Part shown: positions 1 through 62,841 of the stretch, piece after piece | How the letters are laid out: every line of letters starts with the position of its first letter | Numbering within the stretch: position 1 is the stretch's first letter | Source of the DNA: a virus | Virus record (IMG/VR): IMGVR_UViG_3300033064_004529 | Coordinates: 1 to 62,841 of that record | Direction: 5' to 3' (one strand) | Length of the DNA stretch: 62,841 nucleotides | Notes under the pieces: model-generated | Told to the model about the DNA's origin: nothing | Database searches by the model: none | The model's input: the letters and a program-made list of their open reading frames with translations, nothing else | Made by a program: the position numbers and the translations under genes

Positions 1-2
1 CG

Positions 3-86
3 GAACAGGAATATGTGGCTGTGCGGGTTGAAAACATGTTAAGCCATATTAGGTCTTGCCTGTTAACTTTGGAAGCAAATAGGTGA
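3..86 (+). CDS. C-terminal end of a truncated small gene
   Basis: The frame is open from the window edge to a TGA at 84-86. Its last residues (LTLEANR) lie over a degenerate copy of the junction signal seen between the small genes of the right arm (TTAACTTTGGAAGCAAATAGG before GTGATAAAATG). The start lies outside the window, so nothing can be said about function. Confidence 0.4.
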   Translation, partial: EQEYVAVRVENMLSHIRSCLLTLEANR

Positions 87-90
87 TAAA

Positions 91-303
91 ATGAAAATTG
101 AGAAAGGCGATAATATAGGCGGGTTCTACGATAATGGTGCTGTAACTGGCTTCATCTATGGCGAGGTATGTAAAATAGATGAGTTTGCCGGACACAAAAT
201 GTATTTGGTAAGCGGAATGAAAGCCAAAGCAAAACATTCTGGAGATTGGTATGTACGCGAAAAAGACATCCTTATCCACATAAAATCCGTATTCGCAGTT
301 TAG
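91..303 (+). CDS. Hypothetical protein, 70 aa
   Basis: The ATG is preceded by AGGTGATAAA, the same ribosome-binding leader found before several small genes near 41-51 kb. The product is a small basic protein with no motif I recognise; the sequence suggests a compact beta-rich fold (GGFYDNGAVTGFIYGEV). It belongs to the accessory small-gene set that dominates the right arm. Confidence 0.6.
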   Translation: MKIEKGDNIGGFYDNGAVTGFIYGEVCKIDEFAGHKMYLVSGMKAKAKHSGDWYVREKDILIHIKSVFAV

Positions 304-329
304 GGCAAGGTGAGAGAGGAGTAAAGGCA

Positions 330-515
330 ATGCCAATTGATGCAAGAATAAACTTCTACAATAAAATAAAAGCTAAAATTGATTCACTTCAATGTGAGTC
401 CGACACTTGCGCGGGGTGTCTGTTCTATACTGAAGGTAATAAATATGAGGCATGTGATATTCCTGATTTTGTAGATTATCTTAATGGGATTCAGGTGAAC
501 AGTGATGAATTGTGA
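330..515 (+). CDS. Hypothetical protein, 61 aa, with cysteine cluster
   Basis: The start at 330 is chosen because GAGAGGAGTAAAGGCA precedes it; a longer frame from 246 would overlap the upstream gene. Residues 21-43 contain CESDTCAGC and a later Cys, which could bind a metal. The stop overlaps the next start at 506. Function unknown. Confidence 0.6.
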   Translation: MPIDARINFYNKIKAKIDSLQCESDTCAGCLFYTEGNKYEACDIPDFVDYLNGIQVNSDEL

Positions 516-660
516 GCACAATCTCTACGAAATCTACAACTATTATGCCCCTCATCGTCTGAAGGCGAAATCGTTCACGCTTGTCTGCAAGACATGTGGA
601 CATACCATCGAAGTGTTCTACAATCGGATTCAGAGTTCAGCGTCAACCGCGAAGAAGTAG
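506..660 (+). CDS. Small zinc-ribbon-like protein, 50 aa
   Basis: The frame starts inside the previous gene (overlap of 10 bases) and contains a CKTCGHT zinc knuckle. It ends in RIQSSASTAKK, the in-frame translation of the junction signal (CAGAGTTC at 631). Its stop at 658-660 lies two bases from the end of the convergent late gene, so this marks the boundary between the two transcription units. Function unknown. Confidence 0.6.
631..660 (+). repeat. Junction signal copy (CAGAGTTC type)
   Basis: CAGAGTTC followed by TCAACCGCGAAGAAG at the very end of a small gene. Same arrangement as the copies at 46012, 50939, 54505 and 62411. See the finding on the dispersed junction signal. Confidence 0.7.
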
Positions 661-661
661 T

Positions 662-940
662 CTACTCAAAGTCCTCGTTCAGTATCTCAGCCAAGTAGTT
701 TCTCAGGCCTCTCGCTTCTTTACGGAGAGTCCTAGTGGCGTCAAACGCCTTCTCCAGTATGGTGAATTGGTCCTCGTCGCTCAGATAATAGTCTCCCCCT
801 TTTACCTCCACTGGGTCTAACACGGCGTTCAGGAAGTCCATTACATCCACGTAGGCGGCGTTCATGTGCTTCAGGTGGTTGTACCGTAGGGTTCTCCGCT
901 TCGCTTGAGGTATCTTACGTTTATCTTCACCCATTCTCAT
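662..940 (-). CDS. Hypothetical late protein, 92 aa
   Basis: Last gene of the minus-strand late region; its start overlaps the end of the upstream gene by four bases (ATGA). It is charged and predicted helical, with a basic N-terminus (KRKIPQAKRR) and an acidic end (NEDFE). No family recognised; by position it may be a minor virion or assembly protein. Confidence 0.65.
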   Translation of the reverse strand: MRMGEDKRKIPQAKRRTLRYNHLKHMNAAYVDVMDFLNAVLDPVEVKGGDYYLSDEDQFTILEKAFDATRTLRKEARGLRNYLAEILNEDFE

Positions 941-1428
941 CTACAATCCTTGTGGACTGGAATAGCATGTGGGGCTTCATCTGAGTCGAATCCGTTTACC
1001 ATCATATCAAGTCTTTCTCCTATCTTAAAAACTTCTCCGCACTTTGGGCATGTTTTCTCGGGGAAGCTGAATCCGCCGTCAGCGCTAACATAGCTCCAGT
1101 CAGCGGCGCCGATGCGGTAGTAGATTCTGTCGTTGCTCGTGTCTATCCCTATGAGTCCAGTTGTATCCGTGGTGAAGTCGGCATCACTTATTGTCCCCGC
1201 CTTAGACATGTTCACCAATCCATCAGCCGACCCGTTGAACTGGTGCCCCGTGTTCATATCGGTTAAAGCGTCAAGGGTGATCCCCACATCGGCGACGATG
1301 ATGAGGTTCCCGTCGCTGTCGCTGTAGATTTGCAGGGCATCATCTCTGAAGATGAGCTTCTTGGCGCCCTCAAACCTGATTTCCTCTTTAACCTTTAACT
1401 TGCGGACTGCGCCATCCGCCACGCTCAT
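937..1428 (-). CDS. Putative minor tail/fibre protein with C-terminal zinc knuckle, 163 aa
   Basis: The start at 1428 is chosen because ATGA overlaps the upstream stop. The N-terminal and middle parts resemble beta-rich fibre segments (repeated short strands, IYSDSDGNLIIVADVG, TSNDRIYYRIG). The C-terminus carries CPKCGEVFKIGE and HKDC, a likely four-ligand zinc site. It follows two tail-type proteins in the operon. Function is inferred from position; the zinc site is read from sequence. Confidence 0.6.
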   Translation of the reverse strand: MSVADGAVRKLKVKEEIRFEGAKKLIFRDDALQIYSDSDGNLIIVADVGITLDALTDMNTGHQFNGSADGLVNMSKAGTISDADFTTDTTGLIGIDTSNDRIYYRIGAADWSYVSADGGFSFPEKTCPKCGEVFKIGERLDMMVNGFDSDEAPHAIPVHKDCR

Positions 1429-1799
1429 GCGTCTGTTCTCCTCCACCAATCAAGATTAGCGACACCAGTTTTCACGAATAGCGTCGTCACCCCTGTTCCG
1501 CTTGAATACTGCACAACCAGAGTCCCATCAAGAGTGGGGGATGCGGCGGGTACCTCAGTTACCGTTGCAGCGGTGACTTCATACCATATTGGCCTCCGCT
1601 CCATGTATGCCGTGTTGGTTGTGTCATAGATTTTCAGTAGCGGAGGGTCGCTTGAAGTGTTCTCCCATATTTGACCATCGTAGTCGTTGTTCGGGGCTGC
1701 CGCTTGGATGAGTATGTACTTGGTGTTTGCACTTTGTTCCGTCACAACATCTTCATCGACGAACGTTCCCCCCGTTTCATGATTTGTGTTCTCAGTCAT
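1425..1799 (-). CDS. Putative tail fibre-associated protein, 124 aa (paralogue of next gene's N-terminus)
   Basis: Residues about 33-75 align by eye with residues about 20-70 of the 1796-2767 product: both read AP-x4-YDGQ-x-W-x4-S-DPP-x-LK-x-YD-x-TNT followed by PI-Y-E. The two neighbours therefore share a duplicated beta-rich module. It overlaps both neighbours by four bases. Probable virion surface component; the exact role is unknown. Confidence 0.65.
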   Translation of the reverse strand: MTENTNHETGGTFVDEDVVTEQSANTKYILIQAAAPNNDYDGQIWENTSSDPPLLKIYDTTNTAYMERRPIWYEVTAATVTEVPAASPTLDGTLVVQYSSGTGVTTLFVKTGVANLDWWRRTDA

Positions 1800-2767
1800 G
1801 GAACCACCGTTACTCCGGCCAACGTCAATCCTGAGTGGTTGGCCGTTTTTGAGTCTGCGTGTGAGTTGTAGTATCTTAGTTGAATGGTCTTGTTTCCGCT
1901 GCCCTGAACGTCAAGTGTTCCAACCAAGCTCTCAGTGCTGTACGCGTTTGTTCCTAGAACTACGCTGGCGACCTCTGTGCTGTCTATGTATAGTCGAAGC
2001 TCGCATGCACTGTCCACAGCGTATATGCATCCTCCTCCAGCGGCTATGATGACGGCGTTGCCAGCTCCAGCGTTTGTGGTTAGGGATAGCAACACTGTTT
2101 CAGATGCACCGGCTGCGGATAGCAGTGTAACACATGCGGTGCTAGCTGTTCCCTGCGCCTGCTCAGTCTCATCAGTATCACTCGTCGCTGGCACACCAGC
2201 ATAGGTTCCGGCGAACCCAAAGACTGTGACGCCCTCCTTAACGTTGCCAGTCGCCAAGTCTGAGTCAACCGCTGATAGTGTGGTTGCCGCGTAGTAGCCC
2301 GCATTCACCGTCTCGTTGGCGGCGCTTAGAGTCTGCGTTCCATTCCCAGTCAGCTTCGTATAGTCATCCTTGTAGAAGGTGCTCCCCGTCTTCACCTCTC
2401 CGACTACCGCCGTCCCAGTCAACGATGGGCTGGACGCGGTGTCGAGGTTAGCCCACGCCCCGTTGCTCCTCACATACAGCCGTGTACCCGCCTGAGTGCT
2501 GTTGTAGACAACTACAACCGTTCCGTTGGTGATGGGGCTCTGACTTGGGTTCGCCCATGCCCCGCTTTGCGTCTCATAGTAGATGGGGTACATAGTCATC
2601 CAAGTCGTGTTGGTGAGGTCGTACACCTTCAACACAGGGGGGTCGGTGCTGATGTCAACCCAGTGCTGCCCATCGTAGGCGATTCCGGGTGCTCCGCTTC
2701 CTATGTAAACCGACTTCTTGTTGGACAAGATTGCCGTGCGTAAATCATTCGTCGTCCACTCAGCCAT
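1796..2767 (-). CDS. Putative tail fibre / receptor-binding structural protein, 323 aa
   Basis: The N-terminal module is shared with the downstream 124-residue protein. The middle (TGNGTQTLSAANETVNAGYYAATTL) resembles repeat segments found in many phage fibre proteins. The C-terminal 120 residues form a Ser/Thr/Ala-rich beta domain. The gene lies immediately after the tail hub gene, where distal tail proteins usually sit. ATG with a GGAGATAAATA leader. Host-binding is inference from location and composition. Confidence 0.65.
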   Translation of the reverse strand: MAEWTTNDLRTAILSNKKSVYIGSGAPGIAYDGQHWVDISTDPPVLKVYDLTNTTWMTMYPIYYETQSGAWANPSQSPITNGTVVVVYNSTQAGTRLYVRSNGAWANLDTASSPSLTGTAVVGEVKTGSTFYKDDYTKLTGNGTQTLSAANETVNAGYYAATTLSAVDSDLATGNVKEGVTVFGFAGTYAGVPATSDTDETEQAQGTASTACVTLLSAAGASETVLLSLTTNAGAGNAVIIAAGGGCIYAVDSACELRLYIDSTEVASVVLGTNAYSTESLVGTLDVQGSGNKTIQLRYYNSHADSKTANHSGLTLAGVTVVP

Positions 2768-2798
2768 ATTTATTTATCTCCATTTACTATCATTTAAC

Positions 2799-4427
2799 TC
2801 ATCCCGGTTGGTAGCCCACAAGTGAACGTCCGATGGTGCTTCTTCCTACAAGGTCAGGTTCGGCGCCTTCTGTTGCTCCGCTTTTAAGTTGGCTGCCTGT
2901 GGCGTTCATCAGTTCCTCCAGCATTCTAGATGTTATCTCTGTTTTGCTCTCATAGGGAAGCTCTGCGGATATGTCAAGCGTCACGGTTTCCGCTTTGTTT
3001 CGTGGTCCGAACTCCCAGTCTATGGACTCCATACGGTATGTCTTAGATGCTAGTCCTGAACCTGTCTCGTTGAGGGTTATCAGGTCCCCCGGCTTCAACT
3101 CGGCGTTTGGGGCGTCGGTTGTTATGGAGGCGTAGAATGCTGTTGCGAGGTATATTTCCTGTAGTCTGTCTGCCAGTGCTTGTGCGGTGACGTTGTCCAT
3201 GGCTCTTGGCAGCTGCACTATTGCTTCCCGCTTCGGGGTGTCCGAGCTTGAGGATGATACCTCTACGAATTCTCCGTAGTGTACTTTCATGCTGAAGTCG
3301 TAGTCTGACTCTGTCCAGAGGAGGGGAGGCAGTCCTGAGGTGGCTACGCTTACTCGCGCCTTGTTCTCTGTGTCTAGGACCGCGGGGGTGTCCCCGTACC
3401 ACTTGTAGGTGTTGGAGGCGTCGTCTCCGGCTCTGTCTAGTTTTATGAAGTATTTGACCCCTATGATGGTATCTATACCCATTGGTATTGTGTGCCACCC
3501 CGCATCCGTACCTATCTCCTCCTCTCGGATTGTAAAGTCCTTAAAGTCCCCCGACGGATCCCCGTGCTTCGAGACGGAGACTCGCCCAACCAAGTTTACT
3601 CCCGGGGAACCTACCTTTTGGACGTATAGTTCCGCCCTCATAATGTTGTTATGCTCAGCGATGAAGTCATCGGCGTAGTGATTTGCGTCAAGAGTCACAG
3701 AGTCCGTCACCGTGTTATGGGTTGACGATGACTCCTCCTTCGGAGTCTGGGCGCCTTGAATGTGGATGTGTGTTTTACGGTCTTTCACGCTTCGGCGGGA
3801 GGTGAAGCTCCGTATGTTGTCCCCCGCTAGGGTGACTCCTGAATCGTAGGCGGAGTTTCCCCTTAGGTGCCAGTGGATGTCGTTGCTTGCGTCTATGTAG
3901 AAGTCGTAGCTATTCCCATTTGGTAGTTCCGCCATCTTCCTCATGATGTTCAACAGGCTGGTGCGGGTTCCTACGGTGAAGTCTGTCTGGGTGTAGATTC
4001 CCCCGGAGACATTGTTGGTGGTGTATTCCCCCTCTCCAAACTCTGTGACTAGGTTGGTTAGGATGGTGCCAATGTTCACGGTTCCTTGAGATTCCACTGT
4101 GGCAAGTCTGTAGGCGAGAACGGTGAGCGGGTCCTGCCCCCTCATCGTCATAAGCGTCTGCCCGAACGCGGGGCGAGTAATCTCGATTTCCTCGATTCTC
4201 CCCGTCATCTTCTTTTTGGTGGGGGGGTCATCCGTGTCAATATAAATGTCAATGACGTCATCCATCTCATAGAGGCTGTTACGCGCCCCCGCAGGGTTGT
4301 TAATGGTGAACTCGAAGGTGCCGGGGGTGTTAACGTTCATGACGACGCGCCCCCTAATCAAATCAGACTCGGGAACAGAATAATTGTCTCCCAACGGGTC
4401 CACGACAAACTTGACGTAGTGTATCAA
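2799..4427 (-). CDS. Tail hub / baseplate-like protein, 542 aa
   Basis: The start is a TTG whose TTGA overlaps the stop of the endonuclease upstream. The N-terminal 250 residues follow the layout of siphovirus gp37-like or gp27-like hub proteins: an early beta domain (TFEFTINNPAGARNSLYEMDDVIDIY), then a LLNIMRKMAELPNG-x-SYDFYID segment. Its place downstream of the tape measure gene fits a tail-tip protein. C-terminal 60 residues are Gly/Ser rich. Family assignment is by recognition of pattern, not a search. Confidence 0.75.
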   Translation of the reverse strand: MIHYVKFVVDPLGDNYSVPESDLIRGRVVMNVNTPGTFEFTINNPAGARNSLYEMDDVIDIYIDTDDPPTKKKMTGRIEEIEITRPAFGQTLMTMRGQDPLTVLAYRLATVESQGTVNIGTILTNLVTEFGEGEYTTNNVSGGIYTQTDFTVGTRTSLLNIMRKMAELPNGNSYDFYIDASNDIHWHLRGNSAYDSGVTLAGDNIRSFTSRRSVKDRKTHIHIQGAQTPKEESSSTHNTVTDSVTLDANHYADDFIAEHNNIMRAELYVQKVGSPGVNLVGRVSVSKHGDPSGDFKDFTIREEEIGTDAGWHTIPMGIDTIIGVKYFIKLDRAGDDASNTYKWYGDTPAVLDTENKARVSVATSGLPPLLWTESDYDFSMKVHYGEFVEVSSSSSDTPKREAIVQLPRAMDNVTAQALADRLQEIYLATAFYASITTDAPNAELKPGDLITLNETGSGLASKTYRMESIDWEFGPRNKAETVTLDISAELPYESKTEITSRMLEELMNATGSQLKSGATEGAEPDLVGRSTIGRSLVGYQPG

Positions 4428-5425
4428 TCTTCATTCACATCCATGAAGGACGTTTTCATTTTCTTATGTGCCGCCTTGTGACAAGGTGGACATAATGTTA
4501 TTCCATTACTCATAACGAATCGTAGCAATGGAAATCCAGCAAAAGGTTTTAAATGATGAGGATGGAGAACGCCTCTTTTCTCACAAACTTGGCACTGATA
4601 ATTATCTCTTATGAATACTTTTTTTCGCCACTGTTTATATTCTAAGCTTCTACGCAGCAATTTATTTATAGGTGTTATGCCCCCTTTCCAATTTGGGTTA
4701 TTTTCCTTAGAGAGTTTACCCTTGTTACCGATACTAATCCGCATTTTGGTCTGCTCACTCAAATGCCTTCCGAAATTCCAATGATTCTCACCAGAGTTTT
4801 TTTCAGATATTTTCTTTCGGGTTTCTTCTGAAAGTTTCTTACCTCTCTGTGCCAGAGACATTTTTCTCTTAGATTCCTCAGTGCGTTTTCTTCCAAAGCC
4901 AGGAACTTCTTTTCCCCGTTTACCATACATATGGTGGTTTTTTCCCCGTGTTTTTTCTGAGATTCTCATGAGAGAGGGATGTGTTTCCTTCGTTAATCCC
5001 TTACTCCAAGAAGTTTGTCCCATGTGGGATTTGGAGAGGGTTCTCCTAGTTTCTTCCGAGTGTTTTCGTCCATACATGGGGTTATTTTTTCCGCTATTTG
5101 CAACAGATAGCTTGTGCTTCGTTTCCTCAGAGATCGTTTTCCCAATATTTGCTTCGGATAGTTTCTTCTTCGTTTCTTCTGAGAGGTGTTTTCCAGTCCA
5201 ATATCCCGGACGCCCCATGGCTGCTACCGACATCTTTTTTCTTGTTTCATCAGAGAACTTAAATCCAATTTTTGATTCCGCCATTCTTTTTATTCTGTCG
5301 TCGGTTTCTTTAGTTAATCCCTTATTCCACGCGGGACGTCCACTTACTTTTCTGGATTGCCTAGCTATGCTTGGATGGGTTTCTTTTGTAAGTCCTTTGT
5401 TCCAAGAGCTACGTTTGGTTGTCAT
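4424..5425 (-). CDS. NUMOD3-HNH homing endonuclease, 333 aa
   Basis: About eight tandem NUMOD3-type DNA-binding repeats (variants of HSEETRRKLSEANxGK and SWNKGLTKETHPS) fill residues 1-245. A C-terminal HNH nuclease domain follows, with paired cysteines CQVC and a HHLKPF...CPPCHKAAH core. It sits between tape measure and tail hub genes and ends in a TTGA overlap with the hub gene, so it reads through within the operon. AT-rich relative to its neighbours, which fits recent acquisition of a selfish gene. Confidence 0.9.
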   Translation of the reverse strand: MTTKRSSWNKGLTKETHPSIARQSRKVSGRPAWNKGLTKETDDRIKRMAESKIGFKFSDETRKKMSVAAMGRPGYWTGKHLSEETKKKLSEANIGKTISEETKHKLSVANSGKNNPMYGRKHSEETRRTLSKSHMGQTSWSKGLTKETHPSLMRISEKTRGKNHHMYGKRGKEVPGFGRKRTEESKRKMSLAQRGKKLSEETRKKISEKNSGENHWNFGRHLSEQTKMRISIGNKGKLSKENNPNWKGGITPINKLLRRSLEYKQWRKKVFIRDNYQCQVCEKRGVLHPHHLKPFAGFPLLRFVMSNGITLCPPCHKAAHKKMKTSFMDVNED

Positions 5426-5435
5426 AACTCTCCCC

Positions 5436-7025
5436 CTACGGAATAATCAGTGTACTCCTAACGTTTCTCCCCTGAACCCGGCTAACCTGATGAGATATCT
5501 GCCTACCGTCCAGCATAACGTGGACGTGAACATCATTTCCACCTACGTTGATGTTCGCCCTGCGGCGGGTAGTCACATATTCTCCTTGGTGGAGGCGGTA
5601 TAATCCCGTCTTCGGGATTGGTCCACCGAACTGGCGTCCCCCCCGTTCTTGTAGGCGCTCGAATGCGTCTCGAACGGGGTCATTTAATGGGGGGGCTGGA
5701 GGACCAACAAACTCATCCCCCCCTCTTACACCAGCTCCACCACCACCGAAGCCCCCAGTACCCCCGGACCCCTTTTTACCACTAATCAGTTCGGCGAGTT
5801 TGGTCCATAAATCTATTACCTTCGTAATATCCTCTATGAACCCGGATAATAAATCTGCAAGGGGCTGTGTTGCATCCTTAAGAAGATTCATTATTCCCTT
5901 CCATGCTGTTATGGTCTCATCCCCACCGGATAAGGCTGACCATAGACCATCAACGGCATCTCCAAACTCTTGAAGGGCTGGCGCGAAGTCGTCTTCCCAG
6001 TGATCGATTATTGTGGCGCCTACTATTGCGATTGCACCTAAGGCAAGTAATAACCCAGAAGTTCCGGTAATGCCTATTGCCGCACCCGCCGCGACGACGG
6101 CTCCAGAGACAACGGTGAATGCCCCCGCTAGAGTGTTTATTCCCATGCCGATGAGTATGGCAGGAATTGTCAACGCGGATAGTTGAGTTCCGACTTCCCC
6201 TACCCAATGTGCGGCACCCATGGCGCCCTCGCCATCGGCTTCTCCAAACCATCCGATGATGTTTGTTAGACCATCGACAATCCCCGCTGTGAACTCCCCT
6301 GTGAGTCCCCCCAGTGTTGCGAGGTTGGCTAAGAGGGTTCCCATTGTTTCACCGTCTATTATGTCTTCAATTGCGGTTATAAGTGGGTCATAGAAGGCAT
6401 CAGCGGCGGCTCTTATCCCCTTTTTCACCGCGGCCCAGTCCAACTTCTCGAACTCATCATTCACGGCTTTTACGAACTCTAACGAGGATGCCGCGGCCTC
6501 TGTCTTTAACTCGAAGAATGCGACCTCTATTTTTCCTACTTCACCGATGAGGTCCCTTGAAACCTCCATAGCTGTGTCCCATGCGGTTATGGTTCGCCCT
6601 ATCCACTCCTCATTAAGTTGACCACCGATAGCGAGCTTAGTAAGAGCTGTACCAAGCCACCCCGACATCTTCTCGAAGTCGCTGAAGTCTATTACCAGGT
6701 TTTTTACGGCGTTACCTAGCCCCTTCATTGCTCTGGAGATGCTTCTGAACGCGGACCGTAGAACGAATCCTGTGAATACTAGGCGCCTCCCGAATTTGCC
6801 GAGTGTTCCTGCTGTCTGTTTAATCTGCTGAGTCATGCTTTTCTGGACTCTTACAACAGACATGGTTGCAGGAACTATTTGTCCCATACGTTTTATTAGT
6901 CCTTTGGTAACTGTAGTGGTTTTAGTTAAATCTTTTCGCATAGTCTCGGTTATTTTTTTTGTTTGACCAGTAGCCTCATCTCTAACCGTGTAGGTTATCC
7001 GCACCTCTTTCCGTGCTAACGCCAT
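5436..7025 (-). CDS. Tape measure protein, 529 aa
   Basis: The N-terminus is basic and helical with Thr/Lys-rich stretches. A hydrophobic Gly/Ala-rich segment lies at about residues 285-345. A Gly-rich linker leads to the conserved end GGPIPKTGLYRLHQGEYV, typical of siphovirus tape measures. It is directly downstream of two tail-chaperone genes. At the usual helix rise per residue this suggests a fairly short tail of roughly 80 nm; that length is an inference. Confidence 0.85.
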   Translation of the reverse strand: MALARKEVRITYTVRDEATGQTKKITETMRKDLTKTTTVTKGLIKRMGQIVPATMSVVRVQKSMTQQIKQTAGTLGKFGRRLVFTGFVLRSAFRSISRAMKGLGNAVKNLVIDFSDFEKMSGWLGTALTKLAIGGQLNEEWIGRTITAWDTAMEVSRDLIGEVGKIEVAFFELKTEAAASSLEFVKAVNDEFEKLDWAAVKKGIRAAADAFYDPLITAIEDIIDGETMGTLLANLATLGGLTGEFTAGIVDGLTNIIGWFGEADGEGAMGAAHWVGEVGTQLSALTIPAILIGMGINTLAGAFTVVSGAVVAAGAAIGITGTSGLLLALGAIAIVGATIIDHWEDDFAPALQEFGDAVDGLWSALSGGDETITAWKGIMNLLKDATQPLADLLSGFIEDITKVIDLWTKLAELISGKKGSGGTGGFGGGGAGVRGGDEFVGPPAPPLNDPVRDAFERLQERGGRQFGGPIPKTGLYRLHQGEYVTTRRRANINVGGNDVHVHVMLDGRQISHQVSRVQGRNVRSTLIIP

Positions 7026-7264
7026 AATCCTTGCTCTCTCAGTTCTCTTTTAGTTTCTGGACTCCACGCTCTTCTCTTTCGTCCTATCTTCCCGCCGACG
7101 GTTTCATCTCCCGCCTCTGCTTCTGCCTCCAACGCCAATCCTAAGACGCGCAGGTCGAATAACACGGCGGCACCCGAAGCAGGATTCATCCTCGCAACCT
7201 CACTCGGTCTGCAACCGTATCTCCGACTCAGCGCATCAAGCATCAGGGCTATCTCTTTCGTCAA
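7016..7264 (-). CDS. Tail assembly chaperone, distal frame, 82 aa
   Basis: It starts at a TTG inside the end of the preceding chaperone gene and ends across the start of the tape measure gene, the classical place for the second tail-chaperone frame (gpT position). Residues are charged and helical with RYGCRPSEVARM near residue 15. Expression by TTG start or by ribosomal frameshift cannot be told apart; the shift needed would be +1 or -2 rather than -1. Confidence 0.6.
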   Translation of the reverse strand: MTKEIALMLDALSRRYGCRPSEVARMNPASGAAVLFDLRVLGLALEAEAEAGDETVGGKIGRKRRAWSPETKRELREQGLWR

Positions 7265-7598
7265 GAAATGACTCGGTTTCCTCCACAGTGAATCCGCTTA
7301 AGTCCATTAGTTCCACTAGGAGTTCAACAACGTCCACGAAGGCGATATGTTCAACCTTAGGCGCCACAATGCTAGGTTGGATAACCCCGTCTACGAGCCC
7401 TACGAAGTGTTCCTCACAGAACTTCATGAGTTCCATCCTATTCTCTAGCCCCTCCTCTGGCATGGCGCCGAGCAGGTACACCATCGCACCTGCCCCCATA
7501 GCCATTATGTGGAACACCGCCCCGCTAGGGACGCGAATCTTACTCGTGGTTAACTCCACGTACTCCTCAGGAGTAGATACCGTCAGTTCTTCACTCAT
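7236..7598 (-). CDS. Tail assembly chaperone, proximal frame, 120 aa
   Basis: Acidic, mostly helical protein located just upstream of the tape measure gene and overlapping a second frame by 29 bases, as in the lambda gpG/gpGT arrangement. No catalytic motif. ATG start overlaps the stop of the upstream gene. It is expected to bind the tape measure during tail assembly; the role is inferred from order and architecture. Confidence 0.65.
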   Translation of the reverse strand: MSEELTVSTPEEYVELTTSKIRVPSGAVFHIMAMGAGAMVYLLGAMPEEGLENRMELMKFCEEHFVGLVDGVIQPSIVAPKVEHIAFVDVVELLVELMDLSGFTVEETESFLDERDSPDA

Positions 7599-8104
7599 CT
7601 CTTCCTTATCCTCCTAAACACTTCCTCAACTATAATACCTGCTATGCTATCTATATGTTTCGCCGTATCCCTGAAAATGTGGAACGCCCTAGAACCCGGA
7701 TGGTCAAACGCCCTCCCCACGATAGCCCCCGGACCATACTTCATACCCCAAGACCTACCCTTCCCCCCCGGTTGAGCAAGAATAGGTCTAGCAGTCATTA
7801 GTTTGTCGCTGGTTATCCGGTGTGGCTTGGTCCCTGTTTCAACTGCCCTTGCCCACTGATGGTCATTGTAGAGTTCGCTAACGTACTCCTTAGGGGTGCG
7901 ACGTGTATTACGCCATTTAATGTGGTCAACGTAGCTTCCGCCCTTCGGCATCCGCTGATATGAGAGTTGAAACGCCTTATACTTGCCGGCTGTCTCAATC
8001 TCTTTGAGGATTCCCTCTTTCCAATCCGATATGGCTCGGACTACTTCTCCCTCTAACTCTGAGATTTTCTCTACTGGAAGCTCTATGTCTACTCGGAAGG
8101 ACAC
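7595..8104 (-). CDS. HK97 gp10-like tail completion/neck protein, 169 aa
   Basis: Middle region VSELYNDHQWARAVETGTKPHRI and the HPGSRAFHIFRDT segment match the typical signature of HK97 gp10-like proteins (E-x-GT-P-H-I ... HPG-x-P/R). These join head and tail. Here it lies after, not before, the tail tube gene, a small change from the usual order. ATG start with GAGGTGT upstream. Confidence 0.75.
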   Translation of the reverse strand: MSFRVDIELPVEKISELEGEVVRAISDWKEGILKEIETAGKYKAFQLSYQRMPKGGSYVDHIKWRNTRRTPKEYVSELYNDHQWARAVETGTKPHRITSDKLMTARPILAQPGGKGRSWGMKYGPGAIVGRAFDHPGSRAFHIFRDTAKHIDSIAGIIVEEVFRRIRKR

Positions 8105-8122
8105 CTCTGGAACCCCCCCATC

Positions 8123-9160
8123 TTAAAGGGCGTTAGTTATCGCCGTGTAGCTGCTCGTCGTGTTCTGAACAGTCACCAGTACCGCGTATCCGCTCAGCGT
8201 ATGATGGTTTCCACGGTAGTTCATAGTCTGAACGATTCTGTCTCTGCCAGTGTTGTTCGCCTCAGACGCCGTCATGTAGGTCTCAGGAATCTCGAAGTTA
8301 ATCTCGTTGTAGTACCCTGAGCTTATCTGGTCTCCCCTCAGCGTCAGAACTGTGATGTGCCCTGACTGTTCTCCTGTGGTGGTTCCGCCGACTATGCTCA
8401 GGAAGCGTTCATGCTCATCTTCGCTGGTGAAGGTGAAGTCCATGCTCCCATCTACTACGGCGAATCCGTGCAGAGTCTGGTTAGCCATGTACTCACTTCC
8501 AAGGTTGTAGTGGTCAGTATCATATCCTCTGCCGAGGTGGATGGTGAACGCCTCTATGGTTGGATCGGTGCTTAGCCTGTCTGTTCCCCCGACTGTCATA
8601 GTGTTAGCATCTGCAAACGTCAGGTATCTCTGCCCAGAGTAACTGATGTAGTTAGCCGTACTCGCAGTGGTCAACGTCTCCTTACCGTTTCCGACTATGG
8701 ACACCGTAACCCCGACGACCTCTCTCGCCCGAGCCTCAATCTCCATGTCGGTGATTACCCCTCCGTCGAAACGCCTATCCGTCTCGATTCCGACGCCCTT
8801 ATGGATGCCGAAGCTCTTAAGACCCGTTGCACTAACAGACTCTGTCCCCCCGAAGGTGAACAGGTGCTGGTACACGGTTCCGCTTAGAGGCTCAGTAGGC
8901 GTAGTTGGGTCTCCAAGGTGCATCGCAAGCAACTTTGGGAACTGACGTGCCTCCATGAGGACTTCCACGTCTCCCCCTGACCTGAACGGCCCCTTGGCGT
9001 AGCTGGCTGGTGTCCAGAACTCAGTTGTCTCTGCGAAGTAGTCTTCTCTTGTGGTATTGATGGATTCGCTTAGAATCTTGAAGCAGACACGGTCATTTAC
9101 AACTGTGTGGGTTCCATAACCCGAGGTCTCCTCTTCCAGTGCAATGTATTTTTCCGCCAT
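8123..9160 (-). CDS. Major tail tube protein, 345 aa
   Basis: Starts MAEKYIALEEETSGYGT and continues with alternating beta segments including a long LSGTVYQHLFTFGG stretch, matching tail-tube proteins of archaeal and bacterial siphoviruses. It has its own TATA-like promoter and an untranslated leader of about 30 bases, fitting high expression. Placed between the tail terminator and chaperone genes. Confidence 0.75.
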   Translation of the reverse strand: MAEKYIALEEETSGYGTHTVVNDRVCFKILSESINTTREDYFAETTEFWTPASYAKGPFRSGGDVEVLMEARQFPKLLAMHLGDPTTPTEPLSGTVYQHLFTFGGTESVSATGLKSFGIHKGVGIETDRRFDGGVITDMEIEARAREVVGVTVSIVGNGKETLTTASTANYISYSGQRYLTFADANTMTVGGTDRLSTDPTIEAFTIHLGRGYDTDHYNLGSEYMANQTLHGFAVVDGSMDFTFTSEDEHERFLSIVGGTTTGEQSGHITVLTLRGDQISSGYYNEINFEIPETYMTASEANNTGRDRIVQTMNYRGNHHTLSGYAVLVTVQNTTSSYTAITNAL

Positions 9161-9213
9161 TTTCTATCTTTCTCTCTTCTATTATTTCTAATGGAGTATG
9201 GTGTTTGTTCTAC

Positions 9214-9223
9214 GATATAAATA
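9214..9223 (-). promoter_or_regulatory. TATA box before the tail tube gene
   Basis: Minus-strand ATTTATATCG, 54-63 bases before the ATG at 9160. One of the few intergenic gaps in the late region, so an internal promoter for the abundant tube protein is plausible. Confidence 0.5.
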
Positions 9224-9234
9224 ATCGGTGAAGG

Positions 9235-9675
9235 TTATGCCGTGTTTCTCACGACTTCAACCTCAATCCCCATGAAGGCGAAGTACCTGATGAAGTTCTG
9301 AGGAGCGTTCTGACTGTACTCCACAACAGACGCCTCAGTCCGTGCAATGTAACTCCCACCCAACGTTCGATCCGTCTCAATCTTATCTATGATTTCACCG
9401 ACGTAGCCGGTAATCTCCTTCAGGTTCGCCTTCGTCCCCGTCCCCTGATGGGAAATCTTAGCTTGAAACGTGAACAGGTGCCGTGTCTCATACGGTCCTA
9501 TGGCTTCTGCTACGTCGCGTATGAGGCTCAGCAGGCACACTGGGTCTGTTTCATCGTAGTATATGGTTCTCACGTAGTCGAAGTGGACGGAGTCAGAGTT
9601 GAAGCTTGTGCATGACTCCACCGTGGTTTCAAGTGAGTCTATGGTGTCCGATAGAACGGCGTCGTATCCTGTCAA
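9235..9675 (-). CDS. Putative tail terminator protein, 146 aa
   Basis: Small alpha/beta protein with HLFTFQAKISHQGT and a closing strand FMGIEVEVV, of the size and position of tail terminators that cap the tube. It lies between the head-tail adaptor and the tube gene. ATG start three bases after the upstream stop. Assignment rests mostly on gene order. Confidence 0.55.
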   Translation of the reverse strand: MTGYDAVLSDTIDSLETTVESCTSFNSDSVHFDYVRTIYYDETDPVCLLSLIRDVAEAIGPYETRHLFTFQAKISHQGTGTKANLKEITGYVGEIIDKIETDRTLGGSYIARTEASVVEYSQNAPQNFIRYFAFMGIEVEVVRNTA

Positions 9676-9678
9676 CTA

Positions 9679-10440
9679 CTACACTCCTTGGACGGTTGCG
9701 ATGGCGAACTCCACGGGGAAATGCTTTTTAGCTATCTCCTCAGTCCTCTTATCTATGTACGCCATCTGAACATCGAACTGGGTGTTCACATAGCTGTTAA
9801 GGTCTCCACCCTCGTAGGTAGCCACATTCGTCGGCTGAGCGGAGAACAGACGGGCGAATATAACCTTCTCACACACCTTCAGCATAGCGTACTCACGGAG
9901 AATCTTCGTATTTATATTATACCCGTACACATATCCCCCTGTAACCCGTCTCCTGCCAGCATACGGGATGTCATGGAAGAAGTAGAAGGCGATTCCATCA
10001 TAGTTACCCGTCTTATGGTTAAACTTCTTGACAACCATAAAGTCCGTGTTCGCCGCCCCTGGAAGATTATCTTTGCATACCAGTAGCTCCGTGTCTGGTG
10101 CACTGTCGAGTGTTGCATCGTTCTTATAGAAGCTTCCGCTGGTGACGGAGACTATTGGGGTGTAAGGTGGAATTATGGTTCTGCCGACTTCGGACTCTGG
10201 TAGTCCTTGGATGAACCATGCGACGCTTCCCCTTCCTACTGCTGCCGTTGGGCTGACATCCATCACTGTTCCTGATACCGCTGTCTGGGTTCCCCATCGT
10301 TCCCGTAGCATTCCTGACTCCACTTCGTCGATGAACGCTAGGACTTCTCCGTCGCTTGGTTTGGTGTCGGCGTCTAAGTTTATCTGTAGGAATCGCTCGA
10401 TGTCTTCTATGTCAACCCATTTAGTTTCATATTCTGACAT
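9679..10440 (-). CDS. Putative head-tail adaptor, 253 aa
   Basis: The first 55 residues (DIEDIERFLQINLDADTKP...) and the late helix (LREYAMLKVCEKVIFARLF) resemble connector proteins that attach to the portal. It is the first of the neck cluster (adaptor, terminator, tube). The rest is beta-rich. No catalytic motif. Assignment by pattern and order. Confidence 0.55.
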   Translation of the reverse strand: MSEYETKWVDIEDIERFLQINLDADTKPSDGEVLAFIDEVESGMLRERWGTQTAVSGTVMDVSPTAAVGRGSVAWFIQGLPESEVGRTIIPPYTPIVSVTSGSFYKNDATLDSAPDTELLVCKDNLPGAANTDFMVVKKFNHKTGNYDGIAFYFFHDIPYAGRRRVTGGYVYGYNINTKILREYAMLKVCEKVIFARLFSAQPTNVATYEGGDLNSYVNTQFDVQMAYIDKRTEEIAKKHFPVEFAIATVQGV

Positions 10441-10743
10441 TTATATTCTTCTCCCGACGTGAACAGGGTATGTCTCCGTTGCCTGCACCTCATTTCCAGT
10501 AGTCAACTCCAGCTCATACCGCGCCCTGCCAGCAGCGGGGAAGTCGCCGCTCAGCACCGTGTAGGAGACATAGCCCAGTGTGGCGCTGGCGTTTGTGCAG
10601 GTTCCGCTGATGAGGAGTGTGTCATCCATCTTCACCTTCAGCGTGACCGTGTAGCCTGACACGTTCATAGCGGTTCCATCCGCCTCCTGAATCGTGAAGA
10701 ACTGGGCGACGTTCCGCTCAAACTTTTTGATTTTCCACGACAC
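10441..10743 (-). CDS. BppU-like/immunoglobulin-like virion protein, 100 aa
   Basis: GTG start three bases after the upstream stop. The product has the pattern F-x-IQEADGTAMNVSGYTVTLKVK ... YELELTTGNEVQATETYPVHV, the layout of small N-terminal domains of phage baseplate upper proteins. Likely a virion surface or adaptor domain. Confidence 0.55.
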   Translation of the reverse strand: MSWKIKKFERNVAQFFTIQEADGTAMNVSGYTVTLKVKMDDTLLISGTCTNASATLGYVSYTVLSGDFPAAGRARYELELTTGNEVQATETYPVHVGRRI

Positions 10744-10746
10744 GAC

Positions 10747-11520
10747 TCATCTAACCCCCACGATTCCGCCTCTAGAGTTTAATGCTTTCATCATATTATA
10801 TATTTCTGTTTCCTCCTCAGTAATTGGTCCTCTCTTTTTAAATAGTTTCAATAGACAATACCTAATTAATAGTTGAGCTTGTTGCCTTTTTGCGACTAGG
10901 TGTGGCTCAACTTGTTCCAAGAATGGAATTATATGATGCCCCCTAGCATGGAACTGATATAATTGCCTACGTTGTTTGTATCCATATTCCCTCTCTTTTA
11001 TCTCATTTTTCTGAAGGAAACCACCTAGCTTTTCAGATAAAAACTCTATCAATAATGGATTAGAGTTTGTTATACCAACTCCCGGCCTATATCCTGAGGG
11101 GCGTCCATTATATTTAGTTTGAGAGAGTATGAAATGCCCGTCCCCATCCATTAATCCAGCCAAATAAATCCATTCATCTTTTGTTAGTGATGGACACCGA
11201 TTCATCCTATCTATGTGATATGTTATCTGAAGTCTTGGAATGCCCATGTTGAATGCTTTGGTCTTTATTGTAGTCCATGCTCGCGGTGTATAGATTTTTT
11301 CAATTTCCTCTCTTGGAAATCCGGGATAAACTATTCTTAATAAATCCTTTTCCTCATCCGTCCATGGAACGTATCTTCTTCTAGTTAAGTTTAAACGCCC
11401 TGCTTTGGTGCCAATCCCAATCCAAGATCGTGTGGGAAACTCCCTTAACAAACTTTCCCGTGACTCGACTGACCATAGATTACGTAGGCTTTCCGCCTCT
11501 TGATCTGTCCACCATGACAT
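10747..11520 (-). CDS. LAGLIDADG homing endonuclease with SANT-like N-terminus, 257 aa
   Basis: Residues 120-128 read LAGLMDGDG, the helix carrying the active-site acid; only one such motif is evident, so it should act as a dimer. Residues 1-45 and 50-93 each look like SANT/Myb helix-turn-helix units (WWTDQEAESLRNLW, PWTDEEKDLLRIVYP). It is clearly AT-rich compared with neighbours, as expected of a mobile endonuclease within the late operon. Confidence 0.88.
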   Translation of the reverse strand: MSWWTDQEAESLRNLWSVESRESLLREFPTRSWIGIGTKAGRLNLTRRRYVPWTDEEKDLLRIVYPGFPREEIEKIYTPRAWTTIKTKAFNMGIPRLQITYHIDRMNRCPSLTKDEWIYLAGLMDGDGHFILSQTKYNGRPSGYRPGVGITNSNPLLIEFLSEKLGGFLQKNEIKEREYGYKQRRQLYQFHARGHHIIPFLEQVEPHLVAKRQQAQLLIRYCLLKLFKKRGPITEEETEIYNMMKALNSRGGIVGVR

Positions 11521-11667
11521 CTAAATCACCTTCACAGTGACGGTTCTATCGAAAAGGTTTACCGTCCCGCTTCGGGGGAGAAGGTTAACCGTTAGGGCGG
11601 TGGGTCTATCACTTGGCGCCCCGAACCATGATTTTAACCAGTGTGAAATCAGAGATAACGTTGGCAT
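11521..11667 (-). CDS. 48-aa protein ending in short beta repeats
   Basis: Reads MPTLSLISHWLKSWFGAPSD, then LTVNLLPRSGTVNLFDRTV and TVKVI. The TV-x-L-x3-R repeat of about nine residues recurs in a 35-residue protein at 31740-31847. It fits between the endonuclease and the next gene, stop directly before 11520. Probably a small virion surface protein or beta-strand donor; no family recognised. Confidence 0.5.
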   Translation of the reverse strand: MPTLSLISHWLKSWFGAPSDRPTALTVNLLPRSGTVNLFDRTVTVKVI

Positions 11668-11746
11668 ACTCGTCAAGAAGTGGTTTGGATGTTCTATAAT
11701 ATAAAAGAAGCGGAGAGATTACCTTTGCATCCCCAAGGAGTTACTC

Positions 11747-11920
11747 TTAGGAATCAGGGGCGTTCGCCTGCCTCTGGAATATCAGCAGGTTCTCGTAAAC
11801 CGTGTCCGCGGCGCGGTGAAGGGGCGCCAAGTTGGGGTGCTCCTCCTTTATATAGTTTCGGATAGCCCTCATGTTAGCTACGTACCGCTTGAGAGTTCTC
11901 CTCATTTTTTCGTCTTCCAC
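11747..11920 (-). CDS. Small helical late protein, 57 aa
   Basis: GTG start with an ideal ribosome site (AGGAGGTGAAA) three bases upstream. The basic helical sequence (MRRTLKRYVANMRAIRNYI) is followed by an amphipathic helix. It lies 11 bases after the 81-residue gene. No family recognised. Confidence 0.65.
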   Translation of the reverse strand: MEDEKMRRTLKRYVANMRAIRNYIKEEHPNLAPLHRAADTVYENLLIFQRQANAPDS

Positions 11921-11931
11921 ACTTTCACCTC

Positions 11932-12177
11932 CTAAACTACGTTCGCGTCCTCTGGACTGTACTGTTCCACCTTGAAGCCGCTCTCGTTGAATACCATTGC
12001 CACAGCCTCAAGCTCAATTCCTGTCAGTGTGACCCTTTTCCCCGTGTTCGGGTTGCTCATCTGAATGCCGGATAGGAACCCAGTTCGGTGCTCGACTCCG
12101 ATGATGATGGGGTGGGCTAACCCGTCTTCTATGGCGTCCCAATAGTTTATTTGGCTCTCCTTTTTCTCTAGTCTCAT
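11932..12177 (-). CDS. Hypothetical late protein, 81 aa
   Basis: ATG with AGGTGAACTC upstream. Short alpha/beta protein (GLAHPIIIGVEHRTGFLSGIQ ... VTLTGIELEAVAMVFNESGF). Sits between the glycan cassette and the neck genes. No motif recognised. Confidence 0.6.
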   Translation of the reverse strand: MRLEKKESQINYWDAIEDGLAHPIIIGVEHRTGFLSGIQMSNPNTGKRVTLTGIELEAVAMVFNESGFKVEQYSPEDANVV

Positions 12178-12189
12178 GAGTTCACCTTC

Positions 12190-13245
12190 CTACCAGCCTT
12201 CTTTTATTGCTTTTATGTATAACTCTTCGTATCTTTGAGCCATAGCCTCCTTCGAGAAACGTTCAGCGCGTTTTCGACAGTCAGATAACCGAATTGTACC
12301 TATTTTAGATACCGCATTAACCAATTCATCAACACTTTCACAAATGAATCCGTTTTTTCCCGTCTCAATTATCTCTGGAAGCGCTCCATCTCTTAGGGCG
12401 ACTGGGACGGTTCCACATGCCATAGCCTCACAAGCGATCAAACCAAATGGCTCCCCGAAAATCGACGGTATGAGAAGCGCCTTAGCATTCTGAAGCAACT
12501 CCACCTTCGCGGCGTGGCTCACCTCTCCAAGAAAGTTGGCGTATAGTGACTGTTGACATCTCGCTTTAATATCTAAGACATACTGTTCGTTCGCCACGAA
12601 GCTGATTCCACCGACGATGTCGATGGGCGTCTTCGTCTTCTCCGCTACCTCAATTGCCACATGGGGTGCCTTGATGGGGTCGATGCGTCCGAGGAACATA
12701 AGTCGGTCCCCCTTCTCCTCTTTATAGGGGTAACTGTCTAAATCGATCCCGTTGTAAGCATATTCACTTGGAATCTTAACTGGCACCTTACCATCATACC
12801 CTGTCTCGTAGCACCTCTTCATCCATTTGCTGATGCCGATGAAATTCAAGTCGAATGGCGATTGGGATTTGCCCCACCAATCGTAGGAAACGTGTCCGTG
12901 ATGCGTGTGGCATACGTTTAAGTCTAGATTTCTTGACTTGCAGGCATAGGTGTGCCCAAACCAGTTATGCTCATGAATGATGTCGAAGTCGGCTAGTTTC
13001 GGTTCACACTTTTCCAGCATCACCTTCTCTGTTTTAACCCAGTCAACCCCGACAGTTGACAGTGCTGCTCCGGTGCTTATGTGGAATCCCCCCTTTGGCG
13101 TTATGGTGGGGTCTGGGCTGAAGCAGATTACCTTATGCCCCCTTCCGATTAGTCCTTTCCATAGGTCGTAGACAACACGTTCCAATCCTCCATAAGCCGG
13201 AGGAGGTACTCCGAAGAAGGGCGTGCTGATCAACGCGATTTTCAC
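12190..13245 (-). CDS. Family 4 glycosyltransferase, 351 aa
   Basis: GT-B fold layout: the N-terminal GGLERVVYDLWKGLIGRGH loop, a middle MFLGRIDPIKAPHVAIEVAEK segment starting the donor domain, and the EPFGLIACEAMACGTVPVA motif with the nucleotide-sugar Glu pair near residue 270. Retaining sugar transferase, cytosolic or membrane-peripheral. Overlaps the aminotransferase start by four bases, so the two are probably co-translated. Donor and acceptor unknown. Confidence 0.9.
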   Translation of the reverse strand: MKIALISTPFFGVPPPAYGGLERVVYDLWKGLIGRGHKVICFSPDPTITPKGGFHISTGAALSTVGVDWVKTEKVMLEKCEPKLADFDIIHEHNWFGHTYACKSRNLDLNVCHTHHGHVSYDWWGKSQSPFDLNFIGISKWMKRCYETGYDGKVPVKIPSEYAYNGIDLDSYPYKEEKGDRLMFLGRIDPIKAPHVAIEVAEKTKTPIDIVGGISFVANEQYVLDIKARCQQSLYANFLGEVSHAAKVELLQNAKALLIPSIFGEPFGLIACEAMACGTVPVALRDGALPEIIETGKNGFICESVDELVNAVSKIGTIRLSDCRKRAERFSKEAMAQRYEELYIKAIKEGW

Positions 13246-14279
13246 TGTTTTGCCTCCTTAAATGTGTCACACACATACTTCACCTGCTCATCGGTGAGAT
13301 GAGGGTACGACGGCAGACATATACCAGATGATGAATACTTCACAGCGTTGGGGAACCCCTCAAGACCGAAGTGGGTGTGCAAAGGTTTGAAGAATGCCCT
13401 AGCCCCCACCCCGTTCTCCCTCAAGTGGGAGACTACGCTATCACGCTTCTCCGATGGAACCTTCACGAGCACCCTCCAAGGCAACTCACCGAGAGGAGGA
13501 ATAGGAATATCCCCGCATTCATTGTAGAGTCCGACGATTTCCCTCATCCGCCTAACCCTATCGGGAAGCCTCCTCAATTGAGACAGCGCCAATGCCGCAC
13601 TCATATCCGTCCATGTGAAGTTATAACCCTCATGAACATGTGTATCAGCCTCGTCGTGACCTTTGAAGTTGCCCTGATTCTTAAGGCGTTGAAGCGTCAC
13701 ATACAGTTTCTCATCGTCGGTGACTACCACTCCTCCCTGCCCAGCGGTGATTATCTTCGTCGAGGAGAGGCTGAAGCACCCAATGTCAGTGTCCGCCCCC
13801 ATCTGCTTCCCATTTGGGTCTGTTGAGCCGAGTCCCTGACAGGCATCCTCAATAACGTATCTGCATCCAAAGTGTTCAACCAGTCTATCCAAGTCACAGC
13901 GATGCCCATTGTTATGAACCACAATGACGTGGCTGACATCAGACTTACAGGCAGAGTCCACATCAATGTTACCATAGTCATCCACATCAACCAATATCGG
14001 GATTCCCCCTGCAAGGTGAACCGCAGTAATTGAGCCAAGCGCAGTAAAGTCAGGCACAGCCACCCGCCCCCCCCGCTTCAACCCAGATGCCTTCAACGAG
14101 GAGAATAACGCAGCGGTTCCACTGGACACGGGAACGGCGTATTCTCTCCCAACGTATTCGGCGAACTTCTCCGAGAACTCCTTGGTTCGGCTATGCTCTA
14201 TAAGCCACCCGCTTCTAATCGCAGCGGATACGGCTTCAACGTCACTCTCATCAAAACTAGGCATAAAAAGAGGAATCAT
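13242..14279 (-). CDS. DegT/DnrJ/EryC1-type sugar aminotransferase, 345 aa
   Basis: PLP-dependent fold type I. The Schiff-base lysine is K175 in SLSSTKIITAGQGG, with the upstream VIEDACQGLGS motif holding the cofactor Asp and the early SSGTAALFSSLKA phosphate-binding loop. Family members aminate keto-sugar nucleotides. Four-base overlaps on both sides tie it to the GT4 and acetyltransferase genes, so an aminated and acylated sugar is the likely product. Confidence 0.9.
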   Translation of the reverse strand: MIPLFMPSFDESDVEAVSAAIRSGWLIEHSRTKEFSEKFAEYVGREYAVPVSSGTAALFSSLKASGLKRGGRVAVPDFTALGSITAVHLAGGIPILVDVDDYGNIDVDSACKSDVSHVIVVHNNGHRCDLDRLVEHFGCRYVIEDACQGLGSTDPNGKQMGADTDIGCFSLSSTKIITAGQGGVVVTDDEKLYVTLQRLKNQGNFKGHDEADTHVHEGYNFTWTDMSAALALSQLRRLPDRVRRMREIVGLYNECGDIPIPPLGELPWRVLVKVPSEKRDSVVSHLRENGVGARAFFKPLHTHFGLEGFPNAVKYSSSGICLPSYPHLTDEQVKYVCDTFKEAKQ

Positions 14280-14911
14280 TTTAAATCCTTCTTCTTCACA
14301 GCGGGAACCCCCGCCACCATCGTATATGGCGCCACGTCACCTATAACTGTTGCCCCAGCAGCCACCACAGCCCCCTCACCAACCGTTACATGGGGAATAA
14401 CATCTGCCCCCAACCCGACGAAGGCACACTCCTCAACAACGACACACCCACCAAGAGTCACACCCGGCCCTATTTGGGCGAACTCATGTATGCTGTTGTC
14501 ATGTTCTATTATGGCTCCGGTGTTGATGATGGCCCCCAACCCGACTTTGGCGTAGGCGTTTATCTTTGCCCCCGGCATAACTAGAACCCCGTCTCCTATT
14601 GTGGCTGAGTGGGAGATTACTGCGTCTGGGTGGATTGCTGATACTGGGCATTTATCTATTAACAGCGACAACCCCTCAACGTGAAGTCGCCTCATAACGT
14701 TGTCCCCAGTCGCCACGAAGTATTCCACGTCGGGTTCTCCGAGAAACTCTAGGTTGTGCAGAGCCTTACCTAAGACGGGGGCGCTCAACTGGTGTCTATC
14801 CTCCTCTGGGACATAGTTGTCCATGAAGCCAGCTATCTCTACGCCGTTCAACGTGAAGATGTCCTGTGCAATCTTCGCCCCGGATGCCCCTCCGACTATT
14901 ACAACTCTCAA
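14276..14911 (-). CDS. NeuD/PglD-like sugar acyltransferase, 211 aa
   Basis: N-terminal Rossmann-like segment (VVIVGGASGAKIAQDIF) followed by left-handed beta-helix hexapeptides from residue 90 to 205 (IGDGVLVMPGAKINAYAKVGLGA) and the closing GVPAVKKKDL. This is the architecture of NeuD/PglD enzymes that acetylate an amino sugar. Directly downstream of the aminotransferase, which would supply the amine. Substrate is inference. Confidence 0.9.
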   Translation of the reverse strand: MRVVIVGGASGAKIAQDIFTLNGVEIAGFMDNYVPEEDRHQLSAPVLGKALHNLEFLGEPDVEYFVATGDNVMRRLHVEGLSLLIDKCPVSAIHPDAVISHSATIGDGVLVMPGAKINAYAKVGLGAIINTGAIIEHDNSIHEFAQIGPGVTLGGCVVVEECAFVGLGADVIPHVTVGEGAVVAAGATVIGDVAPYTMVAGVPAVKKKDLK

Positions 14912-14912
14912 G

Positions 14913-15464
14913 TCAATCCTCTGCCTTATACGCCTCTATAATCATATCCCAGTAGACAAAGGGAACAGGCTTCACCAATCCTTTGACGAAGCCCCCCGCT
15001 ATCAGTAATTCCACAATATATGTCGGTGAGAAGGCGGACTTGTGATAGTTCCCCGTTTCACCCCAACTTCCCTCCTGCCCCCCGAATAGCATAGCGTTCT
15101 CCTTCACCCCTATCACCCCCCGCCTCACGATTTCCCTGCACTGTTCAAGAGTATTCGGACAGATGATTACGGCGACTCCCCCCGGTTTAAGCACTCTGAA
15201 CATTTCGCTGGCGAAGTGGGTGTGGTATCTCCACCCGAGGTGCTCGATAACCATTTTAGAGTACACTCCATCGTATATTTCATCCTCTACAGGGAGCCTT
15301 TTCTCCAAGTCGGCTACTATGTCAACCGTTGGAAGATCTCTGAAATCAATATTCGGATGGAAGGACGGGTTTTCCCCTCCGCCTAACTCCAGTATGTTCC
15401 ACCCTTTCTCAAACGGGGTAATGTAGACGTTATCGGTGGATGTGTCTCTAATCCCTATCTTCAA
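14913..15464 (-). CDS. Class I SAM-dependent methyltransferase, 183 aa
   Basis: TTG at 15464 is preferred: TTGA overlaps the upstream stop and GGAGGT lies eight bases before it. SAM motif I is NILELGGGENPSFHPNID; the post-motif region has FRVLKPGGVAVIICPN. It resembles the first half of the 405-residue protein at 19528. Typical of sugar or glycan methyltransferases in glycan clusters. Confidence 0.8.
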   Translation of the reverse strand: MKIGIRDTSTDNVYITPFEKGWNILELGGGENPSFHPNIDFRDLPTVDIVADLEKRLPVEDEIYDGVYSKMVIEHLGWRYHTHFASEMFRVLKPGGVAVIICPNTLEQCREIVRRGVIGVKENAMLFGGQEGSWGETGNYHKSAFSPTYIVELLIAGGFVKGLVKPVPFVYWDMIIEAYKAED

Positions 15465-16576
15465 CCGATGACCTCCACCATCTCCGCCCAGAGCCTCATG
15501 TCCCCCCATACTCTGTCAAAGTATTTCTGGATAACCTTACGTTTAAAACGCAGGGAGAGACTCATGGTGTCAACTAACTGTAGGAATAGTCCTATGCAGT
15601 CGTAGCTTGGTCCATAGAGCCTCATCATCTGAACGGCGGGGTAGAAATACATGTTTATAATCATTCCCCAGAACTCATTCATGAGGTCCTTGTAGGCGTC
15701 ATGTGGGTGTCTGAGGTGGGTTGCAGTGGGTGGTCCGAACGTCATATCCTTATCCATGTAGTCCAATATCTTCTTGCAGATGTACCCCGCCCAGATGTCG
15801 TCGTAGCGTCCAAGGGTTACGTCGCCCAGCCGTACGTTCATGGGGAACTCGTACTGGGTTACAAGGTAATCTGTGTTGAAGGATACATTCTGAAGGCACA
15901 TAGATGTGTAGCACCCCCGCTCAACGATGGTTGTCTCCAACTCTCTGTTATACGGTATCTGTATATCCCCCTTCGATACACGGCTCAACGCCGCTATATC
16001 TGGGTCTCCCGACCAGACGCCTATATTAACCGCTGTATCCGCTGTCCTTCTGCTGGTTTTATAGTGTCTCTCCCCCATCAGTGAGAGGGGATACCCCCGT
16101 GTGTAAACGTCTGTTCTCCCGAGGAAGTCGGTTAAGTTGACATATGAGTTCTCTGGTTTAACTGCCTTAACGTAGTCGTTCTCCCCTAAGGCGCACACAT
16201 GCTTCCCGATGAAGTTCTCCTCTGTCTTAGGGAAGTTGTCGTCGTCAACCGCTATGATGACCTCGTTGCCATCCTGACGTGCAATGAGGAAACCGAGTAT
16301 TCTCCGCTGATAATTGTTCTCCTGAAACACTCCTGCGTAAGACGGTTTCCCATGGGATAGCCACTCCTTCTGGTCGTCCATGCTGAGAACTGTCAGATTC
16401 TCGTCTGGGATAACCCGTCCGAGGTGCTTGTTAACCTTCTTGATGGGAGTCTTATTATCCCCCACAATGTAATAGTGAACATCATCATACCCATACTTCT
16501 GAGCGTTATCATATATATACGGGATACACTGGGGAACTGTTATAGTGGTTGTGACTACCGCTATATCCTTCATCAC
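15461..16576 (-). CDS. GT75-like reversibly glycosylated protein / UDP-arabinopyranose mutase homologue, 371 aa
   Basis: Matches the plant RGP/UAM pattern: VVTTTITVPQ near the start, DDDN at 111-114 as metal-binding acids, RGYPLS at 160-165 (the region holding the reversibly glycosylated Arg in plant proteins), then RYDDIWAGYICKKILD and HLRHPHDAYKDL. Could interconvert pyranose and furanose UDP-sugar forms or transfer pentose. Overlaps both neighbours by four bases. Recognition from memory of the family; activity untested. Confidence 0.75.
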   Translation of the reverse strand: MMKDIAVVTTTITVPQCIPYIYDNAQKYGYDDVHYYIVGDNKTPIKKVNKHLGRVIPDENLTVLSMDDQKEWLSHGKPSYAGVFQENNYQRRILGFLIARQDGNEVIIAVDDDNFPKTEENFIGKHVCALGENDYVKAVKPENSYVNLTDFLGRTDVYTRGYPLSLMGERHYKTSRRTADTAVNIGVWSGDPDIAALSRVSKGDIQIPYNRELETTIVERGCYTSMCLQNVSFNTDYLVTQYEFPMNVRLGDVTLGRYDDIWAGYICKKILDYMDKDMTFGPPTATHLRHPHDAYKDLMNEFWGMIINMYFYPAVQMMRLYGPSYDCIGLFLQLVDTMSLSLRFKRKVIQKYFDRVWGDMRLWAEMVEVIG

Positions 16577-17505
16577 AACTTCCCCAGAATATCTGCCAAC
16601 CCCTCCCGCATGCTCGCAAACTTATAGTCACCGATTACGCCAAGCATCTTACTCGGGTCGGAGAACAGCGCCTTAGTGTAGCGGTATCCAGGGATTTCCA
16701 CGTAGTTTGGTTCAATATTCTTCCCCAGAAGGTCGTTGATTACCGCCACTAACTCCCTTGTAGTTATGCTGGTGCCTGTGCCCACGTTGAATGCCCCTGA
16801 TGCTCCGCGGTTAACGAGTTTCCTGACGCAGTTTACGAAGTCCCCCTCGTAGATGTAGTCTCTGCTCTGGTTGCCATCACCCCATATTTCGGGGACTTCA
16901 CCATCTATCATGCCCATCAGGAACTGGTATGGCACAGAGGAGTATTTCCCCTTCACCCATTCTCTTCCTCCGTAGGCTGGGAATAGGCGTAGGGCGAGAG
17001 TCTTAACCTCTGGGAACAGCGTGTCCATAGCCTCCTCAGCCACCTTTGACACGGCGTAGATGTTGTCTGGGCGGGCGGGCATCTCCTCTTGGAATCCTCC
17101 CTGATTCGGCACCCAGTCGGCGGCGGTGCTACCATACCATGTCGCTGAAGAAGCGTAGATTAGATAGGGAATCTTATGATCCTTACAGAACTTCCTAAGA
17201 TAGTAGGCGGACTCCTCTGCTTTGGCAAGCATCTTAATCGGCTCTTCTTTAAACTGGTTCACGGTGCACGGGGCGGCGAAGTTGAATACCATGTCATAAT
17301 CAGTATTAGGCAACGCCCCCAAATTCTCTTGGTTTACTCTACCATCAATGGCAAAGCGAACTCCCTTTGGAATGGTACTGCGCTTCCCCACGGAGAAGTC
17401 ATCCATAACGTGAACCGTGTGCCCACGGCTAATCCAGTCCTCCGCTATGGCGCCCCCGATAAATCCGGCACCCCCGGCAACCAATATCTGCAAGTTTATC
17501 ACCAC
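16573..17505 (-). CDS. NAD-dependent sugar epimerase/dehydratase, 310 aa
   Basis: Extended SDR: nucleotide-binding GGAGFIGG at 11-18, the FNFAAP segment, and catalytic Y150-x3-K154 (NIYAVSKVAEE) preceded by SSATWYG. Acts on a nucleotide sugar in the cytosol. Its start lies within the end of the upstream GT gene. Likely supplies a donor for the clustered transferases. Confidence 0.88.
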   Translation of the reverse strand: MVINLQILVAGGAGFIGGAIAEDWISRGHTVHVMDDFSVGKRSTIPKGVRFAIDGRVNQENLGALPNTDYDMVFNFAAPCTVNQFKEEPIKMLAKAEESAYYLRKFCKDHKIPYLIYASSATWYGSTAADWVPNQGGFQEEMPARPDNIYAVSKVAEEAMDTLFPEVKTLALRLFPAYGGREWVKGKYSSVPYQFLMGMIDGEVPEIWGDGNQSRDYIYEGDFVNCVRKLVNRGASGAFNVGTGTSITTRELVAVINDLLGKNIEPNYVEIPGYRYTKALFSDPSKMLGVIGDYKFASMREGLADILGKL

Positions 17506-18713
17506 TTTGGAAGCAACTCCTCCCCATGGTATGCTGGAAGCTTCCTTCGGTCTATGAGAACCTCCTCCTTCCCATACCGTCTATACAGTTCCTCCATGTT
17601 ATCCTTCACATCCTTGATCTCAAGCTCCATCTTAATCGTACTCCCTAACTGATGAACTACCGTGCTCCCGATTATCCCATGTGGTCTATACCCTTCCCGC
17701 TTTATCCTGATGAAGTAGTCGCCGTCACACGCCAACCGCTTGAACAAGTCGGATTCATCCCAGTCACCAACCTTATCTATGAGTTCACGAGTCAACACAC
17801 TGCTCTCCCCGAGGTCCCCAAAGTTGTGCTCATCATGGTTTCTACGGTACACGAGTGGAACCACGTAGCCGAACTCGGGGTGCTTCCTCAGCGCCTCAAC
17901 CATAGGTTCAAGCCACCCGTCTGTCTGAACGGTTATATCGTCATGTGTGAGGACTATGTATTTCCCCCGTGAGGCGTGGACGCCCCTGTTGAATGCAGAT
18001 GGATTCCCAAGTCTCTCCTCTCCGATTATAACAGTGACTCCTTCCTCCCCTCCGAGTTTCTCAAGCGTCTTCCGCTTCTCATCGTTCGGGCAGTCGCAGA
18101 CAATGATTAACTCACACGGTATCTTCGTCTTCTCTCTGAGGCTGTCTATCGTAGCGGTGAATGTGGGGCTGTTCACCGTCGGGACAACTATGCTAACCTC
18201 TGGGAAGAATGATCCCTCATACACTTCCTCCGTTGAGTCCCAGTCACCGCTTAGATACTTCTGATAAGGCTCCTCCTCAGTTATTTTTTCAGGATGTGGG
18301 AGGTTCTTCACATAATCCGTTGTTATTCCAGAAATGGTCACACTATTCGCTGTTTGTGCAGAACCACGAGGTTTCTCACCTTCAATGTAAAAGCTGTGTT
18401 CCTCAATAAATTCCCATCCTGCAAGTTCCGCCTCATCTTTATCAGAATATGGCGCATTAGACGGATTGATGTTCCCGACCATAATGTACCTTTCAGCCGA
18501 AACGTATTTCTTGACAGCGCTTAGAAACTCATGCTTTCGCTCATTACTAACTTTCACTAAACTGAATAATTTGTGCCAATTGTTTATATTTCTAGTGACA
18601 ACCGCCCAATTTCCACAAAGTCCAATTATATGCCCCCCCTTTTTTAAGTTTATTAATTGAGAAAATTGAACTGGCCCTCCCGAAACTTCCAACGTTTCAT
18701 CAACATCAAACAT
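17499..18713 (-). CDS. HAD-like domain fused to GT2 glycosyltransferase, 404 aa
   Basis: Residues 1-130 open with FDVDETLEVSGGPVQF, a DxDxT HAD motif I, followed by IIGLCGNW. From residue 170 a GT-A domain starts (PEVSIVVPTVNSPTFTATIDSL) with HDD at about 257-259 as the metal-binding acids and GDWDESDLFKRLACDGDYFIR. A frame codon TGA lies just upstream of the start, so the protein is not an obvious truncation, although an endonuclease gene abuts it. Confidence 0.8.
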   Translation of the reverse strand: MFDVDETLEVSGGPVQFSQLINLKKGGHIIGLCGNWAVVTRNINNWHKLFSLVKVSNERKHEFLSAVKKYVSAERYIMVGNINPSNAPYSDKDEAELAGWEFIEEHSFYIEGEKPRGSAQTANSVTISGITTDYVKNLPHPEKITEEEPYQKYLSGDWDSTEEVYEGSFFPEVSIVVPTVNSPTFTATIDSLREKTKIPCELIIVCDCPNDEKRKTLEKLGGEEGVTVIIGEERLGNPSAFNRGVHASRGKYIVLTHDDITVQTDGWLEPMVEALRKHPEFGYVVPLVYRRNHDEHNFGDLGESSVLTRELIDKVGDWDESDLFKRLACDGDYFIRIKREGYRPHGIIGSTVVHQLGSTIKMELEIKDVKDNMEELYRRYGKEEVLIDRRKLPAYHGEELLPKW

Positions 18714-18721
18714 ATAGACGT

Positions 18722-19540
18722 TTATTTTTCAAACACACTCCAAACCTTGTTATACATATTTTCACCAGATTCTAGTTTTTTTCGCCATACTAAAACCTCA
18801 TCTTTTGTTATTAACCCCGCAACATATTTGTTTAGTCTCCGCCTTATTGCTTGGTGTTGGGGGATGCTCCTATGAGGCAAACACGCATAACAAAACTGAC
18901 TTCTGCTTCTACCTGAGGTAATTGGTTTAAACGTTTTTTCACAAAACGCACAAGTTTTCTCTGCTAGGGTTTTTCCAACACCAAATGAAACTATGGGAGT
19001 TTGCCCTTTTCCCATTTTTAAATGCTCTAATGAATGACAATTGGGACATAACAAAATCAAGTTTTCTCTAGAATTATTGTTTCTATCCCCATCTTTATGA
19101 TGGGTTGTTAAAATTCGTGGTTCTTCTTTGAAACCGCATATTTCACAGAGGCCAATTTCCTCTCTTAAGCGCTTGGTTCTCCAAAAACGATGTTTCAACT
19201 TATGAGTTTCTTTAAGTTGTCTCCCACGAGACAAAATCCCCTTACATTTATTGGAACAACACTGTATTTTTCCTCCATCTTTTTGTCTTCTCCGTACCTC
19301 GGACTTTCCCACATGAAAATTTTCATTACAAATAGGACACTTAAAATAAACGCGTTTTTCATTAGCCTTAAGTTCGATTCCCTCCATATAGGTTCGTCTT
19401 TTAATTCCGTGTTTTTTCATATGATAGCGAATAGTGGCACCACTGCGAGAGTAAAGTTTACCGATATCCACTAGAGATTTTTTTTGATTGTGATATAACT
19501 CCACTAAATCTCCCTTTGTTGGTGGTTTTATTCGTTCCAT
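18722..19540 (-). CDS. HNH homing endonuclease with helix-turn-helix N-terminus, 272 aa
   Basis: Residues 1-45 look like a DNA-binding turn (LVELYHNQKKSLVDIGKLYSRSGATIRYHMKKHG). Two CPxC-type zinc pairs follow (CPIC, CSNKC), then an HNH core (CEICGFKE ... LTTHHKDGDRNNNSRENLILLCPNCHSLEH) and another CAFC...CYAC pair. AT-rich against its neighbours. Inserted between two glycan genes without breaking them. Confidence 0.88.
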   Translation of the reverse strand: MERIKPPTKGDLVELYHNQKKSLVDIGKLYSRSGATIRYHMKKHGIKRRTYMEGIELKANEKRVYFKCPICNENFHVGKSEVRRRQKDGGKIQCCSNKCKGILSRGRQLKETHKLKHRFWRTKRLREEIGLCEICGFKEEPRILTTHHKDGDRNNNSRENLILLCPNCHSLEHLKMGKGQTPIVSFGVGKTLAEKTCAFCEKTFKPITSGRSRSQFCYACLPHRSIPQHQAIRRRLNKYVAGLITKDEVLVWRKKLESGENMYNKVWSVFEK

Positions 19541-20745
19541 GAGATTGCCCCTTTATCAATCAGTTGTTCTACGTGACTATATAATAAGTGTTGTGGAGGT
19601 GTATTTGACTTGGAAGCTTCGATGTAAAGGGAATGGTTTGGAAAACTGTCCTCTGTCTCCGACATGATAACGGGTGAACGCGACGCCCCGTAGACCATCA
19701 GACGGACATTCGTGAGCCCCGCCTTCTCCATCTTTATTCGGAGAGACGGATAGTTGTAGATTGTCTTATGTCCCATGAACGCCAACCTGAAGAAGGCATC
19801 CACATCATCCTCCGCGTTACCCACCTCAAACTCCTCAGCGTACTTCTCCTTAAAGTCGTTCGCCTTATAGTGGACGATGAACTTGTCGATGTCAGGCGTA
19901 GATAACCTGATTACTCCCCCCGGTTTAAGTATCCGACAGCATTCCCCGAGGAAGAATGCGCCCTCCTCCCGTGACAGGTGTTCTATGAGGTGATGCGCCG
20001 TGATGATGGAGACAGAGTCATTCTTCCACCTGACGGGTTTAGTTACGTCGCAGTGCTCGAAGATATGTCCCTTCGCCTCTACCGCCTCTTTTATATCTCC
20101 TCTGATATCACAGTTAATCCACCCAGGAAAAGTTACTGTGAAACTCCCCATGTTTATTTTCGTCTCTACATCCGCTACCGCTCCAACAAGTATAACTGGC
20201 TTCACTTCCTCTCTCTCCTCATCCTTATACGCCTCAACAAACATATCCCGCGCCTCAGGATCCATGTGATCCGTAATCTTTACACGGCTGAACCCTGCCT
20301 CCAATAGCAACCTCGTGAAAAACGGCTTACTCAGAAGCCACTTATGCGTGTTATCAGAGTAATCCTGACCCCCGAACAGGAAGTTGCTATCATCAAACGA
20401 TATCTCCCCAGCAGACTTCAACATAATCTTCTTCATCTGCCCATACGTGTCAGGAACAACGAATACGGCAACCCCGCCCCCCCTTAATATCTTAAAGCAG
20501 TTACTGAGGAACCCCGTGACTTTAGGCCATGAAATGTGTTCGGCGACGTACTGGGCGAAGAGTCCGTCGAAGGGTCCGATGTCGCTGAAGTCGCCTTCTA
20601 GGTCTCTGACGATGTCTACTCCTTCTACCTGTCGGACATCTACGTTTACGCATTTTAGCTGGGGGATTCTCTTTATGATGGAGTTGTTTCCTCCACCCAG
20701 TTCGACTATTTCACTTCCTTCTTGAAAGGGCAGGTTATAACTCAC
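19528..20745 (-). CDS. Tandem SAM-dependent methyltransferase domains, 405 aa
   Basis: Two class I methyltransferase domains in a row. First: EIVELGGGNNSI near residue 12 and FKILRGGGVAVFVVPD. Second: from about residue 183, with WINCDIRGD, SVSIITAHHLIEHLS and CRILKPGGVIRLSTPD. The first half is related to the single-domain protein at 14913. Likely modifies glycan or sugar intermediates made by the neighbouring enzymes. Confidence 0.8.
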   Translation of the reverse strand: MSYNLPFQEGSEIVELGGGNNSIIKRIPQLKCVNVDVRQVEGVDIVRDLEGDFSDIGPFDGLFAQYVAEHISWPKVTGFLSNCFKILRGGGVAVFVVPDTYGQMKKIMLKSAGEISFDDSNFLFGGQDYSDNTHKWLLSKPFFTRLLLEAGFSRVKITDHMDPEARDMFVEAYKDEEREEVKPVILVGAVADVETKINMGSFTVTFPGWINCDIRGDIKEAVEAKGHIFEHCDVTKPVRWKNDSVSIITAHHLIEHLSREEGAFFLGECCRILKPGGVIRLSTPDIDKFIVHYKANDFKEKYAEEFEVGNAEDDVDAFFRLAFMGHKTIYNYPSLRIKMEKAGLTNVRLMVYGASRSPVIMSETEDSFPNHSLYIEASKSNTPPQHLLYSHVEQLIDKGAISWNE

Positions 20746-21812
20746 GACACGCGTCCCCCAAGTATTTCACTATACAAATTTATATATCGCTTTTTAATCT
20801 TTTCCCAACTATATTGCTCCGCCGTTTTTCTAGCCTCCCTCGCTACGTGCTTATAGTCGCTGAAGTTGTTCTTCAGATTATCCAGAATGCCGACCAAGGC
20901 ATCCACACCCCTCGGGGGGAAGGTGAACCCGTTCTTACCATCCTCTATCAGCATACTTGAACCTGTTCCTGTGCTGCCCACAACCACTCTGCCGTGCGCC
21001 ATTGCCTCGGGGAGAGTCATGCCATATCCCTCACTGACGCTGGGGTGTGCGTACACGGAGAACATGTGCATTATATCCTCTAACCTGTTGAATCCCCCAT
21101 ATAAGTGGTATTTGCCCCCTGTCGCCCACTTCTCTAGCACGGGTTTCATCTTCTCCACACCCTTCCCGAAGAAGTAAAGGACGGAGTCATCATAGTCCAA
21201 CTTGCTCCATGCATCGACAAGATACTTCACACCTTTGTCCGGTCCCCATGCCCCAATGTAGGCAATGTTGGTGAACTCCTCGGGATACGCCACTTCATCT
21301 GGTAGAGTGAGGCCGTGGGGAATAACTGTCACCCGCTTCGGTTTAATGTTCTTCTTTATCCACTCGGCGCTCCCATCTGACGGAGTTATCACCGAGTCAG
21401 CATCCTTCATGTGACCCCACAGCGCATCCCGTAGGTATGGGTCGGTGTTATGGATGAAGGGGTACGGTTTCCCAGTCATGTCCTCGTGCTCCCGTATGCT
21501 GTCCTCAAGGTTGTGGGCGGGACAGTTTACGACATAGTGTTCAGGTTGAAGGCGGTCAAGTATGGCGTTGGCGGGGGAACAACTTAGATGAGCCAAGTCA
21601 ACCCCCTTATGCTCCAGTAGACGCGCTGAGAAGTAGTCGAAAAGAAACGGGTTGAATGGGTAGTGGTGACTTATCCTAGCGGATGTCTCCTTCCTCGTGA
21701 TAACCTGCTTAACATCGGTAACACGGTGAAGCGCATCTATTTCGTTAATGCAAACACTTCCAGCCCCCGTATCAGCCGAGAGACGGTCAAACGTGACGTA
21801 AACCGAGTTCAT
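20742..21812 (-). CDS. Family 4 glycosyltransferase, 356 aa
   Basis: Start at 21812 is chosen because its ATGA overlaps the stop of the 39-residue gene upstream. GT-B features: NIAYIGAWGPDKGVKYLVDAW opens the donor domain and SEGYGMTLPEAMAHGRVVVGS carries the conserved Glu pair. Retaining transferase of the glycan cassette; overlaps the methyltransferase gene downstream by four bases. Confidence 0.9.
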   Translation of the reverse strand: MNSVYVTFDRLSADTGAGSVCINEIDALHRVTDVKQVITRKETSARISHHYPFNPFLFDYFSARLLEHKGVDLAHLSCSPANAILDRLQPEHYVVNCPAHNLEDSIREHEDMTGKPYPFIHNTDPYLRDALWGHMKDADSVITPSDGSAEWIKKNIKPKRVTVIPHGLTLPDEVAYPEEFTNIAYIGAWGPDKGVKYLVDAWSKLDYDDSVLYFFGKGVEKMKPVLEKWATGGKYHLYGGFNRLEDIMHMFSVYAHPSVSEGYGMTLPEAMAHGRVVVGSTGTGSSMLIEDGKNGFTFPPRGVDALVGILDNLKNNFSDYKHVAREARKTAEQYSWEKIKKRYINLYSEILGGRVS

Positions 21813-21928
21813 TCCTCGAAGAACCGCCTTAACTCCTCTGTCACAATAGCCCTCATCCAAGCAGGGATAAGGACGAGGAAAAGGAGGTTAATGCCCAGAG
21901 AAACGACAAGGAGAACCTCAAGAGTCAT
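21809..21928 (-). CDS. 39-aa single-span membrane protein
   Basis: Residues 3-24 are almost all hydrophobic (LEVLLVVSLGINLLFLVLIPAW), followed by a charged helix (RAIVTEELRRFFEE). Four-base overlaps with genes on both sides argue that it is translated. It may anchor a glycosyltransferase to the membrane; that is inference. Confidence 0.65.
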   Translation of the reverse strand: MTLEVLLVVSLGINLLFLVLIPAWMRAIVTEELRRFFEE

Positions 21929-22710
21929 ACCTTCGGAACCCTCAGTTGGAGACCCTTATTTCCTCCTGTCTCTAGAACTAGCAAACCAAAATGTGATAAT
22001 TTTACGTCGGTGAGACACCACGTTTTGAATCCCAGTTCACCAGCCTTCATCAACATGTCAAAGTCCTCACTTCTAGCCCCCGGATGCTCCCAGTGAAAGT
22101 ACGGTTTCTCATTGGTGCCGTATCCAGCGTCCCTCATAGCCTCAAACACCCGTCGGTGCATCAACATGAACCCCATTCCCGCAACTGAAACGGAAAACCA
22201 GTTCGCCTCAGGGGGTTGCCAGTGCTCAATATGCTGAAATGCTTCTCCGCCACCCGGCTTCTCCACGGCGTTCCATATTGCGTAGTGGAAACCATGTTTC
22301 TGCTTCGCCCTGTATAGCCCCGTTACGATGGATTCCCCGGAGTCTACGAGGGACTTATGCATTATCTGAAGCGCTAGGTTAGGGTCGCCTATCTCGATGT
22401 CCCCCATCTTCCCGACGGGGGTTTCAACTATCATGTCCTCGTCAATCCACAGACACCATTCATCTGTGCTCTCAAGAAACGTCTTCACGAGGACGTTGCG
22501 GGCGTTAGGGAGACTGGGGACGCGGCACATGGCGATATGCTTCTCGCACCAAGGAAGCTGAGCCACGCTGAGGGGTTTCCATGTTGCTTCAACGAACTCC
22601 GCAATCCATGTCCCCCTGTGTGGAAACAGGATGTGGATTCCCGGTTTACCCGTCGTTATTATCGGCTTTGTAACTATTTTATCCTCTGTAGAGGGTACAT
22701 TCCACGCCAT
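21925..22710 (-). CDS. GT-A-like glycosyltransferase, 261 aa
   Basis: N-terminal HILFPHRGTWIAEFVEATWKPL and the WCLWIDEDMIVET segment give a GT-A fold with a DxD-type site (DED near residue 94). VAGMGFMLMHRRVFEAM and PYFHWEHPGARSEDFDML resemble the acceptor region of GT2-like proteins. First gene of the glycan cassette after a TATA-like promoter. Confidence 0.75.
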   Translation of the reverse strand: MAWNVPSTEDKIVTKPIITTGKPGIHILFPHRGTWIAEFVEATWKPLSVAQLPWCEKHIAMCRVPSLPNARNVLVKTFLESTDEWCLWIDEDMIVETPVGKMGDIEIGDPNLALQIMHKSLVDSGESIVTGLYRAKQKHGFHYAIWNAVEKPGGGEAFQHIEHWQPPEANWFSVSVAGMGFMLMHRRVFEAMRDAGYGTNEKPYFHWEHPGARSEDFDMLMKAGELGFKTWCLTDVKLSHFGLLVLETGGNKGLQLRVPKV

Positions 22711-22731
22711 CCTATAGGAAGTAAGGGGAGT

Positions 22732-22741
22732 GGTATATAAC
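22732..22741 (-). promoter_or_regulatory. TATA box of the glycan cassette
   Basis: Minus-strand GGTTATATACC-like sequence ends about 22 bases before the ATG at 22710. The distance fits a short or absent leader. Confidence 0.5.
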
Positions 22742-22748
22742 CGTTACC

Positions 22749-23348
22749 CTAATCTATGCCGTCTGTGACACGACTTATCCAGCCCCATTGAATCTCGTCT
22801 GTCTGAGGCTCCCAGACGATCCATTCCGCCGAGCTTTTAACATACGCCATGTTATAAGCGTGTGCCTTGCCCTCCTCAAGGTTGTAGGAGTAGAGGAAAA
22901 CAACGCGGTATCCGAGGCTCATAGCATTATCCGCCGTGGTCAAGGCGAAGTCCATACAGTTAAACCTTTTTGAGTAGCCGAGTTCATCGGTTTTATCCGC
23001 CCTGATGAAAGCAAACAGTTCCTCCATAGTCTCGAAGTTCCGCACCCTATCCACGAGCTTCTCGACGACTATCACTTTTTCTACCTCGAACGGCTCGTAG
23101 ATGGAGATGGGCGCGGGAATCTCGATGAATGTGTAGTTTGTTCTTTCGATGATGACGGGAACCTCGACGACCTGAATCTCTGTCCTCGTGACTATCACGG
23201 GGACTTCTAGGGGAACGGTGACTTCGATTATGCGTTCCACCTCGATGGTTACTATCTCGGTTTGATACCAGAACTGGTGTCCTGCCACGGCTCCCGCCAA
23301 TAAGAGGGTTATTACGAGGGGGATGAACTCCTCTAACTCAAGCTCCAT
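22749..23348 (-). CDS. Membrane-anchored protein with transglutaminase-like cysteine domain, 199 aa
   Basis: Residues 8-24 form a signal anchor. Residues 30-95 are a repetitive Val/Ile/Glu/Pro beta region (IEVTVPLEVPVIV, VVEVPVIIERT), likely a stalk. The C-terminal domain shows a possible Cys-His-acid triad: C131 (FNCMDF), H163 (KAHAYNMAYV) and E180 (WEPQTDE), the order found in transglutaminase-like peptidases. It could cut or crosslink the host envelope; alternatively it is a binding domain. Confidence 0.6.
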   Translation of the reverse strand: MELELEEFIPLVITLLLAGAVAGHQFWYQTEIVTIEVERIIEVTVPLEVPVIVTRTEIQVVEVPVIIERTNYTFIEIPAPISIYEPFEVEKVIVVEKLVDRVRNFETMEELFAFIRADKTDELGYSKRFNCMDFALTTADNAMSLGYRVVFLYSYNLEEGKAHAYNMAYVKSSAEWIVWEPQTDEIQWGWISRVTDGID

Positions 23349-23371
23349 GACTGAATAGGGGGAACCTCAAT

Positions 23372-23379
23372 CTTATAAC
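23372..23379 (-). promoter_or_regulatory. TATA box before the 199-aa membrane protein
   Basis: Minus-strand GTTATAAG about 24-31 bases before the ATG at 23348, the spacing seen at other promoters in the window. Confidence 0.5.
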
Positions 23380-23460
23380 GTTTCGCAAAGGGGCCTCCGC
23401 TTCTCTCATGCCTTAACCCATAACAACAACTAATATAATAACCTTGTAGTTATCGACAAA

Positions 23461-23541
23461 ATGAAAACATACTATGTCTATAACTTCATACTTTTTCACA
23501 CGGTGTTGAGGGGCGTCCGTGCCCACAGTAATTTAGAGTGA
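23461..23541 (+). CDS. Possible plus-strand microgene in the late region, 26 aa
   Basis: In a 219-base gap on the minus strand there is a plus-strand ATG with CTAATATAATAA about 20-30 bases before it. It encodes a 26-residue hydrophobic-aromatic peptide starting MKTYYVYNFILFHTV. A full copy of the right-arm junction signal follows a few bases after the stop. It may be a relic of an early-gene cassette. Coding is uncertain. Confidence 0.3.
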   Translation: MKTYYVYNFILFHTVLRGVRAHSNLE

Positions 23542-23545
23542 GGTT

Positions 23546-23574
23546 CAGAGTTCAATCCAAACAGCGATTAAGCG
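23546..23574 (+). repeat. Orphan junction signal copy in the late region
   Basis: CAGAGTTC at 23546, then CCAAACAGCGATTAAG leading to GCGGATG. It lies on the strand opposite to the surrounding late genes and is followed by no plus-strand gene (the frame stops after three codons). Confidence 0.6.
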
Positions 23575-24284
23575 GATGCACCTATGATACCCGTGGCGGC
23601 TAAATCCGTTATCAGCGTCGCGACCACATCTGCCAATTCAGCGACGGCTACAGTGTTGGCGTCGAAGGCGCGATCCGCGATGTCGTTTGTGATGGTCCAC
23701 GCCGCGGAGCGAACTACGGGTACGATTCCATAGAAGCCAACGTTAGCACCATCATGATTCAGAGCACCATCAAGTTCTAACTCAAGATTCAGCCGGAGCC
23801 CCGTGTCCGCCACATGGGTCAGCGTAACGTCTTGGTCGAGCCCGAAGTAGACTATTCCGCCGTCGTCGAGGTAGAGGTTCTGCCACTCAAGAGCCGCTGA
23901 ACCTAAGTCCTGTCCACCTGCCCCAGAGGGCGTTATCGCTCCCGCAAATGTCGCCCCTGCGCCGAAGGTAGCTGCCGCTGTCCCCCCATCCATATTGAAC
24001 CCCGTGACCGTATCACATTTAATGATAAAATCAATATCTGTATTGTCATTATTGAAAATAATTTGGTTTGTCCCTACCTCATTTAACCTGACCATTTCAA
24101 TATTTCCAGCGGTAAAAACAATGGTATCCGTGGTGAAAACCATTTTTGTGTCGGGGTCTCCCGTACCCTGAATGGTGCCAATGTCAAGAAGCTGGCTGAA
24201 TACAATGTCACCATTAAATGATTTCGTCTTTCCACTAAGTGCCCACGCCTCCGCGCTCATCGGTGTAAAAACTATTCTAGCCAT
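23568..24284 (-). CDS. Putative fibre or decoration structural protein, 238 aa
   Basis: Gly/Thr/Asp-rich beta protein with repeated short strands (TTDTIVFTAGNIEMVRLNEVGTNQ) and a Q-DLGSAALEWQNLYLDDGGIVYFG segment common in phage fibre proteins. The start overlaps the upstream gene stop (TAATG). Probable virion surface protein. Confidence 0.6.
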   Translation of the reverse strand: MARIVFTPMSAEAWALSGKTKSFNGDIVFSQLLDIGTIQGTGDPDTKMVFTTDTIVFTAGNIEMVRLNEVGTNQIIFNNDNTDIDFIIKCDTVTGFNMDGGTAAATFGAGATFAGAITPSGAGGQDLGSAALEWQNLYLDDGGIVYFGLDQDVTLTHVADTGLRLNLELELDGALNHDGANVGFYGIVPVVRSAAWTITNDIADRAFDANTVAVAELADVVATLITDLAATGIIGASA

Positions 24285-24451
24285 TACTCTTCCTTCTCCT
24301 TGTCTCCCTCTTCTTCTCGCTGAAGCATATCCGCTAACCGTTGAAGCATCGTCGTATTATCTTGGTGTGCAATAACTGTGGCGTTAATCAGGTTCCCGAG
24401 ATTCTGGTTCCTCTGTGCCAACGCTTGAAGAAGCTGCTCCATTTCACTCAT
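24284..24451 (-). CDS. Small coiled-coil protein, 55 aa
   Basis: Begins MSEMEQLLQALAQRNQNLG and ends in a charged tail (EEEGDKEKEE). Predicted helical throughout, probably a coiled coil. Its stop overlaps the next start by one base. May be a chaperone or trimer organiser for the fibre protein downstream; inference. Confidence 0.6.
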   Translation of the reverse strand: MSEMEQLLQALAQRNQNLGNLINATVIAHQDNTTMLQRLADMLQREEEGDKEKEE

Positions 24452-24473
24452 CGCCTTTCATCCTCAACCACGA

Positions 24474-24977
24474 TTATACTGTCCCCATGTAGCTTACCAA
24501 GTCACCCGACAGCTCCGCGAAGTAGAACGTCGCACTCGGGTCGTCTATGTCCACCGTGACACCTACCCCCGGCTCCAGTAGGAACCCGTATCCGCTGTAG
24601 GGTCGGTAGCTGGTGAAACCCATGTAGATATCCCCGCTGTTGTTACTCGGGGTGTTTACGGCGAGGGATATGACTTCTCCGCTCGCTAGCGCAACCCCGC
24701 CAGATATTGCCCCGATGACTACCATGCCTGCGGTGAATCCATCTGTAGGCGTATAACCCGCTTCACCAGAGGTTTTAACTATCTGGGTTGAGGGTAAAGT
24801 GACTTCGCCGGACATAATGTGGGCTTCAACCCACTCGCCGGAGATATCGGCAAGGGCTATTCCCATCGTCCATAATCCTGACTGAACGACCACGCCGAGT
24901 CCAGATTCTACGGTGACTAGCCCCGAGGTTACAATTACTGGCTTTGGCACGTCAATATTTTCTGTTGCTAACGTCAT
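24474..24977 (-). CDS. Putative virion surface protein, 167 aa
   Basis: Ser/Gly/Val-rich beta protein with many SGE/SGL turns (VIVTSGLVTVESGLGVVVQSGL), fitting a decoration or fibre protein. It lies four bases after the 114-residue gene. No family recognised. Confidence 0.55.
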   Translation of the reverse strand: MTLATENIDVPKPVIVTSGLVTVESGLGVVVQSGLWTMGIALADISGEWVEAHIMSGEVTLPSTQIVKTSGEAGYTPTDGFTAGMVVIGAISGGVALASGEVISLAVNTPSNNSGDIYMGFTSYRPYSGYGFLLEPGVGVTVDIDDPSATFYFAELSGDLVSYMGTV

Positions 24978-24981
24978 ATCA

Positions 24982-25326
24982 TCACTTCCTCTTCCCCGTC
25001 ACGTACACTGTGGCAATCCCAGACCTATTATCCTGAAGGGCGGACAGTCCAACGTCCACTTGGTCATACGGGTTTGAAAACGCCAGATATTTGGAGCTTC
25101 CTGATGTGAGAACTGAGCCGGATGCTATCGAGAGAACCATTGGCAACCCCTCAACCGGATACGCTCTCACAGTGTACTCTACCCCGCTCCCTTCGTCCCC
25201 GACGGACCTGTTCTCAATGGTGATTCCCACCTTGGGAAAGTTTCTCGTGGTGTATTTAGCCGAGTAAACAAACGAGTTTGTAAGTTTCAACCCGGACACT
25301 AAAACATATGATTTTCCCAATGCCAT
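24982..25326 (-). CDS. Putative virion protein, 114 aa
   Basis: Beta-rich protein, pattern GLKLTNSFVYSAKYTTRNFPKVG then a second half with SGSVLTSGSSKYLAFSNP. ATG follows the upstream stop directly. Probably part of the capsid decoration set between capsid protein and glycan genes. Confidence 0.55.
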   Translation of the reverse strand: MALGKSYVLVSGLKLTNSFVYSAKYTTRNFPKVGITIENRSVGDEGSGVEYTVRAYPVEGLPMVLSIASGSVLTSGSSKYLAFSNPYDQVDVGLSALQDNRSGIATVYVTGKRK

Positions 25327-25557
25327 CTAATTTCCCACTCCTAACATTTCTCCTATTCTAAGTAATAAGGTTAAACCCGACATAGGGGCAAGCACCCATT
25401 TGATAATAGCCACAGCAGTATGAAGCTGAGTCTCCAGTCGCTCCTGCCGAAGCTCCATAGATGACGAATGGTCATTCAGAACCCTAATCGACTTACCCTG
25501 ATCCGTGATTCTGTCCCCCATCGCTTCAATCAGCCGATATATGCCTTCATCACTCAA
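25327..25557 (-). CDS. Holin-like small membrane protein, 76 aa
   Basis: N-terminal charged coiled coil (YRLIEAMGDRITDQGKSIRVL ... ELRQERLETQL) followed by one hydrophobic span (AVAIIKWVLAPMSGLTLLL). This is the layout of XhlA/haemolysin-type or holin-accessory proteins. Lysis role is inference from topology. Confidence 0.55.
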   Translation of the reverse strand: MSDEGIYRLIEAMGDRITDQGKSIRVLNDHSSSMELRQERLETQLHTAVAIIKWVLAPMSGLTLLLRIGEMLGVGN

Positions 25558-25591
25558 CGTTTAACCCTTTTCAACCATGATTATAGGGATT

Positions 25592-25617
25592 AAAAAAAAC
25601 GGCTCCCCACGAGCCCC
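25592..25617 (-). terminator. Hairpin plus T-run terminator
   Basis: On the minus strand GGCTC-N5-GAGCC is followed by G and eight Ts, just after the gene ending at 25647. This would end transcripts coming from the capsid genes. Confidence 0.65.
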
Positions 25618-25646
25618 AAGGAAACTAAATCTAAACTGTTGCAGAG

Positions 25647-25946
25647 TCATACTTTTCCCTTCGCTCTCCAGAAGACAGGACCCAACGAGCTAGTAAACTC
25701 GACGGTAAAGTGTCCACTTGTACTGTCCAAAGCAGGCCAAGATGTCGGATACGTACATTTCGGCTCAGCTACGCCACTCGTAGGAGAGGCACGGGTCTGA
25801 TCCCAAACCTCAAGAGTATCAACTATTCTCAGCCCAGTATTCAGCGTCCGAGTAATCACCTCAGCGCTAGTCATTGTGAAGCTTCCATAGTTTACCCTCC
25901 TGTTGCCTTCCACGCCTCTGTGGTCCAGGGTGTATGTGATCGTCAT
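25647..25946 (-). CDS. Putative capsid-associated protein, 99 aa
   Basis: Small beta protein (TITYTLDHRGVEGNRRVNYGSFTMTS ... VDTLEVWDQT) placed directly after the major capsid gene and before a terminator. Position suggests a decoration or head protein. No family recognised. Confidence 0.55.
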   Translation of the reverse strand: MTITYTLDHRGVEGNRRVNYGSFTMTSAEVITRTLNTGLRIVDTLEVWDQTRASPTSGVAEPKCTYPTSWPALDSTSGHFTVEFTSSLGPVFWRAKGKV

Positions 25947-25956
25947 TCTACGTCAC

Positions 25957-27108
25957 CTACTTGATGTCCCTAACTTTGCCTTGTGCAACGAAGTTTGTGC
26001 AGCGGAGTTCTCCGATGGTGTAGTAGTGCCCTTCCATGCCGTGACCATCAAGGTTGATGGTGTCCTCTGGGTATCTAGATTCGACGTAGACCGTCGGCAT
26101 CTTGATAGCCACACGGAGGAACCGCGAGTCGGCAAACATGATTGGCGCTACTTCCCCAGTTCTAGCAGTAGCTAGGCTGGAGTTGTAGTCTATACACGGT
26201 ATGATGGGCTGTCCGAAGAAAGTCGCAACGTTGAACCCAGCTTCAGTTCCAGGCCATACGCCGGTTGCCCCGTCTACGCGGGGAATCATCCATGCTGAGC
26301 CTAGTATTCCGGGTACGTTGTAGCGTCTCTCTGCTTCGAGGAGTGCGGACCATACCTTCAGTGTGTTGTGTCCTGTGAAGATTCTGTCTGTTTTTCCGCC
26401 TGCCTTAGCGATGTCAGCCCATACGCCGTCTATGAGACCTATGGTTAAGTCTCTTAGATCGGTTGTGGCGGTGCCTGAGTAGCTTACCTGAGCGTCGTAG
26501 GTTGTCGCGGCATCCCTGTCGATGCCGTAGATGTCTCCATCTCCGGCTGCCGATAGGGCGTTAGCCGTCTCAGCTGAGGAGCAGGCTACGCGGTCAAGGC
26601 TCTCCATGCCCACGCCTGCGGGCGTATCTACATCCTGAATAAGGTATGCGGATAGGCTTCTGATGTGCTCCTCAGCCTTCTGCCTGCGAAGCTCCGATAC
26701 TGGAATCACGTCGTCGTCTGAGTCGTTCAGGACGTAGGACTCCCAGTTCATACCGAAGCCGTGGTCGATGAGCTTAGGGCTGGCGCTTAGTGACGCCCAA
26801 GTGGGCGCTGTGCTGTCGGCGATGCTTGTGAAGGCGGCGGCTGAGCCTGCGCTTAGCCCACCACTCGGGAAGGCCCCACCTGCAGCGGTTTCAACCCTCC
26901 AGCCTGACTTGCCCCAAGGCTCTTTAGGTAGCCCTGCGAACACGTTGGCTTCGTAGTTGATCTGGCTCCAGACTTTGGCTCCGTACACTGTGTTCCTGTA
27001 GGCGGTGTCGCCTACTAGGACTGCGGCTTTAGCCTTCTGCACCATGTCGGCGTTTATGTCTCCGTAATAGAATTTCTCCATCTCTGCTATAGTTTTAAAA
27101 CTTTTCAT
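25957..27108 (-). CDS. Major capsid protein, HK97 fold, 383 aa
   Basis: Follows the protease-scaffold gene. It has the long N-terminal helical arm, the middle GLIDGVWADIAKAGGKTDRIFTG-HNT segment, and the final strand-rich domain with IIPCIDYNSS and PIMFADSRFLRVAIKMP, typical of HK97-type coat proteins. ATG start with GAAAAATAAAAA leader. Likely cleaved at the N-terminus by the neighbouring protease. Confidence 0.85.
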   Translation of the reverse strand: MKSFKTIAEMEKFYYGDINADMVQKAKAAVLVGDTAYRNTVYGAKVWSQINYEANVFAGLPKEPWGKSGWRVETAAGGAFPSGGLSAGSAAAFTSIADSTAPTWASLSASPKLIDHGFGMNWESYVLNDSDDDVIPVSELRRQKAEEHIRSLSAYLIQDVDTPAGVGMESLDRVACSSAETANALSAAGDGDIYGIDRDAATTYDAQVSYSGTATTDLRDLTIGLIDGVWADIAKAGGKTDRIFTGHNTLKVWSALLEAERRYNVPGILGSAWMIPRVDGATGVWPGTEAGFNVATFFGQPIIPCIDYNSSLATARTGEVAPIMFADSRFLRVAIKMPTVYVESRYPEDTINLDGHGMEGHYYTIGELRCTNFVAQGKVRDIK

Positions 27109-27129
27109 TTTTTATTTTCACCTCTTTCT

Positions 27130-28587
27130 CTATTCTACCATCTCATGGATTTCGTTCCAAGACATCCCGTAAAGCTGTGCTAGTGGAACCACTCCCTCTG
27201 GAGCTGCTGTTGTCTGTGTTGCTACTCCCCGTGTCTCTACGGGCGCCACAACTGGGGCTACGGGTGTAGCCACGGGTGCGGGCGCGGCGACTGGTTTAGG
27301 TGTCACTGGCGCTACTGGAGCCTCCGTTCTAGGTGCCTCCAGAGTAGCCTCAGTCGCAGCCGTCTCAACAGGCATATTAGCCTCTGGGACTGGCACTGCG
27401 TCCTGAACTATCTGCTGGATTTCCTCTTGTGTGGGCGCCTTCGCAGGCGCTGGCTCCACAGGTTCAGTGGGTGGCGTCTCAGCCGGAGGCGCAACCGCTT
27501 CAGGAGGTGTCTCCTCTGCGGGTGGCTCCTCGGCTTTCTCTAGATTATCCAGTCTGTCGGCGATTCGCGCCAAGTCGGCTGCCAGTGTCTCCATGGTGAG
27601 GGGTGCGATAGCCTCTTCAGGTTCCTTAGCGACCTCTTTAGGGGTCTCGGGTGTTTCAGGTTCGATATTTTCTCTTATCTCATTTCCTTTTTCTTTATTC
27701 AATGGGATATCCCCATTACTTTTTGGCGTATCCGACTCCTCTGTCGGGAGGGAAAGCGGGTTGACGCCACCGTGCGCCGCTTCTCCCGTTATGGTCCCAT
27801 GAGACCTTAACAATGCGTGGTCGAAGAGGGTTATGTACTCTGCTCCCTCTGCGGGTTCTCTTATGACTCGGGTGTCCTCCGTCTCGAAGGTCATTGGGTC
27901 CACCAAGTCAGATTCTATGATGACGTGGTATTTCCCACAGTTTTCTCCGCGTGTCTTACTTATCTTCACAACGCTCTGTGTGATGATTTTCTCTGTGAAC
28001 TTGTTTGCGACCTCTGCGAGTTTCGCTAGGTCGTCTCTTTTAAGCATATTAAACAAGGATGCCTTGTTTGCGGGTTGGTCTACGATTGACACTTCATACA
28101 ACTCTAACTGGTCTATATATCGGACGCATTTCCCGTTGGTGCATGTGGGGAGTTGAGGGTTGAGGTTGCGTCCGCCTATGCTGAATCCTCGGTATTCTCC
28201 CCGCTCTATTTTCTCCCACACCTCGTCGGATAGCGTTACGTCGTCTCTGACCTGTCCGACGATGTAGAGCCCCTTGTCATCTACTCCGCTGAGGTGGGTG
28301 TTTCCGTTGCTGTCTATGACTGGTTCAAATATGACTTTAGCCATCGGGAGGTTCTGGTGAAGTAGGTTGAGTAGGGCGTAATCGGGGTTTGCCCTCCAAT
28401 GCGTCCACGCGTTTTTAAGCGCTTCGTGGGTTACTACCTCTCCTTGGCTGTCCTCAATGCCCGATATGTTGGCGTATCCTGCTATGAATCGACTGTTCCC
28501 CTCATGATCTCTGAGGGCTAGTTTACGTATGAGCGCATCGGGATTTATTATACGCTCTATGGTTAAATCTACAGTCACAGGTATCAA
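27130..28587 (-). CDS. Prohead protease fused to scaffold, 485 aa
   Basis: TTG start at 28587 with AAGGAT before it. Residues 1-185 form an S78/XkdF-type prohead protease (FIAGYANISGIEDSQGEVVTH, then GEYRGFSIGG-R with the serine, and YEVSIVDQPANKAS). The remaining 300 residues are Pro/Ala/Glu-rich with coiled-coil potential (EETPPEAVAPPAETPP), as in fused scaffolds. The protease should remove the scaffold during head maturation. Confidence 0.85.
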   Translation of the reverse strand: MIPVTVDLTIERIINPDALIRKLALRDHEGNSRFIAGYANISGIEDSQGEVVTHEALKNAWTHWRANPDYALLNLLHQNLPMAKVIFEPVIDSNGNTHLSGVDDKGLYIVGQVRDDVTLSDEVWEKIERGEYRGFSIGGRNLNPQLPTCTNGKCVRYIDQLELYEVSIVDQPANKASLFNMLKRDDLAKLAEVANKFTEKIITQSVVKISKTRGENCGKYHVIIESDLVDPMTFETEDTRVIREPAEGAEYITLFDHALLRSHGTITGEAAHGGVNPLSLPTEESDTPKSNGDIPLNKEKGNEIRENIEPETPETPKEVAKEPEEAIAPLTMETLAADLARIADRLDNLEKAEEPPAEETPPEAVAPPAETPPTEPVEPAPAKAPTQEEIQQIVQDAVPVPEANMPVETAATEATLEAPRTEAPVAPVTPKPVAAPAPVATPVAPVVAPVETRGVATQTTAAPEGVVPLAQLYGMSWNEIHEMVE

Positions 28588-28606
28588 TATCCTTCAATAT
28601 GTTCTA

Positions 28607-28615
28607 CTTAAAAAG
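28607..28615 (-). promoter_or_regulatory. TATA-like box of the capsid genes
   Basis: Minus-strand CTTTTTAAG 20-28 bases before the TTG start of the protease gene. Matches the spacing at other promoters. Confidence 0.45.
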
Positions 28616-28643
28616 GGAACAGCGGGGTTTACCCTATGTTTGG

Positions 28644-28678
28644 GGTGTAAAGTTCCTCACTGTTTATACTGAACTCTG
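28644..28678 (-). repeat. Junction signal copy on the minus strand
   Basis: On the minus strand CAGAGTTC is followed by TATAAACAGTGAGGAAC, across the stop of the 98-codon zinc gene, whose product ends PQSSV. This is the only clear copy attached to a late-strand gene. Confidence 0.55.
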
Positions 28679-28957
28679 AGGTTTCCCCGTTCGGCACTCC
28701 TGACAGACGCGGTGGCGGGGCTCAGGGGTATCGTAGACCCGCTTACATACCTTACACGTCCAGTGGGGTAGTCCAGATGACTTTGCTTGAATTGCTATCT
28801 CCCGTCGCCAATCCAGTTTAGCCTCCTCATACGCTTTGTTGATAACCCCCGTTTCTCCTATCATGTCTTGGAATGAGAATGGTTTACCGCAGCGATGACA
28901 TGAGGTGTATGGTCCCTCCATGGGGTTTAACCCTGCTCCACAGTTAGGACAGGACAT
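28664..28957 (-). CDS. Zinc-ribbon protein, 97 aa
   Basis: The start at 28957 is chosen because it opens directly on MSCPNCGAGL; a longer frame would overlap the upstream gene by over 70 bases. Two zinc ribbons: CPNC...CHRC and CKVCKRV...CQEC. The C-terminus runs into a junction signal copy. It may be an acquired early-type gene placed in the late operon. Confidence 0.7.
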   Translation of the reverse strand: MSCPNCGAGLNPMEGPYTSCHRCGKPFSFQDMIGETGVINKAYEEAKLDWRREIAIQAKSSGLPHWTCKVCKRVYDTPEPRHRVCQECRTGKPQSSV

Positions 28958-29660
28958 CTGCTTGTTTCTTCCTCCATATGGACGCCTCAAGAATGTCCTC
29001 AAATGTTCCCATGTCAATCCATCGTCCCCCGTAGTAGCTGTAGGTTAACTTCATCTGTTTGAGAACGTCGGTAATCTCATATTCGCCTCGCTTGGATGGT
29101 GAAATGTTATTATAGAAGGAGAAGAACGTACTGTCGAGAAAGTATGCCCCCAATACTACGTTTCCTGATATTTCTTCTAGTGGTTTCTCTACTATGTCTA
29201 CAATACGGTGGTTATCTAGAACCGCAACGCCGTAGTTCTTAGCCTTACTCCAAGGCATCTTCTTGAGGACAATCATCGGTTCAAGTTTGTTCTTGAAGCA
29301 GTTTACCTGCATCTCCAACCCGTCGCAGAACAGGTTATCCCCGAGGAGAACCACGAATGGTTCATCTCTGACTCTGTCCCTGCACATGTAGATGGCGTAG
29401 GCGACGCCCTTGGGGGCGCCGTGGTAGTGATAGTCAATGTTTACGCCGAGTTCGCTGCCATCGCCAAGCAACTTGAAGAATCTCTCCGGGTCGTGGTCGC
29501 CCAGTGTGATGATGATGTCGGTTATCCCAGCGTCTCTAAGTGTCTCTATGGCGCCGAATATCATGGGTTTATCGTAGATTAAAACCGCGTGTTTGTTGAT
29601 TATCTTAGTGGTTGGGCGAAGTCTTGTAGAGTGTCCCCCACAGAGAATTATACCGCGCAT
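28944..29660 (-). CDS. RmlA-like sugar-1-phosphate nucleotidyltransferase, 238 aa
   Basis: Signature GGHSTRLRPTTKIINKHAV with IYDKPMI at 29-35, VVLLGDNLFCDG carrying the metal-binding Asp, and ALFVEKP-type VDIVEKPLEEI. Makes an NDP-sugar from sugar-1-phosphate and NTP in the cytosol. Pairs with the epimerase and aminotransferase of the glycan cassette. Confidence 0.9.
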   Translation of the reverse strand: MRGIILCGGHSTRLRPTTKIINKHAVLIYDKPMIFGAIETLRDAGITDIIITLGDHDPERFFKLLGDGSELGVNIDYHYHGAPKGVAYAIYMCRDRVRDEPFVVLLGDNLFCDGLEMQVNCFKNKLEPMIVLKKMPWSKAKNYGVAVLDNHRIVDIVEKPLEEISGNVVLGAYFLDSTFFSFYNNISPSKRGEYEITDVLKQMKLTYSYYGGRWIDMGTFEDILEASIWRKKQADVLS

Positions 29661-29661
29661 T

Positions 29662-30711
29662 TTATATCCAGTTTAAATCCAATGATTTTATTATATAAGC
29701 ATCATGAATTGCTTGATTATAGGAGAGGAATTTGCACTTGGAGAAACAGTTTTTATTCGGGCGACCCTCCATAAGATTCTTATGTCGCTCGCTGAACCAT
29801 ATCTCCCTGAACGAGCCATCCTCAGGAATCGTCCCGATGAGTCCTCCGTCCACCCCCCTCTGCTCACAGCATATCCACACCCCACCAGACGGAGTTATCT
29901 GCGGATTTAAATACGGCGCATAGCACCTGTCAAACCCCCACTCACTCTTAGGTTTAGTCTTCCCTAAGGTAGCGTACACCTTAAAGTCCTCAGTCTCACA
30001 CTGTTTCGCCCTTGAGATTAAACTCTGAACTTCGTCGCCTTTCTCGGCTATCCAGTTGAACCAGTTGAATCCTACTTTGTCTCTAACCTCGTCGTAGTCG
30101 GTGAAGCAGGGGCGTACGTGGGCGAAGTCGCACCCTAGGCTCTTAGCGAGTTCGGCGAAGGCAGGTATCTCCTTGTAGTTGTCTGGGTGAATGAGGAACC
30201 CTACGCCAATACGTGTATGCCGGGATGCCTCCTGAATGTTGCAGAGAATCTTCGTGAAGTCGCCGGTTCCATGGAGTTTCCTATGTGTCTCCGCGGTGGC
30301 TGCGTCTAAGCTGACTCTGATGGTTTTAGACGCCTTAGCATCCTCAGCAGTGAGGTTTGAACCGTTTGTGATGAGAAGGAGGTCGCCCGACTCACTGAGT
30401 ATCTGGAGAAACTCATGTGCCTTCGGGTGGATGAGCGGTTCTCCACCGCCGCAGACTTCCCAGCCTCGTACCCCTAGCATATAGGCGTCTAGGACGATGT
30501 TGCGGAACACCTCCTCATCGAGGAATCCCCCCTCGGTAGCTCTGTGTGAGGTCCAACTACACCAAGCGCATTTATGGTTACATGGGTTGGCGAAGTCGAA
30601 ACTTACCATTGCGGGAGTTGGGATTATTCCGTCATTGATGAGGCGGAGTATGCTCGCGCCATAATGCAAAATTTTCAGGGGGTTAAAGGGAGATAGAAGC
30701 TCTGAACTCAT
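29662..30711 (-). CDS. Radical SAM protein with SPASM-like C-terminus, 349 aa
   Basis: Iron-sulphur motif C44-x3-C48-x2-C51 (CNHKCAWC) after MVSFDFANP, the GGGEPLIH motif at 92-99, and a C-terminal cysteine set (CYAPY ... WICCEQRG ... CFSKCKF) that may hold an auxiliary cluster. Lies between a nucleotidyltransferase and a GT. Could modify a sugar or a peptide; substrate unknown. Confidence 0.85.
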   Translation of the reverse strand: MSSELLSPFNPLKILHYGASILRLINDGIIPTPAMVSFDFANPCNHKCAWCSWTSHRATEGGFLDEEVFRNIVLDAYMLGVRGWEVCGGGEPLIHPKAHEFLQILSESGDLLLITNGSNLTAEDAKASKTIRVSLDAATAETHRKLHGTGDFTKILCNIQEASRHTRIGVGFLIHPDNYKEIPAFAELAKSLGCDFAHVRPCFTDYDEVRDKVGFNWFNWIAEKGDEVQSLISRAKQCETEDFKVYATLGKTKPKSEWGFDRCYAPYLNPQITPSGGVWICCEQRGVDGGLIGTIPEDGSFREIWFSERHKNLMEGRPNKNCFSKCKFLSYNQAIHDAYIIKSLDLNWI

Positions 30712-30738
30712 ATTATAGTAGTTTCACGGTGAGGTATT

Positions 30739-31701
30739 TTAACCTTTGGGAGTCCTCGCCTCTATTTTGTCGATGTCCACAAACCCTTTTACGGCGTCGC
30801 TCATATTCTCATCCCGCTCAGGGTTCACGTAGACTCCCTCATCAGACATTTTTCTACGCCGTTTAAGCATCTCCCCCGTCTTCTTAACCTCTATGTCAAG
30901 CATCGCCCTGTGACGTATATCGAACCCCCAGTGAGGCACAATCAACCCGAAGTCAGCGATGAATCTGAAGCCCTTCTCGCGGGCTTTAAGGCAGAAAAGT
31001 GTGTCATCCGTAAGAGTCGTTCCATAGGGAACAAAGAACCTCTGCTTATCCAATAGTTCCCGCTTCGCCAAGAAGCATCCGAAGGATACGGCGTCCATCC
31101 ACAGGCGTCTGCTGAATATCTCCAGTGGAAACGCCCCCCGCATACCTCTGAGTGTTAGCCCCCGCATCGTCCCCTCATGCAGGAAGAACGCCGTGAAGGT
31201 CGCCATCAACTTCTTTGTTTCCTCGTCAACCTGAGAGAAGAAGTATATGCCCGCCGCCCCATCCGCCCCCAATCTGATGCCGTCGTATAGACGCCTGATG
31301 CTTACAGGAGGATTAAAGTTGTCATGGTCGTTGAAGAACACCATATCCGGCTTACTCCACTTCACCAACAGGTTACGGCACTGAGTAACGTTACGGACAT
31401 GGGGAAGCTCTCCGCCTTTAACCTGCTTCACACGTTTAACCTTAATCTTACGGTAGGAATCCCCATGGGTTCCACGGAACTCCTTCATAACATTATAGGT
31501 AGCGTCATCCCCCTGAACAGTAAAGTATAGGCTGACCAAGTCACGGGGCCAATCATACAGTAGGACGTGGTTGAGGTACTTCTCTAGGAAGGGGGTTGAG
31601 TTGTAGAGGGGGCAGCACACCGCTACTGGGAAGGGGTCAAACTCGGGTAGTTCACGTTCTTCAACATAGAGTTTCCGGAGGTATTCGAGGGTGGCAACCA
31701 T
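30739..31701 (-). CDS. GT-A-like glycosyltransferase, 320 aa
   Basis: PFPVAVCCPLYNSTPFLEKYLNHV opens a GT2-like domain; MVFFNDHDNFNPP at about 120-132 holds the DxD-type acids. Late region has TTLTDDTLFCLKAREKGF. Structure resembles GT2 family members but substrate is not recognisable. Preceded by a TATA-like box. Confidence 0.75.
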   Translation of the reverse strand: MVATLEYLRKLYVEERELPEFDPFPVAVCCPLYNSTPFLEKYLNHVLLYDWPRDLVSLYFTVQGDDATYNVMKEFRGTHGDSYRKIKVKRVKQVKGGELPHVRNVTQCRNLLVKWSKPDMVFFNDHDNFNPPVSIRRLYDGIRLGADGAAGIYFFSQVDEETKKLMATFTAFFLHEGTMRGLTLRGMRGAFPLEIFSRRLWMDAVSFGCFLAKRELLDKQRFFVPYGTTLTDDTLFCLKAREKGFRFIADFGLIVPHWGFDIRHRAMLDIEVKKTGEMLKRRRKMSDEGVYVNPERDENMSDAVKGFVDIDKIEARTPKG

Positions 31702-31723
31702 AGGTTAACCCTGTTGAAACTCT

Positions 31724-31733
31724 CTTTTAAAAC
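31724..31733 (-). promoter_or_regulatory. TATA-like box before the 320-aa GT gene
   Basis: Minus-strand TTTTAAAAGA about 23-32 bases before the ATG at 31701. Confidence 0.4.
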
Positions 31734-31739
31734 TTGCTA

Positions 31740-31847
31740 TCAGAGAAGTTGCACAGTGGCGGTTCTCTTATGTAGCTGCGCTGTGACGCTTCTTGAGTGA
31801 AGTTGCACGGTAGATGCTCTGGACAATAGTTTTACGGTTAGACTCAC
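31740..31847 (-). CDS. 35-aa protein of nine-residue beta repeats
   Basis: GTG start overlaps the upstream stop (GTGA). The whole chain is a repeat: LTVKLLSRAS, TVQLHSRSV, TAQLHKRTA, TVQLL. The same pattern ends the 48-residue protein at 11521. Both are in the late strand. Function unknown; perhaps a small beta-solenoid or strand-exchange element of the virion. Confidence 0.5.
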   Translation of the reverse strand: MSLTVKLLSRASTVQLHSRSVTAQLHKRTATVQLL

Positions 31848-32245
31848 TTTTTCCGTCCCCGCTCCGCTTCATGGCAAATTCCCACTATCTGTTTATGTGG
31901 TCTATCTGGGTCCTTATGTGAGAGGGAGCTTATGCATCTGCTTATGAACTTGTCACGCGGTTCGTCTTTTCCGGGGGCTGGGATGGGTTTGGTTATCATC
32001 TCGTACCAGTCTGATTTGCGTGCCACCTTCTCGATTTCGCTGTCTCCGTCTATCTGGGTGAACTGCCCTCTTTCGCCTAGCACGTCCACTATCTGGATGT
32101 AGCGTGTAAGGTGTTTCTCCAGTTTATCTGATTCATATACGCCTTTAAGCAGTTCTAGCTCCCAGTATAGACGCAGGTTTCCGTCGTCTGAGTCAGGTAC
32201 GCTGTCTGGGTGAAGCACATAGTTTATCCTATTCAGTCGATTCAT
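31844..32245 (-). CDS. Portal-associated hypothetical protein, 133 aa
   Basis: Start at 32245 chosen because ATGA overlaps the upstream stop. Residues 105-130 (FISRCISSLSHKDPDRPHKQIVGICHEA) match a short segment common in phage proteins near the portal, with two conserved cysteines. The rest is helical. Role unknown. Confidence 0.6.
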   Translation of the reverse strand: MNRLNRINYVLHPDSVPDSDDGNLRLYWELELLKGVYESDKLEKHLTRYIQIVDVLGERGQFTQIDGDSEIEKVARKSDWYEMITKPIPAPGKDEPRDKFISRCISSLSHKDPDRPHKQIVGICHEAERGRKK

Positions 32246-32556
32246 TTCCGTTTCCTCCCTTGCGGTACATTCCTTGTCCGTATCTCCCTCTTTGTCTCCG
32301 TTCCCTCGAAGCTCCCCTTCATTACTATCCGTCCACATTTCTTACATTTAAGTATTGGAATACCCATCAACACCGTTGTCCCCCACGTATGCTTCCCGCT
32401 TCGGCAGTTAGGCGAAGGGTCGAAGTGGCGGGGGTGGAAAATCAGTTTAGCGGGTGGAGTCGGCTGAATGCCTAGAACCTTCTCCCTCTGCCTCATGTGG
32501 TTATACGATTTAATCGTGTGCTTTCGCTGAAGTTTCTCTAACTCGCTGTAAACCAT
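32242..32556 (-). CDS. Small zinc-binding late protein, 104 aa
   Basis: CRSGKHTWG and CKKCGRIV suggest one zinc site (Cys, His, Cys, Cys). N- and C-termini are strongly basic. It starts on the last base of the portal stop. May bind nucleic acid during packaging; inference. Confidence 0.6.
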   Translation of the reverse strand: MVYSELEKLQRKHTIKSYNHMRQREKVLGIQPTPPAKLIFHPRHFDPSPNCRSGKHTWGTTVLMGIPILKCKKCGRIVMKGSFEGTETKREIRTRNVPQGRKRK

Positions 32557-34322
32557 TATTCATCAATCTCCTCAGGTTCCTGAAGTGGAACTCCCTGCGC
32601 CGTACCCGTAGCCATAGTCCGCCTCGCGGCGCCGTCCTCATCCTGTGGAATCTTCCCCTCCTCCTCTCTACTCCGTGCCTCAGTCTCGTAAACGGGTTTA
32701 GGTGAAACCGTGAAGTTCCTTCCATCCTCAGACACTGTCACCTCGAACCCCGCTTTTATGGCGAGGCTGATAGACTGTATATTAGTCAGTATAATCTGCT
32801 TATCCCGCAGTTCATCCCTGCTCTCCACCTTGCCGAAGCGCAGCACCCAGTCAGTTATATCCAGTTTAGGAAGGAGGAAATCGTTGAACGGGTCTTCAAC
32901 GTCGCTCATATACTGGCGTGTGACACGGTTCTGAACATCAATCTGAGGGCGGGCATCTATACCCCCGCTTCCCGGCTCTGATAGTGTAACAAATATCGGA
33001 GAAACTCCAAATAAACCGCAAACCTTCTCGACATACAGCCTATAGTAGTCTATGCTCTGCATGTCCCCCAGTTTGGGGGCGATATCGATGGGTACAAGGT
33101 TTTTACCCGACTCTAACCCGATGAATGTGAGAACGGGTTCGAGGCTGAACTGGGTTTCCCCCGTTCTAGCGTCTCGGCGAGTCTTTCCCCGTATCTGAGT
33201 CTTGACGTGTTGACTTATCTCGTCAACCTTCGCCTTATCTGCGCCTTCGACTCCGATTATCGTGTTGGCGTGACCGTGGCTGTAGATTTGAAGGTTGTAC
33301 TCGTCCATGTAGTCTATGACGTACAGGAGTTTCACGGCGGCGACTATCTTGCTAAGTCCGAAGGCGTCGGGGCTGATTCTGCTGCTTGAAGAGTGTATCA
33401 CCTCGTCTTTGCCGAAGCGGGTTACAATCTTGCCGCCGACCTTCTGGATGTACGCCGTCTGAACTAGGTCGAGCCCACACTCATTACACTTGGGGATGGA
33501 TGTCGCTTTCCCCATGACGTTGCTGATGTCCACGAAGCTGTCGGTTTTCTCCTCTACCTGAATCTTCTTGTAGCATACTGGGCAAAAATACTCGGTGCTT
33601 GTGAAGTGTCCATAGGAGTCCATAACGGGGAACGTTATGCTGCTGTCTAGGACTGAGATTGACTTAGGAACCTTCTCTGTCTCCTTCGTGTGAACGTTGA
33701 ACTCATCTGTGTGACCTATCTCCCAGTAGAAGTCGTCAAGCGAGATTATATACCAGAGCGTACTATACAGGAACTCCTTGAACGTCCTACCCTCACAGAG
33801 CAGCGAGTCAACAGCACGTTCCTCACCTATCAGTTTGCGGAGAGTCTTATACTGGTCAATATCAGGAGTCTCAAAATCCTTTCCCTCACAGATTTCACAC
33901 GCCTCCACCTCAGCGTTATCGTACTCCTTATCACATTTACGGCACTTCTTCCTGAAGCGAGACTCTATCTCCCACCCTGGGGTGAGCACCTCCCCTATGG
34001 ATGCCCGTATGATTGTTCTGAGGAGCCAGTGAACCTTAGATAGGGACATGAACTTGGGGTATAGGTATTCGGGGTGGCGGATGGTGGCGTCTCGTTCTCT
34101 CACTGTGAATTCTGGTACTGGTTGGCGGCTGCCTTTGGTGATTAGGCGTGCGCCAAGTATGTCCGTGAGGAGGATGGATGCTATCCGTGGAATCGTGGGT
34201 AGGCGGGTTAACGCGTCTTCGTGAACTATCTGTCCACCCCACATTCCTCTGCTGTATATGTCGTCGGTGTTTCTTATAGGAAGAATCCTGTCTAGCAGTT
34301 TTTTTCCGCCGTTGGAACTCAT
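32556..34322 (-). CDS. Portal protein, 588 aa, with two zinc knuckles
   Basis: Follows the terminase gene, and its length and layout fit HK97-type portals: early VHWLLRTIIRASIGEVLTPGW, then stem and wing region with KVCGLFGVSPIFVTLSEPGSGG, then a C-terminal helix. Unusually it contains two four-cysteine sites: CRKC...CEIC at about 129-149, and CPVC...CNEC at about 253-288. These are predicted loops that could bind zinc. Confidence 0.85.
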   Translation of the reverse strand: MSSNGGKKLLDRILPIRNTDDIYSRGMWGGQIVHEDALTRLPTIPRIASILLTDILGARLITKGSRQPVPEFTVRERDATIRHPEYLYPKFMSLSKVHWLLRTIIRASIGEVLTPGWEIESRFRKKCRKCDKEYDNAEVEACEICEGKDFETPDIDQYKTLRKLIGEERAVDSLLCEGRTFKEFLYSTLWYIISLDDFYWEIGHTDEFNVHTKETEKVPKSISVLDSSITFPVMDSYGHFTSTEYFCPVCYKKIQVEEKTDSFVDISNVMGKATSIPKCNECGLDLVQTAYIQKVGGKIVTRFGKDEVIHSSSSRISPDAFGLSKIVAAVKLLYVIDYMDEYNLQIYSHGHANTIIGVEGADKAKVDEISQHVKTQIRGKTRRDARTGETQFSLEPVLTFIGLESGKNLVPIDIAPKLGDMQSIDYYRLYVEKVCGLFGVSPIFVTLSEPGSGGIDARPQIDVQNRVTRQYMSDVEDPFNDFLLPKLDITDWVLRFGKVESRDELRDKQIILTNIQSISLAIKAGFEVTVSEDGRNFTVSPKPVYETEARSREEEGKIPQDEDGAARRTMATGTAQGVPLQEPEEIDE

Positions 34323-34344
34323 GTCAAATAGAGTTGTGATAAGT

Positions 34345-34360
34345 CTATTATATATACTTA
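34345..34360 (-). promoter_or_regulatory. TATA box before the portal gene
   Basis: Minus-strand AAGTATATATAATAG, 23-38 bases before the ATG at 34322. Strong archaeal TATA match in a 54-base gap. Confidence 0.6.
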
Positions 34361-34376
34361 AAAAAGAAGTAGGGTG

Positions 34377-36104
34377 CTACCGGCTCATAAACGGCAGTCT
34401 AACACTGTGTCCCTTCACAGATGAAACCCCAATCTCGAACGGTTTCTTAAACGGAACCAGCGACAGGCAGAAAGCGTCAGCATAGTCATCGGTTATAGGA
34501 GTCTCAACCCGCACCTTCCCTAGCCCAGATGCCCCGATCTGAGTCATCTTCAACTCTATTAGCAACTTGTCTGCTCCACGCGGGATACCCAGCTTCTCCG
34601 ACATCACTACCTGCCGTGCAAAGTCATACAGGTCAATCTTATCACGGAGACTCATATTAGGATACGGTTTAAGAACTGCGTTGGAGTTCCACCCTCTCCA
34701 CTCCTCCTCAAGACGCTCAGAGTACGGAATCCCGAGACCTGAATACTCGGGCGTAATATACTTCAACCCGAACATCCTGTCAAGAAGTTGAATATACGCA
34801 TACTGCACAATGAACTCTGACGGAGCAGATGAATCGGGAGTGAATCCGTGGACATGAGCCACCTTGTACGCCCCAGTCTTCCTGTGGCGACCTGTCACAA
34901 CCATGGCGGACACGTCGGCGAGTCTGGCGGGGTCGATTCCAAGGGAGTATTCATGCATGGGTTCAGGGGTCATCCCTTTGAAGTCGTAGTCAACCATGCT
35001 GCACTTATCTATGGATGCCTCTGGGAACCACGCTGAACCAGCGTCGGCGAACTCAGCCATGTAATCCGCCCTGAAAAGGTGAGGAGACATAGTCCTCCGG
35101 TCAGATTCTAGAACCTCCTTGTCGAAGTATATGTTGATTTCAGTGGGAAGCTTCATGGTTTTAAACGCAGGGTTACGGTAGCAGTCCCAGAAGTAGCCTC
35201 GCCTGAACAGCGGACGACTCAGCACAAACAGCTTCCCTCCGCCGATACCGAGAAGCGGGGAGACGCGGGAGACCTCCTCAGGCTTTATGAAGCGAGCCTC
35301 GTTAATCCATATCAAATCCACGTTAGTATACCCCGCCACCTGACTCCTAGCCGTCAGAAACAGCACTGTTGAACCATTCTTGAATGTAACCGTCTGAACA
35401 GGCTTCTCCCTGCTCCCCGCGTATGCAAACTGTAAATCACCTGAAAAATGCAGCTTATCCTCAATTCGGAGCTTCAGCGCTGAACTCTGCGCCTGAGTAG
35501 CGCACAACACCATCTGGAGGCTTCCCGCGTGAATAATCGCCCACCACAAGATGAAGTTCTGCATCATGAAGTCCTTTCCCACCTGACCCCCCGCGCAGAC
35601 CACTACTCGGCTACAGTCTAGGAAGTGCTGAGACATCTCCTTCTGATACTCCTGCAATGAAACTGGTTCTCCGCGCTCGATAATCATGTCCTCAACGAAG
35701 GTGATGAATCCCTTGTTTCCATCAAGCCACTTCAGCAGAGTCTCATCGGGTATATCCTTCCGCGGCTCCTGAGGCTTCGGCTGTTGCCCAGTTAAATCCA
35801 TGATTCTGGTTGCGACATCCGCCTCAATCAGTGATGATGTACCCCCAATCCCCGTCTTGGTCTCCATCGCCGATTTATACCTGTTCCGACTCTTCATCTT
35901 CGCCAACTGAGGGTGTTTAGCCTTCCTGTAAATGTAGAGGTATTGACGCTTCAACCATAGAGATGTGTCGCCGGGGTATCTGATCACCAGCATTTTACAG
36001 ACTTCTGGTGGAGAGTCCCCTTTGGCGATTCTCTCCTTTATCTCATCGGCATCCGGGTGGTTGTCGAGTTTGCGGAATGTCTTCTGGTACTGCGTCATCA
36101 CCAT
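34377..36104 (-). CDS. Terminase large subunit, 575 aa
   Basis: ATPase motifs: AGGQVGKD at 171-178 (variant Walker A) and VDLIWINEA at 262-270 (Walker B with catalytic Glu). Nuclease region: GIDPARLADVSA with D391, TPEYSG, and the late DDYADAFCLS acid pair. Packages DNA into proheads. No small terminase was recognised beside it. First late gene, transcribed from the shared divergent promoter at 36121-36138. Confidence 0.92.
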   Translation of the reverse strand: MVMTQYQKTFRKLDNHPDADEIKERIAKGDSPPEVCKMLVIRYPGDTSLWLKRQYLYIYRKAKHPQLAKMKSRNRYKSAMETKTGIGGTSSLIEADVATRIMDLTGQQPKPQEPRKDIPDETLLKWLDGNKGFITFVEDMIIERGEPVSLQEYQKEMSQHFLDCSRVVVCAGGQVGKDFMMQNFILWWAIIHAGSLQMVLCATQAQSSALKLRIEDKLHFSGDLQFAYAGSREKPVQTVTFKNGSTVLFLTARSQVAGYTNVDLIWINEARFIKPEEVSRVSPLLGIGGGKLFVLSRPLFRRGYFWDCYRNPAFKTMKLPTEINIYFDKEVLESDRRTMSPHLFRADYMAEFADAGSAWFPEASIDKCSMVDYDFKGMTPEPMHEYSLGIDPARLADVSAMVVTGRHRKTGAYKVAHVHGFTPDSSAPSEFIVQYAYIQLLDRMFGLKYITPEYSGLGIPYSERLEEEWRGWNSNAVLKPYPNMSLRDKIDLYDFARQVVMSEKLGIPRGADKLLIELKMTQIGASGLGKVRVETPITDDYADAFCLSLVPFKKPFEIGVSSVKGHSVRLPFMSR

Positions 36105-36120
36105 ACGCTATGCTGTTCCA

Positions 36121-36138
36121 ACATATAAATTTATATAC
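36121..36138. promoter_or_regulatory. Divergent promoter with palindromic TATA box
   Basis: TATAAATTTATA at 36124-36135 is a perfect 12-base palindrome in the only gap between the divergent terminase and 36162 genes. Its centre lies 25 and 32 bases from the two start codons, the expected distance for short-leader archaeal transcripts both ways. Confidence 0.65.
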
Positions 36139-36161
36139 TAGGAGAGTCAAATATACATGAA

Positions 36162-36455
36162 ATGAGTCTACAATCAGCGACAGTGCTAAGCCTAATCTCG
36201 GCAACCGTAATGGCCGCCCTCGGCTACCTCAAGAGCATGGGAGACGAAGGATTCCAGAAGGAGAAGCTCGTCTCCACCTACCTAGCCGCAGGCTTCGTAG
36301 CAATCCTCTTCGTAGCATTCCAAGTACCAGTAACGACGGGGGAGGAACTGTTCTACTACGCGATGATGCAGAGCGGTGCAATCGTCTACATAGAGCGAAT
36401 ACTCAAGTTCATCTGGAGAAAATACATCCTACCGCTAATCCCCGAGGAATCCTGA
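36162..36455 (+). CDS. Small membrane protein, 97 aa (holin-like)
   Basis: Three hydrophobic segments: residues 4-22, 40-60 and about 64-82 (SGAIVYIERILKFIW). A charged loop separates the first two. Size and topology fit a holin. First gene after the divergent promoter, followed at once by another membrane protein. Lysis role is inference. Confidence 0.55.
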   Translation: MSLQSATVLSLISATVMAALGYLKSMGDEGFQKEKLVSTYLAAGFVAILFVAFQVPVTTGEELFYYAMMQSGAIVYIERILKFIWRKYILPLIPEES

Positions 36456-36456
36456 C

Positions 36457-36939
36457 GTGGGCTGGCCCAAGGACAGGTTTAATCCCCTTCAGTTTTTCTT
36501 AGGTTTCCTAGCGGACCAAGTCTTATTCTACTGGTTCCACGAGTTCTTCCACTATATGGCAGTCGTTGTGCTCGGGGGAACCGCCGTTGTCAGGGGAATA
36601 TTCGGCGCGTTACCCGTATTCGTCACAGATATACCGACAGACTGGCTCACCGCCCTCCCCCTCAGCCAGCAAGCCATAATCACCGTAGCAGGAGGATGGG
36701 GAGTAGCCGCATACTGTTGGTTCAAATGGAGTCAAAGCACCGACATAGAGAACCGAATCATATACCACGCCCTCGGCTGGGCACAATTCGGAGAAGGCGC
36801 ATTCGAGAGCGCGACATGGATACTTGGCGTCTACAGCGCCTCATGGGCGATGTGGGCGCGATTCGGCTCAATATTGGCCCTCACCCTATTCGCGCTGGCA
36901 CGATCCAAGAAGATGTGGGAGGCACGGCCAAATGGGTAA
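36457..36939 (+). CDS. Polytopic membrane protein with HEFFH motif, 160 aa
   Basis: GTG start. About four membrane spans. Residues 28-32 read HEFFH inside the first span, followed by VVVLGGTAVV. This resembles the HExxH zinc site of M50-type intramembrane proteases, but no matching NxxPG or DG motif is clear. Alternatively a holin or antiholin. Co-transcribed with the previous gene. Confidence 0.5.
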   Translation: MGWPKDRFNPLQFFLGFLADQVLFYWFHEFFHYMAVVVLGGTAVVRGIFGALPVFVTDIPTDWLTALPLSQQAIITVAGGWGVAAYCWFKWSQSTDIENRIIYHALGWAQFGEGAFESATWILGVYSASWAMWARFGSILALTLFALARSKKMWEARPNG

Positions 36940-37309
36940 CGGATTCAGGATAGTTGAGTTCAAAGAGATGAAGCGGATGAAGGTGTCAACGATGGACCCG
37001 CGACCTAAAGTAGTGTTCGTCAACAGACGTAAAGCGTTTCAGCCACCCGACGATACGCTGGCTAAGTACAAAGACCTCACCAGACGGGAGAAGTCGGACC
37101 CTGGGCATATAGACCCTCTCCGTGGGGACGTGTATAAGAACAGGTACGGGCTTAAGATTATACGGAGCAATGAAGCCATGGGGCAGCTTAGACGCCTCGC
37201 CGAGGAGAGTAGAGAGAAGGAGATATTGTTGGTGATTGATAAGGATCGTCCGGACGCAAAAATACTTTTAGATTTGATTGAACATATGATGGTTGGGGGG
37301 GCATGGTAG
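36932..37309 (+). CDS. Hypothetical protein, 125 aa, DUF488-like
   Basis: Start at 36932 follows GGGAGG and overlaps the upstream stop by eight bases. Layout loosely resembles DUF488 proteins (basic start, HIDPLRGDVYKNRYGLKIIRS, then LRRLAEES-REKEILLVIDKD). The family function is unclear, and the resemblance is weak. Confidence 0.5.
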   Translation: MGNGFRIVEFKEMKRMKVSTMDPRPKVVFVNRRKAFQPPDDTLAKYKDLTRREKSDPGHIDPLRGDVYKNRYGLKIIRSNEAMGQLRRLAEESREKEILLVIDKDRPDAKILLDLIEHMMVGGAW

Positions 37310-37771
37310 ATGAGTAAACCCGGTAGGGCGCCGTTCGGAAGCAGAAGAAGGAAGAAGGCTGAGCTTGAGGATGTACCCGTCATCACTGGGCAGAACGTCG
37401 AAGCGGAGACAAGGAGAACCACAGAGCCAACCGAGGCTCTTCACGGCTCAGTCACCCCGGATAAGGACAGCAAAGACATCGTCCACGAGTTCCAGAGGCT
37501 GCCAGTGAAGACAATATACGCCGACGAACCGGGGCATCATAACCCATTCTCCACCGTACCGCAGCCATTCCGACGCCCGCCCACCGAAGAGAAGACGGTC
37601 ATAGAGGGATACAACACCCAGCCCGAGCCGGAGAAACCCAGACCGCACACAGATACACAGCCAACCGTGCAACGGCTAACCAACGTAACAACCGGGAAAC
37701 CCACGCTAACCGCAGCACTCAACGCACCACCCCCCAATCCCGACAAGAAGAAGACTATAAGAGGAAAATAA
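37310..37771 (+). CDS. Proline-rich disordered protein, 153 aa
   Basis: Lys/Arg-rich start (GRAPFGSRRRKKAE) then long Pro/Thr/Glu-rich segments (PRPHTDTQPTVQ) and a basic end. Predicted disordered. ATG follows the previous stop directly. Function unknown. Confidence 0.6.
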   Translation: MSKPGRAPFGSRRRKKAELEDVPVITGQNVEAETRRTTEPTEALHGSVTPDKDSKDIVHEFQRLPVKTIYADEPGHHNPFSTVPQPFRRPPTEEKTVIEGYNTQPEPEKPRPHTDTQPTVQRLTNVTTGKPTLTAALNAPPPNPDKKKTIRGK

Positions 37772-37986
37772 TGAACGAAGCAGACCTACTGCCCCTCCAA
37801 TACCTCAGAGCAAGAGTGGAAAGCGAGAGAAGCTACCTAATCAACACATTCCCCATCACCCAATTCATCAGAGTATGCACCGACCACGAGAGAACCTGCC
37901 CCCTCAAACGCCTAGGCGGATGCCGCGCAAGCCACTGCATAAAAAGACACCCAACCCCAGAGATGATCCTCAGATGCCGCGAATAA
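37771..37986 (+). CDS. Small cysteine-containing protein, 71 aa
   Basis: ATG overlaps the previous stop by one base. Contains five cysteines in CTDHERTCPLKRLGGCRASHC and RCRE, enough for a zinc site. Helical N-terminus. No family recognised. Confidence 0.6.
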   Translation: MNEADLLPLQYLRARVESERSYLINTFPITQFIRVCTDHERTCPLKRLGGCRASHCIKRHPTPEMILRCRE

Positions 37987-38240
37987 CCACCGCCACACTG
38001 ATAACAGAACTCCTAGCAGCAAGAAGCGGAACAATCTACCTAGCACGAGAAATAGCCCACATACTACGAAACACATACCAGCGAAGCGCCTCACCCAAAT
38101 CAATCAGCAAAACACTGATACTGCTAGAAGAAGACCAACCCATGGTACAAAGAAGAAAAACCACAAACAAAGAAAAAGCACTCTACAACACCAAATTTAT
38201 CTACGGTCATATTAACTTCGATGAAGAACCCACATCATAA
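37974..38240 (+). CDS. Winged-helix-like DNA-binding protein, 88 aa
   Basis: Start at 37974 lies inside the end of the previous gene. Residues 3-70 have the helix pattern of a winged helix (LITELLAARSGTIYLAREIAHILR ... SASPKSISKTLILLEED) with a basic wing (VQRRKTTNKEKA). Probably a regulator. Last gene of this operon, followed by an inverted C/G-rich repeat. Confidence 0.55.
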   Translation: MPRITTATLITELLAARSGTIYLAREIAHILRNTYQRSASPKSISKTLILLEEDQPMVQRRKTTNKEKALYNTKFIYGHINFDEEPTS

Positions 38241-38404
38241 CCCCACCCCCCTAGAACCACCTTCGCAGAGCACCCAAGCCATGTAGTTGGGTGGGGGGGT
38301 ACGTATCTCTTTGGGAAGCGCCTCCCGTAAATAAGCATGGATTGAACAAGTATATATATGTATCTCTTCATGGTGAATGGGTACTCCTCAGCTTAGGGTG
38401 TCTT

Positions 38405-38465
38405 CATGGCTACGTTATGCCTGGTGTGTTGTTTGTGTAGCCATGTGCTGTATCGCATGTGATAC
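38405..38465. promoter_or_regulatory. Candidate operator: two inverted repeats
   Basis: CATGGCTAC/GTAGCCATG repeat with a 23-base gap, then GTATCGCATGTGATAC, palindromic at 14 of 16 positions. Both lie just upstream of the TATA box at 38472, a common place for archaeal activators or repressors. Confidence 0.5.
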
Positions 38466-38471
38466 GTGTAT

Positions 38472-38480
38472 GTTATATAC
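38472..38480 (+). promoter_or_regulatory. TATA box of the 38.5-kb operon
   Basis: GTTATATAC, 31-39 bases before the ATG at 38511; leader ends in GATCTAAGATG, part of the shared leader set. Confidence 0.6.
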
Positions 38481-38510
38481 TCTTCTCCATAGCCTAGTAT
38501 ATGATCTAAG

Positions 38511-38651
38511 ATGAAAGCGAAGATAGAGATAGTAGTAGACTGTCCCAGGGATATGGTTGGTGTTCTCCTTGAGGACTGTGAGTCATGTGAGCACCATGAG
38601 GGCCGTGATCTCGTAGAGGTGTCCTGTGGGTATGGGGAGGTGGCTGAGTAG
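38511..38651 (+). CDS. Small zinc protein, 46 aa, DCxxCxxH family
   Basis: Pattern CPRDM ... EDCESCEHH ... VSCGY: a cysteine before, a DCxxCxHH centre and a late cysteine. The same pattern occurs at 44517, 45406 and (looser) 50831, 51789 and 58477, so this is a family within the genome. Resembles small archaeal metal-binding proteins of unknown role. Confidence 0.6.
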   Translation: MKAKIEIVVDCPRDMVGVLLEDCESCEHHEGRDLVEVSCGYGEVAE

Positions 38652-38654
38652 AAG

Positions 38655-38864
38655 ATGAAGGGATACAGTGGGCTAATGGATGCGGTACGCGAGGCAGACA
38701 GGCAGGCATACGCGCCAACTAAGTATCAGATACTAGAGTCCAGGTTATACACGGCTACGACAATAGATGAACTGTTATCAGTGCCCATTCCTGACGAGGA
38801 CAGCATTAGGTGTAACAACCTTAGACGCATCCAGGGCCAACTATGGCATAACATGAGGGAGTGA
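38655..38864 (+). CDS. Hypothetical helical protein, 69 aa
   Basis: ATG four bases after the previous stop with GTAGAAG before it. Helical, charged (LMDAVREADRQAYAPTKYQ). No motif recognised. Confidence 0.55.
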   Translation: MKGYSGLMDAVREADRQAYAPTKYQILESRLYTATTIDELLSVPIPDEDSIRCNNLRRIQGQLWHNMRE

Positions 38865-38870
38865 TTCAAG

Positions 38871-39044
38871 GTGAAAGGGTACAAGGTAGGATATAAGCAA
38901 GAGCGTGCCTGTGTGCTAGCCTATCGGGTGGGGCCACGTGGGGGCATCAAGGAGTTCCTAGGAGGCTTCATAGATATGGAGGACTTTAACGATTACTTCA
39001 AGAACTACACAGACTATGAGATGTATGGAGAGCTTACAAAGTGA
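38871..39044 (+). CDS. Hypothetical protein, 57 aa
   Basis: GTG start after a GATTCAAG leader. Reads VKGYKVGYKQERACVLAYRV then a helical end rich in Asp/Tyr. The stop overlaps the next GTG (GTGA). No family recognised. Confidence 0.5.
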   Translation: MKGYKVGYKQERACVLAYRVGPRGGIKEFLGGFIDMEDFNDYFKNYTDYEMYGELTK

Positions 39045-39172
39045 AAGTGCTAGCAGATAACGGTAAGACATACACAGTTAATCCATGTGATCCACCGACG
39101 TATTATTGTAGAGTATGCGATAGAGTAGACTGCGATAAAGGCTTTCTCCCTAAAGGGGCGTATTCACCTTGA
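39041..39172 (+). CDS. Small cysteine protein, 43 aa
   Basis: GTGA overlap with the previous gene. Contains CDPPTYYCRVCDRVDC, four cysteines suited to one zinc. Overlaps the next TTG start by four bases. Function unknown. Confidence 0.5.
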   Translation: MKVLADNGKTYTVNPCDPPTYYCRVCDRVDCDKGFLPKGAYSP

Positions 39173-39333
39173 ACACTACAGAGAGGAGCTTAACGCTGTG
39201 CGCATGCGAACTTATACGCCTACTCGGTAAGACCCGCCTACTACACCCCAGAGACCAGACGCATAAAGACAGACAGGACACCCAAACACTGATCAGAGCA
39301 CTGCGCAAACACCCCGAATACCCAAACTTCTAA
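39169..39333 (+). CDS. Hypothetical basic helical protein, 54 aa
   Basis: TTG start in a TTGA overlap. Sequence LTLCACELIRLLGKTRLL then RDQTHKDRQDTQTLIRALRKH; helical and basic, possibly DNA binding. Ends just before a 19-base palindrome. Confidence 0.45.
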   Translation: MNTTERSLTLCACELIRLLGKTRLLHPRDQTHKDRQDTQTLIRALRKHPEYPNF

Positions 39334-39334
39334 C

Positions 39335-39353
39335 GTTGGATGGACCATCCAAC
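39335..39353. promoter_or_regulatory. Perfect 19-base palindrome, candidate operator
   Basis: GTTGGATGGACCATCCAAC has nine-base arms around a single central A. With no loop it suits a dimeric DNA-binding protein better than an RNA hairpin. It lies one base after the stop of the previous gene and about 90 bases before the next TATA box. Confidence 0.6.
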
Positions 39354-39440
39354 CAACCAAGAGAAACCAGAGCGCACGTTTTTATTGTATTCTGGTCATT
39401 TGGGTATTGGTTTGTTGTCTTGGTTTTCTTATCGGTATTG

Positions 39441-39448
39441 TTATATAG
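39441..39448 (+). promoter_or_regulatory. TATA box of the 39.5-kb operon
   Basis: TTATATAG, 31-38 bases before ATG 39479, with the shared leader TTGACCTAAGATG at 39469-39481. Confidence 0.65.
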
Positions 39449-39478
39449 TTCTTTGGGGTTTCTCTGTATTGACCTAAG

Positions 39479-39703
39479 ATGAGTAGAGTAGAGGACGTGC
39501 ATCCTAAAGCGGTTGAAATTCCAATCGCGGGGAGGAATAGGGATAGTGACTGGTTTTTGTCTAATCATATGGTTGATGCTGGTCATGTCTCTATTGAAGT
39601 TGTCTTGGATAAGGCGGCTAAGAGTTTGGTGATCTATGACCCTGTTTCTGCATATGAGTATCTTAAGAACCACTGTGAGGAGAACGGCCTATTTCAGAGT
39701 TAG
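39479..39703 (+). CDS. Hypothetical protein, 74 aa
   Basis: First gene after a TATA box and shared leader. Alpha/beta protein (VEIPIAGRNRDSDWFLSNHMVDAGHVSIEVVLDKA). The final codons (FQS, then TAG) fall in a junction signal copy (CAGAGTTA at 39695). No family recognised. Confidence 0.6.
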   Translation: MSRVEDVHPKAVEIPIAGRNRDSDWFLSNHMVDAGHVSIEVVLDKAAKSLVIYDPVSAYEYLKNHCEENGLFQS

Positions 39704-39728
39704 ATACCAAAAGAGCGAGGAATAAAAT

Positions 39729-39983
39729 ATGTATGATCCGCATGATGCAATAATAAACGAGTTCTTCAAGTTAGAACCTTGGTTCAGTGACCAGCCCAGG
39801 ACTAAGAGACTCCTTAAACGTGCTGAAAAACTACTTGGTAAAAGGCGCGTTCTTTTGGCTGAGTTGAGGACAAACGGAGGGAGCCAATATGATATTGAGG
39901 GCGCGCATGGAGATGTCTTGAACTTGGAGGAAATGACGGAGGTATTAACTCGTGTTTCGGTCCAAACAGCGAGGGAGTCCTAA
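39729..39983 (+). CDS. Hypothetical helical protein, 84 aa
   Basis: ATG preceded by GCGAGGAATAAAAT from the junction signal. Basic helical middle (RTKRLLKRAEKLLGKRRVLLAEL) could bind nucleic acid. Ends QTARES across another signal copy. Function unknown. Confidence 0.6.
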   Translation: MYDPHDAIINEFFKLEPWFSDQPRTKRLLKRAEKLLGKRRVLLAELRTNGGSQYDIEGAHGDVLNLEEMTEVLTRVSVQTARES

Positions 39984-40276
39984 TGTCTGAAATACCAGAC
40001 GAGGTTCTAATCACGGTCCCTGAACCAGAGAACGGATCAGATGAGAGCTTAAAGGAATCACTAAAAAAATATCACCTGGACCTAGACATAGACCCAGACA
40101 GCGAGGAATATCTTAATCTGTACTACAACCAAGACCTGCGATCCTTCTGTGGGTGGTCCGAGGAGTTTAACACCCTTCGGATGTTTCCTGAATACTACGC
40201 TAAAGGGTGGGAGGACACTTACTGGAAGAAACTTAAAGACGAGGCGTTAGAGTTCGTGGTTGTGAATAAACTATGA
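39983..40276 (+). CDS. Acidic hypothetical protein, 97 aa
   Basis: One-base overlap with the previous stop. Strongly acidic N-terminal half (ESLKKYHLDLDIDPDSEEY). Acidic small viral proteins may be DNA mimics, but nothing here proves it. End lies in a diverged junction signal. Confidence 0.6.
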   Translation: MSEIPDEVLITVPEPENGSDESLKESLKKYHLDLDIDPDSEEYLNLYYNQDLRSFCGWSEEFNTLRMFPEYYAKGWEDTYWKKLKDEALEFVVVNKL

Positions 40277-40488
40277 AAAAACACACATATATTGAACTCC
40301 CCTTCATGTTGTGGAAGGAACAGCATGAAAGGTTTAAGGGTGTACTCGATGAGGACTCGTATCTTTGCGAAGTTCCGAACTCTATCCCCAGTCAGCCATA
40401 CAACCCCCATCCCCAATTCACCATAAACATTTTTGGAAACAAGATCACGGTTTGGAGCATAGCCAATATCAGAGTTGTGATAGAATGA
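40273..40488 (+). CDS. Hypothetical protein, 71 aa
   Basis: Four-base ATGA overlap with the previous gene. Compact, aromatic-rich. The stop region reads ATCAGAGTTGTGATAGAATGA, a junction signal in a different frame (RVVIE). No family recognised. Confidence 0.55.
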   Translation: MKKHTYIELPFMLWKEQHERFKGVLDEDSYLCEVPNSIPSQPYNPHPQFTINIFGNKITVWSIANIRVVIE

Positions 40489-40494
40489 CGATAA

Positions 40495-41022
40495 ATGTTT
40501 TATATGGGGGAAAACAACATGGAAATGGTTAACATCATGGTGAGTGGGGGGAAACTAAGCCAACTTCAAAAGACAATTCTTAGAAAACTCGATGGGTCAG
40601 ATAAGTTCTGGGGCCTTCGTTTCGATTTACTCAGTTGGGAACTTGCCAGAGAACTAGAACAGAGTCTAGGTGACTTCATAGACAACCGAAAGGCATGGAG
40701 AGAACAAAAACTAAAAGAACTTGAGGAGAAACGTAGAAACGGCGAATTTACAACCAAAGATGTTCTTATAGAATCATATTTTTACAGAAAACGCCCTAGA
40801 CAAAAAGATGAGAGATTAACACCTAAGTGGCGATCTTCGTTTTCTCGCAGTATAAAACGACTTAAAGAGCGCGGATTTCTATATCGTGTCACTAAAATGA
40901 AGATAGAAGATCGAAACGGAAAATCTTTTTGGGTAGCATATACGGGGGGTGGATATACGAGTCGCGTAGTTCTTGAAGATGGGGGGCGTAAGTGGATAGA
41001 GGAGAATCTTCGGGGTTTGTGA
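40495..41022 (+). CDS. Winged-helix transcription regulator-like protein, 175 aa
   Basis: The frame opens at 40495; later ATGs at 40519 are possible. Residues 25-60 form a helical bundle (QLQKTILRKLDGSDKFW), residues 100-135 look like a recognition helix and wing (WRSSFSRSIKRLKERGFLYRV). Basic middle coil. A likely DNA-binding regulator of the early genes. Confidence 0.6.
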   Translation: MFYMGENNMEMVNIMVSGGKLSQLQKTILRKLDGSDKFWGLRFDLLSWELARELEQSLGDFIDNRKAWREQKLKELEEKRRNGEFTTKDVLIESYFYRKRPRQKDERLTPKWRSSFSRSIKRLKERGFLYRVTKMKIEDRNGKSFWVAYTGGGYTSRVVLEDGGRKWIEENLRGL

Positions 41023-41028
41023 TAAAGT

Positions 41029-41181
41029 ATGAATTGTCCTAAGTGTAAATCAACTCGGATCGTAATCGATGGGGTTCACATTGGGGAATATGGACAAACT
41101 GCAACTCTTCTATGTCTTGACTGTGGACATACCAATAACCCAGATTATCCTGGTTCTGGTAAAATTCAGAGTTTGCGATGA
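41029..41181 (+). CDS. Zinc-ribbon protein, 50 aa
   Basis: CPKC at residues 3-6 and CLDC later form one ribbon. Ends KIQSLR over a junction signal (CAGAGTTT at 41167). Function unknown. Confidence 0.65.
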   Translation: MNCPKCKSTRIVIDGVHIGEYGQTATLLCLDCGHTNNPDYPGSGKIQSLR

Positions 41182-41192
41182 AAGGCGATAAA

Positions 41193-41525
41193 ATGAATAT
41201 AAAAATAGATTCTAATAACCTCTCTCAAATCGCGTACGTTTCCGATGTGGAGCTTGAACAGGGACTTGAAAATATCTATCTTGGAGGAAACATGAAAGAC
41301 TTTAATGCTCACCTAATCAACGGGCGCACCTATTTTCCTTCCATCTTGATTGACGGGGAAAACCCTGCCGAAAAAATATATGAGTTGTTTTTACCCTATA
41401 TGTTGACTCATGAAACAACACACATAATAATTAATAGGTGGGAGGGTCTACAGACATCTAAAAAACTGGATAAGGTGGATAACATCTGTAAAATGACTTT
41501 GGACCCATATCATAGTTTTGAGTAA
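41193..41525 (+). CDS. Hypothetical protein with HETTH motif, 110 aa
   Basis: Start at 41193 is preferred over 41178 because AAAGGCGATAAA directly precedes it as at 45192 and 50974. Residues 79-83 read HETTH in LTHETTHIIINRW, the HExxH signature of zinc metallopeptidases. A third ligand is not obvious, so a truncated or atypical metalloprotease fold is possible. Confidence 0.55.
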   Translation: MNIKIDSNNLSQIAYVSDVELEQGLENIYLGGNMKDFNAHLINGRTYFPSILIDGENPAEKIYELFLPYMLTHETTHIIINRWEGLQTSKKLDKVDNICKMTLDPYHSFE

Positions 41526-41548
41526 ATGACGATAAAGAGGTGATGTGA

Positions 41549-41668
41549 ATGGCGAAGAAGAAAACGGGGTATCTCTGTATAAGTCCGGTCCACTTCGGGC
41601 CTGTTTCCCTTTCCACGGTTTATTCAAAGTGCCTACCCCGCAAATGTAAGGAGTTGTGTTATGGCTGA
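41549..41668 (+). CDS. Small cysteine-rich protein, 39 aa
   Basis: ATG preceded by AGAGGTGATGTGA. Begins AKKKTGYLCISPVHFG and ends CLPRKCKELC; four cysteines could bind zinc. Overlaps the next gene by eight bases. Confidence 0.5.
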   Translation: MAKKKTGYLCISPVHFGPVSLSTVYSKCLPRKCKELCYG

Positions 41669-41897
41669 TAAGCCCCAGGAGAAACGGGAATACAAGCGCG
41701 TCCCACTGACCCCCCTCTCTATTGCGGAGTATAACGAGTTCCGGCGATGGAAGAACGGGCACGACGGCGGGGCATTACCGGAGCATCATCAGCCAATCGC
41801 CCCGCCGACTCTGGATGCCCCACCCTCTCTGTGGGATTGGGTGGTCTGGGGGTTGGTGGTTGGGGGTGTCCTCTGGTTTTTAGTAATGCTTTTATAA
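41661..41897 (+). CDS. C-terminally anchored membrane protein, 78 aa
   Basis: Charged N-terminal half, Pro-rich linker (HHQPIAPPTLDAPP), then one span near the end (WDWVVWGLVVGGVLWFLVMLL). Tail-anchored topology. Function unknown. Confidence 0.6.
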   Translation: MADKPQEKREYKRVPLTPLSIAEYNEFRRWKNGHDGGALPEHHQPIAPPTLDAPPSLWDWVVWGLVVGGVLWFLVMLL

Positions 41898-41898
41898 G
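41890..41898 (+). promoter_or_regulatory. TATA box before 41922
   Basis: TTTTATAAG overlapping the end of the previous gene, 24-32 bases before ATG 41922; leader ends TTCTAATTGAAATG. Confidence 0.55.
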
Positions 41899-41921
41899 GC
41901 GTTTAACCCCTTCTAATTGAA

Positions 41922-42317
41922 ATGAGTGACGCTAAATGGGCACAAGTCGTTGACTTGGCCCTTCAGATTCAAGGATTAGCGGAGGAGGCATTATCTGAGA
42001 GTTCATCCACCGCGTTTAAGACACCAGCACCAACCACGCCCCTAGCTCAGAGTATGGTTGGACTTCCAGATGTGTCTCAAATTAAATGGACCTTCGGGAA
42101 AGGGGATAGCAAAACCGAGGCACGCCCCGACGATCCCCTGGTGTGGGCCTTCACCTATACGTATGACCGCGACGCACAGAAATCTACGACCACAATCCGC
42201 CCAGAAGCGGAGCAGTTAGTTGTCTACTTGGATGCACACGACAACAAACTAGAGATGGATGGATACAGCTATTTCATCGGCTCAAACAAGAGCTTCTTAA
42301 ACCGTGAGAAACTCTAA
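41922..42317 (+). CDS. Hypothetical protein, 131 aa
   Basis: Promoter-proximal gene. Helical start (WAQVVDLALQIQGLAEEAL), disordered Ser/Thr/Pro segment, then a beta-rich half (DPLVWAFTYTYDRDAQKSTTTI). No family recognised. Confidence 0.6.
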   Translation: MSDAKWAQVVDLALQIQGLAEEALSESSSTAFKTPAPTTPLAQSMVGLPDVSQIKWTFGKGDSKTEARPDDPLVWAFTYTYDRDAQKSTTTIRPEAEQLVVYLDAHDNKLEMDGYSYFIGSNKSFLNREKL

Positions 42318-42325
42318 ACCTAACC

Positions 42326-42334
42326 TTTTTATAG
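42326..42334 (+). promoter_or_regulatory. TATA box before 42367
   Basis: TTTTTATAG, 33-41 bases before ATG 42367, with leader TTGACCTAAAGATG at 42356-42369. Confidence 0.65.
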
Positions 42335-42366
42335 TCCTCTCCTTACCTTATTTTATTGACCTAAAG

Positions 42367-42522
42367 ATGACCGAGCAAATGGAAGCAGTTATAGAATGCC
42401 TCAACCGGATTGCGGAGGCATTAGAGATCATCGCCGGGACTCCATGCGATGACTGTGAGTGCATCCACCCCGATGAGGTGTATCAATATATCTGTGAAAA
42501 CCCACCGGAGAGAGAAATATGA
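42367..42522 (+). CDS. Small protein, 51 aa
   Basis: Start at 42367 is fixed by the shared leader directly before it. Helical start (MEAVIECLNRIAEALEII) followed by CDDCECIHPDEVYQYIC, a possible zinc site. Overlaps the next start by four bases. Confidence 0.6.
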   Translation: MTEQMEAVIECLNRIAEALEIIAGTPCDDCECIHPDEVYQYICENPPEREI

Positions 42523-42680
42523 CGCTTCAAGATGAACGGGGACACAAGTTGAAGTACGCCATCTACGTGGATGCAGAGACTTACCCCGAGGAGGATGAGG
42601 CAATAGAGTACGTCAACATCATTCTCCGCCACCTCTTCACGAACGAGGACTCGATAACGGATTGGGATGGTCCACTATAA
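42519..42680 (+). CDS. Hypothetical protein, 53 aa
   Basis: ATGA overlap on the left, TAATG overlap on the right. Acidic alpha/beta protein (KYAIYVDAETYPEEDEAIEYV). No family recognised. Confidence 0.55.
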   Translation: MTLQDERGHKLKYAIYVDAETYPEEDEAIEYVNIILRHLFTNEDSITDWDGPL

Positions 42681-42844
42681 TGCCTAAGTGTAAGAAATGT
42701 AAGAAGGAGCTTGCACTCAAGGGATTCGAGAGATACAAGGAGGAGGAACAAGTAGACATATACGCTTGCCAGACTAGGGGATGTCCCCTTAAGGACAAGA
42801 ACATTCTTCAGACTTTACCAACAACTGCGAAAGAGGTGAGTTAA
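42680..42844 (+). CDS. Zinc-ribbon protein, 54 aa
   Basis: Opens MPKCKKCKKE; second pair C-x-T-RGC completes a ribbon. Ends TLPTTAKEVS across a junction signal copy (ACAACTGCGAAAGAGGTG). Function unknown. Confidence 0.6.
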   Translation: MPKCKKCKKELALKGFERYKEEEQVDIYACQTRGCPLKDKNILQTLPTTAKEVS

Positions 42845-43047
42845 TGGTTGAAAAAAGCTGTCTAAAATGTAATGCGGTGAAGGTATGTAGCACCTGGCAG
42901 GGATTTCGCCCGTGGATCGGACAAGTATCTACCGAGCATGGTAACTATTCCAAGATGGATGAAACCTACAAGGCAATCGCAGAAATAGTCGCCAATGTCT
43001 GCTACATCTATCATGGTTTGGACTCAAGTACGAAGGAGGAAAGTTAA
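42844..43047 (+). CDS. Small cysteine protein, 67 aa
   Basis: One-base overlap with the previous stop. CLKCNAVKVC near the start and one later Cys. Ends GLDSSTKEES over a CATGGTTT-type junction signal. Function unknown. Confidence 0.55.
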   Translation: MVEKSCLKCNAVKVCSTWQGFRPWIGQVSTEHGNYSKMDETYKAIAEIVANVCYIYHGLDSSTKEES

Positions 43048-43863
43048 ATGCACTACCATAATGTGTTCTTGGTGCGGGCCTCAAACAAGCTTAGTGCCTT
43101 GAAACTAACTGAGATGTTCCTAGAGCCATATAGTGAACAGAAAGAGGTTGATCCATACAAGGATTACCTAACAGACAATGACATAGAACGGATGTGCAAG
43201 CACTACAAGATAGACCCCAACGATAAGGGGGCGGTTCTCGATAAACTCCTAGATTGGGATGGAGACGCAGGGGGGTATGATGAACATGGTAAACTCTTCC
43301 ATTGGAGGACATACAACCCCGATGGAGAATGGGACTGGAAACAGTGGGGTGGCCGATGGTCCTGGTGGGATTACTACAAGGAATACAGAGATGTTCTCTT
43401 CAAGGAATACGATCCTGAAACTGGAAGTGGAACGTATTGGAATAGGTTCCACGATTCCGAGGTGGCGGGAAAGAAGGCGACTGTAACGTTCCCAGATGGA
43501 ACGGTTCAACGAATAGACTATGGGACAGCGTACCCCTTCCAGACGTGGTGTAATGACCACCCCGAGATGTTCGAGGTGAAGGACGCGACAGACCCCAAGT
43601 TCTTCGAGTTGATTGAAACAGGAATCAAATCACACTACAAGTCGGTGACATGGTGGGAGAAACAAAAGGAGGAGCATGAGAGCAAGGACGATCCCTCGGA
43701 CATGGCTTCGTGGTATCAGAAAAAACTAGATAAGTCGGGTCAACGATGGGGGACGGCTACCTACTTCTGGAACATCACGGAAAACTCATTCGGATACAAC
43801 AAAGAAGAAATATTAGAGGAGCCGGAAAGGTGGTTCTTGGTAAATGTTGACTTACATTCGTAG
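43048..43863 (+). CDS. Hypothetical protein, 271 aa, Trp/Asp-rich
   Basis: Largest protein of this stretch. The middle is rich in Trp, Tyr and Asp (WRTYNPDGEWDWKQWGGRWSWWDYYKEY), with alternating acidic helices. I recognise no enzyme motif. Size and complexity argue for a specific role, for example host-protein inhibition, but there is no direct evidence. Confidence 0.6.
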   Translation: MHYHNVFLVRASNKLSALKLTEMFLEPYSEQKEVDPYKDYLTDNDIERMCKHYKIDPNDKGAVLDKLLDWDGDAGGYDEHGKLFHWRTYNPDGEWDWKQWGGRWSWWDYYKEYRDVLFKEYDPETGSGTYWNRFHDSEVAGKKATVTFPDGTVQRIDYGTAYPFQTWCNDHPEMFEVKDATDPKFFELIETGIKSHYKSVTWWEKQKEEHESKDDPSDMASWYQKKLDKSGQRWGTATYFWNITENSFGYNKEEILEEPERWFLVNVDLHS

Positions 43864-43886
43864 TTTAACTTCAAAGGTGAAAACGG

Positions 43887-44186
43887 ATGGATGAAGAAAC
43901 GGAATATCTTAGTATAAGTTCCGCGGGAATTGAAGAAGTAGAGATTCACATGCCCGAGAGAAGTCCTTGGAACTTCTTTCAGCAGTTAGTGAGAGAGCGT
44001 CCAGAACTGGACCAACGCCTTATCTATCTTCATTGGTTCATAAACAAACACCGAAGAGAAGCAGGAAAGGCGGAAAAAACCATCAGAGAAACATGCTATG
44101 ACTTACTCGAACATGTAGTAAACCAATGGACGGAGATTGACGAAGATGTTCGGAGTTTAGAATCAACTGCGAGGAATGTGGAATGA
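43887..44186 (+). CDS. Hypothetical helical protein, 99 aa
   Basis: ATG after AAAGGTGAAAACGG, the junction-signal leader. Helical and charged; ends SLESTARNVE over another signal copy (ATCAACTGCGAGGAATG). Overlaps the next gene by four bases. Confidence 0.6.
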   Translation: MDEETEYLSISSAGIEEVEIHMPERSPWNFFQQLVRERPELDQRLIYLHWFINKHRREAGKAEKTIRETCYDLLEHVVNQWTEIDEDVRSLESTARNVE

Positions 44187-44485
44187 CCGCGAATGCAGGG
44201 ATCGAAAAGAGTGGGGGCACACTTACCTTTGAAGATACATATGTGTCTATGGACCTTGTAGATGGTGAAGTAATAATTGGGCTGATTCTACTCTGTAAAG
44301 ATTGTGGAGGGAGGCTTCGCAAGTTCGGTGGAACCCTCATCGACTATGACCGCGTATATGGAGACGATTTCCTAGTCTGTAAGGATTGTGGAAAAAAGGG
44401 AAAAATACGAGAGGACAGAACAGAGAAAATAATTTCCATCTATAAGAAGGTTCAACTACAACCCCCAGAGGAGTTCAAACGATGA
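44183..44485 (+). CDS. Zinc-ribbon protein, 100 aa
   Basis: Two CKDCG knuckles at about 38-42 and 66-70 frame a single zinc ribbon. Beta-rich N-terminus. C-terminus falls into a diverged junction signal. Function unknown, possibly nucleic-acid binding. Confidence 0.65.
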   Translation: MTANAGIEKSGGTLTFEDTYVSMDLVDGEVIIGLILLCKDCGGRLRKFGGTLIDYDRVYGDDFLVCKDCGKKGKIREDRTEKIISIYKKVQLQPPEEFKR

Positions 44486-44520
44486 AGGTTCATAGTTCAA
44501 CAGGAAGTGCGATAGAATGA
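44482..44520 (+). other. Tag-only mini reading frame, 12 codons
   Basis: An ATG overlapping the previous stop opens a frame encoding only MKVHSSTGSAIE, which is the translated junction signal (CATAGTTC at 44491). It seems to be a junction signal with its own start but no gene body. Translation is uncertain. Confidence 0.3.
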
Positions 44521-44678
44521 AAATGGTTTCAGTTATAAAAATGGTACATTGTCCTGATGGAAGAACGCGCAAATCACTTAGGGATTGTATGGAGTGTAAG
44601 AATCACCTGAACTTGCTTTTCTCAGAGCATGTCCAATGCGACTATCAGAGTTCGACACAAAGGACGAATGAAACATGA
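44517..44678 (+). CDS. Small zinc protein, 53 aa, DCxxCxxH family
   Basis: Pattern CPDGR ... RDCMECKNHL ... VQCDYQSS matches the proteins at 38511 and 45406. Ends in a junction signal (CAGAGTTC at 44646). Function unknown; metal binding is inferred. Confidence 0.6.
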   Translation: MKMVSVIKMVHCPDGRTRKSLRDCMECKNHLNLLFSEHVQCDYQSSTQRTNET

Positions 44679-44833
44679 GAAATGCGGTGGAGCCTAAATA
44701 TTGTCCCTTATGTGGAAAATCAAACATCGAAACGGAATATGATAACCGGGGGAACGGTAGTTTCTCAGAGTGGTACTGGATTAAATGCCCAGATTGCGAT
44801 GCCAATGGAGAGGTGGAGGTAAATCGAACGTGA
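44675..44833 (+). CDS. Zinc-ribbon protein, 52 aa
   Basis: Four-base overlap with the previous gene. CPLCGKSN and CPDCDANG make one ribbon of about 30 residues. Function unknown. Confidence 0.65.
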   Translation: MRNAVEPKYCPLCGKSNIETEYDNRGNGSFSEWYWIKCPDCDANGEVEVNRT

Positions 44834-44863
44834 TTCACACTTTACACCGAAGAGTGATATGAA

Positions 44864-45163
44864 ATGGTAGCAAATATATTCGCAACGGAGTCAATAGACT
44901 GGAAGGGCGAACTAGACCATCATAAAACAGAGGAAATCAGGCTTGTTGTCAAAGACGTTTCTACTTATGATTGTGGTCTTCAACAATGGGGGGTAGTTCT
45001 CCAATATTGGCACATATCAGAAGATAAAATGAGAGATGTCCCCGCTGAGTGGTGGGACTACTACACTCTATGTCGTTTCCAGTTCTCTGATTGGGCATGT
45101 GATTATGCTAATCTTCTCACTCTGAAAGAGATTAAGGCGTCAATCGAGATGCTTAAGGATTGA
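44864..45163 (+). CDS. Hypothetical protein, 99 aa
   Basis: Aromatic-rich alpha/beta protein (YDCGLQQWGVVLQYWHISED ... WWDYYTLCRFQFSDWACDY). Ends before a CGTGGTTT-type junction signal that supplies the next leader. No family recognised. Confidence 0.6.
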   Translation: MVANIFATESIDWKGELDHHKTEEIRLVVKDVSTYDCGLQQWGVVLQYWHISEDKMRDVPAEWWDYYTLCRFQFSDWACDYANLLTLKEIKASIEMLKD

Positions 45164-45191
45164 TTCGTGGTTTGTCAAGAAGGGCGATAAA

Positions 45192-45401
45192 ATGAGGAAG
45201 GTTAGCGTAAGAATCGACCTATTCATGACGGACGCCTTCATTAAGGAGTGGATTACAGACAACATCTTCTTTGGTGAAGGAAAGGAAGTAGAATATGGGG
45301 AAGGCTATGTGAAACACGCATTAGAGAACTATATCATCGAACACGACACGAAGGGAATCTCATTTAAACATAAACTCCTAGAAAGTTCGGAGTTGTCATA
45401 G
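45192..45401 (+). CDS. Hypothetical protein, 69 aa
   Basis: ATG after AAGGGCGATAAA, the recurrent leader. Alpha/beta, charged. No family recognised. Confidence 0.6.
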   Translation: MRKVSVRIDLFMTDAFIKEWITDNIFFGEGKEVEYGEGYVKHALENYIIEHDTKGISFKHKLLESSELS

Positions 45402-45405
45402 AAGT

Positions 45406-45564
45406 ATGAGAGAAATTCAAATAGAAAAACTTGTGATGTGTCCTTGGGCACACGATCACTATGAGGCGCTTGATGACTGCGAAAAGTGTGAACACCACTC
45501 TGAACGATTTTTCCTTATGCATGTAAAATGTACTTATCAGAGTTCGGGGGAAAAGGCGAAGTGA
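45406..45564 (+). CDS. Small zinc protein, 52 aa, DCxxCxxH family
   Basis: CPWAH ... DDCEKCEHH ... VKCTYQSSGEKAK: same spacing of metal ligands as 38511 and 44517. C-terminal residues are the translated junction signal (CAGAGTTC at 45538). Overlaps the next GTG start by four bases. Confidence 0.6.
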   Translation: MREIQIEKLVMCPWAHDHYEALDDCEKCEHHSERFFLMHVKCTYQSSGEKAK

Positions 45565-45764
45565 TAGTAGCGACACCAGACGGAAGTTTCTTCAGCGAAG
45601 GGGCATCCGAACTAGACAACTATAAGTGGAAGCTCACGAAGATCACCCAGGAATACGCGGGTCACCTATGTCAGAAAAGCCAGGACTATGTAGTTTATCG
45701 CCCCCTAACCTTAAGGGAAAAGACACATAGGGGGGTTCACTCGGGAGGAAGTCTGAATGTGTAA
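45561..45764 (+). CDS. Hypothetical protein, 67 aa
   Basis: GTG at 45561 is preferred because GTGA overlaps the previous stop and GGCGAA precedes it. Mixed composition, basic C-terminus (LREKTHRGVHSGG). Overlaps the next gene by eight bases. No family recognised. Confidence 0.5.
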   Translation: MIVATPDGSFFSEGASELDNYKWKLTKITQEYAGHLCQKSQDYVVYRPLTLREKTHRGVHSGGSLNV

Positions 45765-46038
45765 GTGGGGTACGGATGTAGAGGTACAAGTAACTGTGCC
45801 AGCAGATGAAAGTTATACGGGGGAGGACCGCGTGGATATTAAGAAGGTTGATGCGTGTATCGCACCCATCGTTAAGGCACTCAATGAGGTGGGGATACGA
45901 ACGGACAGTTCTTGTTGCGGTCATTTTAAACGGGATGGGTGGATAGTATTGCACGACGGGAGGGAGTTGGTGATACGCCCCAACGAACGATATAGTTGTA
46001 TCACAAATCCTCAGAGTTCAGGAGAAACAGCGAAATGA
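45757..46038 (+). CDS. Conserved phage-type hypothetical protein, 93 aa
   Basis: The segment VDACIAPIVKALNEVGIRTDSSCCGHFKRDG-x-I-x-LHDGRELVI matches a small protein found in many phages and prophages, with an invariant SCCGH centre; its function is not known to me. Ends NPQSSGETAK over a junction signal (CAGAGTTC at 46012). Confidence 0.65.
   Translation: MCKWGTDVEVQVTVPADESYTGEDRVDIKKVDACIAPIVKALNEVGIRTDSSCCGHFKRDGWIVLHDGRELVIRPNERYSCITNPQSSGETAK
46012..46037 (+). repeat. Junction signal copy (CAGAGTTC type)
   Basis: CAGAGTTC-AGGAGAA-ACAGCGAAATG across the end of one gene and the start of the next. Confidence 0.7.
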
Positions 46039-46199
46039 AGTGTCCTAATTGTGAGGCGGATGCCTTTCTTGTGAATCCAAAACATGATATTTGGCAGTGT
46101 TCAGAGTCAGGCACGATATATGAGAAGAAACCCTGTATGTATGGGTGTTTTTTCGGAGTTGTTACTAAACCACGAGGAGACGAACATGAACCTAGATAA
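46035..46199 (+). CDS. Zinc-ribbon protein, 54 aa
   Basis: CPNCEADAF and later C-x13-C residues; resembles a single ribbon (WQCSESGTIY). ATGA overlap with the previous gene. The end runs through a junction signal in another frame (GVVTKPRGDEH). Confidence 0.6.
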   Translation: MKCPNCEADAFLVNPKHDIWQCSESGTIYEKKPCMYGCFFGVVTKPRGDEHEPR

Positions 46200-46389
46200 A
46201 ATAACGGCGCTTATTAACCTCATTGCTACGTTAGCTTGTGGTGTTGTAGCCCTAATTCAATTATTTGTCTTCAATAATTGGGGCGCGGCAATCATAAATG
46301 CGGGGTTAGCGATACTAAATGCGTGGCTATTCAACCTTAATGGTGGGTTCGCAGTTATCTCGGAAAAGGTGAAAAAAAATGTGTTATAG
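46186..46389 (+). CDS. Two-span membrane protein, 67 aa
   Basis: Start at 46186 follows CGAGGAGACGAAC. Two spans: ALINLIATLACGVVALIQLFVF and AAIINAGLAILNAWLF. Small hydrophobic protein, role unknown (holin or membrane stress protein are options). Confidence 0.6.
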   Translation: MNLDKITALINLIATLACGVVALIQLFVFNNWGAAIINAGLAILNAWLFNLNGGFAVISEKVKKNVL

Positions 46390-46561
46390 GTGTGATTTGC
46401 TTGATGAGTTGTTCAAAAGAACTCCGCTTACAAATAGGGATTATTGGGTTATGACAGAGTTGTTTGTTTTCCTTCATGAAGGAAAAGACTACTGTGATTA
46501 TCGTGGTTCTGTTACTAAGACGATATATACTGTAAATACTGAGGAAGGCATAAATAACTAG
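46379..46561 (+). CDS. Hypothetical protein, 60 aa
   Basis: Overlaps the previous stop. Two cysteines in MCYRCDLLDELF and one late. Ends over a CGTGGTTC-type signal with an extension TATATACTGTAAATACTGAGGAAGG that recurs near 61165. Last gene before the guide array. Confidence 0.55.
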   Translation: MCYRCDLLDELFKRTPLTNRDYWVMTELFVFLHEGKDYCDYRGSVTKTIYTVNTEEGINN

Positions 46562-46576
46562 GGGATTATATCACTG

Positions 46577-46647
46577 TTGACCCGCCCGCGGTATAAGAGT
46601 TTTTGGGGGTTTTCCCCTTCATCTTGGGTCAATTTACCGCGGGCGGG
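46577..46647. other. Nested GC-rich inverted repeats upstream of the guide array
   Basis: Perfect 13-base arms CCCGCCCGCGGTA (46581-46593) and TACCGCGGGCGGG (46635-46647). An alternative pair TTGACCC (46577-46583)/GGGTCAA (46626-46632) encloses a small GGGGTTTTCCCC hairpin. The two folds exclude each other. Could end transcription of the small genes, isolate the array, or act in replication. There is no gene in 46562-46720. Confidence 0.65.
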
Positions 46648-46652
46648 CAATA

Positions 46653-46661
46653 CTTAAATAG
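46653..46661 (+). promoter_or_regulatory. TATA box of the guide array
   Basis: CTTAAATAG, about 60 bases before the first repeat. With archaeal spacing, transcription would begin near 46685, giving a leader of about 35 bases before the array. Confidence 0.55.
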
Positions 46662-46720
46662 AAGCAAACGGTTCTTTTCTCTGTGTCTTCTCTAATGGAA
46701 TACAATAGCCATAGTGTACC

Positions 46721-47074
46721 TGAAACCCACTCTAAAGGTGCGAGCCAAAGGCATAATGAACTCCATTCACGTATTGCGAGCCACCTCGATGATGAAGCCC
46801 ATGGGGAAGATGCGAGCCATATCACAAGTGAAACCCATTGAATTACTGCGAGTCAGCCAGAAATGAAATGAAGACCATTCTAACGTTGCGAGCCAAGAAT
46901 AAAGTGAAACCCATGTTTTGTATGCAAGTCATAACAACAGTGAAGCCCAAGTGTGTATTACGAGCCAACACCCCCATGAAACCCAAGATTAGGGTGCGAG
47001 CCATTAGTAAAGTGAAGCCCATGCTAATATGCGAGCCAAGTCAGCGATGAAACCCACGATAATGATGCGATGTT
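46721..47074 (+). repeat. TIGR-type dual-repeat guide array, ten units
   Basis: Two alternating 9-base repeats, TGAAACCCA and TGCGAGCCA (both fit TGMRASCCA), are separated by variable 9-base spacers, so each unit is 36 bases. Unit starts: 46721, 46757, 46793, 46829, 46869, 46905, 46941, 46977, 47013, 47048. Minor repeat variants occur (TGAAGCCCA, TGAACTCCA, TGCAAGTCA, TACGAGCCA). One spacer is 13 bases (46856-46868), one 8. The last loop repeat is degenerate (TGCGATGTT). This is the layout reported for TIGR arrays that yield 36-nt tigRNAs. Confidence 0.9.
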
Positions 47075-47076
47075 CG

Positions 47077-47090
47077 CCCCTTTTTTTTAG
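47077..47090 (+). terminator. T-run terminator after the array
   Basis: GCCCC followed by eight Ts directly after the last unit; U-rich ends are the usual archaeal stop signal. Confidence 0.55.
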
Positions 47091-47107
47091 TAAGGTATTA
47101 AGCAAGA

Positions 47108-47115
47108 CTTATATG
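47108..47115 (+). promoter_or_regulatory. TATA box before the phosphoesterase gene
   Basis: CTTATATG, 27-34 bases before ATG 47142. Confidence 0.6.
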
Positions 47116-47141
47116 TTAGAATCACCCCACCTCTTAATAAC

Positions 47142-48026
47142 ATGTTAAAAATCAAAACTCGTTACGATAGTACCCCGTGGATTCAATCCACCAAAGAAGC
47201 CGTGAAGCTCCTCACCACAGGAGACTGGCACGCACTCGACAAATGGGGCATATGCCCCCCCGCCTTCTCAACCAAAGAAGGCACACCCCTGCACCCAAGC
47301 AAAGTCCAGAAGAAAATCTACCGTGAAACCGTTAAACTCTGCAAGAAAATAGGGCATGTAGACGTAGCCATCCTCATGGGAGACATGGCGGAAGGAAAAC
47401 AGTCGAAGGCGTTCGGAGTACCCCTCATGGACGCGGACACCGACAACCAGGTTGAAGCTGCTTTCCAGTTCTACGAGGCGACCGTCCATGAACACTGCAC
47501 CCCGGATATTGTACTTGCCATCATGGGGACGCCCTACCACCGGTCCGTCGGAATAGGCGGAGACCTTGATTATCAGGTGGCGTCTAAAATCGCCCAGTTG
47601 GATAATGTCATTTTTGGACAACCGAACTTGAGCTTCCTACTCGGGAAGGATAAGGTCAGGTGGAACCTTCAGCACCGAGTCAGTATAGCCCGAGTCAACC
47701 GCATGATGCCCCTAGAGAAAACCTACCGCTTCTACAACAATCTGGAGCTTATGAGCTGGACTGGAAACCCTAAGCGTGTGCCGGACATGGTGGTTCGGGC
47801 GCACAGACACGACCCGCAAGTACCCTTCCCATTGGGGCAAGGGCGCAGGTGGGCTATGGTGACTCCCCCCCTCAAGGTGGTGGACGAGTACGCGTCTGTG
47901 ATGGCGTATCCTGTGGGTCCAACCAGCGCGGGATTGATGACCGTGAAACAGTATGGATTGGGTGACTTTGCAGGTAAATACTATCCCATCAAGGTCGAAA
48001 CTGATTCAGTGGAGGTGATAGGGTGA
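47142..48026 (+). CDS. Calcineurin-like metallophosphoesterase, 294 aa
   Basis: All family motifs are present: GDWH at 27-30, GD at 80-81 (ILMGDMAEG), GTPYH at 129-133 in place of GNHD, H178 and H221-x-H223 (RAHRHDP). This fold covers protein phosphatases, 2',3'-cyclic nucleotide enzymes and Mre11-type nucleases. It has its own promoter and overlaps the Tas-like gene by four bases (GTGA), between two guide arrays. A nuclease partner for the nuclease-less Tas is possible but unproven. Confidence 0.85.
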   Translation: MLKIKTRYDSTPWIQSTKEAVKLLTTGDWHALDKWGICPPAFSTKEGTPLHPSKVQKKIYRETVKLCKKIGHVDVAILMGDMAEGKQSKAFGVPLMDADTDNQVEAAFQFYEATVHEHCTPDIVLAIMGTPYHRSVGIGGDLDYQVASKIAQLDNVIFGQPNLSFLLGKDKVRWNLQHRVSIARVNRMMPLEKTYRFYNNLELMSWTGNPKRVPDMVVRAHRHDPQVPFPLGQGRRWAMVTPPLKVVDEYASVMAYPVGPTSAGLMTVKQYGLGDFAGKYYPIKVETDSVEVIG

Positions 48027-49045
48027 CGCCTAAAGCCATTCCCGGCGTGAAACCCAAGCCCACCGTGCGAGAAGAGAAGGTGGACCTTGTTACCTTCACT
48101 GAATCCGACACAGTGGAAGATGCTGTCCGTCGTCATAAGCGGGCTGAACGCAAAGTCCTCAGAGAAGCCCTTGGAATAACCCTTGGAGAACTCATGATAG
48201 GCGCAGACTTTGAGACCCTTACACGTGACTTGTGGACCGTAGACGATACAAAGAACCGGATAGGACATCAAGTCAGAGCCACCGTGCAGAACAGACTACT
48301 CCGGCGCTCTCCCTACTGGGGTGAAATCAAGGCACTGAGAAAGAGTAAGGAATCGGATCGTAAGGAGATAGCTAAACTCATCAAGAAGGCGTCCAAGGAG
48401 CTAGGTTATGAGGAGAATGAGATCACAAAGCAACGGGACTTGGCGTTGGCACAGCACACCACCTATCAACTTATGGATATTATGAAGAATGAAATAGCCA
48501 AGGCACTCACAGGGGAACTAATCAAGATGCCCTTATGGAACGGTTACCTTCAACACGTTGTCGGTATCAGCACCCTCACCGCCTCCAAGCTCATCTATCT
48601 CGTGAAGGATGTAACCCGATTCAGCCAGCCCTCTAAACTGTTAAAGTATTCGGGACTAGCCGTGACAGACGGGAAGCCCGACCGCCCGAAGCGAGGCGTG
48701 GAACTGAACTACAACCCCGAACTCAAAGCCCTTCTACTCGGAGTCATCGGAGACAACTTCATCAAGTCGAAAAGCCAGTACCGAGTAATCTACGACAGAC
48801 GCAAGGCGTACACCGCCCAGCACCGCCCCGAGTGGGGAATCAACCCGAAGACGAAGAAGGAGAACTATAAGGCACACTACCACGCCGACGCCCGCAGAAT
48901 AATGGTGAAGCGCTTCGTCACCGAGTTCTGGAAGGCGGGATACCTCGCCGCGGGGTTGGAGGTGCCGACTCAGCCATATGCCGTGAGGATTCTTGGGCAT
49001 GATTTGGAGGAGGACGTTGTAAGTTATGTGCCACAAGATGAATGA
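48023..49045 (+). CDS. Tas-like RNA-guided protein with Nop/IS110-type domain, no nuclease, 340 aa
   Basis: GTG start with an ideal GGAGGTGA site at 48011-48018. Residues 105-165 form a basic coiled coil. Residues 168-310 match the IS110 C-terminal/Nop-like domain (PLWNGYLQHVVGISTLTASKLIYL, FSQPSKLLKYSGLA, RGVELNYNPELKALLLGVI, a Tyr/Arg helix and a final helix). The N-terminal DEDD RuvC domain of IS110 is absent, the catalytic SG is replaced by DG (217), and no HNH or RuvC motif is seen. With the flanking 36-base arrays this best fits a Nop-only Tas protein. Acts presumably as a tigRNA-bound DNA-binding complex. Confidence 0.8.
   Translation: MTPKAIPGVKPKPTVREEKVDLVTFTESDTVEDAVRRHKRAERKVLREALGITLGELMIGADFETLTRDLWTVDDTKNRIGHQVRATVQNRLLRRSPYWGEIKALRKSKESDRKEIAKLIKKASKELGYEENEITKQRDLALAQHTTYQLMDIMKNEIAKALTGELIKMPLWNGYLQHVVGISTLTASKLIYLVKDVTRFSQPSKLLKYSGLAVTDGKPDRPKRGVELNYNPELKALLLGVIGDNFIKSKSQYRVIYDRRKAYTAQHRPEWGINPKTKKENYKAHYHADARRIMVKRFVTEFWKAGYLAAGLEVPTQPYAVRILGHDLEEDVVSYVPQDE
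48048..48074 (+). repeat. Guide-array unit inside the tas coding start
   Basis: TGAAACCCA (48048-48056), a nine-base gap, then TGCGAGAAG (48066-48074) whose first six bases match the second repeat. It encodes the early residues VKPKPTVRE of the Tas-like protein. Exact 9-base spacing makes chance unlikely. Confidence 0.65.
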
Positions 49046-49105
49046 AACCCAAAAATGTTCTGCGAGCCAAGTGGGTAGTGAAAACCATCGTGAAATTGCG
49101 GGTCT
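49043..49105 (+). repeat. Second, short guide array (two units)
   Basis: TGAAACCCA at 49043 contains the stop codon of the tas gene. Then come spacer, TGCGAGCCA (49061), spacer, TGAAAACCA (49079), spacer and a decayed TGCGGGTCT (49097). Every repeat and spacer is nine bases, in phase with the 36-base period. Confidence 0.85.
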
Positions 49106-49120
49106 AGGGGGCGCCTCCTA

Positions 49121-49273
49121 GTGGGGCGTTTCCATGATCTTCTTGATAATTCTGGTGACGAGTACCTTGTCCCCCGAGTCACCGTTGAACTCTGGTTATC
49201 AGAGCTTGTCCTTGAAATATCGAACACCCGCCCAGAGGATCTCTTAGAACTTCTGCGTGTTTGGTTGGGATAA
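49121..49273 (+). CDS. Hypothetical acidic protein, 50 aa
   Basis: GTG start just after the short array. Leu/Glu-rich (VTVELWLSELVLEISN ... DLLELLRVWLG), likely an amphipathic helix pair. Its ribosome site is weak. Could be a small partner of the system; no family recognised. Confidence 0.45.
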   Translation: MGRFHDLLDNSGDEYLVPRVTVELWLSELVLEISNTRPEDLLELLRVWLG

Positions 49274-49282
49274 TCGACACGC

Positions 49283-49290
49283 TTAAATAC
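49283..49290 (+). promoter_or_regulatory. TATA box before 49322
   Basis: TTAAATAC, about 32-39 bases before ATG 49322, leader ends ACGACCGAAGATG. Confidence 0.6.
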
Positions 49291-49321
49291 TCTTTCCCCC
49301 TCCTTTTTTATACGACCGAAG

Positions 49322-49609
49322 ATGGTTAGTGTATTAATCAAACGCCTTCTCAAGGGAGACGTGGATCACCCCGCCCCAAACAACTGCCCTGAGTGTGGCT
49401 CCAGGCGGGTGGCGACCACGGTTTACCCCCATAACGGGGAGATTCACGAGAGTGGATATTGCCCCAAGTGTGAGTACCCGTACTTCCCTAAGATGCTGGG
49501 GCATTGGAGTCCGTGGGATGCGGACTGGGGAAAGAGCATCAAGAAGGACGCTGAGACCGTCAAGGGGAGGCGGGAGAGGATGCTTCATGGTCGGGGGAGA
49601 TGGGGATGA
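49322..49609 (+). CDS. Zinc-ribbon protein, 95 aa
   Basis: CPECGSRRV at 22-30 and CPKCEYPY at 47-54 form one ribbon in a basic protein. Starts right after the shared leader. C-terminal half is Lys/Arg/Trp rich. Possibly nucleic-acid binding. Confidence 0.65.
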   Translation: MVSVLIKRLLKGDVDHPAPNNCPECGSRRVATTVYPHNGEIHESGYCPKCEYPYFPKMLGHWSPWDADWGKSIKKDAETVKGRRERMLHGRGRWG

Positions 49610-49758
49610 ACTGGCTAAGGAGGCTATGGTCTTATATGGAAGTGGGTTGGCACCGTAAAACCTATATTGATCTGTTCAGCCAAGGTCTCGTGTCTAGAGA
49701 GCGGATGCTAGAGGAGTGCGATCGCACTTCAATATCAACTGCGAGGACTGAGGAATGA
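49606..49758 (+). CDS. Hypothetical protein, 50 aa
   Basis: ATGA overlap with the previous gene. Helical; ends TSISTARTEE, the translated junction signal (ATATCAACTGCGAGGACTG). No family recognised. Confidence 0.55.
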   Translation: MNWLRRLWSYMEVGWHRKTYIDLFSQGLVSRERMLEECDRTSISTARTEE

Positions 49759-50129
49759 AGACTCTTAAAGATGAGAAAAATGAGTGGGGGGGCAGAACCA
49801 TCTGGGTTGAAATAATCCCATGTAAAGAGTGTGGAGATAATCGATGGTCAGCAGAATCACACTCAGATGCTTGGCAACCATATCGCGAGTGGACAGACCA
49901 TCATTATTGTGTTGGTTGTGGAAAATCCAGAATTAGAATCTCTTCAACCGAAACACCCTATAAGGAATGGGGACAGGAGTGGCAAGTTCATCCATGTGAT
50001 GATTGTATTATACTTCAAGCAGAATGCTCATCTTGCGGAGAAAAACTTCGTCCTTCAACCTCAACAGCGAAGATTCTTAATGATGTGCACGAAAGTAACG
50101 GAAACTGTAACTATGGTGACACAAAATGA
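49755..50129 (+). CDS. Multi-zinc protein, 124 aa
   Basis: Three cysteine pairs: CKECGDN, CVGCGKS and CDDC...CSSCGEKL, enough for two zinc ribbons. The junction signal falls inside the frame (LRPSTSTAK at about 97) and translation continues for 20 residues, so the signal does not always mark the last codons. Confidence 0.6.
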   Translation: MKTLKDEKNEWGGRTIWVEIIPCKECGDNRWSAESHSDAWQPYREWTDHHYCVGCGKSRIRISSTETPYKEWGQEWQVHPCDDCIILQAECSSCGEKLRPSTSTAKILNDVHESNGNCNYGDTK

Positions 50130-50266
50130 GAATTAGCATTAAATACTTCGATTATAATGGCGAGGCAAAGTTTGAGGAGATATGGGCTGGTCGTATTGAA
50201 CAACTCGTAGTGGATAACATCGACCCAGTTCGCCCTTCAGCCCCAAGTGCGAGGAAAGGAAAATGA
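50126..50266 (+). CDS. Hypothetical protein, 46 aa
   Basis: ATGA overlap. Beta-rich start (RISIKYFDYNGEAKF) and a C-terminus VRPSAPSARKGK from a junction signal (AGTTCGCCC variant). Function unknown. Confidence 0.5.
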   Translation: MRISIKYFDYNGEAKFEEIWAGRIEQLVVDNIDPVRPSAPSARKGK

Positions 50267-50565
50267 CATATGAACATCTCGGAGGAACGCCCGCATCCCC
50301 TGATATTGATGATGGAGTGCCCCCAATATGTGAGGGGTGTGAGATAGACTGCGATGGTCCCTGCTCATCATTTGATATCCTAATAGATATTATGGAACTT
50401 CGACGAAGGTTTCCCAATAAAGGCTATATGAGTTTACCATATAACCCAGACCATTCAGCCGGGGGAGGTCCAGAAGTTTATTCAGAGTGGGGGGTAGAGG
50501 AATGGCTTGATGAACTGGACAAACTACTTCGCCCTTCTACGCCAACAGCGAAAACAGGGGGATGA
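50263..50565 (+). CDS. Cysteine-containing hypothetical protein, 100 aa
   Basis: CEGCEIDCDGPC at about 23-34 could hold zinc or iron-sulphur. Ends LLRPSTPTAKTGG, the junction signal in the QSS/RPS frame. Function unknown. Confidence 0.55.
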   Translation: MTYEHLGGTPASPDIDDGVPPICEGCEIDCDGPCSSFDILIDIMELRRRFPNKGYMSLPYNPDHSAGGGPEVYSEWGVEEWLDELDKLLRPSTPTAKTGG

Positions 50566-50775
50566 ATGATGGGTGAGAGAAAAATTAGAGAACAAATGGA
50601 TAAAATAGATTATATTATACCTACAGCGCGGGATGCTAGAATGGTTCGGACAGATGAGTTTGGTGAACTATGGAATAAAATCCTTGACCTGTCGCATGGA
50701 TATGAGGTGAGCACCTTTCTACTAGCAACCGCCTATGCGATGAGAAAACGGGCGAACAAGGAACTGATCTCATGA
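50566..50775 (+). CDS. Hypothetical helical protein, 69 aa
   Basis: ATG after the junction signal (GCGAAAACAGGGGGATGA). Charged helical chain ending KRANKELIS. No family recognised. Confidence 0.55.
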   Translation: MMGERKIREQMDKIDYIIPTARDARMVRTDEFGELWNKILDLSHGYEVSTFLLATAYAMRKRANKELIS

Positions 50776-50834
50776 AAGTTCGCTGTTCTGCATCAAGTAC
50801 GAAGAGTACAGGAAGTACAGAGGGTACAGGATGA
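50772..50834 (+). other. Tag-only mini reading frame with short tandem repeat, 20 codons
   Basis: ATGA overlap with the previous gene. The peptide MKVRCSASSTKSTGSTEGTG is essentially an extended junction signal: AGTTCGCTGTTC, ATCAAGTACGAAG, then repeated AGTACAGG-like units up to the next ATG. Translation uncertain. Confidence 0.3.
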
Positions 50835-50977
50835 CTAAAACCATCGAGGAGCACAAACAAAAGCCCTGCTACGGAAAGAACCGTTGCTGGAATAACGTTC
50901 GCATTCAATGTCCCGTATCGGATTCCTGTGCGTACATTCAGAGTTTAGCTACAACTGCGAAAAAGGTGATAAAATGA
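50831..50977 (+). CDS. Small cysteine protein, 48 aa
   Basis: CYGKNRCWNN ... QCPVSDSCAY gives four cysteines with spacing close to the DCxxC family. Ends IQSLATTAKKVIK, a full junction signal (CAGAGTTT at 50939). Function unknown. Confidence 0.55.
   Translation: MTKTIEEHKQKPCYGKNRCWNNVRIQCPVSDSCAYIQSLATTAKKVIK
50939..50976 (+). repeat. Junction signal copy, near-complete
   Basis: CAGAGTTTAGCTACAACTGC then GAAAAAGGTGATAAAATG: upstream half, AACTGCGAA half and ribosome site all present. Confidence 0.7.
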
Positions 50978-51177
50978 AAAAATACTTAGAGATATACACC
51001 GATGAAAAGCGCTTCGAGGCCTTCAGGAAAAAGAACGGATTAACCAAGAGAAAAACATGGGATCACCTTAAAGATGCGTTGCAGATTTGGGCGTGGGGTG
51101 ATATATATGAAGGTATGCAAGATGCCGTTACTTATGATAATCGTGGTTCATGTCAAAAGGTGAGAGAAGATGATTGA
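50974..51177 (+). CDS. Hypothetical helical protein, 67 aa
   Basis: Start at 50974 set by the GGTGATAAA leader. Basic helical chain (YTDEKRFEAFRKKNGLTKRKTWDHLKDAL). Ends over a CGTGGTTC-type signal. No family recognised. Confidence 0.6.
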   Translation: MKKYLEIYTDEKRFEAFRKKNGLTKRKTWDHLKDALQIWAWGDIYEGMQDAVTYDNRGSCQKVREDD

Positions 51178-51529
51178 TTGGTGTAAATGGTTTGGTCACA
51201 AATGGCGACGGTCATACACTTGGGGCATCAGGGCAGATATGAAAAAGGTTGACCGCCAAGTTAAACATTGTGAGCGTAAGGGATGTAAGGAACGACATAT
51301 AGAAGATAAAATCGTTGGCGAGGTTGATATATGCGAAGGATACTATTCTTGGGGTTCGGCTGGACCGTGTCATGGATGCATCAACAAGGATGATTGCCCC
51401 CAAGTACCGTGGAGGCAAAAACAATATGGCGGCGGCTTCGTTTGGGCTAAGTGCCCCATCAAGAACTTCGCTGTGGCGCCGGGGTTTGAGAAATACTTTA
51501 AGGGAGATACGATTGTTGCACGTTCATAG
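51170..51529 (+). CDS. Cysteine-rich protein, 119 aa
   Basis: Opens MIDWCKWFGHKWRR, similar in style to DUF1660-like prophage proteins, then CERKGCKERH, CHGCINKDDCP and one more Cys; likely one or two zinc sites. Function unknown. Confidence 0.6.
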   Translation: MIDWCKWFGHKWRRSYTWGIRADMKKVDRQVKHCERKGCKERHIEDKIVGEVDICEGYYSWGSAGPCHGCINKDDCPQVPWRQKQYGGGFVWAKCPIKNFAVAPGFEKYFKGDTIVARS

Positions 51530-51547
51530 TTCAAGGGGAAAGGCGAA

Positions 51548-51787
51548 ATGAGAGAAGATAGTCCAGTATTAAAGGTACTTCGAGAGAACCCAAACGCAGA
51601 CTTGGTTTCTTGTCGTTGGTGTGGTGAGAAGGGGCACCAAGCAAGGTGGCGCTGGTTCAGGTGGGGAGCCAATGGTTTTTGTAGTAAGGCATGTCAAGAT
51701 TCTGCTCAGGAGGAACATGATAGGGGTAATAAAGATTGGTGGAAAACCCGCCACCCCAAGAAGTTCGCCTTTCGGGAGGAAGTCTGA
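51548..51787 (+). CDS. Zinc-finger protein, 79 aa
   Basis: CRWCGEKGH and FCSKACQ form a treble-clef-like Cys pair set. ATG after AAAGGCGAA of a junction signal (CATAGTTC at 51535). Possibly nucleic-acid or protein binding. Confidence 0.6.
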   Translation: MREDSPVLKVLRENPNADLVSCRWCGEKGHQARWRWFRWGANGFCSKACQDSAQEEHDRGNKDWWKTRHPKKFAFREEV

Positions 51788-51788
51788 T

Positions 51789-52007
51789 ATGCCGATGACC
51801 GCGGGAAGACGCATGAGAAAGACATGGAAAACTCGCCTCTTTGTTTGGCTTTACCGTAACTGTCCTAGACTAGATCAGTGGTTTCTTAATCAGTGTGATA
51901 TGGAGCCCTGCGATGACTGCATTCATTTCGATAGTTATGGGTGTGGGTGGGCATTCGTAAGTTCGACATGTAATTATCAGAGTTTGGGAGAAACAGTGAA
52001 TGGGTAG
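51789..52007 (+). CDS. Zinc protein, 72 aa, DCxxCxxH-like
   Basis: Start at 51789 overlaps nothing and follows the previous stop by one base. C-terminal half: CDMEPCDDCIHFDSYGC ... STCNYQSLGET, the family pattern with extra cysteines, ending in a junction signal (CAGAGTTT at 51978). Confidence 0.55.
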   Translation: MPMTAGRRMRKTWKTRLFVWLYRNCPRLDQWFLNQCDMEPCDDCIHFDSYGCGWAFVSSTCNYQSLGETVNG

Positions 52008-52155
52008 ATATGACACCCATGCTTACTGTGCCCGTGAGGGAATCTGGATAGATAAGGAACTTATCCCAGATCCAACCGACCCGCGGTGCCCCTACTGCCA
52101 CAACACCACCAGGTACAACCCACGGGCCTACACAGTCAGACGGAGAAAAACATAA
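52000..52155 (+). CDS. Zinc-ribbon-like protein, 51 aa
   Basis: Overlaps the previous gene by eight bases. One early Cys and CPYCHN later; ends with a very basic tail (VRRRKT). Function unknown. Confidence 0.5.
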   Translation: MGRYDTHAYCAREGIWIDKELIPDPTDPRCPYCHNTTRYNPRAYTVRRRKT

Positions 52156-52433
52156 TGGTTGTAATGTATATAATGGACGCAATAAGAGACTCGGCTAGAG
52201 AGCGCGTCGGATGGTTCTACGCCAGGGACATAGTCGCCGCCTCCTCTGAGCGGGCGGGGAAGCTGGTGAACGCGTACACGATAGGGAAGTATATGGTGGT
52301 TCTCTGCGAGAACCGGGAAGTAGAGAGGAGGAAGGAGCGGGATATGGTCTGCTGTGAATATCAGTATAGATATATGGGGGATGGGATGAACATGTATAAT
52401 GAGGGGCGGATGGCTTTGGTGAAGAATAGATGA
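52155..52433 (+). CDS. Putative winged-helix protein, 92 aa
   Basis: Start at 52155 shares its first base with the previous stop. Helix set (SARERVGWFYARDIVAASSERAGKLVNAYTIGKYMVVL) resembles a small winged helix; wing-like C-terminus. Likely a regulator. Confidence 0.5.
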   Translation: MVVMYIMDAIRDSARERVGWFYARDIVAASSERAGKLVNAYTIGKYMVVLCENREVERRKERDMVCCEYQYRYMGDGMNMYNEGRMALVKNR

Positions 52434-52738
52434 CGGAGGGCGGATTCAAACCGGTGACTCTCAGAGATGAGATACAGCCCCGAGGCTCAGGGCTGAATAC
52501 CTGGGAGAAGCTGTGGAGGCAGCGGCAGAGTTATGATGTGGTGGCGTGTCCCCAGAGAAATGGGGAGTGGGTGTGTGGTTGGTCTCTTAAATATCGTAAA
52601 AATGGGGCCGTGTGGTGTCATGGTAGATACTATCGGAGTGGATGCTCCGTGTGGATCCGGGTTCAGGCGAATGATGGAGACCCAACCATTCTTATAACTG
52701 ATGAGTTTAACCCCCCAACCCTGAAAAAACAAGAATAG
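52430..52738 (+). CDS. Hypothetical protein, 102 aa
   Basis: ATGA overlap. Trp/Gly/Cys-rich beta protein (VVACPQRNGEWVCGWSLKYRK ... WCHGRYYRSGCSVWIRV) possibly a zinc-stabilised fold. Last gene of its transcription unit. Confidence 0.55.
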   Translation: MTEGGFKPVTLRDEIQPRGSGLNTWEKLWRQRQSYDVVACPQRNGEWVCGWSLKYRKNGAVWCHGRYYRSGCSVWIRVQANDGDPTILITDEFNPPTLKKQE

Positions 52739-52780
52739 GTTCTTAAGATATGGCGTGTAACCTGTGTTGGGAGAGGTTGA

Positions 52781-53395
52781 ATGACTGACCAGTTAGTTAG
52801 CGCCGAGGAGAACAACACCCAATATAATATAATACGTGTTTTTAAGTTATTATTTATATTACATAAGAATAACTATGTAGATGACACCATGACTCACATC
52901 AAGTTACTCTCACAACTTGGAACTATCTTCAAGAGCGAAGCCACTGCCAAAACCTTCGTCTTCTTCATCCAGAACGGGGCTTCGACTGCATGGGTAATCC
53001 AGACAAGGCTAGGCATCTCAGTGGCACGAACCTATTCTGTTCTCAGGGACCTTACGGCTCTTGGTTTAGTTGAGCAGATTCGGAAGGTTCAGCGGGTTGA
53101 ATTTGTGCGGGGAGGTCCGAAACCGAAGGTTTACGGGCTTCTAGGGTGTACGAAGAATGAGGTGGTTGCCGCAATTAATCTTCATAACCGTAGCAAGTCT
53201 CCCAAGTATCTTCACGCTGAGGATGTGGCTCAGAGCATCTTGGAGAAGTATTTAATTCCTCGGCGGTTGACTGAGATTTCACACCGGGATCTTATGATGC
53301 AAATACGGGCATGTGAGAAGCCGTATCATCAGCGGGACATATATGACATTACCTCTAAGATACTTAGGGGGAACGGGATAAAGGTATGGGATTAA
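52781..53395 (+). CDS. Winged-helix transcription regulator, 204 aa
   Basis: Residues 55-115 form a clear winged helix (TAKTFVFFIQNGASTAWVIQTRLGISVARTYSVLRDLTALGLVEQI) with a basic wing (RKVQRVEFVRGGPKPKVYGL), similar to TrmB/MarR-type archaeal regulators. The C-terminal 80 residues form a second helical domain. Candidate regulator of viral early promoters. Confidence 0.7.
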   Translation: MTDQLVSAEENNTQYNIIRVFKLLFILHKNNYVDDTMTHIKLLSQLGTIFKSEATAKTFVFFIQNGASTAWVIQTRLGISVARTYSVLRDLTALGLVEQIRKVQRVEFVRGGPKPKVYGLLGCTKNEVVAAINLHNRSKSPKYLHAEDVAQSILEKYLIPRRLTEISHRDLMMQIRACEKPYHQRDIYDITSKILRGNGIKVWD

Positions 53396-53405
53396 AATCA
53401 AAACG

Positions 53406-53413
53406 CTTATATG
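53406..53413 (+). promoter_or_regulatory. TATA box before 53447
   Basis: CTTATATG, 34-41 bases before ATG 53447 with leader TTGACCGAAGATG at 53437-53449. Confidence 0.65.
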
Positions 53414-53446
53414 CCCTTATCCCCCCCTATTTTTAATTGACCGAAG

Positions 53447-53680
53447 ATGGCGGTAAGATGCCCAATCTGTAAGACCTACCAAATATACAAGTATATCGGA
53501 TGGTTCCAGAGACACATGGCAGCGGAGCACAACTGGCAGTACCCCGACGCCAAGGAATACTTTGAGCAGGGAGGAAACGGATGCCCGAAGTGTGGCAAGC
53601 CGAAGATCAACCGGAAGTATTGTAATAACTGCGGGGTGTTCTTTCGTCGTTCAAGCACAACAGCGAGGAATAATGAATGA
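53447..53680 (+). CDS. Zinc-finger protein, 77 aa
   Basis: CPICKTYQIYKYIGWFQRHMAAEH is a C2H2-like finger (Cys pair then HMAAEH), and CPKCGKP ... CNNCG a second ribbon. Ends RRSSTTARNNE, the junction signal. Promoter-proximal; probably binds DNA or RNA. Confidence 0.65.
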   Translation: MAVRCPICKTYQIYKYIGWFQRHMAAEHNWQYPDAKEYFEQGGNGCPKCGKPKINRKYCNNCGVFFRRSSTTARNNE

Positions 53681-53832
53681 AATTCAACGCGGTTAAGAAT
53701 AGATATGAGTACCCGAAAGAGGAGAAGCTCAAAGGATTCAGGGTTGACAATGAGACAGAATATGAAGTGGTGTTAGACCTAGTGTTGAACCGTGGAACCG
53801 TCGTTGTCACAGTTAAGAAGGTGTTTGATTGA
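53677..53832 (+). CDS. Hypothetical protein, 51 aa
   Basis: ATGA overlap. Short beta protein (EVVLDLVLNRGTVVVTVKKVF). TTGA overlap on the right. No family recognised. Confidence 0.55.
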   Translation: MKFNAVKNRYEYPKEEKLKGFRVDNETEYEVVLDLVLNRGTVVVTVKKVFD

Positions 53833-53978
53833 AGGTTGAAGATTTCTTAGAATATCTCTTCGAGTGTTTTCCCAATGCCAAGGTAAGCATTGAACGCGTG
53901 TCCCACTATGAACGGCCCCACAAGAAGTACACCATAATCGTCGAGGAGAAGCTCCCCGTTAAGTCGGGGGGTTCATAG
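53829..53978 (+). CDS. Hypothetical protein, 49 aa
   Basis: TTG start within the previous stop. Alpha/beta (FLEYLFECFPNAKVSIERV ... YTIIVEEKL). Ends over a CATAGTTT-type signal. No family recognised. Confidence 0.5.
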   Translation: MKVEDFLEYLFECFPNAKVSIERVSHYERPHKKYTIIVEEKLPVKSGGS

Positions 53979-53998
53979 TTTGACATCAACAGTGAGGG

Positions 53999-54184
53999 AT
54001 GAAGATGGGTAACATAAAGGAAATCAAAATCATTATGCGAAAGGCAGGTATGCTAAGAACACCGGGAGATATGATTACAATCACCGATGATGACCTTGAA
54101 AGCTACAATCGCGTTCGAGAGGCGTTACAAGTTCTTACCGAGGATATTCATGGTTTAGCCTCAAGTCCGAAGGAGGGAGAGTAA
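53999..54184 (+). CDS. Hypothetical protein, 61 aa
   Basis: ATG after the signal leader ACAGTGAGGG. Helical; ends GLASSPKEGE over a CATGGTTT-type signal. No family recognised. Confidence 0.55.
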   Translation: MKMGNIKEIKIIMRKAGMLRTPGDMITITDDDLESYNRVREALQVLTEDIHGLASSPKEGE

Positions 54185-54540
54185 TGGCAATTAGGTGGAG
54201 AAGGGATGGGCGCCTCATGTGTGCGGCGACGACGGGGCCGGAGGAAGGGGATACGTATATTGGCGATAGGCTAACCTACGAGTTAAGCGTGATATTAAAA
54301 GTAATAGTTGCGGACAAGGACCATAAAAAAAACAGTTTATGGCACTGGACACAGAATAAAATGGCGGCTGAAAACGTTGAAACGGACATCAAATATGGAT
54401 ATGAGGTGGAGGAATTGGATGGCGCCCTTCATTATCGGGGCTCATCTACTGATTGGTGCTGGTTTAAACTCAGCGAGATGCCTCAAGCCTACAAAGACCT
54501 AGTTCAGAGTTCCGATACAACTGCGAAGGAGGGGCCCTAA
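54184..54540 (+). CDS. Hypothetical protein, 118 aa
   Basis: One-base overlap. Beta-rich (YIGDRLTYELSVILKVIVADKDH) with Trp-rich middle. Ends VQSSDTTAKEGP over a full junction signal (CAGAGTTC at 54505). Confidence 0.55.
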   Translation: MAIRWRRDGRLMCAATTGPEEGDTYIGDRLTYELSVILKVIVADKDHKKNSLWHWTQNKMAAENVETDIKYGYEVEELDGALHYRGSSTDWCWFKLSEMPQAYKDLVQSSDTTAKEGP

Positions 54541-54704
54541 TGCAAATAATATCTGTTGAACCAATAGCCCAAGACATTGAAATTGACGGTGTAAAATACT
54601 ATTGGGTTGGGTCTAGAATGGATGTAGAAACCCTCCCCCGTTTTATAAACACCTTCATCACAACTCAGAGTTCTGAGACAAGTACGAAGAAGGTGGAAGA
54701 ATGA
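54540..54704 (+). CDS. Hypothetical protein, 54 aa
   Basis: TAATG overlap. Beta-rich start (IISVEPIAQDIEIDGVKYYWVGS); ends TTQSSETSTKKVEE over a junction signal (CAGAGTTC at 54666). Confidence 0.55.
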   Translation: MQIISVEPIAQDIEIDGVKYYWVGSRMDVETLPRFINTFITTQSSETSTKKVEE

Positions 54705-55141
54705 AGGACCAAGAGTTTTGGGACGCCCTAGATAAATCGGGGATAATTAGTTGGGATGGAGAGGATTGGACGTTCAATAACAGCCGTGTCGAGGAACTGC
54801 TTGAGAGGGAACGCAAGTTCTTTACATTCAAGGACATGTATGTGACGGCATCAGATAAACTTCTGAAGTATTCCAACGCTGAGGAGTGGATTGGTGAACG
54901 ATTTTCTCCGGTCCCACGACGAATAGTTGACCTCATGCTATGGTTCAAACAACACGAGGTTTACAACGATAAGGGATGGAACGAGTGTTGGAACATCGTC
55001 CTTCCTTATGTCAAAGAGTTGGCTGAGTTTTATCAGAGTTCTAAACCAACAGCGAAGCACGAACACCCCGCCTCTAGCGACCCCGATGCTTGCCCTATCT
55101 GTGGTTCTGGGCATAGTTGCGATTGTAATCCTCATGGTTAG
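54701..55141 (+). CDS. Helical protein with C-terminal zinc knuckle, 146 aa
   Basis: Residues 1-110 are helical and acidic. The junction signal is read as YQSSKPTAK (about 112-120), after which 26 residues add CPICGSGHSCDC. The signal therefore lies inside this gene, as if a short zinc cassette were fused behind it. Confidence 0.6.
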   Translation: MKDQEFWDALDKSGIISWDGEDWTFNNSRVEELLERERKFFTFKDMYVTASDKLLKYSNAEEWIGERFSPVPRRIVDLMLWFKQHEVYNDKGWNECWNIVLPYVKELAEFYQSSKPTAKHEHPASSDPDACPICGSGHSCDCNPHG

Positions 55142-55150
55142 GTGAAAAAT

Positions 55151-55366
55151 ATGAGTGAAAACGACGAAGACGTTTATGAAACCCTCTGTGTGGTGTGTGA
55201 AGGCTGTGGTTGTGACACCTTCAAGATTGAAGTTACGGGTGCTGGGCGAATCGCTTCTTATACGGATTGGTATTGTTCAGAGTGTGGCGAGCAGGGGGGA
55301 GGCTTCTTAAACGACCCCCTCGATGAGGTTGAAACATCGCCTTTGGGTGAGAACAATGATAGATAA
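55151..55366 (+). CDS. Zinc-ribbon protein, 71 aa
   Basis: Start at 55151 after TAGGTGAAAAAT (a GTG at 55142 is possible). CVVCEGCGC and CSECGEQ form one ribbon around a beta segment. Function unknown. Confidence 0.6.
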   Translation: MSENDEDVYETLCVVCEGCGCDTFKIEVTGAGRIASYTDWYCSECGEQGGGFLNDPLDEVETSPLGENNDR

Positions 55367-55628
55367 GGAAACAAGAGAAAAGAAAAATAAAATATTATAT
55401 CACTCAAACCCCAAACACATTCTCTATGTGATTGGACGTGACTTACCGCTAGGTCGTCGTGCACGAATCTCAAATATTTATATGAGTGATTATAGAAAAC
55501 ACGGAATCTCATTAAGTATTAGTGGTGTACGTGGAGCAACACACGCAGAATGTTTCATGGAGTACAGCCAACTTGAAAAAATGTTTAAACAGTTATCAGA
55601 GTTCATAGAAAAAGGGCGAAGAAGATGA
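55356..55628 (+). CDS. Hypothetical protein, 90 aa
   Basis: Starts inside the previous gene. Basic N-terminus, beta middle (HILYVIGRDLPLGRRARISN), helical end. C-terminus falls in a junction signal in frame EFIEKGRRR (CAGAGTTC at 55597). Confidence 0.55.
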   Translation: MIDKETREKKNKILYHSNPKHILYVIGRDLPLGRRARISNIYMSDYRKHGISLSISGVRGATHAECFMEYSQLEKMFKQLSEFIEKGRRR

Positions 55629-56068
55629 GTGAGGACTACGAAGAAACCATTGATAGAATCAACAACTCATGGGATAAAACCATAATGGAGAGAAATAAAC
55701 TAAAAAGGAAATTAGCGTCTGCCAGCAAGATTCTGACAGAGCAAGAACAGCTTGAGAACTTTTTCTATCGGAATCTCTTTGATGGTTATTCTATGCTAGA
55801 CGATACTACACCAAACCCCGACTTCCTTTCATGTACTATCTTAAGTGACAAACATAATAGAATATATATTGTTGTCCACGGAACACGAAGGAAGTTTCAT
55901 ACAACCATCATTAGAAAACTAACCAAAATCGGTTGTGAGGCGATTGACCTTAACCCAGAACCAAGCGAAGATGATAACACAGACCATCAGCCAAAACACT
56001 CGGAATGTATCTTTCGATACCAAGATAAAAACGTTCAAGTCTCTTATGACCATGATGAGAGGTATTAG
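55625..56068 (+). CDS. Hypothetical protein, 147 aa
   Basis: N-terminal coiled coil (DRINNSWDKTIMERNKLKRKLASASKIL) then an alpha/beta half (LSCTILSDKHNRIYIVVHGT). ATGA overlap. No family recognised. Confidence 0.55.
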   Translation: MSEDYEETIDRINNSWDKTIMERNKLKRKLASASKILTEQEQLENFFYRNLFDGYSMLDDTTPNPDFLSCTILSDKHNRIYIVVHGTRRKFHTTIIRKLTKIGCEAIDLNPEPSEDDNTDHQPKHSECIFRYQDKNVQVSYDHDERY

Positions 56069-56080
56069 TTCGGGGTTTAG

Positions 56081-56263
56081 ATGGAAGTGCGTAAAATGGA
56101 AAATGAAGAGGGATGTTGGAACTGCAAGTATGATGAATTGGGACCGGATGAGGAGCCCTGCGATGTCTGTGACCTTTTCGACCTTCGCTTCAAAAGGTGG
56201 GAGCGTGGGGATCAGGTACTAATTCTTCGGGGTTCAAAGGAATCTACGATAGATGAAAATTAA
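56081..56263 (+). CDS. Small cysteine protein, 60 aa
   Basis: CWNCKYDELGPDEEPCDVCD gives four cysteines of a compact zinc site, a pattern common in small phage proteins. An ATG at 56096 is an alternative start. Ends over a diverged junction signal. Confidence 0.55.
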   Translation: MEVRKMENEEGCWNCKYDELGPDEEPCDVCDLFDLRFKRWERGDQVLILRGSKESTIDEN

Positions 56264-56393
56264 AATTATAATGTCGGAACCGGATTGGTACATTGAGGAG
56301 AAATTTTATGAGTTATATGCTCAACTACTTTCAATGACTGAGGATGAACTTGAGTTTAATATAGTTCATAGTTCGGAGGGAACCGTGAAGTGA
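56253..56393 (+). CDS. Hypothetical protein, 46 aa
   Basis: Overlaps the previous gene by 11 bases. Helical, acidic; ends IVHSSEGTVK, the junction signal (CATAGTTC at 56367). GTGA overlap on the right. Confidence 0.5.
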   Translation: MKIKIIMSEPDWYIEEKFYELYAQLLSMTEDELEFNIVHSSEGTVK

Positions 56394-56557
56394 CCTCACC
56401 AATTTGTCCTAATTGTAAATGTAATTGCCAACCAATTTGCCGAGTGCCAATTCATCCAGAAGTTGAACTATATGACATCTATCTGTGGCAGTGTTCAAAC
56501 TGTAAGACGGTCTTTCCTACCTTTACCCCTCATACTTTGGAGGAAACCATGAAGTGA
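56390..56557 (+). CDS. Zinc-ribbon protein, 55 aa
   Basis: GTG start. CPNCKCNC and CSNCKTVF form a ribbon. Its end (HTLEETMK) lies in a signal copy. Function unknown. Confidence 0.55.
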   Translation: MTSPICPNCKCNCQPICRVPIHPEVELYDIYLWQCSNCKTVFPTFTPHTLEETMK

Positions 56558-56667
56558 AAGCATATTACCCATACGCAAAAACGGTCTACCAAGGCGAGAA
56601 GTACATGACGATACAATTCATGCTATGGTGGTTTTCGCTGTTTAAGGAGAAGAGTGATGCTGGATAA
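56554..56667 (+). CDS. Hypothetical protein, 37 aa
   Basis: GTG start in a GTGA overlap. Aromatic-rich (YYPYAKTVYQGEKYM ... MLWWFSLF). End overlaps the next start. Very short; coding supported only by overlaps on both sides. Confidence 0.4.
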   Translation: MKAYYPYAKTVYQGEKYMTIQFMLWWFSLFKEKSDAG

Positions 56668-56854
56668 ATGGGAGGGCGTCTGCCCCAAGTGCCGCGTGGA
56701 GATGATTCACATCAACGGATCTAGCACCTGGCAGTGTTCCTCCCCGTCTGAGGTGTGTCATGTGTGGGGGATTAAGTTGAAGCGGGTTAAGGCTGATAAC
56801 GGACCCTTTATGTACGTGATTGATCGGGTTATATATGAGGCGACTCCAATATGA
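56657..56854 (+). CDS. Zinc-ribbon protein, 65 aa
   Basis: CPKCRVEM and WQCSS-x4-C suggest one zinc site. Precedes radA with a four-base overlap, so it may be co-translated with the recombinase. Function unknown. Confidence 0.6.
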   Translation: MLDKWEGVCPKCRVEMIHINGSSTWQCSSPSEVCHVWGIKLKRVKADNGPFMYVIDRVIYEATPI

Positions 56855-57873
56855 GTGACTTAGTTGAGCTTGAAGCGGGGATTCTTCCGGGAGTTTCCAA
56901 ACCCACGATAGATAAAATCAGAGCGGTCGGTATCACCACCGTTGATGTGCTTGGAAGGCAGGTTCCTAAGGCCCTAGCCGACGAGGCGGGAATAGGGGAG
57001 GATACCGCTGAACGTGCCATCAATAAGGCCACCGCCTTTATTTCCGAAGGGTTCATAACGGGTAAACAACTTAGGGATAAATACAATGCGCGGACCCGAC
57101 TTCTAACTGGAAGCACCGCACTTGACGCGCTTCTTGGGGGGGGCATAGAGTCTGAGACTACGACGGAGTTCTTCGGTGAGTTCAAGTCAGGTAAGAGCCA
57201 GGTGTGCCTCACCTTAGCCGTCCTAGCTCAGCAACCCATAGAGAGGGGGGGGCTGGGTGGGCGGGTGGCGTGGATTGATACAGAGGACACCTTTCGCCCT
57301 AACCGGATTGCACAGATAGCTCAGGCTAGGGGGTTGGACGCTGAGGTCGCCCTCGATGGGATTCTCCACGCCGTCGCCTACAATACTTCCCATCAAACGA
57401 TTCTCATTAACCAGCTTTATAGCTTATGCCCTGAGAAAAACGTTAAACTCATCATAGTTGACAGTATAATCGGTCATCTTAGAAGTGAATATATTGGGCG
57501 GGGGATGTTGAGTTCACGACAGGACCAACTGAAGAAGATGGTTCATGTTCTCATGAAATTGAGCCTATCCACGAAAACTACGGTAGTCTATACCAACCAA
57601 GTGTTAAGCACCCCAGACATGTACGGTAAACGGATAAACCCGACGGGGGGGCACGTCATGGCCCACGCCGCTACGACCAGGGTGTTCCTCAAGAAACCAT
57701 CAAATGACTTGGTGACTTCCCGAGTTGCCATGTTGTATGACAGTAGTTATCTTCCTCCTGGAGAGGCGCCGTTTGAGATTTCCGAGATGGGGATAGATGA
57801 CACGAAGGGGACCAAGGAAGAGTTGAAGAAACATGCAGAGAAAATGGCCGAAGTGGATGACCCTGCCGCTTGA
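56851..57873 (+). CDS. radA: RadA recombinase, 340 aa
   Basis: Archaeal RadA layout: helix-hairpin-helix domain at 9-65 (LPGVSKPTIDKIRAVGITTVDVL), linker, then the RecA core. Walker A is GEFKSGKS at 109-116, Walker B LIIVDS at 200-205, with the RSEYIGRGMLSSRQDQL segment and the L2 region near TGGHVMAHAATTRVFLKK. Forms filaments on single-stranded DNA and promotes strand exchange. The only clear replication/recombination enzyme seen, and a strong sign of an archaeal host. Confidence 0.95.
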   Translation: MSDLVELEAGILPGVSKPTIDKIRAVGITTVDVLGRQVPKALADEAGIGEDTAERAINKATAFISEGFITGKQLRDKYNARTRLLTGSTALDALLGGGIESETTTEFFGEFKSGKSQVCLTLAVLAQQPIERGGLGGRVAWIDTEDTFRPNRIAQIAQARGLDAEVALDGILHAVAYNTSHQTILINQLYSLCPEKNVKLIIVDSIIGHLRSEYIGRGMLSSRQDQLKKMVHVLMKLSLSTKTTVVYTNQVLSTPDMYGKRINPTGGHVMAHAATTRVFLKKPSNDLVTSRVAMLYDSSYLPPGEAPFEISEMGIDDTKGTKEELKKHAEKMAEVDDPAA

Positions 57874-57928
57874 GTTCTGGCTTGACGAAGAGGTATTGAG
57901 GTGGATACATGAAGAGCTTTGCCATTGA
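57857..57928 (+). CDS. Possible 23-aa reading frame
   Basis: ATG inside the end of radA; encodes MTLPLEFWLDEEVLRWIHEELCH and overlaps the next start by 20 bases. Could help translational coupling. Weak support. Confidence 0.25.
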   Translation: MTLPLEFWLDEEVLRWIHEELCH

Positions 57929-58124
57929 GCCCGACGCAATCCACGAGTTCGGGTCGAAGAATACCACCATCCGGCTCGGCAACACCATTCAGAAGAGCAT
58001 CTACTTCACCGTCCGGTATCACGAGTATAACAATACGTGGGAGATCCTCGCAGTCACCAAGGCACTTCATGATGAACTGCTTCCACTGGAGGAGAAGAGA
58101 CATGCACCAACAGATACCATCTAA
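57909..58124 (+). CDS. Hypothetical protein, 71 aa
   Basis: Alpha/beta protein (NTTIRLGNTIQKSIYFTVRYHEYNNTWEIL). Follows radA in the same operon. No family recognised. Confidence 0.55.
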   Translation: MKSFAIEPDAIHEFGSKNTTIRLGNTIQKSIYFTVRYHEYNNTWEILAVTKALHDELLPLEEKRHAPTDTI

Positions 58125-58212
58125 GCGGCTGAAGCAGATTAAGACGGCGCTTGAACGCTACCTGGAACGCTTCGACTCAGAGTTTATGAAGAAAGGCGAA
58201 GACGATGAGTGA
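58102..58212 (+). CDS. Small basic helical protein, 36 aa
   Basis: Start inside the previous gene. Amphipathic basic helix (KRLKQIKTALERYLERFDSE); end falls in a junction signal (CAGAGTTT at 58178) in frame SEFMKKGEDDE. Function unknown. Confidence 0.5.
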   Translation: MHQQIPSKRLKQIKTALERYLERFDSEFMKKGEDDE

Positions 58213-58480
58213 AACAGAGTTCCCACAATTCGGACATCATTGGAGAAATGAGCACGTGTATGGTGAGGTTGAGGCGTTCGATATTGGTGCTGTAGAGAGC
58301 TGGTTCAAGCGATGTTTGGAAGATAAACCAAACCCAGAAGATATAGCGTTTAATCTATATTATAATTTCACTAGTCCGCCTGTACTGTTCATGCACCTAG
58401 AGATAAAATATCTGAAGGCGTTTGAGTCATGGTATGAGAAATGGTTTTCGCAGTTTAATGAAAAGGGCGAAGATGAATGA
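58205..58480 (+). CDS. Hypothetical acidic protein, 91 aa
   Basis: Aromatic and acidic (EDKPNPEDIAFNLYYNFTSP ... WYEKWFSQFNEKGEDE). The C-terminus reads a junction signal in the same frame as the previous gene (FNEKGEDE versus FMKKGEDDE), so these two neighbours share a tail. Function unknown. Confidence 0.55.
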   Translation: MSETEFPQFGHHWRNEHVYGEVEAFDIGAVESWFKRCLEDKPNPEDIAFNLYYNFTSPPVLFMHLEIKYLKAFESWYEKWFSQFNEKGEDE

Positions 58481-58602
58481 AGAGATGTGTCAAATGGGGC
58501 GACTGTTCCGAATACACTCCTAGAAAATGCCATGGAAACTTTATATGCCCACACTATTCAGAGTTTGTCCACAACAGCGAGGAAGAAGATGTATTGTCCT
58601 AA
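58477..58602 (+). CDS. Small zinc protein, 41 aa
   Basis: CVKWGDCSEYTPRKCHGNFICPHY is a loose DCxxC-type metal site. The junction signal (CAGAGTTT at 58559) is read here as YSEFVHNSEEED, a frame different from QSS...TAK elsewhere, which points to conservation of the DNA rather than the peptide. Confidence 0.55.
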   Translation: MKRCVKWGDCSEYTPRKCHGNFICPHYSEFVHNSEEEDVLS

Positions 58603-58771
58603 GTGTCACTCTACCTTGGGGAAGGCTCGCCTCGATGTGTGGTGGTGCAAGTATTGTCAGACATCGTGGATCATACATCAACTTTCATACAAGACCAGGG
58701 AGGAAGCATCCGCGGTTTCAGATGAGGCATCCGCCAGACACAACTTCTTCGGACTTTCCCCTAAACAGTGA
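58589..58771 (+). CDS. Zinc-ribbon protein, 60 aa
   Basis: Start at 58589 opens on MYCPKCHSTLG; second pair CKYC completes a ribbon. Last plus-strand gene before the minus-strand block. I see nothing in 58772-58859. Confidence 0.6.
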   Translation: MYCPKCHSTLGKARLDVWWCKYCQTSWIIHQLSYKTREEASAVSDEASARHNFFGLSPKQ

Positions 58772-58859
58772 ACCCATATTGTTTTATCAGAACTCTCCCG
58801 CTGAACCGAGAATCAATAAAGAAATGTAGTGATTGGACCCATTTTAGTATTGAACAATA

Positions 58860-58982
58860 TTACTCTGTATTGATTTCCCCCCTCATGAACGCCTCTTGAA
58901 GCGCTAAGAAGGCATCAATTGGGTTTATCCCTCTCTTGATTAATCGGTTGACATATTCCGCATCTTTCTTGGCTTTTGCCAA
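58860..58982 (-). CDS. Small helical reading frame after the HNH gene, 40 aa
   Basis: TTG start is a guess; the frame has no ATG. Codes LAKAKKDAEYVNRLIKRGIN and PIDAFLALQEAFMRGEINTE, a convincing helical pair. It could be a gene whose start was displaced by the adjacent HNH gene, or a short independent gene. Confidence 0.35.
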   Translation of the reverse strand: MAKAKKDAEYVNRLIKRGINPIDAFLALQEAFMRGEINTE

Positions 58983-58995
58983 ATCAGATTTTGTA

Positions 58996-59409
58996 CTAAC
59001 TAGAATATCCGGTCCACTCCTTCATGAAATTGGGGTACAATGAAGCAATCTTATGATGGTTCGCACAGAAAGACAAGATGAAATCCGATTCCTTAGCCCC
59101 GAAGGGATGATGCTGTTCTAAAAGAAGGGGGAACAATTCTCCACACCATACACAGAAACCTTGTCCATCCAAGTACCCGGCACGATCTCTTCCCTTTCCA
59201 TGTCTGCCATATAGAAAATGATATTCTCGTTGATATCCTCTTCGTCTTTCTCTGTTTTTTTCAACCCATGATTTACTAGACTCAGACATACATGATTTAC
59301 ATCTAGCTTGGAGTCCGTCCATGGCCCTTCTGTTTTTATGAAAGTCTAAGTAGTCTTTACTTTCTCCACACCCCCGACAAATCTTTATCATTTTGTTCCC
59401 ACTCGACAA
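58996..59409 (-). CDS. HNH endonuclease, 137 aa
   Basis: Zinc pair CRGCGESK ... CKSC at the N-terminus, basic linker (NRERRRGYQREYHF), then CVWCGE ... LEQHHPFGAKESDF ... SFCANHHK, the HNH core. ATG at 59391 is an alternative start. AT-rich; probably a free-standing homing nuclease. Confidence 0.85.
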   Translation of the reverse strand: MSSGNKMIKICRGCGESKDYLDFHKNRRAMDGLQARCKSCMSESSKSWVEKNRERRRGYQREYHFLYGRHGKGRDRAGYLDGQGFCVWCGELFPLLLEQHHPFGAKESDFILSFCANHHKIASLYPNFMKEWTGYSS

Positions 59410-59447
59410 CTAATTATAGTGGTGAGTGTTAATAAGGGATTCGGAAA

Positions 59448-60362
59448 TTAAATGGTTTTGCAGAGCTTGTAGAAATATCTCTTAGACATCTTCTTTAGAA
59501 GCGTCATGCTCTCAGCCGCTGAACCAAGGTCCATGTGAAGGTAGTGCTTCAGAGCCACGGGAATGGTCTTATCCCTTCCCGACTCGGTCCAACCCCCGAA
59601 GTACGCGGCATCTATTCCATCGAACTCGTAGTCCATCGTCAAGGTGACTATGCGCCGCTTCCTGAGACAGTGACTCCGAAATGGCTTCCACCGACTGAGC
59701 ACCTTCTCAGGCTCCATGACGACCTCTTTATCGTATGTCCAATGTCTCTTACCGTCGGGAAACTCTACCAAGTATTCATCGAAGCCCGTGTCTCCGTATC
59801 GCTTGTCGAGAACCATGTCCTGAGTGTAGGGGCGCTCCTCACTTCGAGTGTACTCTACCATAGGCCACATGAATCCCCCGAAGGCTTTCTGTGCCGCCCA
59901 CTGAGCGTAGCGGATGCTGTGCTCATGTTTCTCATGGAACATAAAGGGGTGGTCGTTGCCGAACTCTTGCATGTATTCCATTATTTCCCGCGCCCATGGC
60001 TCATAGGTTGGATCAAGAGGAACGGCGCACGGGCGCAGCCTCCCCTTCCGCTTGGCGGTCTTGGCGATGAACATGACCGCTGGAACTTGGGTGGGCTCAA
60101 CGACTGTCACCTCCTCCTCTCCAAAGGTTCGCGGGACGAAAATTGGCACATCGAATGACAACTTCTCGAATGAGTTTCCTCTTGGTGCGTATGGCCCACA
60201 CATTTCACTGATTCGTCCGCAGATGAGGTATTGGTATTTGAAGGCGTTGCGGTATTCCTTGGATTTAATTGTCTCTATTTTGGCTCGTACTTCGGTGTCT
60301 GTGGGTTGATGGTAGGACATCATATATTGGGTTTCCAATTCATACATATAAACTATCGTCAT
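59448..60362 (-). CDS. Tyrosine recombinase (integrase), 304 aa
   Basis: Catalytic residues of the family: R50 (LICGRISEM), Lys near 102-106 (KTAKRKGRLRPCAVPL), H231-x2-R234 (SHCLRKRRIVTL), W258 in place of the third His (FGGWT) and the likely nucleophile Y274 (HYLHMDLG). No clear N-terminal SAM-like arm, so it is a compact form. Expected to integrate or excise the virus, or resolve dimers. Attachment sites were not identified. Confidence 0.8.
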   Translation of the reverse strand: MTIVYMYELETQYMMSYHQPTDTEVRAKIETIKSKEYRNAFKYQYLICGRISEMCGPYAPRGNSFEKLSFDVPIFVPRTFGEEEVTVVEPTQVPAVMFIAKTAKRKGRLRPCAVPLDPTYEPWAREIMEYMQEFGNDHPFMFHEKHEHSIRYAQWAAQKAFGGFMWPMVEYTRSEERPYTQDMVLDKRYGDTGFDEYLVEFPDGKRHWTYDKEVVMEPEKVLSRWKPFRSHCLRKRRIVTLTMDYEFDGIDAAYFGGWTESGRDKTIPVALKHYLHMDLGSAAESMTLLKKMSKRYFYKLCKTI

Positions 60363-60388
60363 TGGGACAGAACAGCGATAACCAAACC

Positions 60389-60396
60389 ATTTAAAT
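60389..60396. promoter_or_regulatory. Divergent promoter with palindromic TATA box
   Basis: ATTTAAAT lies midway in the 64-base gap between the integrase (-) and 60427 (+) genes, about 30 and 34 bases from the two starts. Second case of this layout after 36124. Confidence 0.6.
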
Positions 60397-60426
60397 AGTC
60401 AACTGGGTTTAACTCTTGTGACTGAG

Positions 60427-60579
60427 ATGACATATCCAGAAAAATTCAAACGTGATGAAAAAATAGAACAAATGCTTTTTGTATTGGGTGCCCCTATCCT
60501 TGGCGTTCTTCTTATTAGACTCGTTAATGTGAGGATGATGCTTCGTCGTTCTAATCAAACCACGAGGAAACAAGAATGA
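60427..60579 (+). CDS. Single-span membrane protein, 50 aa
   Basis: Charged start, then MLFVLGAPILGVLLIRLV span, then basic tail RRSNQTTRKQE from a junction signal (GTCGTTCTAATCAAACCACG). Function unknown. Confidence 0.6.
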   Translation: MTYPEKFKRDEKIEQMLFVLGAPILGVLLIRLVNVRMMLRRSNQTTRKQE

Positions 60580-60962
60580 AACTAATGGAATTTCTTCAAC
60601 TAGTTAATGTTGTTGAGCGAAAGGTCTACCCTAGAGGGCGAAGATTTTATGTTCCACTTGATGACATCATAGACGTATTGCAGAGAAACGACTTGGAAGT
60701 ACGAAATAGACCAACCCCTTGGTCCATATCTGCTGATATATCTTCCTTAACAGACTTAGGCGTTGATGAGGCCCGCGATGCTCTGATGCCAATTCTCCGG
60801 AAGTGGGCTAACCGAGAGGCGAGAGAGCGACATAACATAAGTCCCCCGAAGCCTCTTTGTGCTGCCGATCCCGACTGTGATAACTGTGAGACCGACGTAG
60901 ATTGTGGGGGCAAGGAAGAACTTCGCCCTTCTGAGCAAAGTACGAAGGTGAATGAGAAATGA
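60576..60962 (+). CDS. Hypothetical protein with Cys cluster, 128 aa
   Basis: ATGA overlap. Helical DNA-binding-like start (LMEFLQLVNVVERKVYPRGRRFYVPLDDIIDVLQ). C-terminal CAADPDCDNCETDVDCGG could bind metal. Ends LRPSEQSTKVNEK over a CTTCGCCC-type signal. Confidence 0.55.
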   Translation: MKLMEFLQLVNVVERKVYPRGRRFYVPLDDIIDVLQRNDLEVRNRPTPWSISADISSLTDLGVDEARDALMPILRKWANREARERHNISPPKPLCAADPDCDNCETDVDCGGKEELRPSEQSTKVNEK

Positions 60963-61207
60963 TGCGCGTTGATTGTTACTTGGAAGACTGTAACGAACCA
61001 GCCGGAGGGTATTCGGTTGAAAGTCCAAACCTCGACCAAGGTTGGTGTAAAGAATGTCATCAACAGATTGGTTCCATTACTTTAACTTATTATTTCTGTA
61101 CCCCCGAACATGCACTTCAATGGTTGCAAGAACACATTCAGAGTTTGTCAGAGAGTGCGATAAATACTATAAATACTGAGAAGGAGAATGCTAATAAGGT
61201 TGAATAG
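60959..61207 (+). CDS. Zinc protein, 82 aa
   Basis: CYLEDCNEPAGG, CKECHQQ and FCTPEHALQWL: a zinc site followed by a helix. Ends IQSLSESAINTINTEKEN, a junction signal (CAGAGTTT at 61139) plus a short repeat AATACT. Function unknown. Confidence 0.55.
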   Translation: MMRVDCYLEDCNEPAGGYSVESPNLDQGWCKECHQQIGSITLTYYFCTPEHALQWLQEHIQSLSESAINTINTEKENANKVE

Positions 61208-61221
61208 CCCATTCGATAACC

Positions 61222-61734
61222 ATGAGTCGAACGAAGGAGTGTACGAAGTGTGGCGCCTCTAAGTCCATCACTGACTTCTCCAAACATAGACTTGGCAAGG
61301 ACGGATATGCCTATCAATGTAAGGCGTGTAACGCAACACGAGCAAGGAAATGGCGTAAAACACCCTCCGGAGTCTATACAAACCTTAAAGGACAAGCACA
61401 GTTTTGGCAAGACAAACCATTTCATCTCGAAAAGGAAGCGTTTATCGAGTGGCATAATAGCCAACCTAAGAAGTGCATTTACTGTGATATTCCCGAGGAA
61501 CTTGTAATGATTATGCATGACTACTTTGGCGTGACTGCGTTTCGCCTTACCGTTGATTGTAAGGATAATGACCGAGGATATTATCTGGATAACATTGTTC
61601 TCTCTTGTGCCAACTGTAACCGCATGAAGGGTAATATGCTTACATTCGAGGAGATGATGTATGTGGGTCAAAACTTCGTTAAACCTAAGTGGCAAGAAAT
61701 ATCAGAAAGTGCGAAGACGGAGGTGGGAGAATGA
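61222..61734 (+). CDS. HNH endonuclease, 170 aa
   Basis: N-terminal zinc knuckle (CTKCGASKSITDF ... CKAC), basic linker, then an HNH-type core (CIYCDIPEELV ... LTVDCKDNDRGYYLDNIVLSCANCNRMKGN). Ends EISESAKTEVGE in the junction-signal frame, so this endonuclease is itself bounded by the signal. Confidence 0.85.
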   Translation: MSRTKECTKCGASKSITDFSKHRLGKDGYAYQCKACNATRARKWRKTPSGVYTNLKGQAQFWQDKPFHLEKEAFIEWHNSQPKKCIYCDIPEELVMIMHDYFGVTAFRLTVDCKDNDRGYYLDNIVLSCANCNRMKGNMLTFEEMMYVGQNFVKPKWQEISESAKTEVGE

Positions 61735-61892
61735 GTGAAAAAAAGGATAAAATAGAGTTTAGTTGGGCCGAGTTTATATCTATCTTTGCACAGACATTAC
61801 TTGAAAAGGAATACTGTCCAGAGTTCGTGGCTAAATCAAGTGCCGAACTATTCCTCCAAGTTAAGGACATGGAGACCTATCTGAATGAGTGA
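61731..61892 (+). CDS. Hypothetical acidic protein, 53 aa
   Basis: Start at 61731 follows GGAGGTGGGAGA. Helical acidic chain (KIEFSWAEFISIFAQTLLEKEY). Overlaps the next start. No family recognised. Confidence 0.55.
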   Translation: MSEKKDKIEFSWAEFISIFAQTLLEKEYCPEFVAKSSAELFLQVKDMETYLNE

Positions 61893-62094
61893 TTCTCAGA
61901 GTTCATACCCAAAGGCGAACTTCAATGATTTGCTTGCGGAATGGATAGACTCAGTTACTGCCAGCTCGGATTATAAGCGGCGCGAAGATGGAACTTTCGA
62001 TTGGATAGTTTGGATTACTTGGGGCGGAGAGGATTTCAACAAATTCATCCATTCTCGCCTTTCACCCACAACGGCGAATGAGGGGGTGAACTGA
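61885..62094 (+). CDS. Hypothetical protein, 69 aa
   Basis: Its first codons carry a junction signal (MSDSQSSYPKANFN; CAGAGTTC at 61897) and its end carries another (LSPTTANEGVN), so the gene is bracketed. Acidic, Trp-rich. No family recognised. Confidence 0.55.
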   Translation: MSDSQSSYPKANFNDLLAEWIDSVTASSDYKRREDGTFDWIVWITWGGEDFNKFIHSRLSPTTANEGVN

Positions 62095-62300
62095 TGGTAA
62101 GAATATTGCTTGAAACGGACATCAAGAAAAAAGATTTACCCGACTGCTTTGGGACTTGTCTTGGTGGGACTGAGTGTTGGGAGGCATGCGGTGATGGAAA
62201 CTCCCGTTATGTAAAGTGCCTCCTTCAAGGAAAAGCCCTCATTGACGAAGCTCTTGAGTCGGAATTACTTCAAGAAGAGGCGGGGGTCTGGGCTAAGTGA
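62094..62300 (+). CDS. Hypothetical cysteine-containing protein, 68 aa
   Basis: One-base overlap. CFGTCLGGTECWEACG ... CLLQG: several cysteines of a possible metal site, then an acidic helix. Function unknown. Confidence 0.55.
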   Translation: MVRILLETDIKKKDLPDCFGTCLGGTECWEACGDGNSRYVKCLLQGKALIDEALESELLQEEAGVWAK

Positions 62301-62320
62301 CTCGTTCAAAAGAGGAGTTT

Positions 62321-62452
62321 ATGGGTTATAAAACCTGTGAGGGCTGTGAAGAGCAGATTCTAGTCATTACTGGAAAATCTGAGTTCTGTGCCTTCTGTGG
62401 TGGAAAACTTCAGAGTTCAACACCAACAGCGAACAGGGAGATAGAGAAATGA
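62321..62452 (+). CDS. Zinc-ribbon protein, 43 aa
   Basis: Start at 62321 is preferred because AGAGGAGTTT precedes it. CEGCEEQ and CAFCGGK form one ribbon. Ends LQSSTPTANREIEK, a full junction signal. Confidence 0.6.
   Translation: MGYKTCEGCEEQILVITGKSEFCAFCGGKLQSSTPTANREIEK
62411..62438 (+). repeat. Junction signal copy (CAGAGTTC type)
   Basis: CAGAGTTC-AACACCA-ACAGCGAACAGGG; one of the most complete copies, at the end of a 43-residue zinc gene. Confidence 0.7.
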
Positions 62453-62676
62453 AGGAGGATTCGATAATAATCGTCTCCAACAACATTACGTTAATGCTTG
62501 AAAACAACGATGGTTTTCCCGCAGAACGAAAGGAACTCTACCTCAAGGCATTTTGCGATGTTCTAAGTGCAGTGGATAAGGATCAACTATGGGATATCTA
62601 TGCCCTTATATTCAATGATGCGTTAAATGCGTTTACCAAGAGATTTCCGAATACCAATGCAAAGGTGAGTGAGTGA
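62449..62676 (+). CDS. Hypothetical helical protein, 75 aa
   Basis: ATGA overlap. Helical and acidic (NNITLMLENNDGFPAERKELYLKAFCDVLSAVDKDQLW). Followed by a CATGGTTC-type junction signal at 62682. No family recognised. Confidence 0.55.
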   Translation: MKEDSIIIVSNNITLMLENNDGFPAERKELYLKAFCDVLSAVDKDQLWDIYALIFNDALNAFTKRFPNTNAKVSE

Positions 62677-62710
62677 ACATTCATGGTTCAGTGGCAAAGG
62701 CGAGGAATGA

Positions 62711-62841
62711 ATGATGAATAAATTAAAAATAGTGATCAAAAAAGACGAAAACAGATTTACCTATACGATAAGTGACAGATCGAAATGGAGGGGGTTTGAG
62801 CGATTTGGATTCGGTATAAAAGTAGACGTGATACCATATCC
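62711..62841 (+). CDS. Start of a small gene, truncated by the window end
   Basis: ATG (or ATG at 62714) after GGCAAAGGCGAGGAATGA of a junction signal. Basic start (NKLKIVIKKDENRFTYTIS). Continues beyond the window. Confidence 0.5.
   Translation, partial: MMNKLKIVIKKDENRFTYTISDRSKWRGFERFGFGIKVDVIPY

Follow-up and report, generated by a model that had tools for sequence, protein, structure and literature searches.

The small-gene region of this viral DNA is divided by a 23-bp imperfect dyad. Its 7-bp middles each occur once within the array, and some of them recur letter for letter, in partly kept order, beside unrelated genes in related genomes. We analysed the window, that is, the whole 62,841-nt stretch of IMG/VR record IMGVR_UViG_3300033064_004529, together with three relatives (G001 to G003), all from one metagenome. 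These four records, some of which are fragments, represent a lineage of tailed archaeal viruses, with site arrays in three genomes only (the window, G001 and G003). Our preferred reading of the sequence patterns, with a probability of roughly 60%, is that the array is an addressed cassette-exchange system recombining through matched 7-bp overlaps, like the dif modules of Acinetobacter.

A rigidly spaced dyad at small-gene junctions

The signal has the form T-C-R-N-N-N-T-T-[7 bp]-A-A-N-N-N-Y-G-A, and sites were called strict when they matched TCRNNNTT, 7 bp and AANNNYGA over 23 bp. The window contains 45 strict copies on the + strand, 41 of these within 36.1-62.8 kb, and 66 matches on both strands versus 0.7 expected under a first-order Markov background, most − strand matches being the same dyads. 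The complete dyad is the signal, because CAGAGTTC alone (at most one mismatch) was only modestly enriched (85 versus 56 expected). An earlier note, made from the letters alone, had reported a dispersed signal at gene junctions, and that signal is real: 32 of its 34 anchors (21 of 23 main and 11 of 11 'diverged' copies) lie at most 16 bp from a scored site and 28 of 34 at most 16 bp from a strict site. At the two exceptions, 39695 and 55597, the left half is present but the right half is displaced by 1-2 bases, and 14 of the 42 strict array-set sites had been missed. The gap of 7-12 bases described in that note was mistaken, since the spacing is rigid and the two halves form one dyad; the basic pattern gave 35 + strand matches, compared with 0 when the spacing was shortened by one base and 1 when it was lengthened by one.

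The sets used below comprise 60 scored and 42 strict sites (the array set) in the window and 20 strict sites in G001. All array sites have the same orientation, with usually one small gene per slot; position 0 of the dyad is T in 98% of sites and position 22 is A. Features are listed by window coordinates, strand and middle. Sites belong to the strict set unless marked otherwise, and strict-set sites with an identical middle (=) in a relative come from the shared-middle comparison.

39479-62841, +, array region: small + strand genes divided by sites, contents unrelated to G001/G003 (ORF comparison)
631-652, +, CAGCGTC (strict pattern), array's last site; next gene convergent, no downstream + strand gene
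39951-39972, +, CGGTCCA (strict pattern)
41011-41032, +, TGTGATA, = G001 L061:4841
41167-41188, +, TGCGATG, = G001 L061:5330
41511-41532, +, TTGAGTA
42809-42830, +, TACCAAC
43012-43033, +, TGGACTC
43859-43880, +, TAACTTC, = G001 L061:12270
44151-44172, +, TAGAATC
44491-44512, +, CAACAGG, = G001 L061:11531
44646-44667, +, CGACACA, = G001 L061:11748
44836-44857, +, TACACCG
45166-45187, +, TGTCAAG, = G001 L061:13164
45538-45559, +, CGGGGGA
46012-46033, +, CAGGAGA, 1 base off G001 L061:13823 (CAGGGGA)
46154-46175, +, GTTACTA, GTT-G class (scored site), = G001 L061:13939
49723-49744, +, CAATATC
50049-50070, +, CAACCTC
50231-50252, +, CAGCCCC
50530-50551, +, CTACGCC
50781-50802, +, CTGCATC
50939-50960, +, TAGCTAC, = G001 L061:12537
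51142-51163, +, CATGTCA, = G001 L061:12034
51525-51546, +, CAAGGGG, = G001 L061:16551
51766-51787, +, CGGGAGG (scored site), = G001 L061:16876
51978-51999, +, TGGGAGA, = G001 L061:17093
53645-53666, +, CAAGCAC
53974-53995, +, TGACATC
54149-54170, +, TAGCCTC (scored site)
54505-54526, +, CCGATAC
54666-54687, +, CTGAGAC
55034-55055, +, CTAAACC, within ORF 54701-55141
56367-56388, +, CGGAGGG
56531-56552, +, TGGAGGA
56636-56657, +, TAAGGAG, weaker context
58178-58199, +, TATGAAG
58449-58470, +, TAATGAA
58559-58580, +, TGTCCAC
58750-58771, +, TCCCCTA, weaker context
60544-60565, +, CTAATCA, = G001 L061:9549
60924-60945, +, CTGAGCA, = G001 L061:9691
61139-61160, +, TGTCAGA (scored site), = G001 L061:10131 and G003 L063:810
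61897-61918, +, CATACCC, = G001 L061:10372 and G003 L063:1013
62056-62077, +, CACCCAC, = G001 L061:10570 and G003 L063:1172
62411-62432, +, CAACACC, = G001 L061:10720 and G003 L063:1414
62682-62703, +, CAGTGGC

The longest upstream open frame is in phase 0 at 31 of the 42 strict window sites and at 14 of the 20 in G001. In this phase the last base of codon 2 is T and that of codon 5 is A, irrespective of the amino acid, and selection therefore acts on nucleotides.

Shared middles and unrelated genes

The scan of related viruses proposed in the earlier note found the same arrays in G001 and G003. Between the window and G001, 19 of 60 scored middles were exactly shared (null 0.43, maximum 5 in 2,000), as were 12 between the strict sets (42 versus 20; null 0.25, maximum 4 in 10,000); the window and G003 share 4, and G001 and G003 share 5. 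The kept block spans positions 8-14: among 21 pairs picked on positions 9-13 alone, 19 agree at position 8 and 19 at position 14, with agreement only at background level at positions 5, 17 and 18. Identity is nearly all-or-none (19 window-G001 pairs at distance 0 and 4 at distance 1), and in 18 matched pairs the arms and flanks resemble each other no more than they do in site pairs drawn at random. Right-arm positions 20-21 are CG in 32 of 42 window sites versus 0 of 20 G001 sites, with no such difference in the middles, as if arms tracked a lineage's protein while middles had to match partners. Because arms differ genome-wide, recent exchange between the window and G001 is disfavoured.

Site order is also locally conserved, with 10 of 17 adjacencies kept between the window and G001 (shuffles reach at most 7, and 0 of 100,000 reach 10). 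The order is not fully kept: AACTTC, AGCTAC and ATGTCA have moved relative to the others, and one block lies elsewhere in G001. Within the window, middles at most one mismatch apart are depleted (strict set, 0 versus 4.6 expected, P 0.004; scored set, 1 versus 5.8, P 0.013), as expected if near-identical overlaps recombine; among the Acinetobacter dif modules described in PMC13141974, recombination was not prevented by a single mismatched base in the spacer. Near-identical middles were not significantly depleted in G001 (P 0.18-0.39), where one middle, GAAAAGG, is duplicated in weak sites. Pairs at distance 2 are in excess within the window (61 versus 40), which addressed exchange does not simply predict.

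That the genes between copies are unrelated, as first noted within the window, proved true across genomes too. Comparing 119 ORFs from the window's array region with 99 from G001 and G003 revealed one match at E<1e-3, whereas the identity of structural proteins is mostly about 50-73%. One weak protein similarity adjoins the CAACACC slot (62297-62452 versus L061:10366-10764, E 0.002). Slot lengths are uncorrelated between the window and G001 (rho 0.06, n=10), and gene number per slot differs. Shared middles combined with unrelated array ORFs mean that sites stay and genes change.

Proposed addressed exchange and its alternatives

If the array is an exchange system, each site would be a recombination core in which 8-bp arms in inverted orientation (TCRNNNTT / AANNNYGA) flank a 7-bp overlap, and each slot's own overlap would serve as its address. 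The arms would be bound by a recombinase, either host-encoded or else not recognised in the four records. When two related viruses occupy one cell, strands would be exchanged between sites with identical 7 bp, and the cassette of one or two genes lying between a pair of addresses would be swapped for the partner's content there. Since addresses differ within a genome, we propose that same-genome sites are kept from deleting the intervening genes; since the reading phase is constant, the upstream gene would read on into the incoming cassette and terminate immediately. The earlier suggestion of a boundary between cassettes, at which genes are gained through recombination, is strongly supported by the kept middles, kept local order and unrelated contents; strand exchange itself, its need for 7-bp identity and the enzyme are what we infer. 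With somewhat less than even odds, the viruses may further constitute a natural orthogonal address system, in which a shared vocabulary of 7-bp addresses, nearly always at least two positions apart, is kept letter-perfect by population-wide matching while genes turn over completely and even the arms change with the recombinase. Accessory genes would then sit in the virus much as in a rack with many slots.

Searches for a candidate enzyme covered the four records, some fragmentary, and revealed neither a tyrosine nor a serine recombinase, with no Phage_integrase or Resolvase domain at E≤1, and no Xer gene. PF00589, which would also mark an integron-type integrase, matched in 0 of the four at E≤1 versus all 14 control genomes, and Transposase_20 of IS110-type recombinases occurred in the window only (48545-48670; 0 in G001-G003) rather than in every array-bearing genome.

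The best-surviving alternative, which we consider unlikely, treats the dyad as an obligatory regulatory or translation-linked element, with genes swapped by ordinary or microhomology recombination (for example, through RadA) and no dedicated recombinase, as proposed for T4 PeSL. The virus does encode RadA (56851-57873), matched sites have 11 bp in common (TT+7+AA), the four records yielded no integrase or resolvase, and both PeSL and the HGTV-1 motif are proposed in PMC3950731 to act in this way. However, this model offers no reason for exactly 7 identical bp while adjacent arm positions drift, leaves the uniqueness of middles and the avoidance of near-identical window middles unexplained, and sits poorly with the lack of enrichment of TATA-like boxes.

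We give still less weight to a trans-acting RNA or protein that reads each 7-mer to set expression of the slot's gene, genes being replaced by other means. An external reader would fit the exact conservation next to unrelated genes, sites lie directly upstream of the next start codon, and seeds are typically 7 nt long, but no clustered 7-mer copies occur elsewhere in the window (9-mers including flanks: 31 non-own matches versus about 22 expected), site 631, the last one, is followed by no + strand gene, and neither the dyad arms nor the replacement boundaries falling at sites are explained. It is very improbable that matching slots hold true orthologues diverged beyond recognition, with only the DNA signal at their ends kept; syntenic sites and the weak similarity beside the CAACACC slot would agree with this, whereas the uncorrelated slot lengths, the differing gene numbers and a single match in 119 × 99 ORFs, set against structural proteins with mostly about 50-73% identity, would not.

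Least probable of all is a promoter, ribosome-binding, RNA-hairpin or C-terminal peptide signal with no role in recombination, as none accounts for the shared middles: the fixed location near stop and start codons, the phase 0 reading and a right arm that in G001 and G003 often has GGTGA and often overlaps the ribosome-binding site are in its favour, but the arms pair no better than shuffled ones (window 79/184 versus 87.4; G001 53/104 versus 52.2), TATA-like boxes precede 3 of 41 sites (background 7.6%) and the codon pattern reflects nucleotide-level selection rather than a tag. RNA processing or translation, which the earlier note had offered as a second possibility, is thus disfavoured as the main function, also because the same exact 7 bases sit beside unrelated genes in another genome and site 631 lacks a gene to act on.

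Known systems and significance

Integron cassettes resemble the array in being tandem, co-oriented units of one small gene with a site at its 3' end, but the attC sites of integrons are long, structured elements, and their cassettes are taken up at attI. Lambda-type cores have the same geometry as the window sites, two arms around a 7-bp overlap region (PMC8371274); the 8-bp inverted arms, 7-bp middle and rigid spacing fall within their pattern of inverted arms around a 6-8 bp overlap, and the identical overlaps are consistent with recombination, although no proof of it. The dif modules (pdif, XerC/D) on Rep_3 plasmids of Acinetobacter likewise consist of genes enclosed by sites in which the arms are conserved and the spacers vary. 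Their sites, however, are 28 bp long, with 11-bp XerC/XerD arms around 6-bp spacers (pdif table, PMC13141974), occur in both orientations and bound TA or resistance modules on plasmids, whereas the virus sites lack such arms, are about 23 bp with 7-bp middles, and form dozens of addresses in one orientation and kept local order. Dif-type module replacement between identical spacers may have a counterpart in the unrelated contents between identical middles, which were seen in distant relatives rather than as single events. No genome pair was close enough to display one exchange event.

The PeSL elements of T4-type phages and the pre-ORF motif of the archaeal tailed virus HGTV-1, proposed drivers of genome shuffling, are similarly dispersed at many small-gene junctions (PMC3950731). 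The HGTV-1 motif combines a TATA-like box with an inverted repeat upstream of ORFs, unlike the window sites (TATA-like box at 3/41), and slot-specific conserved middles are not part of the description of these elements in PMC3950731; the strict pattern was absent from the 44 kb examined of the 144-kb HGTV-1 genome. SAS and ESAS of cluster K mycobacteriophages are also dispersed, mostly in one orientation, near starts and conserved beside different gene families, with an inverted-repeat consensus that varies between subclusters, but as described in PMC3203893 SAS is an asymmetric 13-mer (GGGATAGGAGCCC) and ESAS are 17-bp repeats with 4-13 bp spacers that follow gene families, while the window array has another sequence, a fixed 7-bp middle, and keeps the slot rather than the gene. 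Similar in logic is the engineered phiC31 SIRA, as outlined in PMC3936721, with ordered cassettes, sites differing only in the overlap and position-chosen gene replacement; it is man-made and uses a serine integrase, whereas the virus array is natural.

How viruses turn over small accessory genes without operon breakage is usually answered by a vague 'modular mosaicism'. Here boundaries, matching rule and slot order are legible from the sequence, so the question is directly testable, the prediction being exchange only between identical 7-mers. Addressed exchange, if true, would carry the principle of dif modules over to viruses and archaea, make accessory genes findable by slot and point to a recombinase whose many orthogonal 7-bp addresses could serve in assembling DNA in a set order. 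Related viruses holding the same numbered slots with different genes suggest a natural plug-in gene-swapping system.

Two outlying sites match the strict pattern in the structural region.

24452-24473, −, adjoins genes 24284-24451 and 24474-24977 and is read with them
23546-23567, −, adjoins the 3' end of gene 23568-24284

A dyad element at small-gene junctions

The earlier note had described two half-signals at the junctions of small genes, separated by a gap of about 7-12 bases; these proved to be a single element with rigid spacing. The basic pattern (C, 4 bases, TTY, 6 bases, AA, 2 bases, R, CGA) matched the + strand of the window 35 times, as against 0 and 1 matches when the spacing was altered by -1 and +1, respectively. 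Refinement on 46 high-quality window sites gave the consensus T(0) C R N N N T T B N5 V A A N N N Y G A(22). This is an imperfect dyad of 23 bp, with 8-bp arms around a 7-bp middle; A is absent from position 8 and T from position 14 in these sites (hence B and V). The strict pattern (T-C-R-N-N-N-T-T-[7 bp]-A-A-N-N-N-Y-G-A) occurred 45 times on the + strand, 41 of them within 36.1-62.8 kb, and 20 times in 17.7 kb of the related virus G001, compared with Markov expectations over both strands of 0.7 and 0.1. The strict pattern and the site thresholds were chosen by hand once both genomes had been seen; the middles played no part in site choice except at position 8, where Y was favoured or required, a bias that is preserved in the column shuffles used below. 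Of the 34 anchor positions listed earlier, 32 fall no more than 16 bp from a scored site, and the list misses 14 of the 42 strict sites of the array set.

The upstream gene usually reads through the site and ends in the next gene's leader, making the site a standard connector, because phase 0 (site base 1 as codon base 1) predominates and a phase-0 stop is nearby. Upstream of the site, phase 0 gave the longest open frame at 31 of the 42 window sites (P = 1.4e-7) and at 14 of 20 sites in G001 (P = 0.001). A phase-0 stop occurred within 60 bases at 36 of the 42 window sites, and at 23 of the 42 the first such stop overlapped an ATG as ATGA. Site 631 lies where the last + gene ends, ahead of a convergent gene, and site 55034 lies within ORF 54701-55141. 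Regardless of the amino acid encoded, the third base is always T in codon 2 and nearly always A in codon 5, and selection is therefore on the DNA and not the peptide; a peptide tag was rejected on the same grounds.

A subclass carrying GTT-G where the other sites have GTT-Y, frequently in a different reading phase, was seen at 40255, 40470, 45388 and 46154 in the window and at 3805, 4230, 13939 and 16070 in G001 (L061), with the middle GTTACTA exactly common to both. Within the structural region (23546-24473), genes 23568-24284 and 24284-24451 are bounded by two strict sites, and both genes lack relatives in G001-G003.

The virus and its relatives

The - strand of the 62.8-kb window encodes tailed-virus genes (terminase, portal and S78 protease), and small genes occupy the + strand from ~36 kb to the end. 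The major capsid protein shows 30-31% identity to its counterparts in haloarchaeal Druskaviridae (HVTV-1, HCTV-1 and HCTV-5) and 24% to that of vir519, whose host is recorded as Methanofastidiosa and which is also matched by the portal. Based on these capsid and portal matches, the tailed-virus genes and an encoded RadA, the window is classified from its sequence as an archaeal tailed virus. Three related contigs were found in IMG/VR, all from sample 3300009034:

G001, 53.7 kb: portal 69% and capsid 72% identical to the window
G002, 14.5 kb: capsid 69% identical to the window; structural genes only
G003, 34 kb: capsid 65% identical to the window

The same kind of site array is present in G001 and at the left end of G003. 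Searches of viral_contigs returned G001 with the portal, G001, G002 and later G003 with the major capsid protein, and G001 and G003 only with the tail protein. The terminase matched 11 loci over part of the query (29-30%), none containing a basic-pattern site, and genome_contigs yielded no relatives to the capsid or tail protein. Scans of viral_contigs with site patterns first returned 38 loci, each containing a single exact match (approximately chance level), then 3 loci including one true relative, and finally 64 loci including two true relatives and no new array. No strict-pattern match occurred in the opening 50 kb of either HVTV-1 or HCTV-5 (genomes of ~102 kb), in 44 kb of the 144-kb HGTV-1 or anywhere in vir519. 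Our comparisons are based on three array genomes, with the related contigs from one sample, records possibly incomplete and ORFs unannotated.

Conserved middles between diverged arms and genes

Every 7-bp middle in the window array is different, and identical middles recur in the related genomes. Comparing 60 scored window sites with 42 in G001 revealed 19 identical middles (column-shuffle null, 0.43; maximum, 5 in 2,000), with 4 between the window and G003 (null, 0.12; maximum, 3) and 5 between G001 and G003 (null, 0.06; maximum, 2). Strict sets (42 window and 20 G001 sites) shared 12 (null, 0.25; maximum, 4 in 10,000), compared with 0.07 (maximum, 2) for random genomic 7-mers, and high-quality sets (46 and 26 sites) shared 17 (null, 0.34; maximum, 4). 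Identity between the window and G001 was near all-or-none, with 19 pairs at distance 0 and 4 at distance 1, two of the latter involving CAGGGGA of G001 and two being weak GTT-G sites.

Identity of 100% at positions 8-14 in the matched-pair alignment arises by selection, so an independent check used 21 window-G001 pairs picked on positions 9-13 only. Positions 8 and 14 each agreed in 19 pairs (backgrounds, 0.35 and 0.30), compared with 13, 7 and 6 pairs at positions 5, 17 and 18 (backgrounds, 0.64, 0.30 and 0.28); the conserved block is therefore exactly positions 8-14.

Arms and genes have diverged, but the middles have not. Across 18 of the 19 common middles (43565 with L061:2949, of weak context, was omitted), identity for matched versus random site pairs was 0.21 versus 0.25 at 30-59 bases upstream, 0.53 versus 0.50 at positions 1-5, 0.51 versus 0.52 at positions 17-22 and 0.38 versus 0.32 at positions 23-35. 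Right-arm positions 20-21 are CG at 32 of 42 window sites versus 0 of 20 in G001 (Fisher, 3e-9). When window ORFs were compared by blastp with every ORF of the relatives, the structural proteins were mostly ~50-73% identical, whereas 39.5-62.8 kb gave only one short accessory match (41549-41668) and one marginal match (56390-56557 to an antisense ORF; E = 8e-4). A sensitive search of 119 + strand window ORFs from the array region against 81 G001 and 18 G003 ORFs yielded one match at E < 1e-3, with weaker matches including 62297-62452 (E = 0.002), which adjoins a matched site. The slot (the stretch between two sites) from TGTCAGA to CATACCC holds an Endonuclease VII/HNH-like gene (61222-61734) in the window and genes unrelated to it in G001 and G003.

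With the same 18 matched slots ranked by window position, G001 reads 1, 2, 13-18, 4, 5, 9, 3, 8, 6, 7, 10-12, retaining 10 of 17 adjacencies, compared with a mean of 0.95 and at most 7 in 100,000 shuffles. The ten retained slots were uncorrelated in length between the two genomes (rho = 0.06), and the run TGTCAGA-CATACCC-CACCCAC-CAACACC occurs in the same order in all three array genomes.

Proposed site-specific recombination and other functions

Our leading reading is cassette exchange between sites with identical middles, comparable to the dif modules of Acinetobacter. Strand exchange by archaeal and lambda-type tyrosine recombinases takes place across an overlap, 7 bp long in lambda (PMC8371274). 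A dyad whose arms are bound, around 7 bp that have to match in the two partners yet differ among the sites of one genome, is how a core for conservative site-specific recombination is laid out; the window sites would follow the same logic with many addresses. Neither Phage_integrase nor Resolvase was found in the four records (window and G001-G003), and an IS110-type protein was rejected as the enzyme, with Transposase_20 present in the window and in none of G001-G003. The window and G001 appear not to have exchanged cassettes with each other recently, because their arms differ genome-wide; the partners of each are probably close relatives of its own. While the dif-module principle is already known, the array of uniquely addressed sites conserved across genomes would be the new part: no natural example was found in the literature searched on such motifs and mechanisms, a coverage that was not exhaustive.

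The depletion of near-identical middles within a genome fits a rule whereby near-identical overlaps recombine and are then lost. No pair of middles in the strict window set lay within one mismatch (expected, 4.6; P = 0.004), and only 1 did among the 60 scored sites (expected, 5.8; P = 0.013). G001 showed the same direction without significance (strict, 0 versus 0.9, P = 0.39; scored, 1 versus 3.0, P = 0.19). Pairs at distance 2 were in excess, with 61 versus 40 cumulative pairs at distance ≤2 in the high-quality window set and 85 versus 50 expected at distance 2 among the 59 distinct middles of the window and G001 combined. New addresses may descend from old ones; the excess is otherwise unexplained. 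A checksum code was rejected, as linear parity over 14 bits returned only the trivial position-8 rule and the best Z4 fit was 33 of 59, versus 28-32 in 12 shuffled controls.

Other roles for the site were also rejected. Arms of an RNA hairpin should pair, but pairing in the window was 79 of 184, versus 87.4 when shuffled, and the commonest arm combination, A at position 2 with C at 20 (21 of 46), is non-pairing. For a promoter, a TATA-like box lay in the 45 bases upstream at 3 of 41 sites (background, 7.6%), and for a guide array the middles lacked clustered copies elsewhere in the window.

Other elements were observed in the window. An 18-bp-period array at 46703-47070 (~20 units) alternates 9-bp repeats TGAAACCCA and TGCGAGCCA with 9-bp variable spacers and resembles a small guide-like or binding array. 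A further unit lies at 48048, within the beginning of gene 48023-49045, with three more just past its stop (49043-49087); this gene has a partial Transposase_20 (IS110-type) domain, and Microcystis phage Mvi-JY20 and Acidianus tailed spindle virus contain distant relatives. Another start-proximal motif, (T)TGACC(G/T)AAGATG or CGACCGAAGATG, occurs at ORF starts 39479, 49322 and 53447, in places with a TATA-like stretch ~25 bases upstream (by eye), and probably marks the true promoters of transcription units. One window protein among the 119 scanned matched NUMOD3 (5.5e-46).

What the first reader, a model, noticed from the sequence alone, without database searches (positions are those of the whole stretch)
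46721..47074. A 36-base dual-repeat guide array of the TIGR type in an archaeal virus
Ten units alternate TGAAACCCA and TGCGAGCCA with variable 9-base spacers. Nothing else in the window has this strict 9-9-9-9 pattern. The layout, the 36-base period and the adjacent Nop/IS110-domain gene match the TIGR-Tas systems described in 2025 (tandem interspaced guide RNAs, 36-nt tigRNAs, two spacers per guide). Those were reported mainly from phages and parasitic bacteria; RadA and TATA promoters here point to an archaeal virus. The repeat sequences themselves may be new.
Basis: partly seen in the sequence, partly recalled or inferred. Interest (0 to 1): 0.97.

Follow-up and report, generated by a model that had tools for sequence, protein, structure and literature searches.

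The report
Archaeal virus TIGR guide array, nuclease-less Tas
A tailed virus of archaea carries a genuine TIGR-Tas locus, a recently described RNA-guided DNA-targeting system; its repeats and its viral setting are already known, but its Tas protein lacks a nuclease domain and is translationally coupled to an Mre11-like phosphoesterase gene, which might be new.

Summary
The array is real: ten edge repeats (TGAAACCCA-like) alternate with ten loop repeats (TGCGAGCCA-like), mostly with 9-nt spacers; one spacer is 13 nt, one 8 nt, and the last loop repeat is truncated before a T8 run. A second mini-array starts in the stop codon of the Tas gene. The 340-aa Tas passes NCBIfam's TIGR_Tas model (7e-36), and its predicted fold matches TasR and TasH structures. 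A blind DNA search with the repeat pair found 56 viral stretches; 39 hold a tas gene, each within 90 nt of an array. So this is a TIGR-Tas system. It is not a first: archaeal viruses are in the founding paper, and the repeats are not new (same loop repeat in a Microcystis phage and many contigs). By type it is TasA: the N-terminal 87 residues are helical, with no RuvC or HNH. The unusual part is the gene between array and tas, a calcineurin-like phosphoesterase with Mre11 as best fold match and a 4-nt overlap with tas. One other tas locus, in another Tas clade, has the same neighbour; nearly all other loci of that phosphoesterase family lack tas, so a functional link is only suggestive. No spacer target was found above chance. 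Host: an archaeon, not identified further.

The parts
46653..46660 (+). Archaeal TATA-box-like element (CTTAAATA), putative array promoter
   Evidence: sequence inspection; inference
46703..47074 (+). Main TIGR array: degenerate loop repeat at 46703, nine complete units and a truncated tenth (edge TGAAACCCA/TGAAGCCCA, loop TGCGAGCCA, spacers 9 nt, one 13, one 8)
47081..47088 (+). T8 run after the truncated last repeat; putative archaeal poly-T terminator
   Evidence: sequence; inference
47142..48026 (+). 294-aa calcineurin-like metallophosphoesterase, Mre11-like fold; metal-ligand motifs D28xH30, GD81, GTPYH133, H178, H221xH223
   Evidence: family HMM built without it scores it 2.1e-17; relatives hit Pfam Metallophos; conserved ligands; Foldseek 4nzv MRE11 E 8.8e-6, prob 1.00
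48023..49045 (+). tas gene, 340 aa, TasA type (no RuvC or HNH), GTG start with strong Shine-Dalgarno GGAGGTGAT, overlaps the phosphoesterase stop by 4 nt
   Evidence: NCBIfam NF052498 7.3e-36, 124.2 bits vs cut-off 100; phmmer 9mty 3.6e-18; Foldseek 9mty 1.3e-9; start context
48030..48071 (+). Array remnant inside the 5' coding region of tas: degenerate loop (CTAAAGCCA) - 9 nt - exact edge repeat TGAAACCCA at 48048 - 9 nt - partial loop TGCGAG at 48066
49043..49105 (+). Second mini-array, starting in the tas stop codon: edge-9-loop-9-edge(TGAAAACCA)-9-degenerate loop(TGCGGGTCT)

Best explanation
A TIGR-Tas system of the TasA type, carried by a tailed archaeal virus. Shown: a dual-repeat array with box D (UG) and box C (CCA) at the ends of both repeats, an adjacent Tas protein whose Nop/IS110-like C-terminal domain and long coiled coil fold like TasR and TasH, and no nuclease domain on the Tas. 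Inferred from the characterised relatives: the array is transcribed, cut within edge repeats into about 36-nt tigRNAs, and bound by a Tas dimer in a figure of eight; the two 9-nt spacers pair with opposite strands of one roughly 18-bp DNA site, opening and bending it. With no RuvC or HNH domain, the Tas itself should bind and block rather than cut. What the virus uses it for (silencing rival elements or host genes, or directing a second enzyme such as the co-transcribed phosphoesterase) is not resolved.
For: Array geometry and chance test. Tas identity: NCBIfam TIGR_Tas_endo above cut-off, PDB TasR by sequence, AlphaFold model pTM 0.69 with mostly pLDDT >90 in residues 160-310, Foldseek top 11 hits are all TasR or TasH, followed by IS621/ISCro4 recombinases. 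Independent test: a repeat-pair DNA search without any protein information returned 56 viral stretches; 39 contain a tas gene in the held DNA, all with an array within 90 nt on the same strand. The same repeat class with tas occurs in cellular contigs, including a Thermoplasmatota MAG with about 40 units, an Aenigmatarchaeota MAG, Smithella and a Planctomycetota MAG. The nearest Tas relative (L063, 39% identity) has an array with edge TGATAACTA and loop TGCGAGCTA: box C changed to CTA in both repeats together, as expected if both are read by one symmetric dimer (rule in PMC12045711). TasR-type relatives L056 and L013 show RuvC-like N-termini (AVDWS..), which the window protein lacks; its N-terminus is predicted all-helical.
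Against: No small-RNA data, so processing and length are assumed. Two spacers depart from 9 nt and some loop repeats have lost part of a box, so not every unit may be functional. No target for any guide exceeded chance in 1.5 Mb of held viral and cellular DNA.
Confidence: 0.88

Rival explanations
1. The unit is a two-gene effector: the nuclease-less Tas finds the DNA site and the Mre11-like phosphoesterase, made from the same transcript with coupled translation, cuts or trims the DNA that Tas opens or bends.
For: The phosphoesterase gene lies between array and tas, overlaps the tas start by 4 nt (GTGA) with a strong Shine-Dalgarno inside its 3' end; its metal ligands are intact; Mre11 is the best fold match. 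A second TasA locus, L032, whose Tas falls in a different, well-supported clade, also has a phosphoesterase of this family directly upstream.
Against: Only 2 of about 67 tas loci with a readable upstream gene have it; upstream genes are otherwise diverse. Nearly all other loci holding this phosphoesterase family have no tas in the held DNA, so it is mainly a general phage gene. In L032 a small ORF separates the two genes. Leaving out the index case, one further co-occurrence is not clearly beyond chance.
Confidence: 0.2
2. The phosphoesterase is an ordinary viral DNA-metabolism gene that happens to share an operon with tas; the TIGR system works alone as an RNA-guided DNA binder.
For: The phosphoesterase family is found in at least 69 viral loci, almost all without tas, and in a Methanomicrobiales virus without tas.
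Against: Translational coupling of the two genes and the second independent adjacency in L032.
Confidence: 0.7
3. The region is a degenerate protein-coding repeat, not a guide array.
For: A 70-codon ORF (46838-47050) crosses the array, and part of a unit is translated in tas.
Against: The spacers are unrelated to each other while the repeats are conserved; spacer-length changes (13 and 8 nt) break a single reading frame; unrelated viruses keep the same repeats next to tas.
Confidence: 0.01
4. An IS110-family insertion sequence with its bridge RNA.
For: Pfam Transposase_20 hit.
Against: No DEDD transposase domain at the N-terminus; TasR fits better than IS621 by more than five orders of magnitude in E-value; many-unit array instead of one bridge RNA.
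Confidence: 0.01

Closest known systems
TIGR-TasA systems (Faure et al. 2025, PMC12045711), e.g. FpTasA
   Same: Dual 9-nt repeats, 9-nt spacers, Nop-domain Tas without nuclease, arrays upstream and downstream of tas
   Different: An 87-residue helical N-terminal extension; a phosphoesterase gene between the main array and tas; part of an array unit translated as the tas N-terminus
TaTasR of a Thermoproteota archaeon (PDB 9MTY)
   Same: C-terminal Nop domain (27% identity in the Foldseek alignment), UG...CCA repeats, archaeal setting
   Different: TaTasR has an active RuvC domain; the window protein has none
Microcystis phage Mvi-JY20 TIGR locus (PP438412)
   Same: Same loop repeat TGCGAGCCA, edge ACGAAACCC(A), Tas 31% identical over 153 residues
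   Different: Cyanobacterial host, short TasA without the N-terminal extension, array seen downstream of tas
Acidianus tailed spindle virus (ATSV) array
   Same: Archaeal virus with a dual-repeat array right after tas
   Different: Unrelated virus type (Bicaudaviridae), different repeats, Tas only 27% identical over about 158 columns
TasA-TasParB operons (PMC12045711)
   Same: TasA encoded in an operon with a second protein, arrays around the pair
   Different: Partner here is a metallophosphoesterase, not ParB
Mre11/SbcD nucleases
   Same: Predicted fold and metal ligands of the neighbouring gene product
   Different: Very low sequence identity (12-14% in the structural alignment); no Rad50 partner was looked for

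Membership tests
TIGR-Tas (dual-repeat) | Two distinct alternating 8-12-nt repeats separated by ~9-nt spacers | tested here: met
   one 13-nt and one 8-nt spacer
TIGR-Tas (dual-repeat) | Repeats begin with UG (box D) and end with CCA (box C), covarying between edge and loop | tested here: met
   UG and CCA invariant in 10/10 edge repeats, kept in most loop repeats; the nearest relative has CTA in both repeats
TIGR-Tas (dual-repeat) | Adjacent gene for a Nop-domain Tas protein | tested here: met
   39 of 56 repeat-matched viral loci hold tas next to an array
[quoted passage not shown]
   ends in a truncated loop repeat TGCGA, then T8; the truncated repeat is a loop, not an edge, and no hairpin was tested (poly-T suits archaea)
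TIGR-Tas (dual-repeat) | Processing into 36-nt tigRNAs bound by Tas | not testable with these tools
   needs RNA sequencing
TIGR-Tas (dual-repeat) | Tandem-spacer DNA targeting | tested here: inconclusive
   no target above shuffled pairs in 1.5 Mb
TasR | N-terminal RuvC domain | tested here: not met
   helical N-terminus without strands, no RuvC motif, unlike L056/L013
TasH | N-terminal HNH domain | tested here: not met
   Pfam finds only Transposase_20; model
TasA | Nop domain without nuclease domain | tested here: met
CRISPR | 25-36-nt single repeats with similar-sized spacers, Cas genes | tested here: not met
   repeats are 9 nt in two kinds; no Cas-like protein among those inspected
IS110 transposon | N-terminal DEDD transposase domain | tested here: not met
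Box C/D guide RNA | Rfam C/D RNA match | tested here: not met
   no Rfam family in the window at gathering score
Mre11-like metallophosphoesterase (neighbour gene) | Metal-ligand motifs and fold | tested here: met
   model confidence moderate (mean pLDDT 62.6, pTM 0.71)
Mre11-like metallophosphoesterase (neighbour gene) | Nuclease activity | not testable with these tools
   biochemistry needed

The most novel reading that the evidence does not exclude
A split RNA-guided nuclease: a nuclease-less TasA, guided by tigRNAs, works with a co-translated Mre11-like phosphoesterase supplied in trans, an effector arrangement not described in the founding TIGR paper (where RuvC or HNH is fused to Tas, or ParB is the partner).
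Probability: 0.18. Interest if true: 0.8.

Novelty: new member of a known kind. Interest (0 to 1): 0.45.

Why it matters
What nuclease-less TasA systems do is an open question in the founding paper. This locus gives a concrete, testable hypothesis (a nuclease encoded in the same operon). The comparison also shows that one repeat class (GAARCCCA / TGCGAGCCA) runs through viruses and MAGs of both bacteria and archaea, which gives a simple DNA probe for finding more TIGR loci.

Tried and rejected
Single-protein searches of IMG/VR with Tas and with the phosphoesterase found no close relatives; plasmids gave none. A rescan of IMG/VR with the window's own phosphoesterase first gave only members of the general family. 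Target search: 583 unique guides against 1.5 Mb, both geometries, gaps 0-2, up to 2 mismatches: 363 matches, shuffled pairings 275-351; matches within the guide's own locus 5 versus 2-3; no signal. The terminase gave only weak, mixed hits. Survey of cellular archaea: Tas over the cut-off in 3 of 390 genomes sampled from the phylum of the Thermoplasmatota MAG and 2 of 156 from that of the Aenigmatarchaeota MAG, none with the phosphoesterase in the held flanks; the many weaker hits look like IS110 transposases (inference). The ATSV paper is not held. Considered and dropped: coding repeat, CRISPR, IS110 element, box C/D sRNA.

Full report
Observation. Ten edge repeats (consensus TGAAACCCA, variant TGAAGCCCA) alternate with ten loop repeats (TGCGAGCCA). 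Spacers are 9 nt except one of 13 and one of 8. UG and CCA are kept in every edge repeat. Spacers share no sequence with each other beyond mild A+T bias. Six pairs within one mismatch per repeat occur in the window, none in 30 simulated sequences, and period 36 has the strongest self-similarity of periods 20-60. Two things were missed: a mini-array whose first edge repeat begins in the tas stop codon (49043), and an edge repeat with half-matching loops on either side inside the first codons of tas (48030-48071).

The Tas protein. ORF 48023-49045 starts with GTG preceded by GGAGGTGAT, and its start overlaps the stop of the gene before it. NCBIfam NF052498 (TIGR-Tas) scores 124.2 bits against a cut-off of 100. 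TasR 9MTY is found by sequence at 3.6e-18. The AlphaFold model (37 related sequences, pTM 0.69) matches TasR and TasH cryo-EM structures first and IS621/ISCro4 next. Residues 1-87 are predicted as helices and coil at low to moderate confidence, without the strands a RuvC domain needs; in relatives L056 and L013 the corresponding part reads like RuvC. The protein is therefore TasA-like. Its place in the Tas tree is uncertain (long branch; nearest L063, 39% identical).

Independent support. The DNA pattern GAARCCCA-N9-TGCGAGCCA, searched with no protein information, returned 56 stretches in IMG/VR. A Tas HMM then found a tas gene in 39 of them, with an array 1-89 nt away on the same strand; in the others tas may lie outside the held DNA. 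In genome contigs the same pattern found arrays next to tas in a Thermoplasmatota MAG, an Aenigmatarchaeota MAG, Smithella, a Planctomycetota MAG and others. Microcystis phage Mvi-JY20 has the same loop repeat. The repeats are thus a widespread class and not new. The nearest Tas relative has CTA instead of CCA in both repeats, in line with the covariation reported in PMC12045711.

The virus. Terminase, portal and head protein make it a tailed virus. The capsid protein matches only archaeal viruses (haloarchaeal HCTV/HVTV and a Methanofastidiosa virus), RadA only haloarchaeal ones. The host itself is unknown; identities are about 24-31%. Archaeal viruses are named among TIGR carriers in the founding paper, which cites ATSV.

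The neighbour. The 294-aa gene between array and tas had no significant Pfam or PHROG hit. A related ORF lies upstream of tas in L032. A family of 69 viral loci was collected from the pair. An HMM of that family, built without the window's protein, scores it 2.1e-17 (single-target E-value); several members hit Pfam Metallophos. D28, H30, D81, H133, H178, H221 and H223 align with the family's conserved ligands. The AlphaFold model is of moderate quality (pTM 0.71); the three significant fold matches are all MRE11. The pairing with tas occurs in two loci whose Tas proteins fall in different parts of the tree, so it probably arose twice; but most members of the family have no tas nearby and most tas genes have other neighbours. 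I treat a joint function as possible, not shown.

Mechanism. From the characterised systems (PMC12045711): array transcript, cutting in edge repeats, 36-nt tigRNA on a Tas dimer, two spacers pairing with opposite DNA strands, strong bending. TasA has no nuclease, so binding without cutting is the default expectation. A TATA-like element before the array, a T8 run after it, and a TATA-like CTTATATG about 30 nt before the phosphoesterase ATG suggest two transcripts: the array, and phosphoesterase-tas-mini-array (inference from sequence).

Targets. No guide of this or about 70 other array-bearing loci had a dual-strand site above chance in 1.5 Mb. This does not exclude targets elsewhere.

Verdict. 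A sound TIGR-TasA locus in an archaeal tailed virus; a new member of a known kind. The phosphoesterase neighbour is the one feature that could raise it to a new variant.

Noticed in passing
46581-46647: Perfect 13-nt inverted repeat CCCGCCCGCGGTA / TACCGCGGGCGGG, 41 nt apart, just upstream of the putative array promoter; possible operator or regulatory hairpin.
   Followed up: partly
48030-48071: TIGR repeats are translated as the first residues of Tas (..GVKPKPTVRE..); L043 shows the same (VKPRIKVRAK). Could be array overrun by the ORF or a Tas-binding site in its own mRNA.
   Followed up: partly
L010, L030, L043, L047 (IMGVR_UViG_3300036863_000086, 72 kb): One viral contig with about 56 TIGR units in several dispersed arrays, some irregularly spaced.
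   Followed up: no
L187 (Thermoplasmatota MAG JAUXAU010000005.1): About 40 TIGR units of the same repeat class around a tas gene in an archaeal MAG contig.
   Followed up: partly
L162:300-1994: Phosphoesterase of the same family interrupted by an intein-like insertion just before the GTPYH motif.
   Followed up: no
12190-31701, - strand: Large block of putative sugar-nucleotide, glycosyltransferase, methyltransferase and radical-SAM-like genes among the structural genes (reading of ORFs).
   Followed up: no
4424-5425, 10747-11520, 18722-19540, - strand: Putative homing-endonuclease-like ORFs among the structural genes (reading of ORFs).
   Followed up: no
L036:391-1053: PD-(D/E)XK nuclease gene 160 nt upstream of a tas gene; another candidate for a nuclease supplied in trans.
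   Followed up: no
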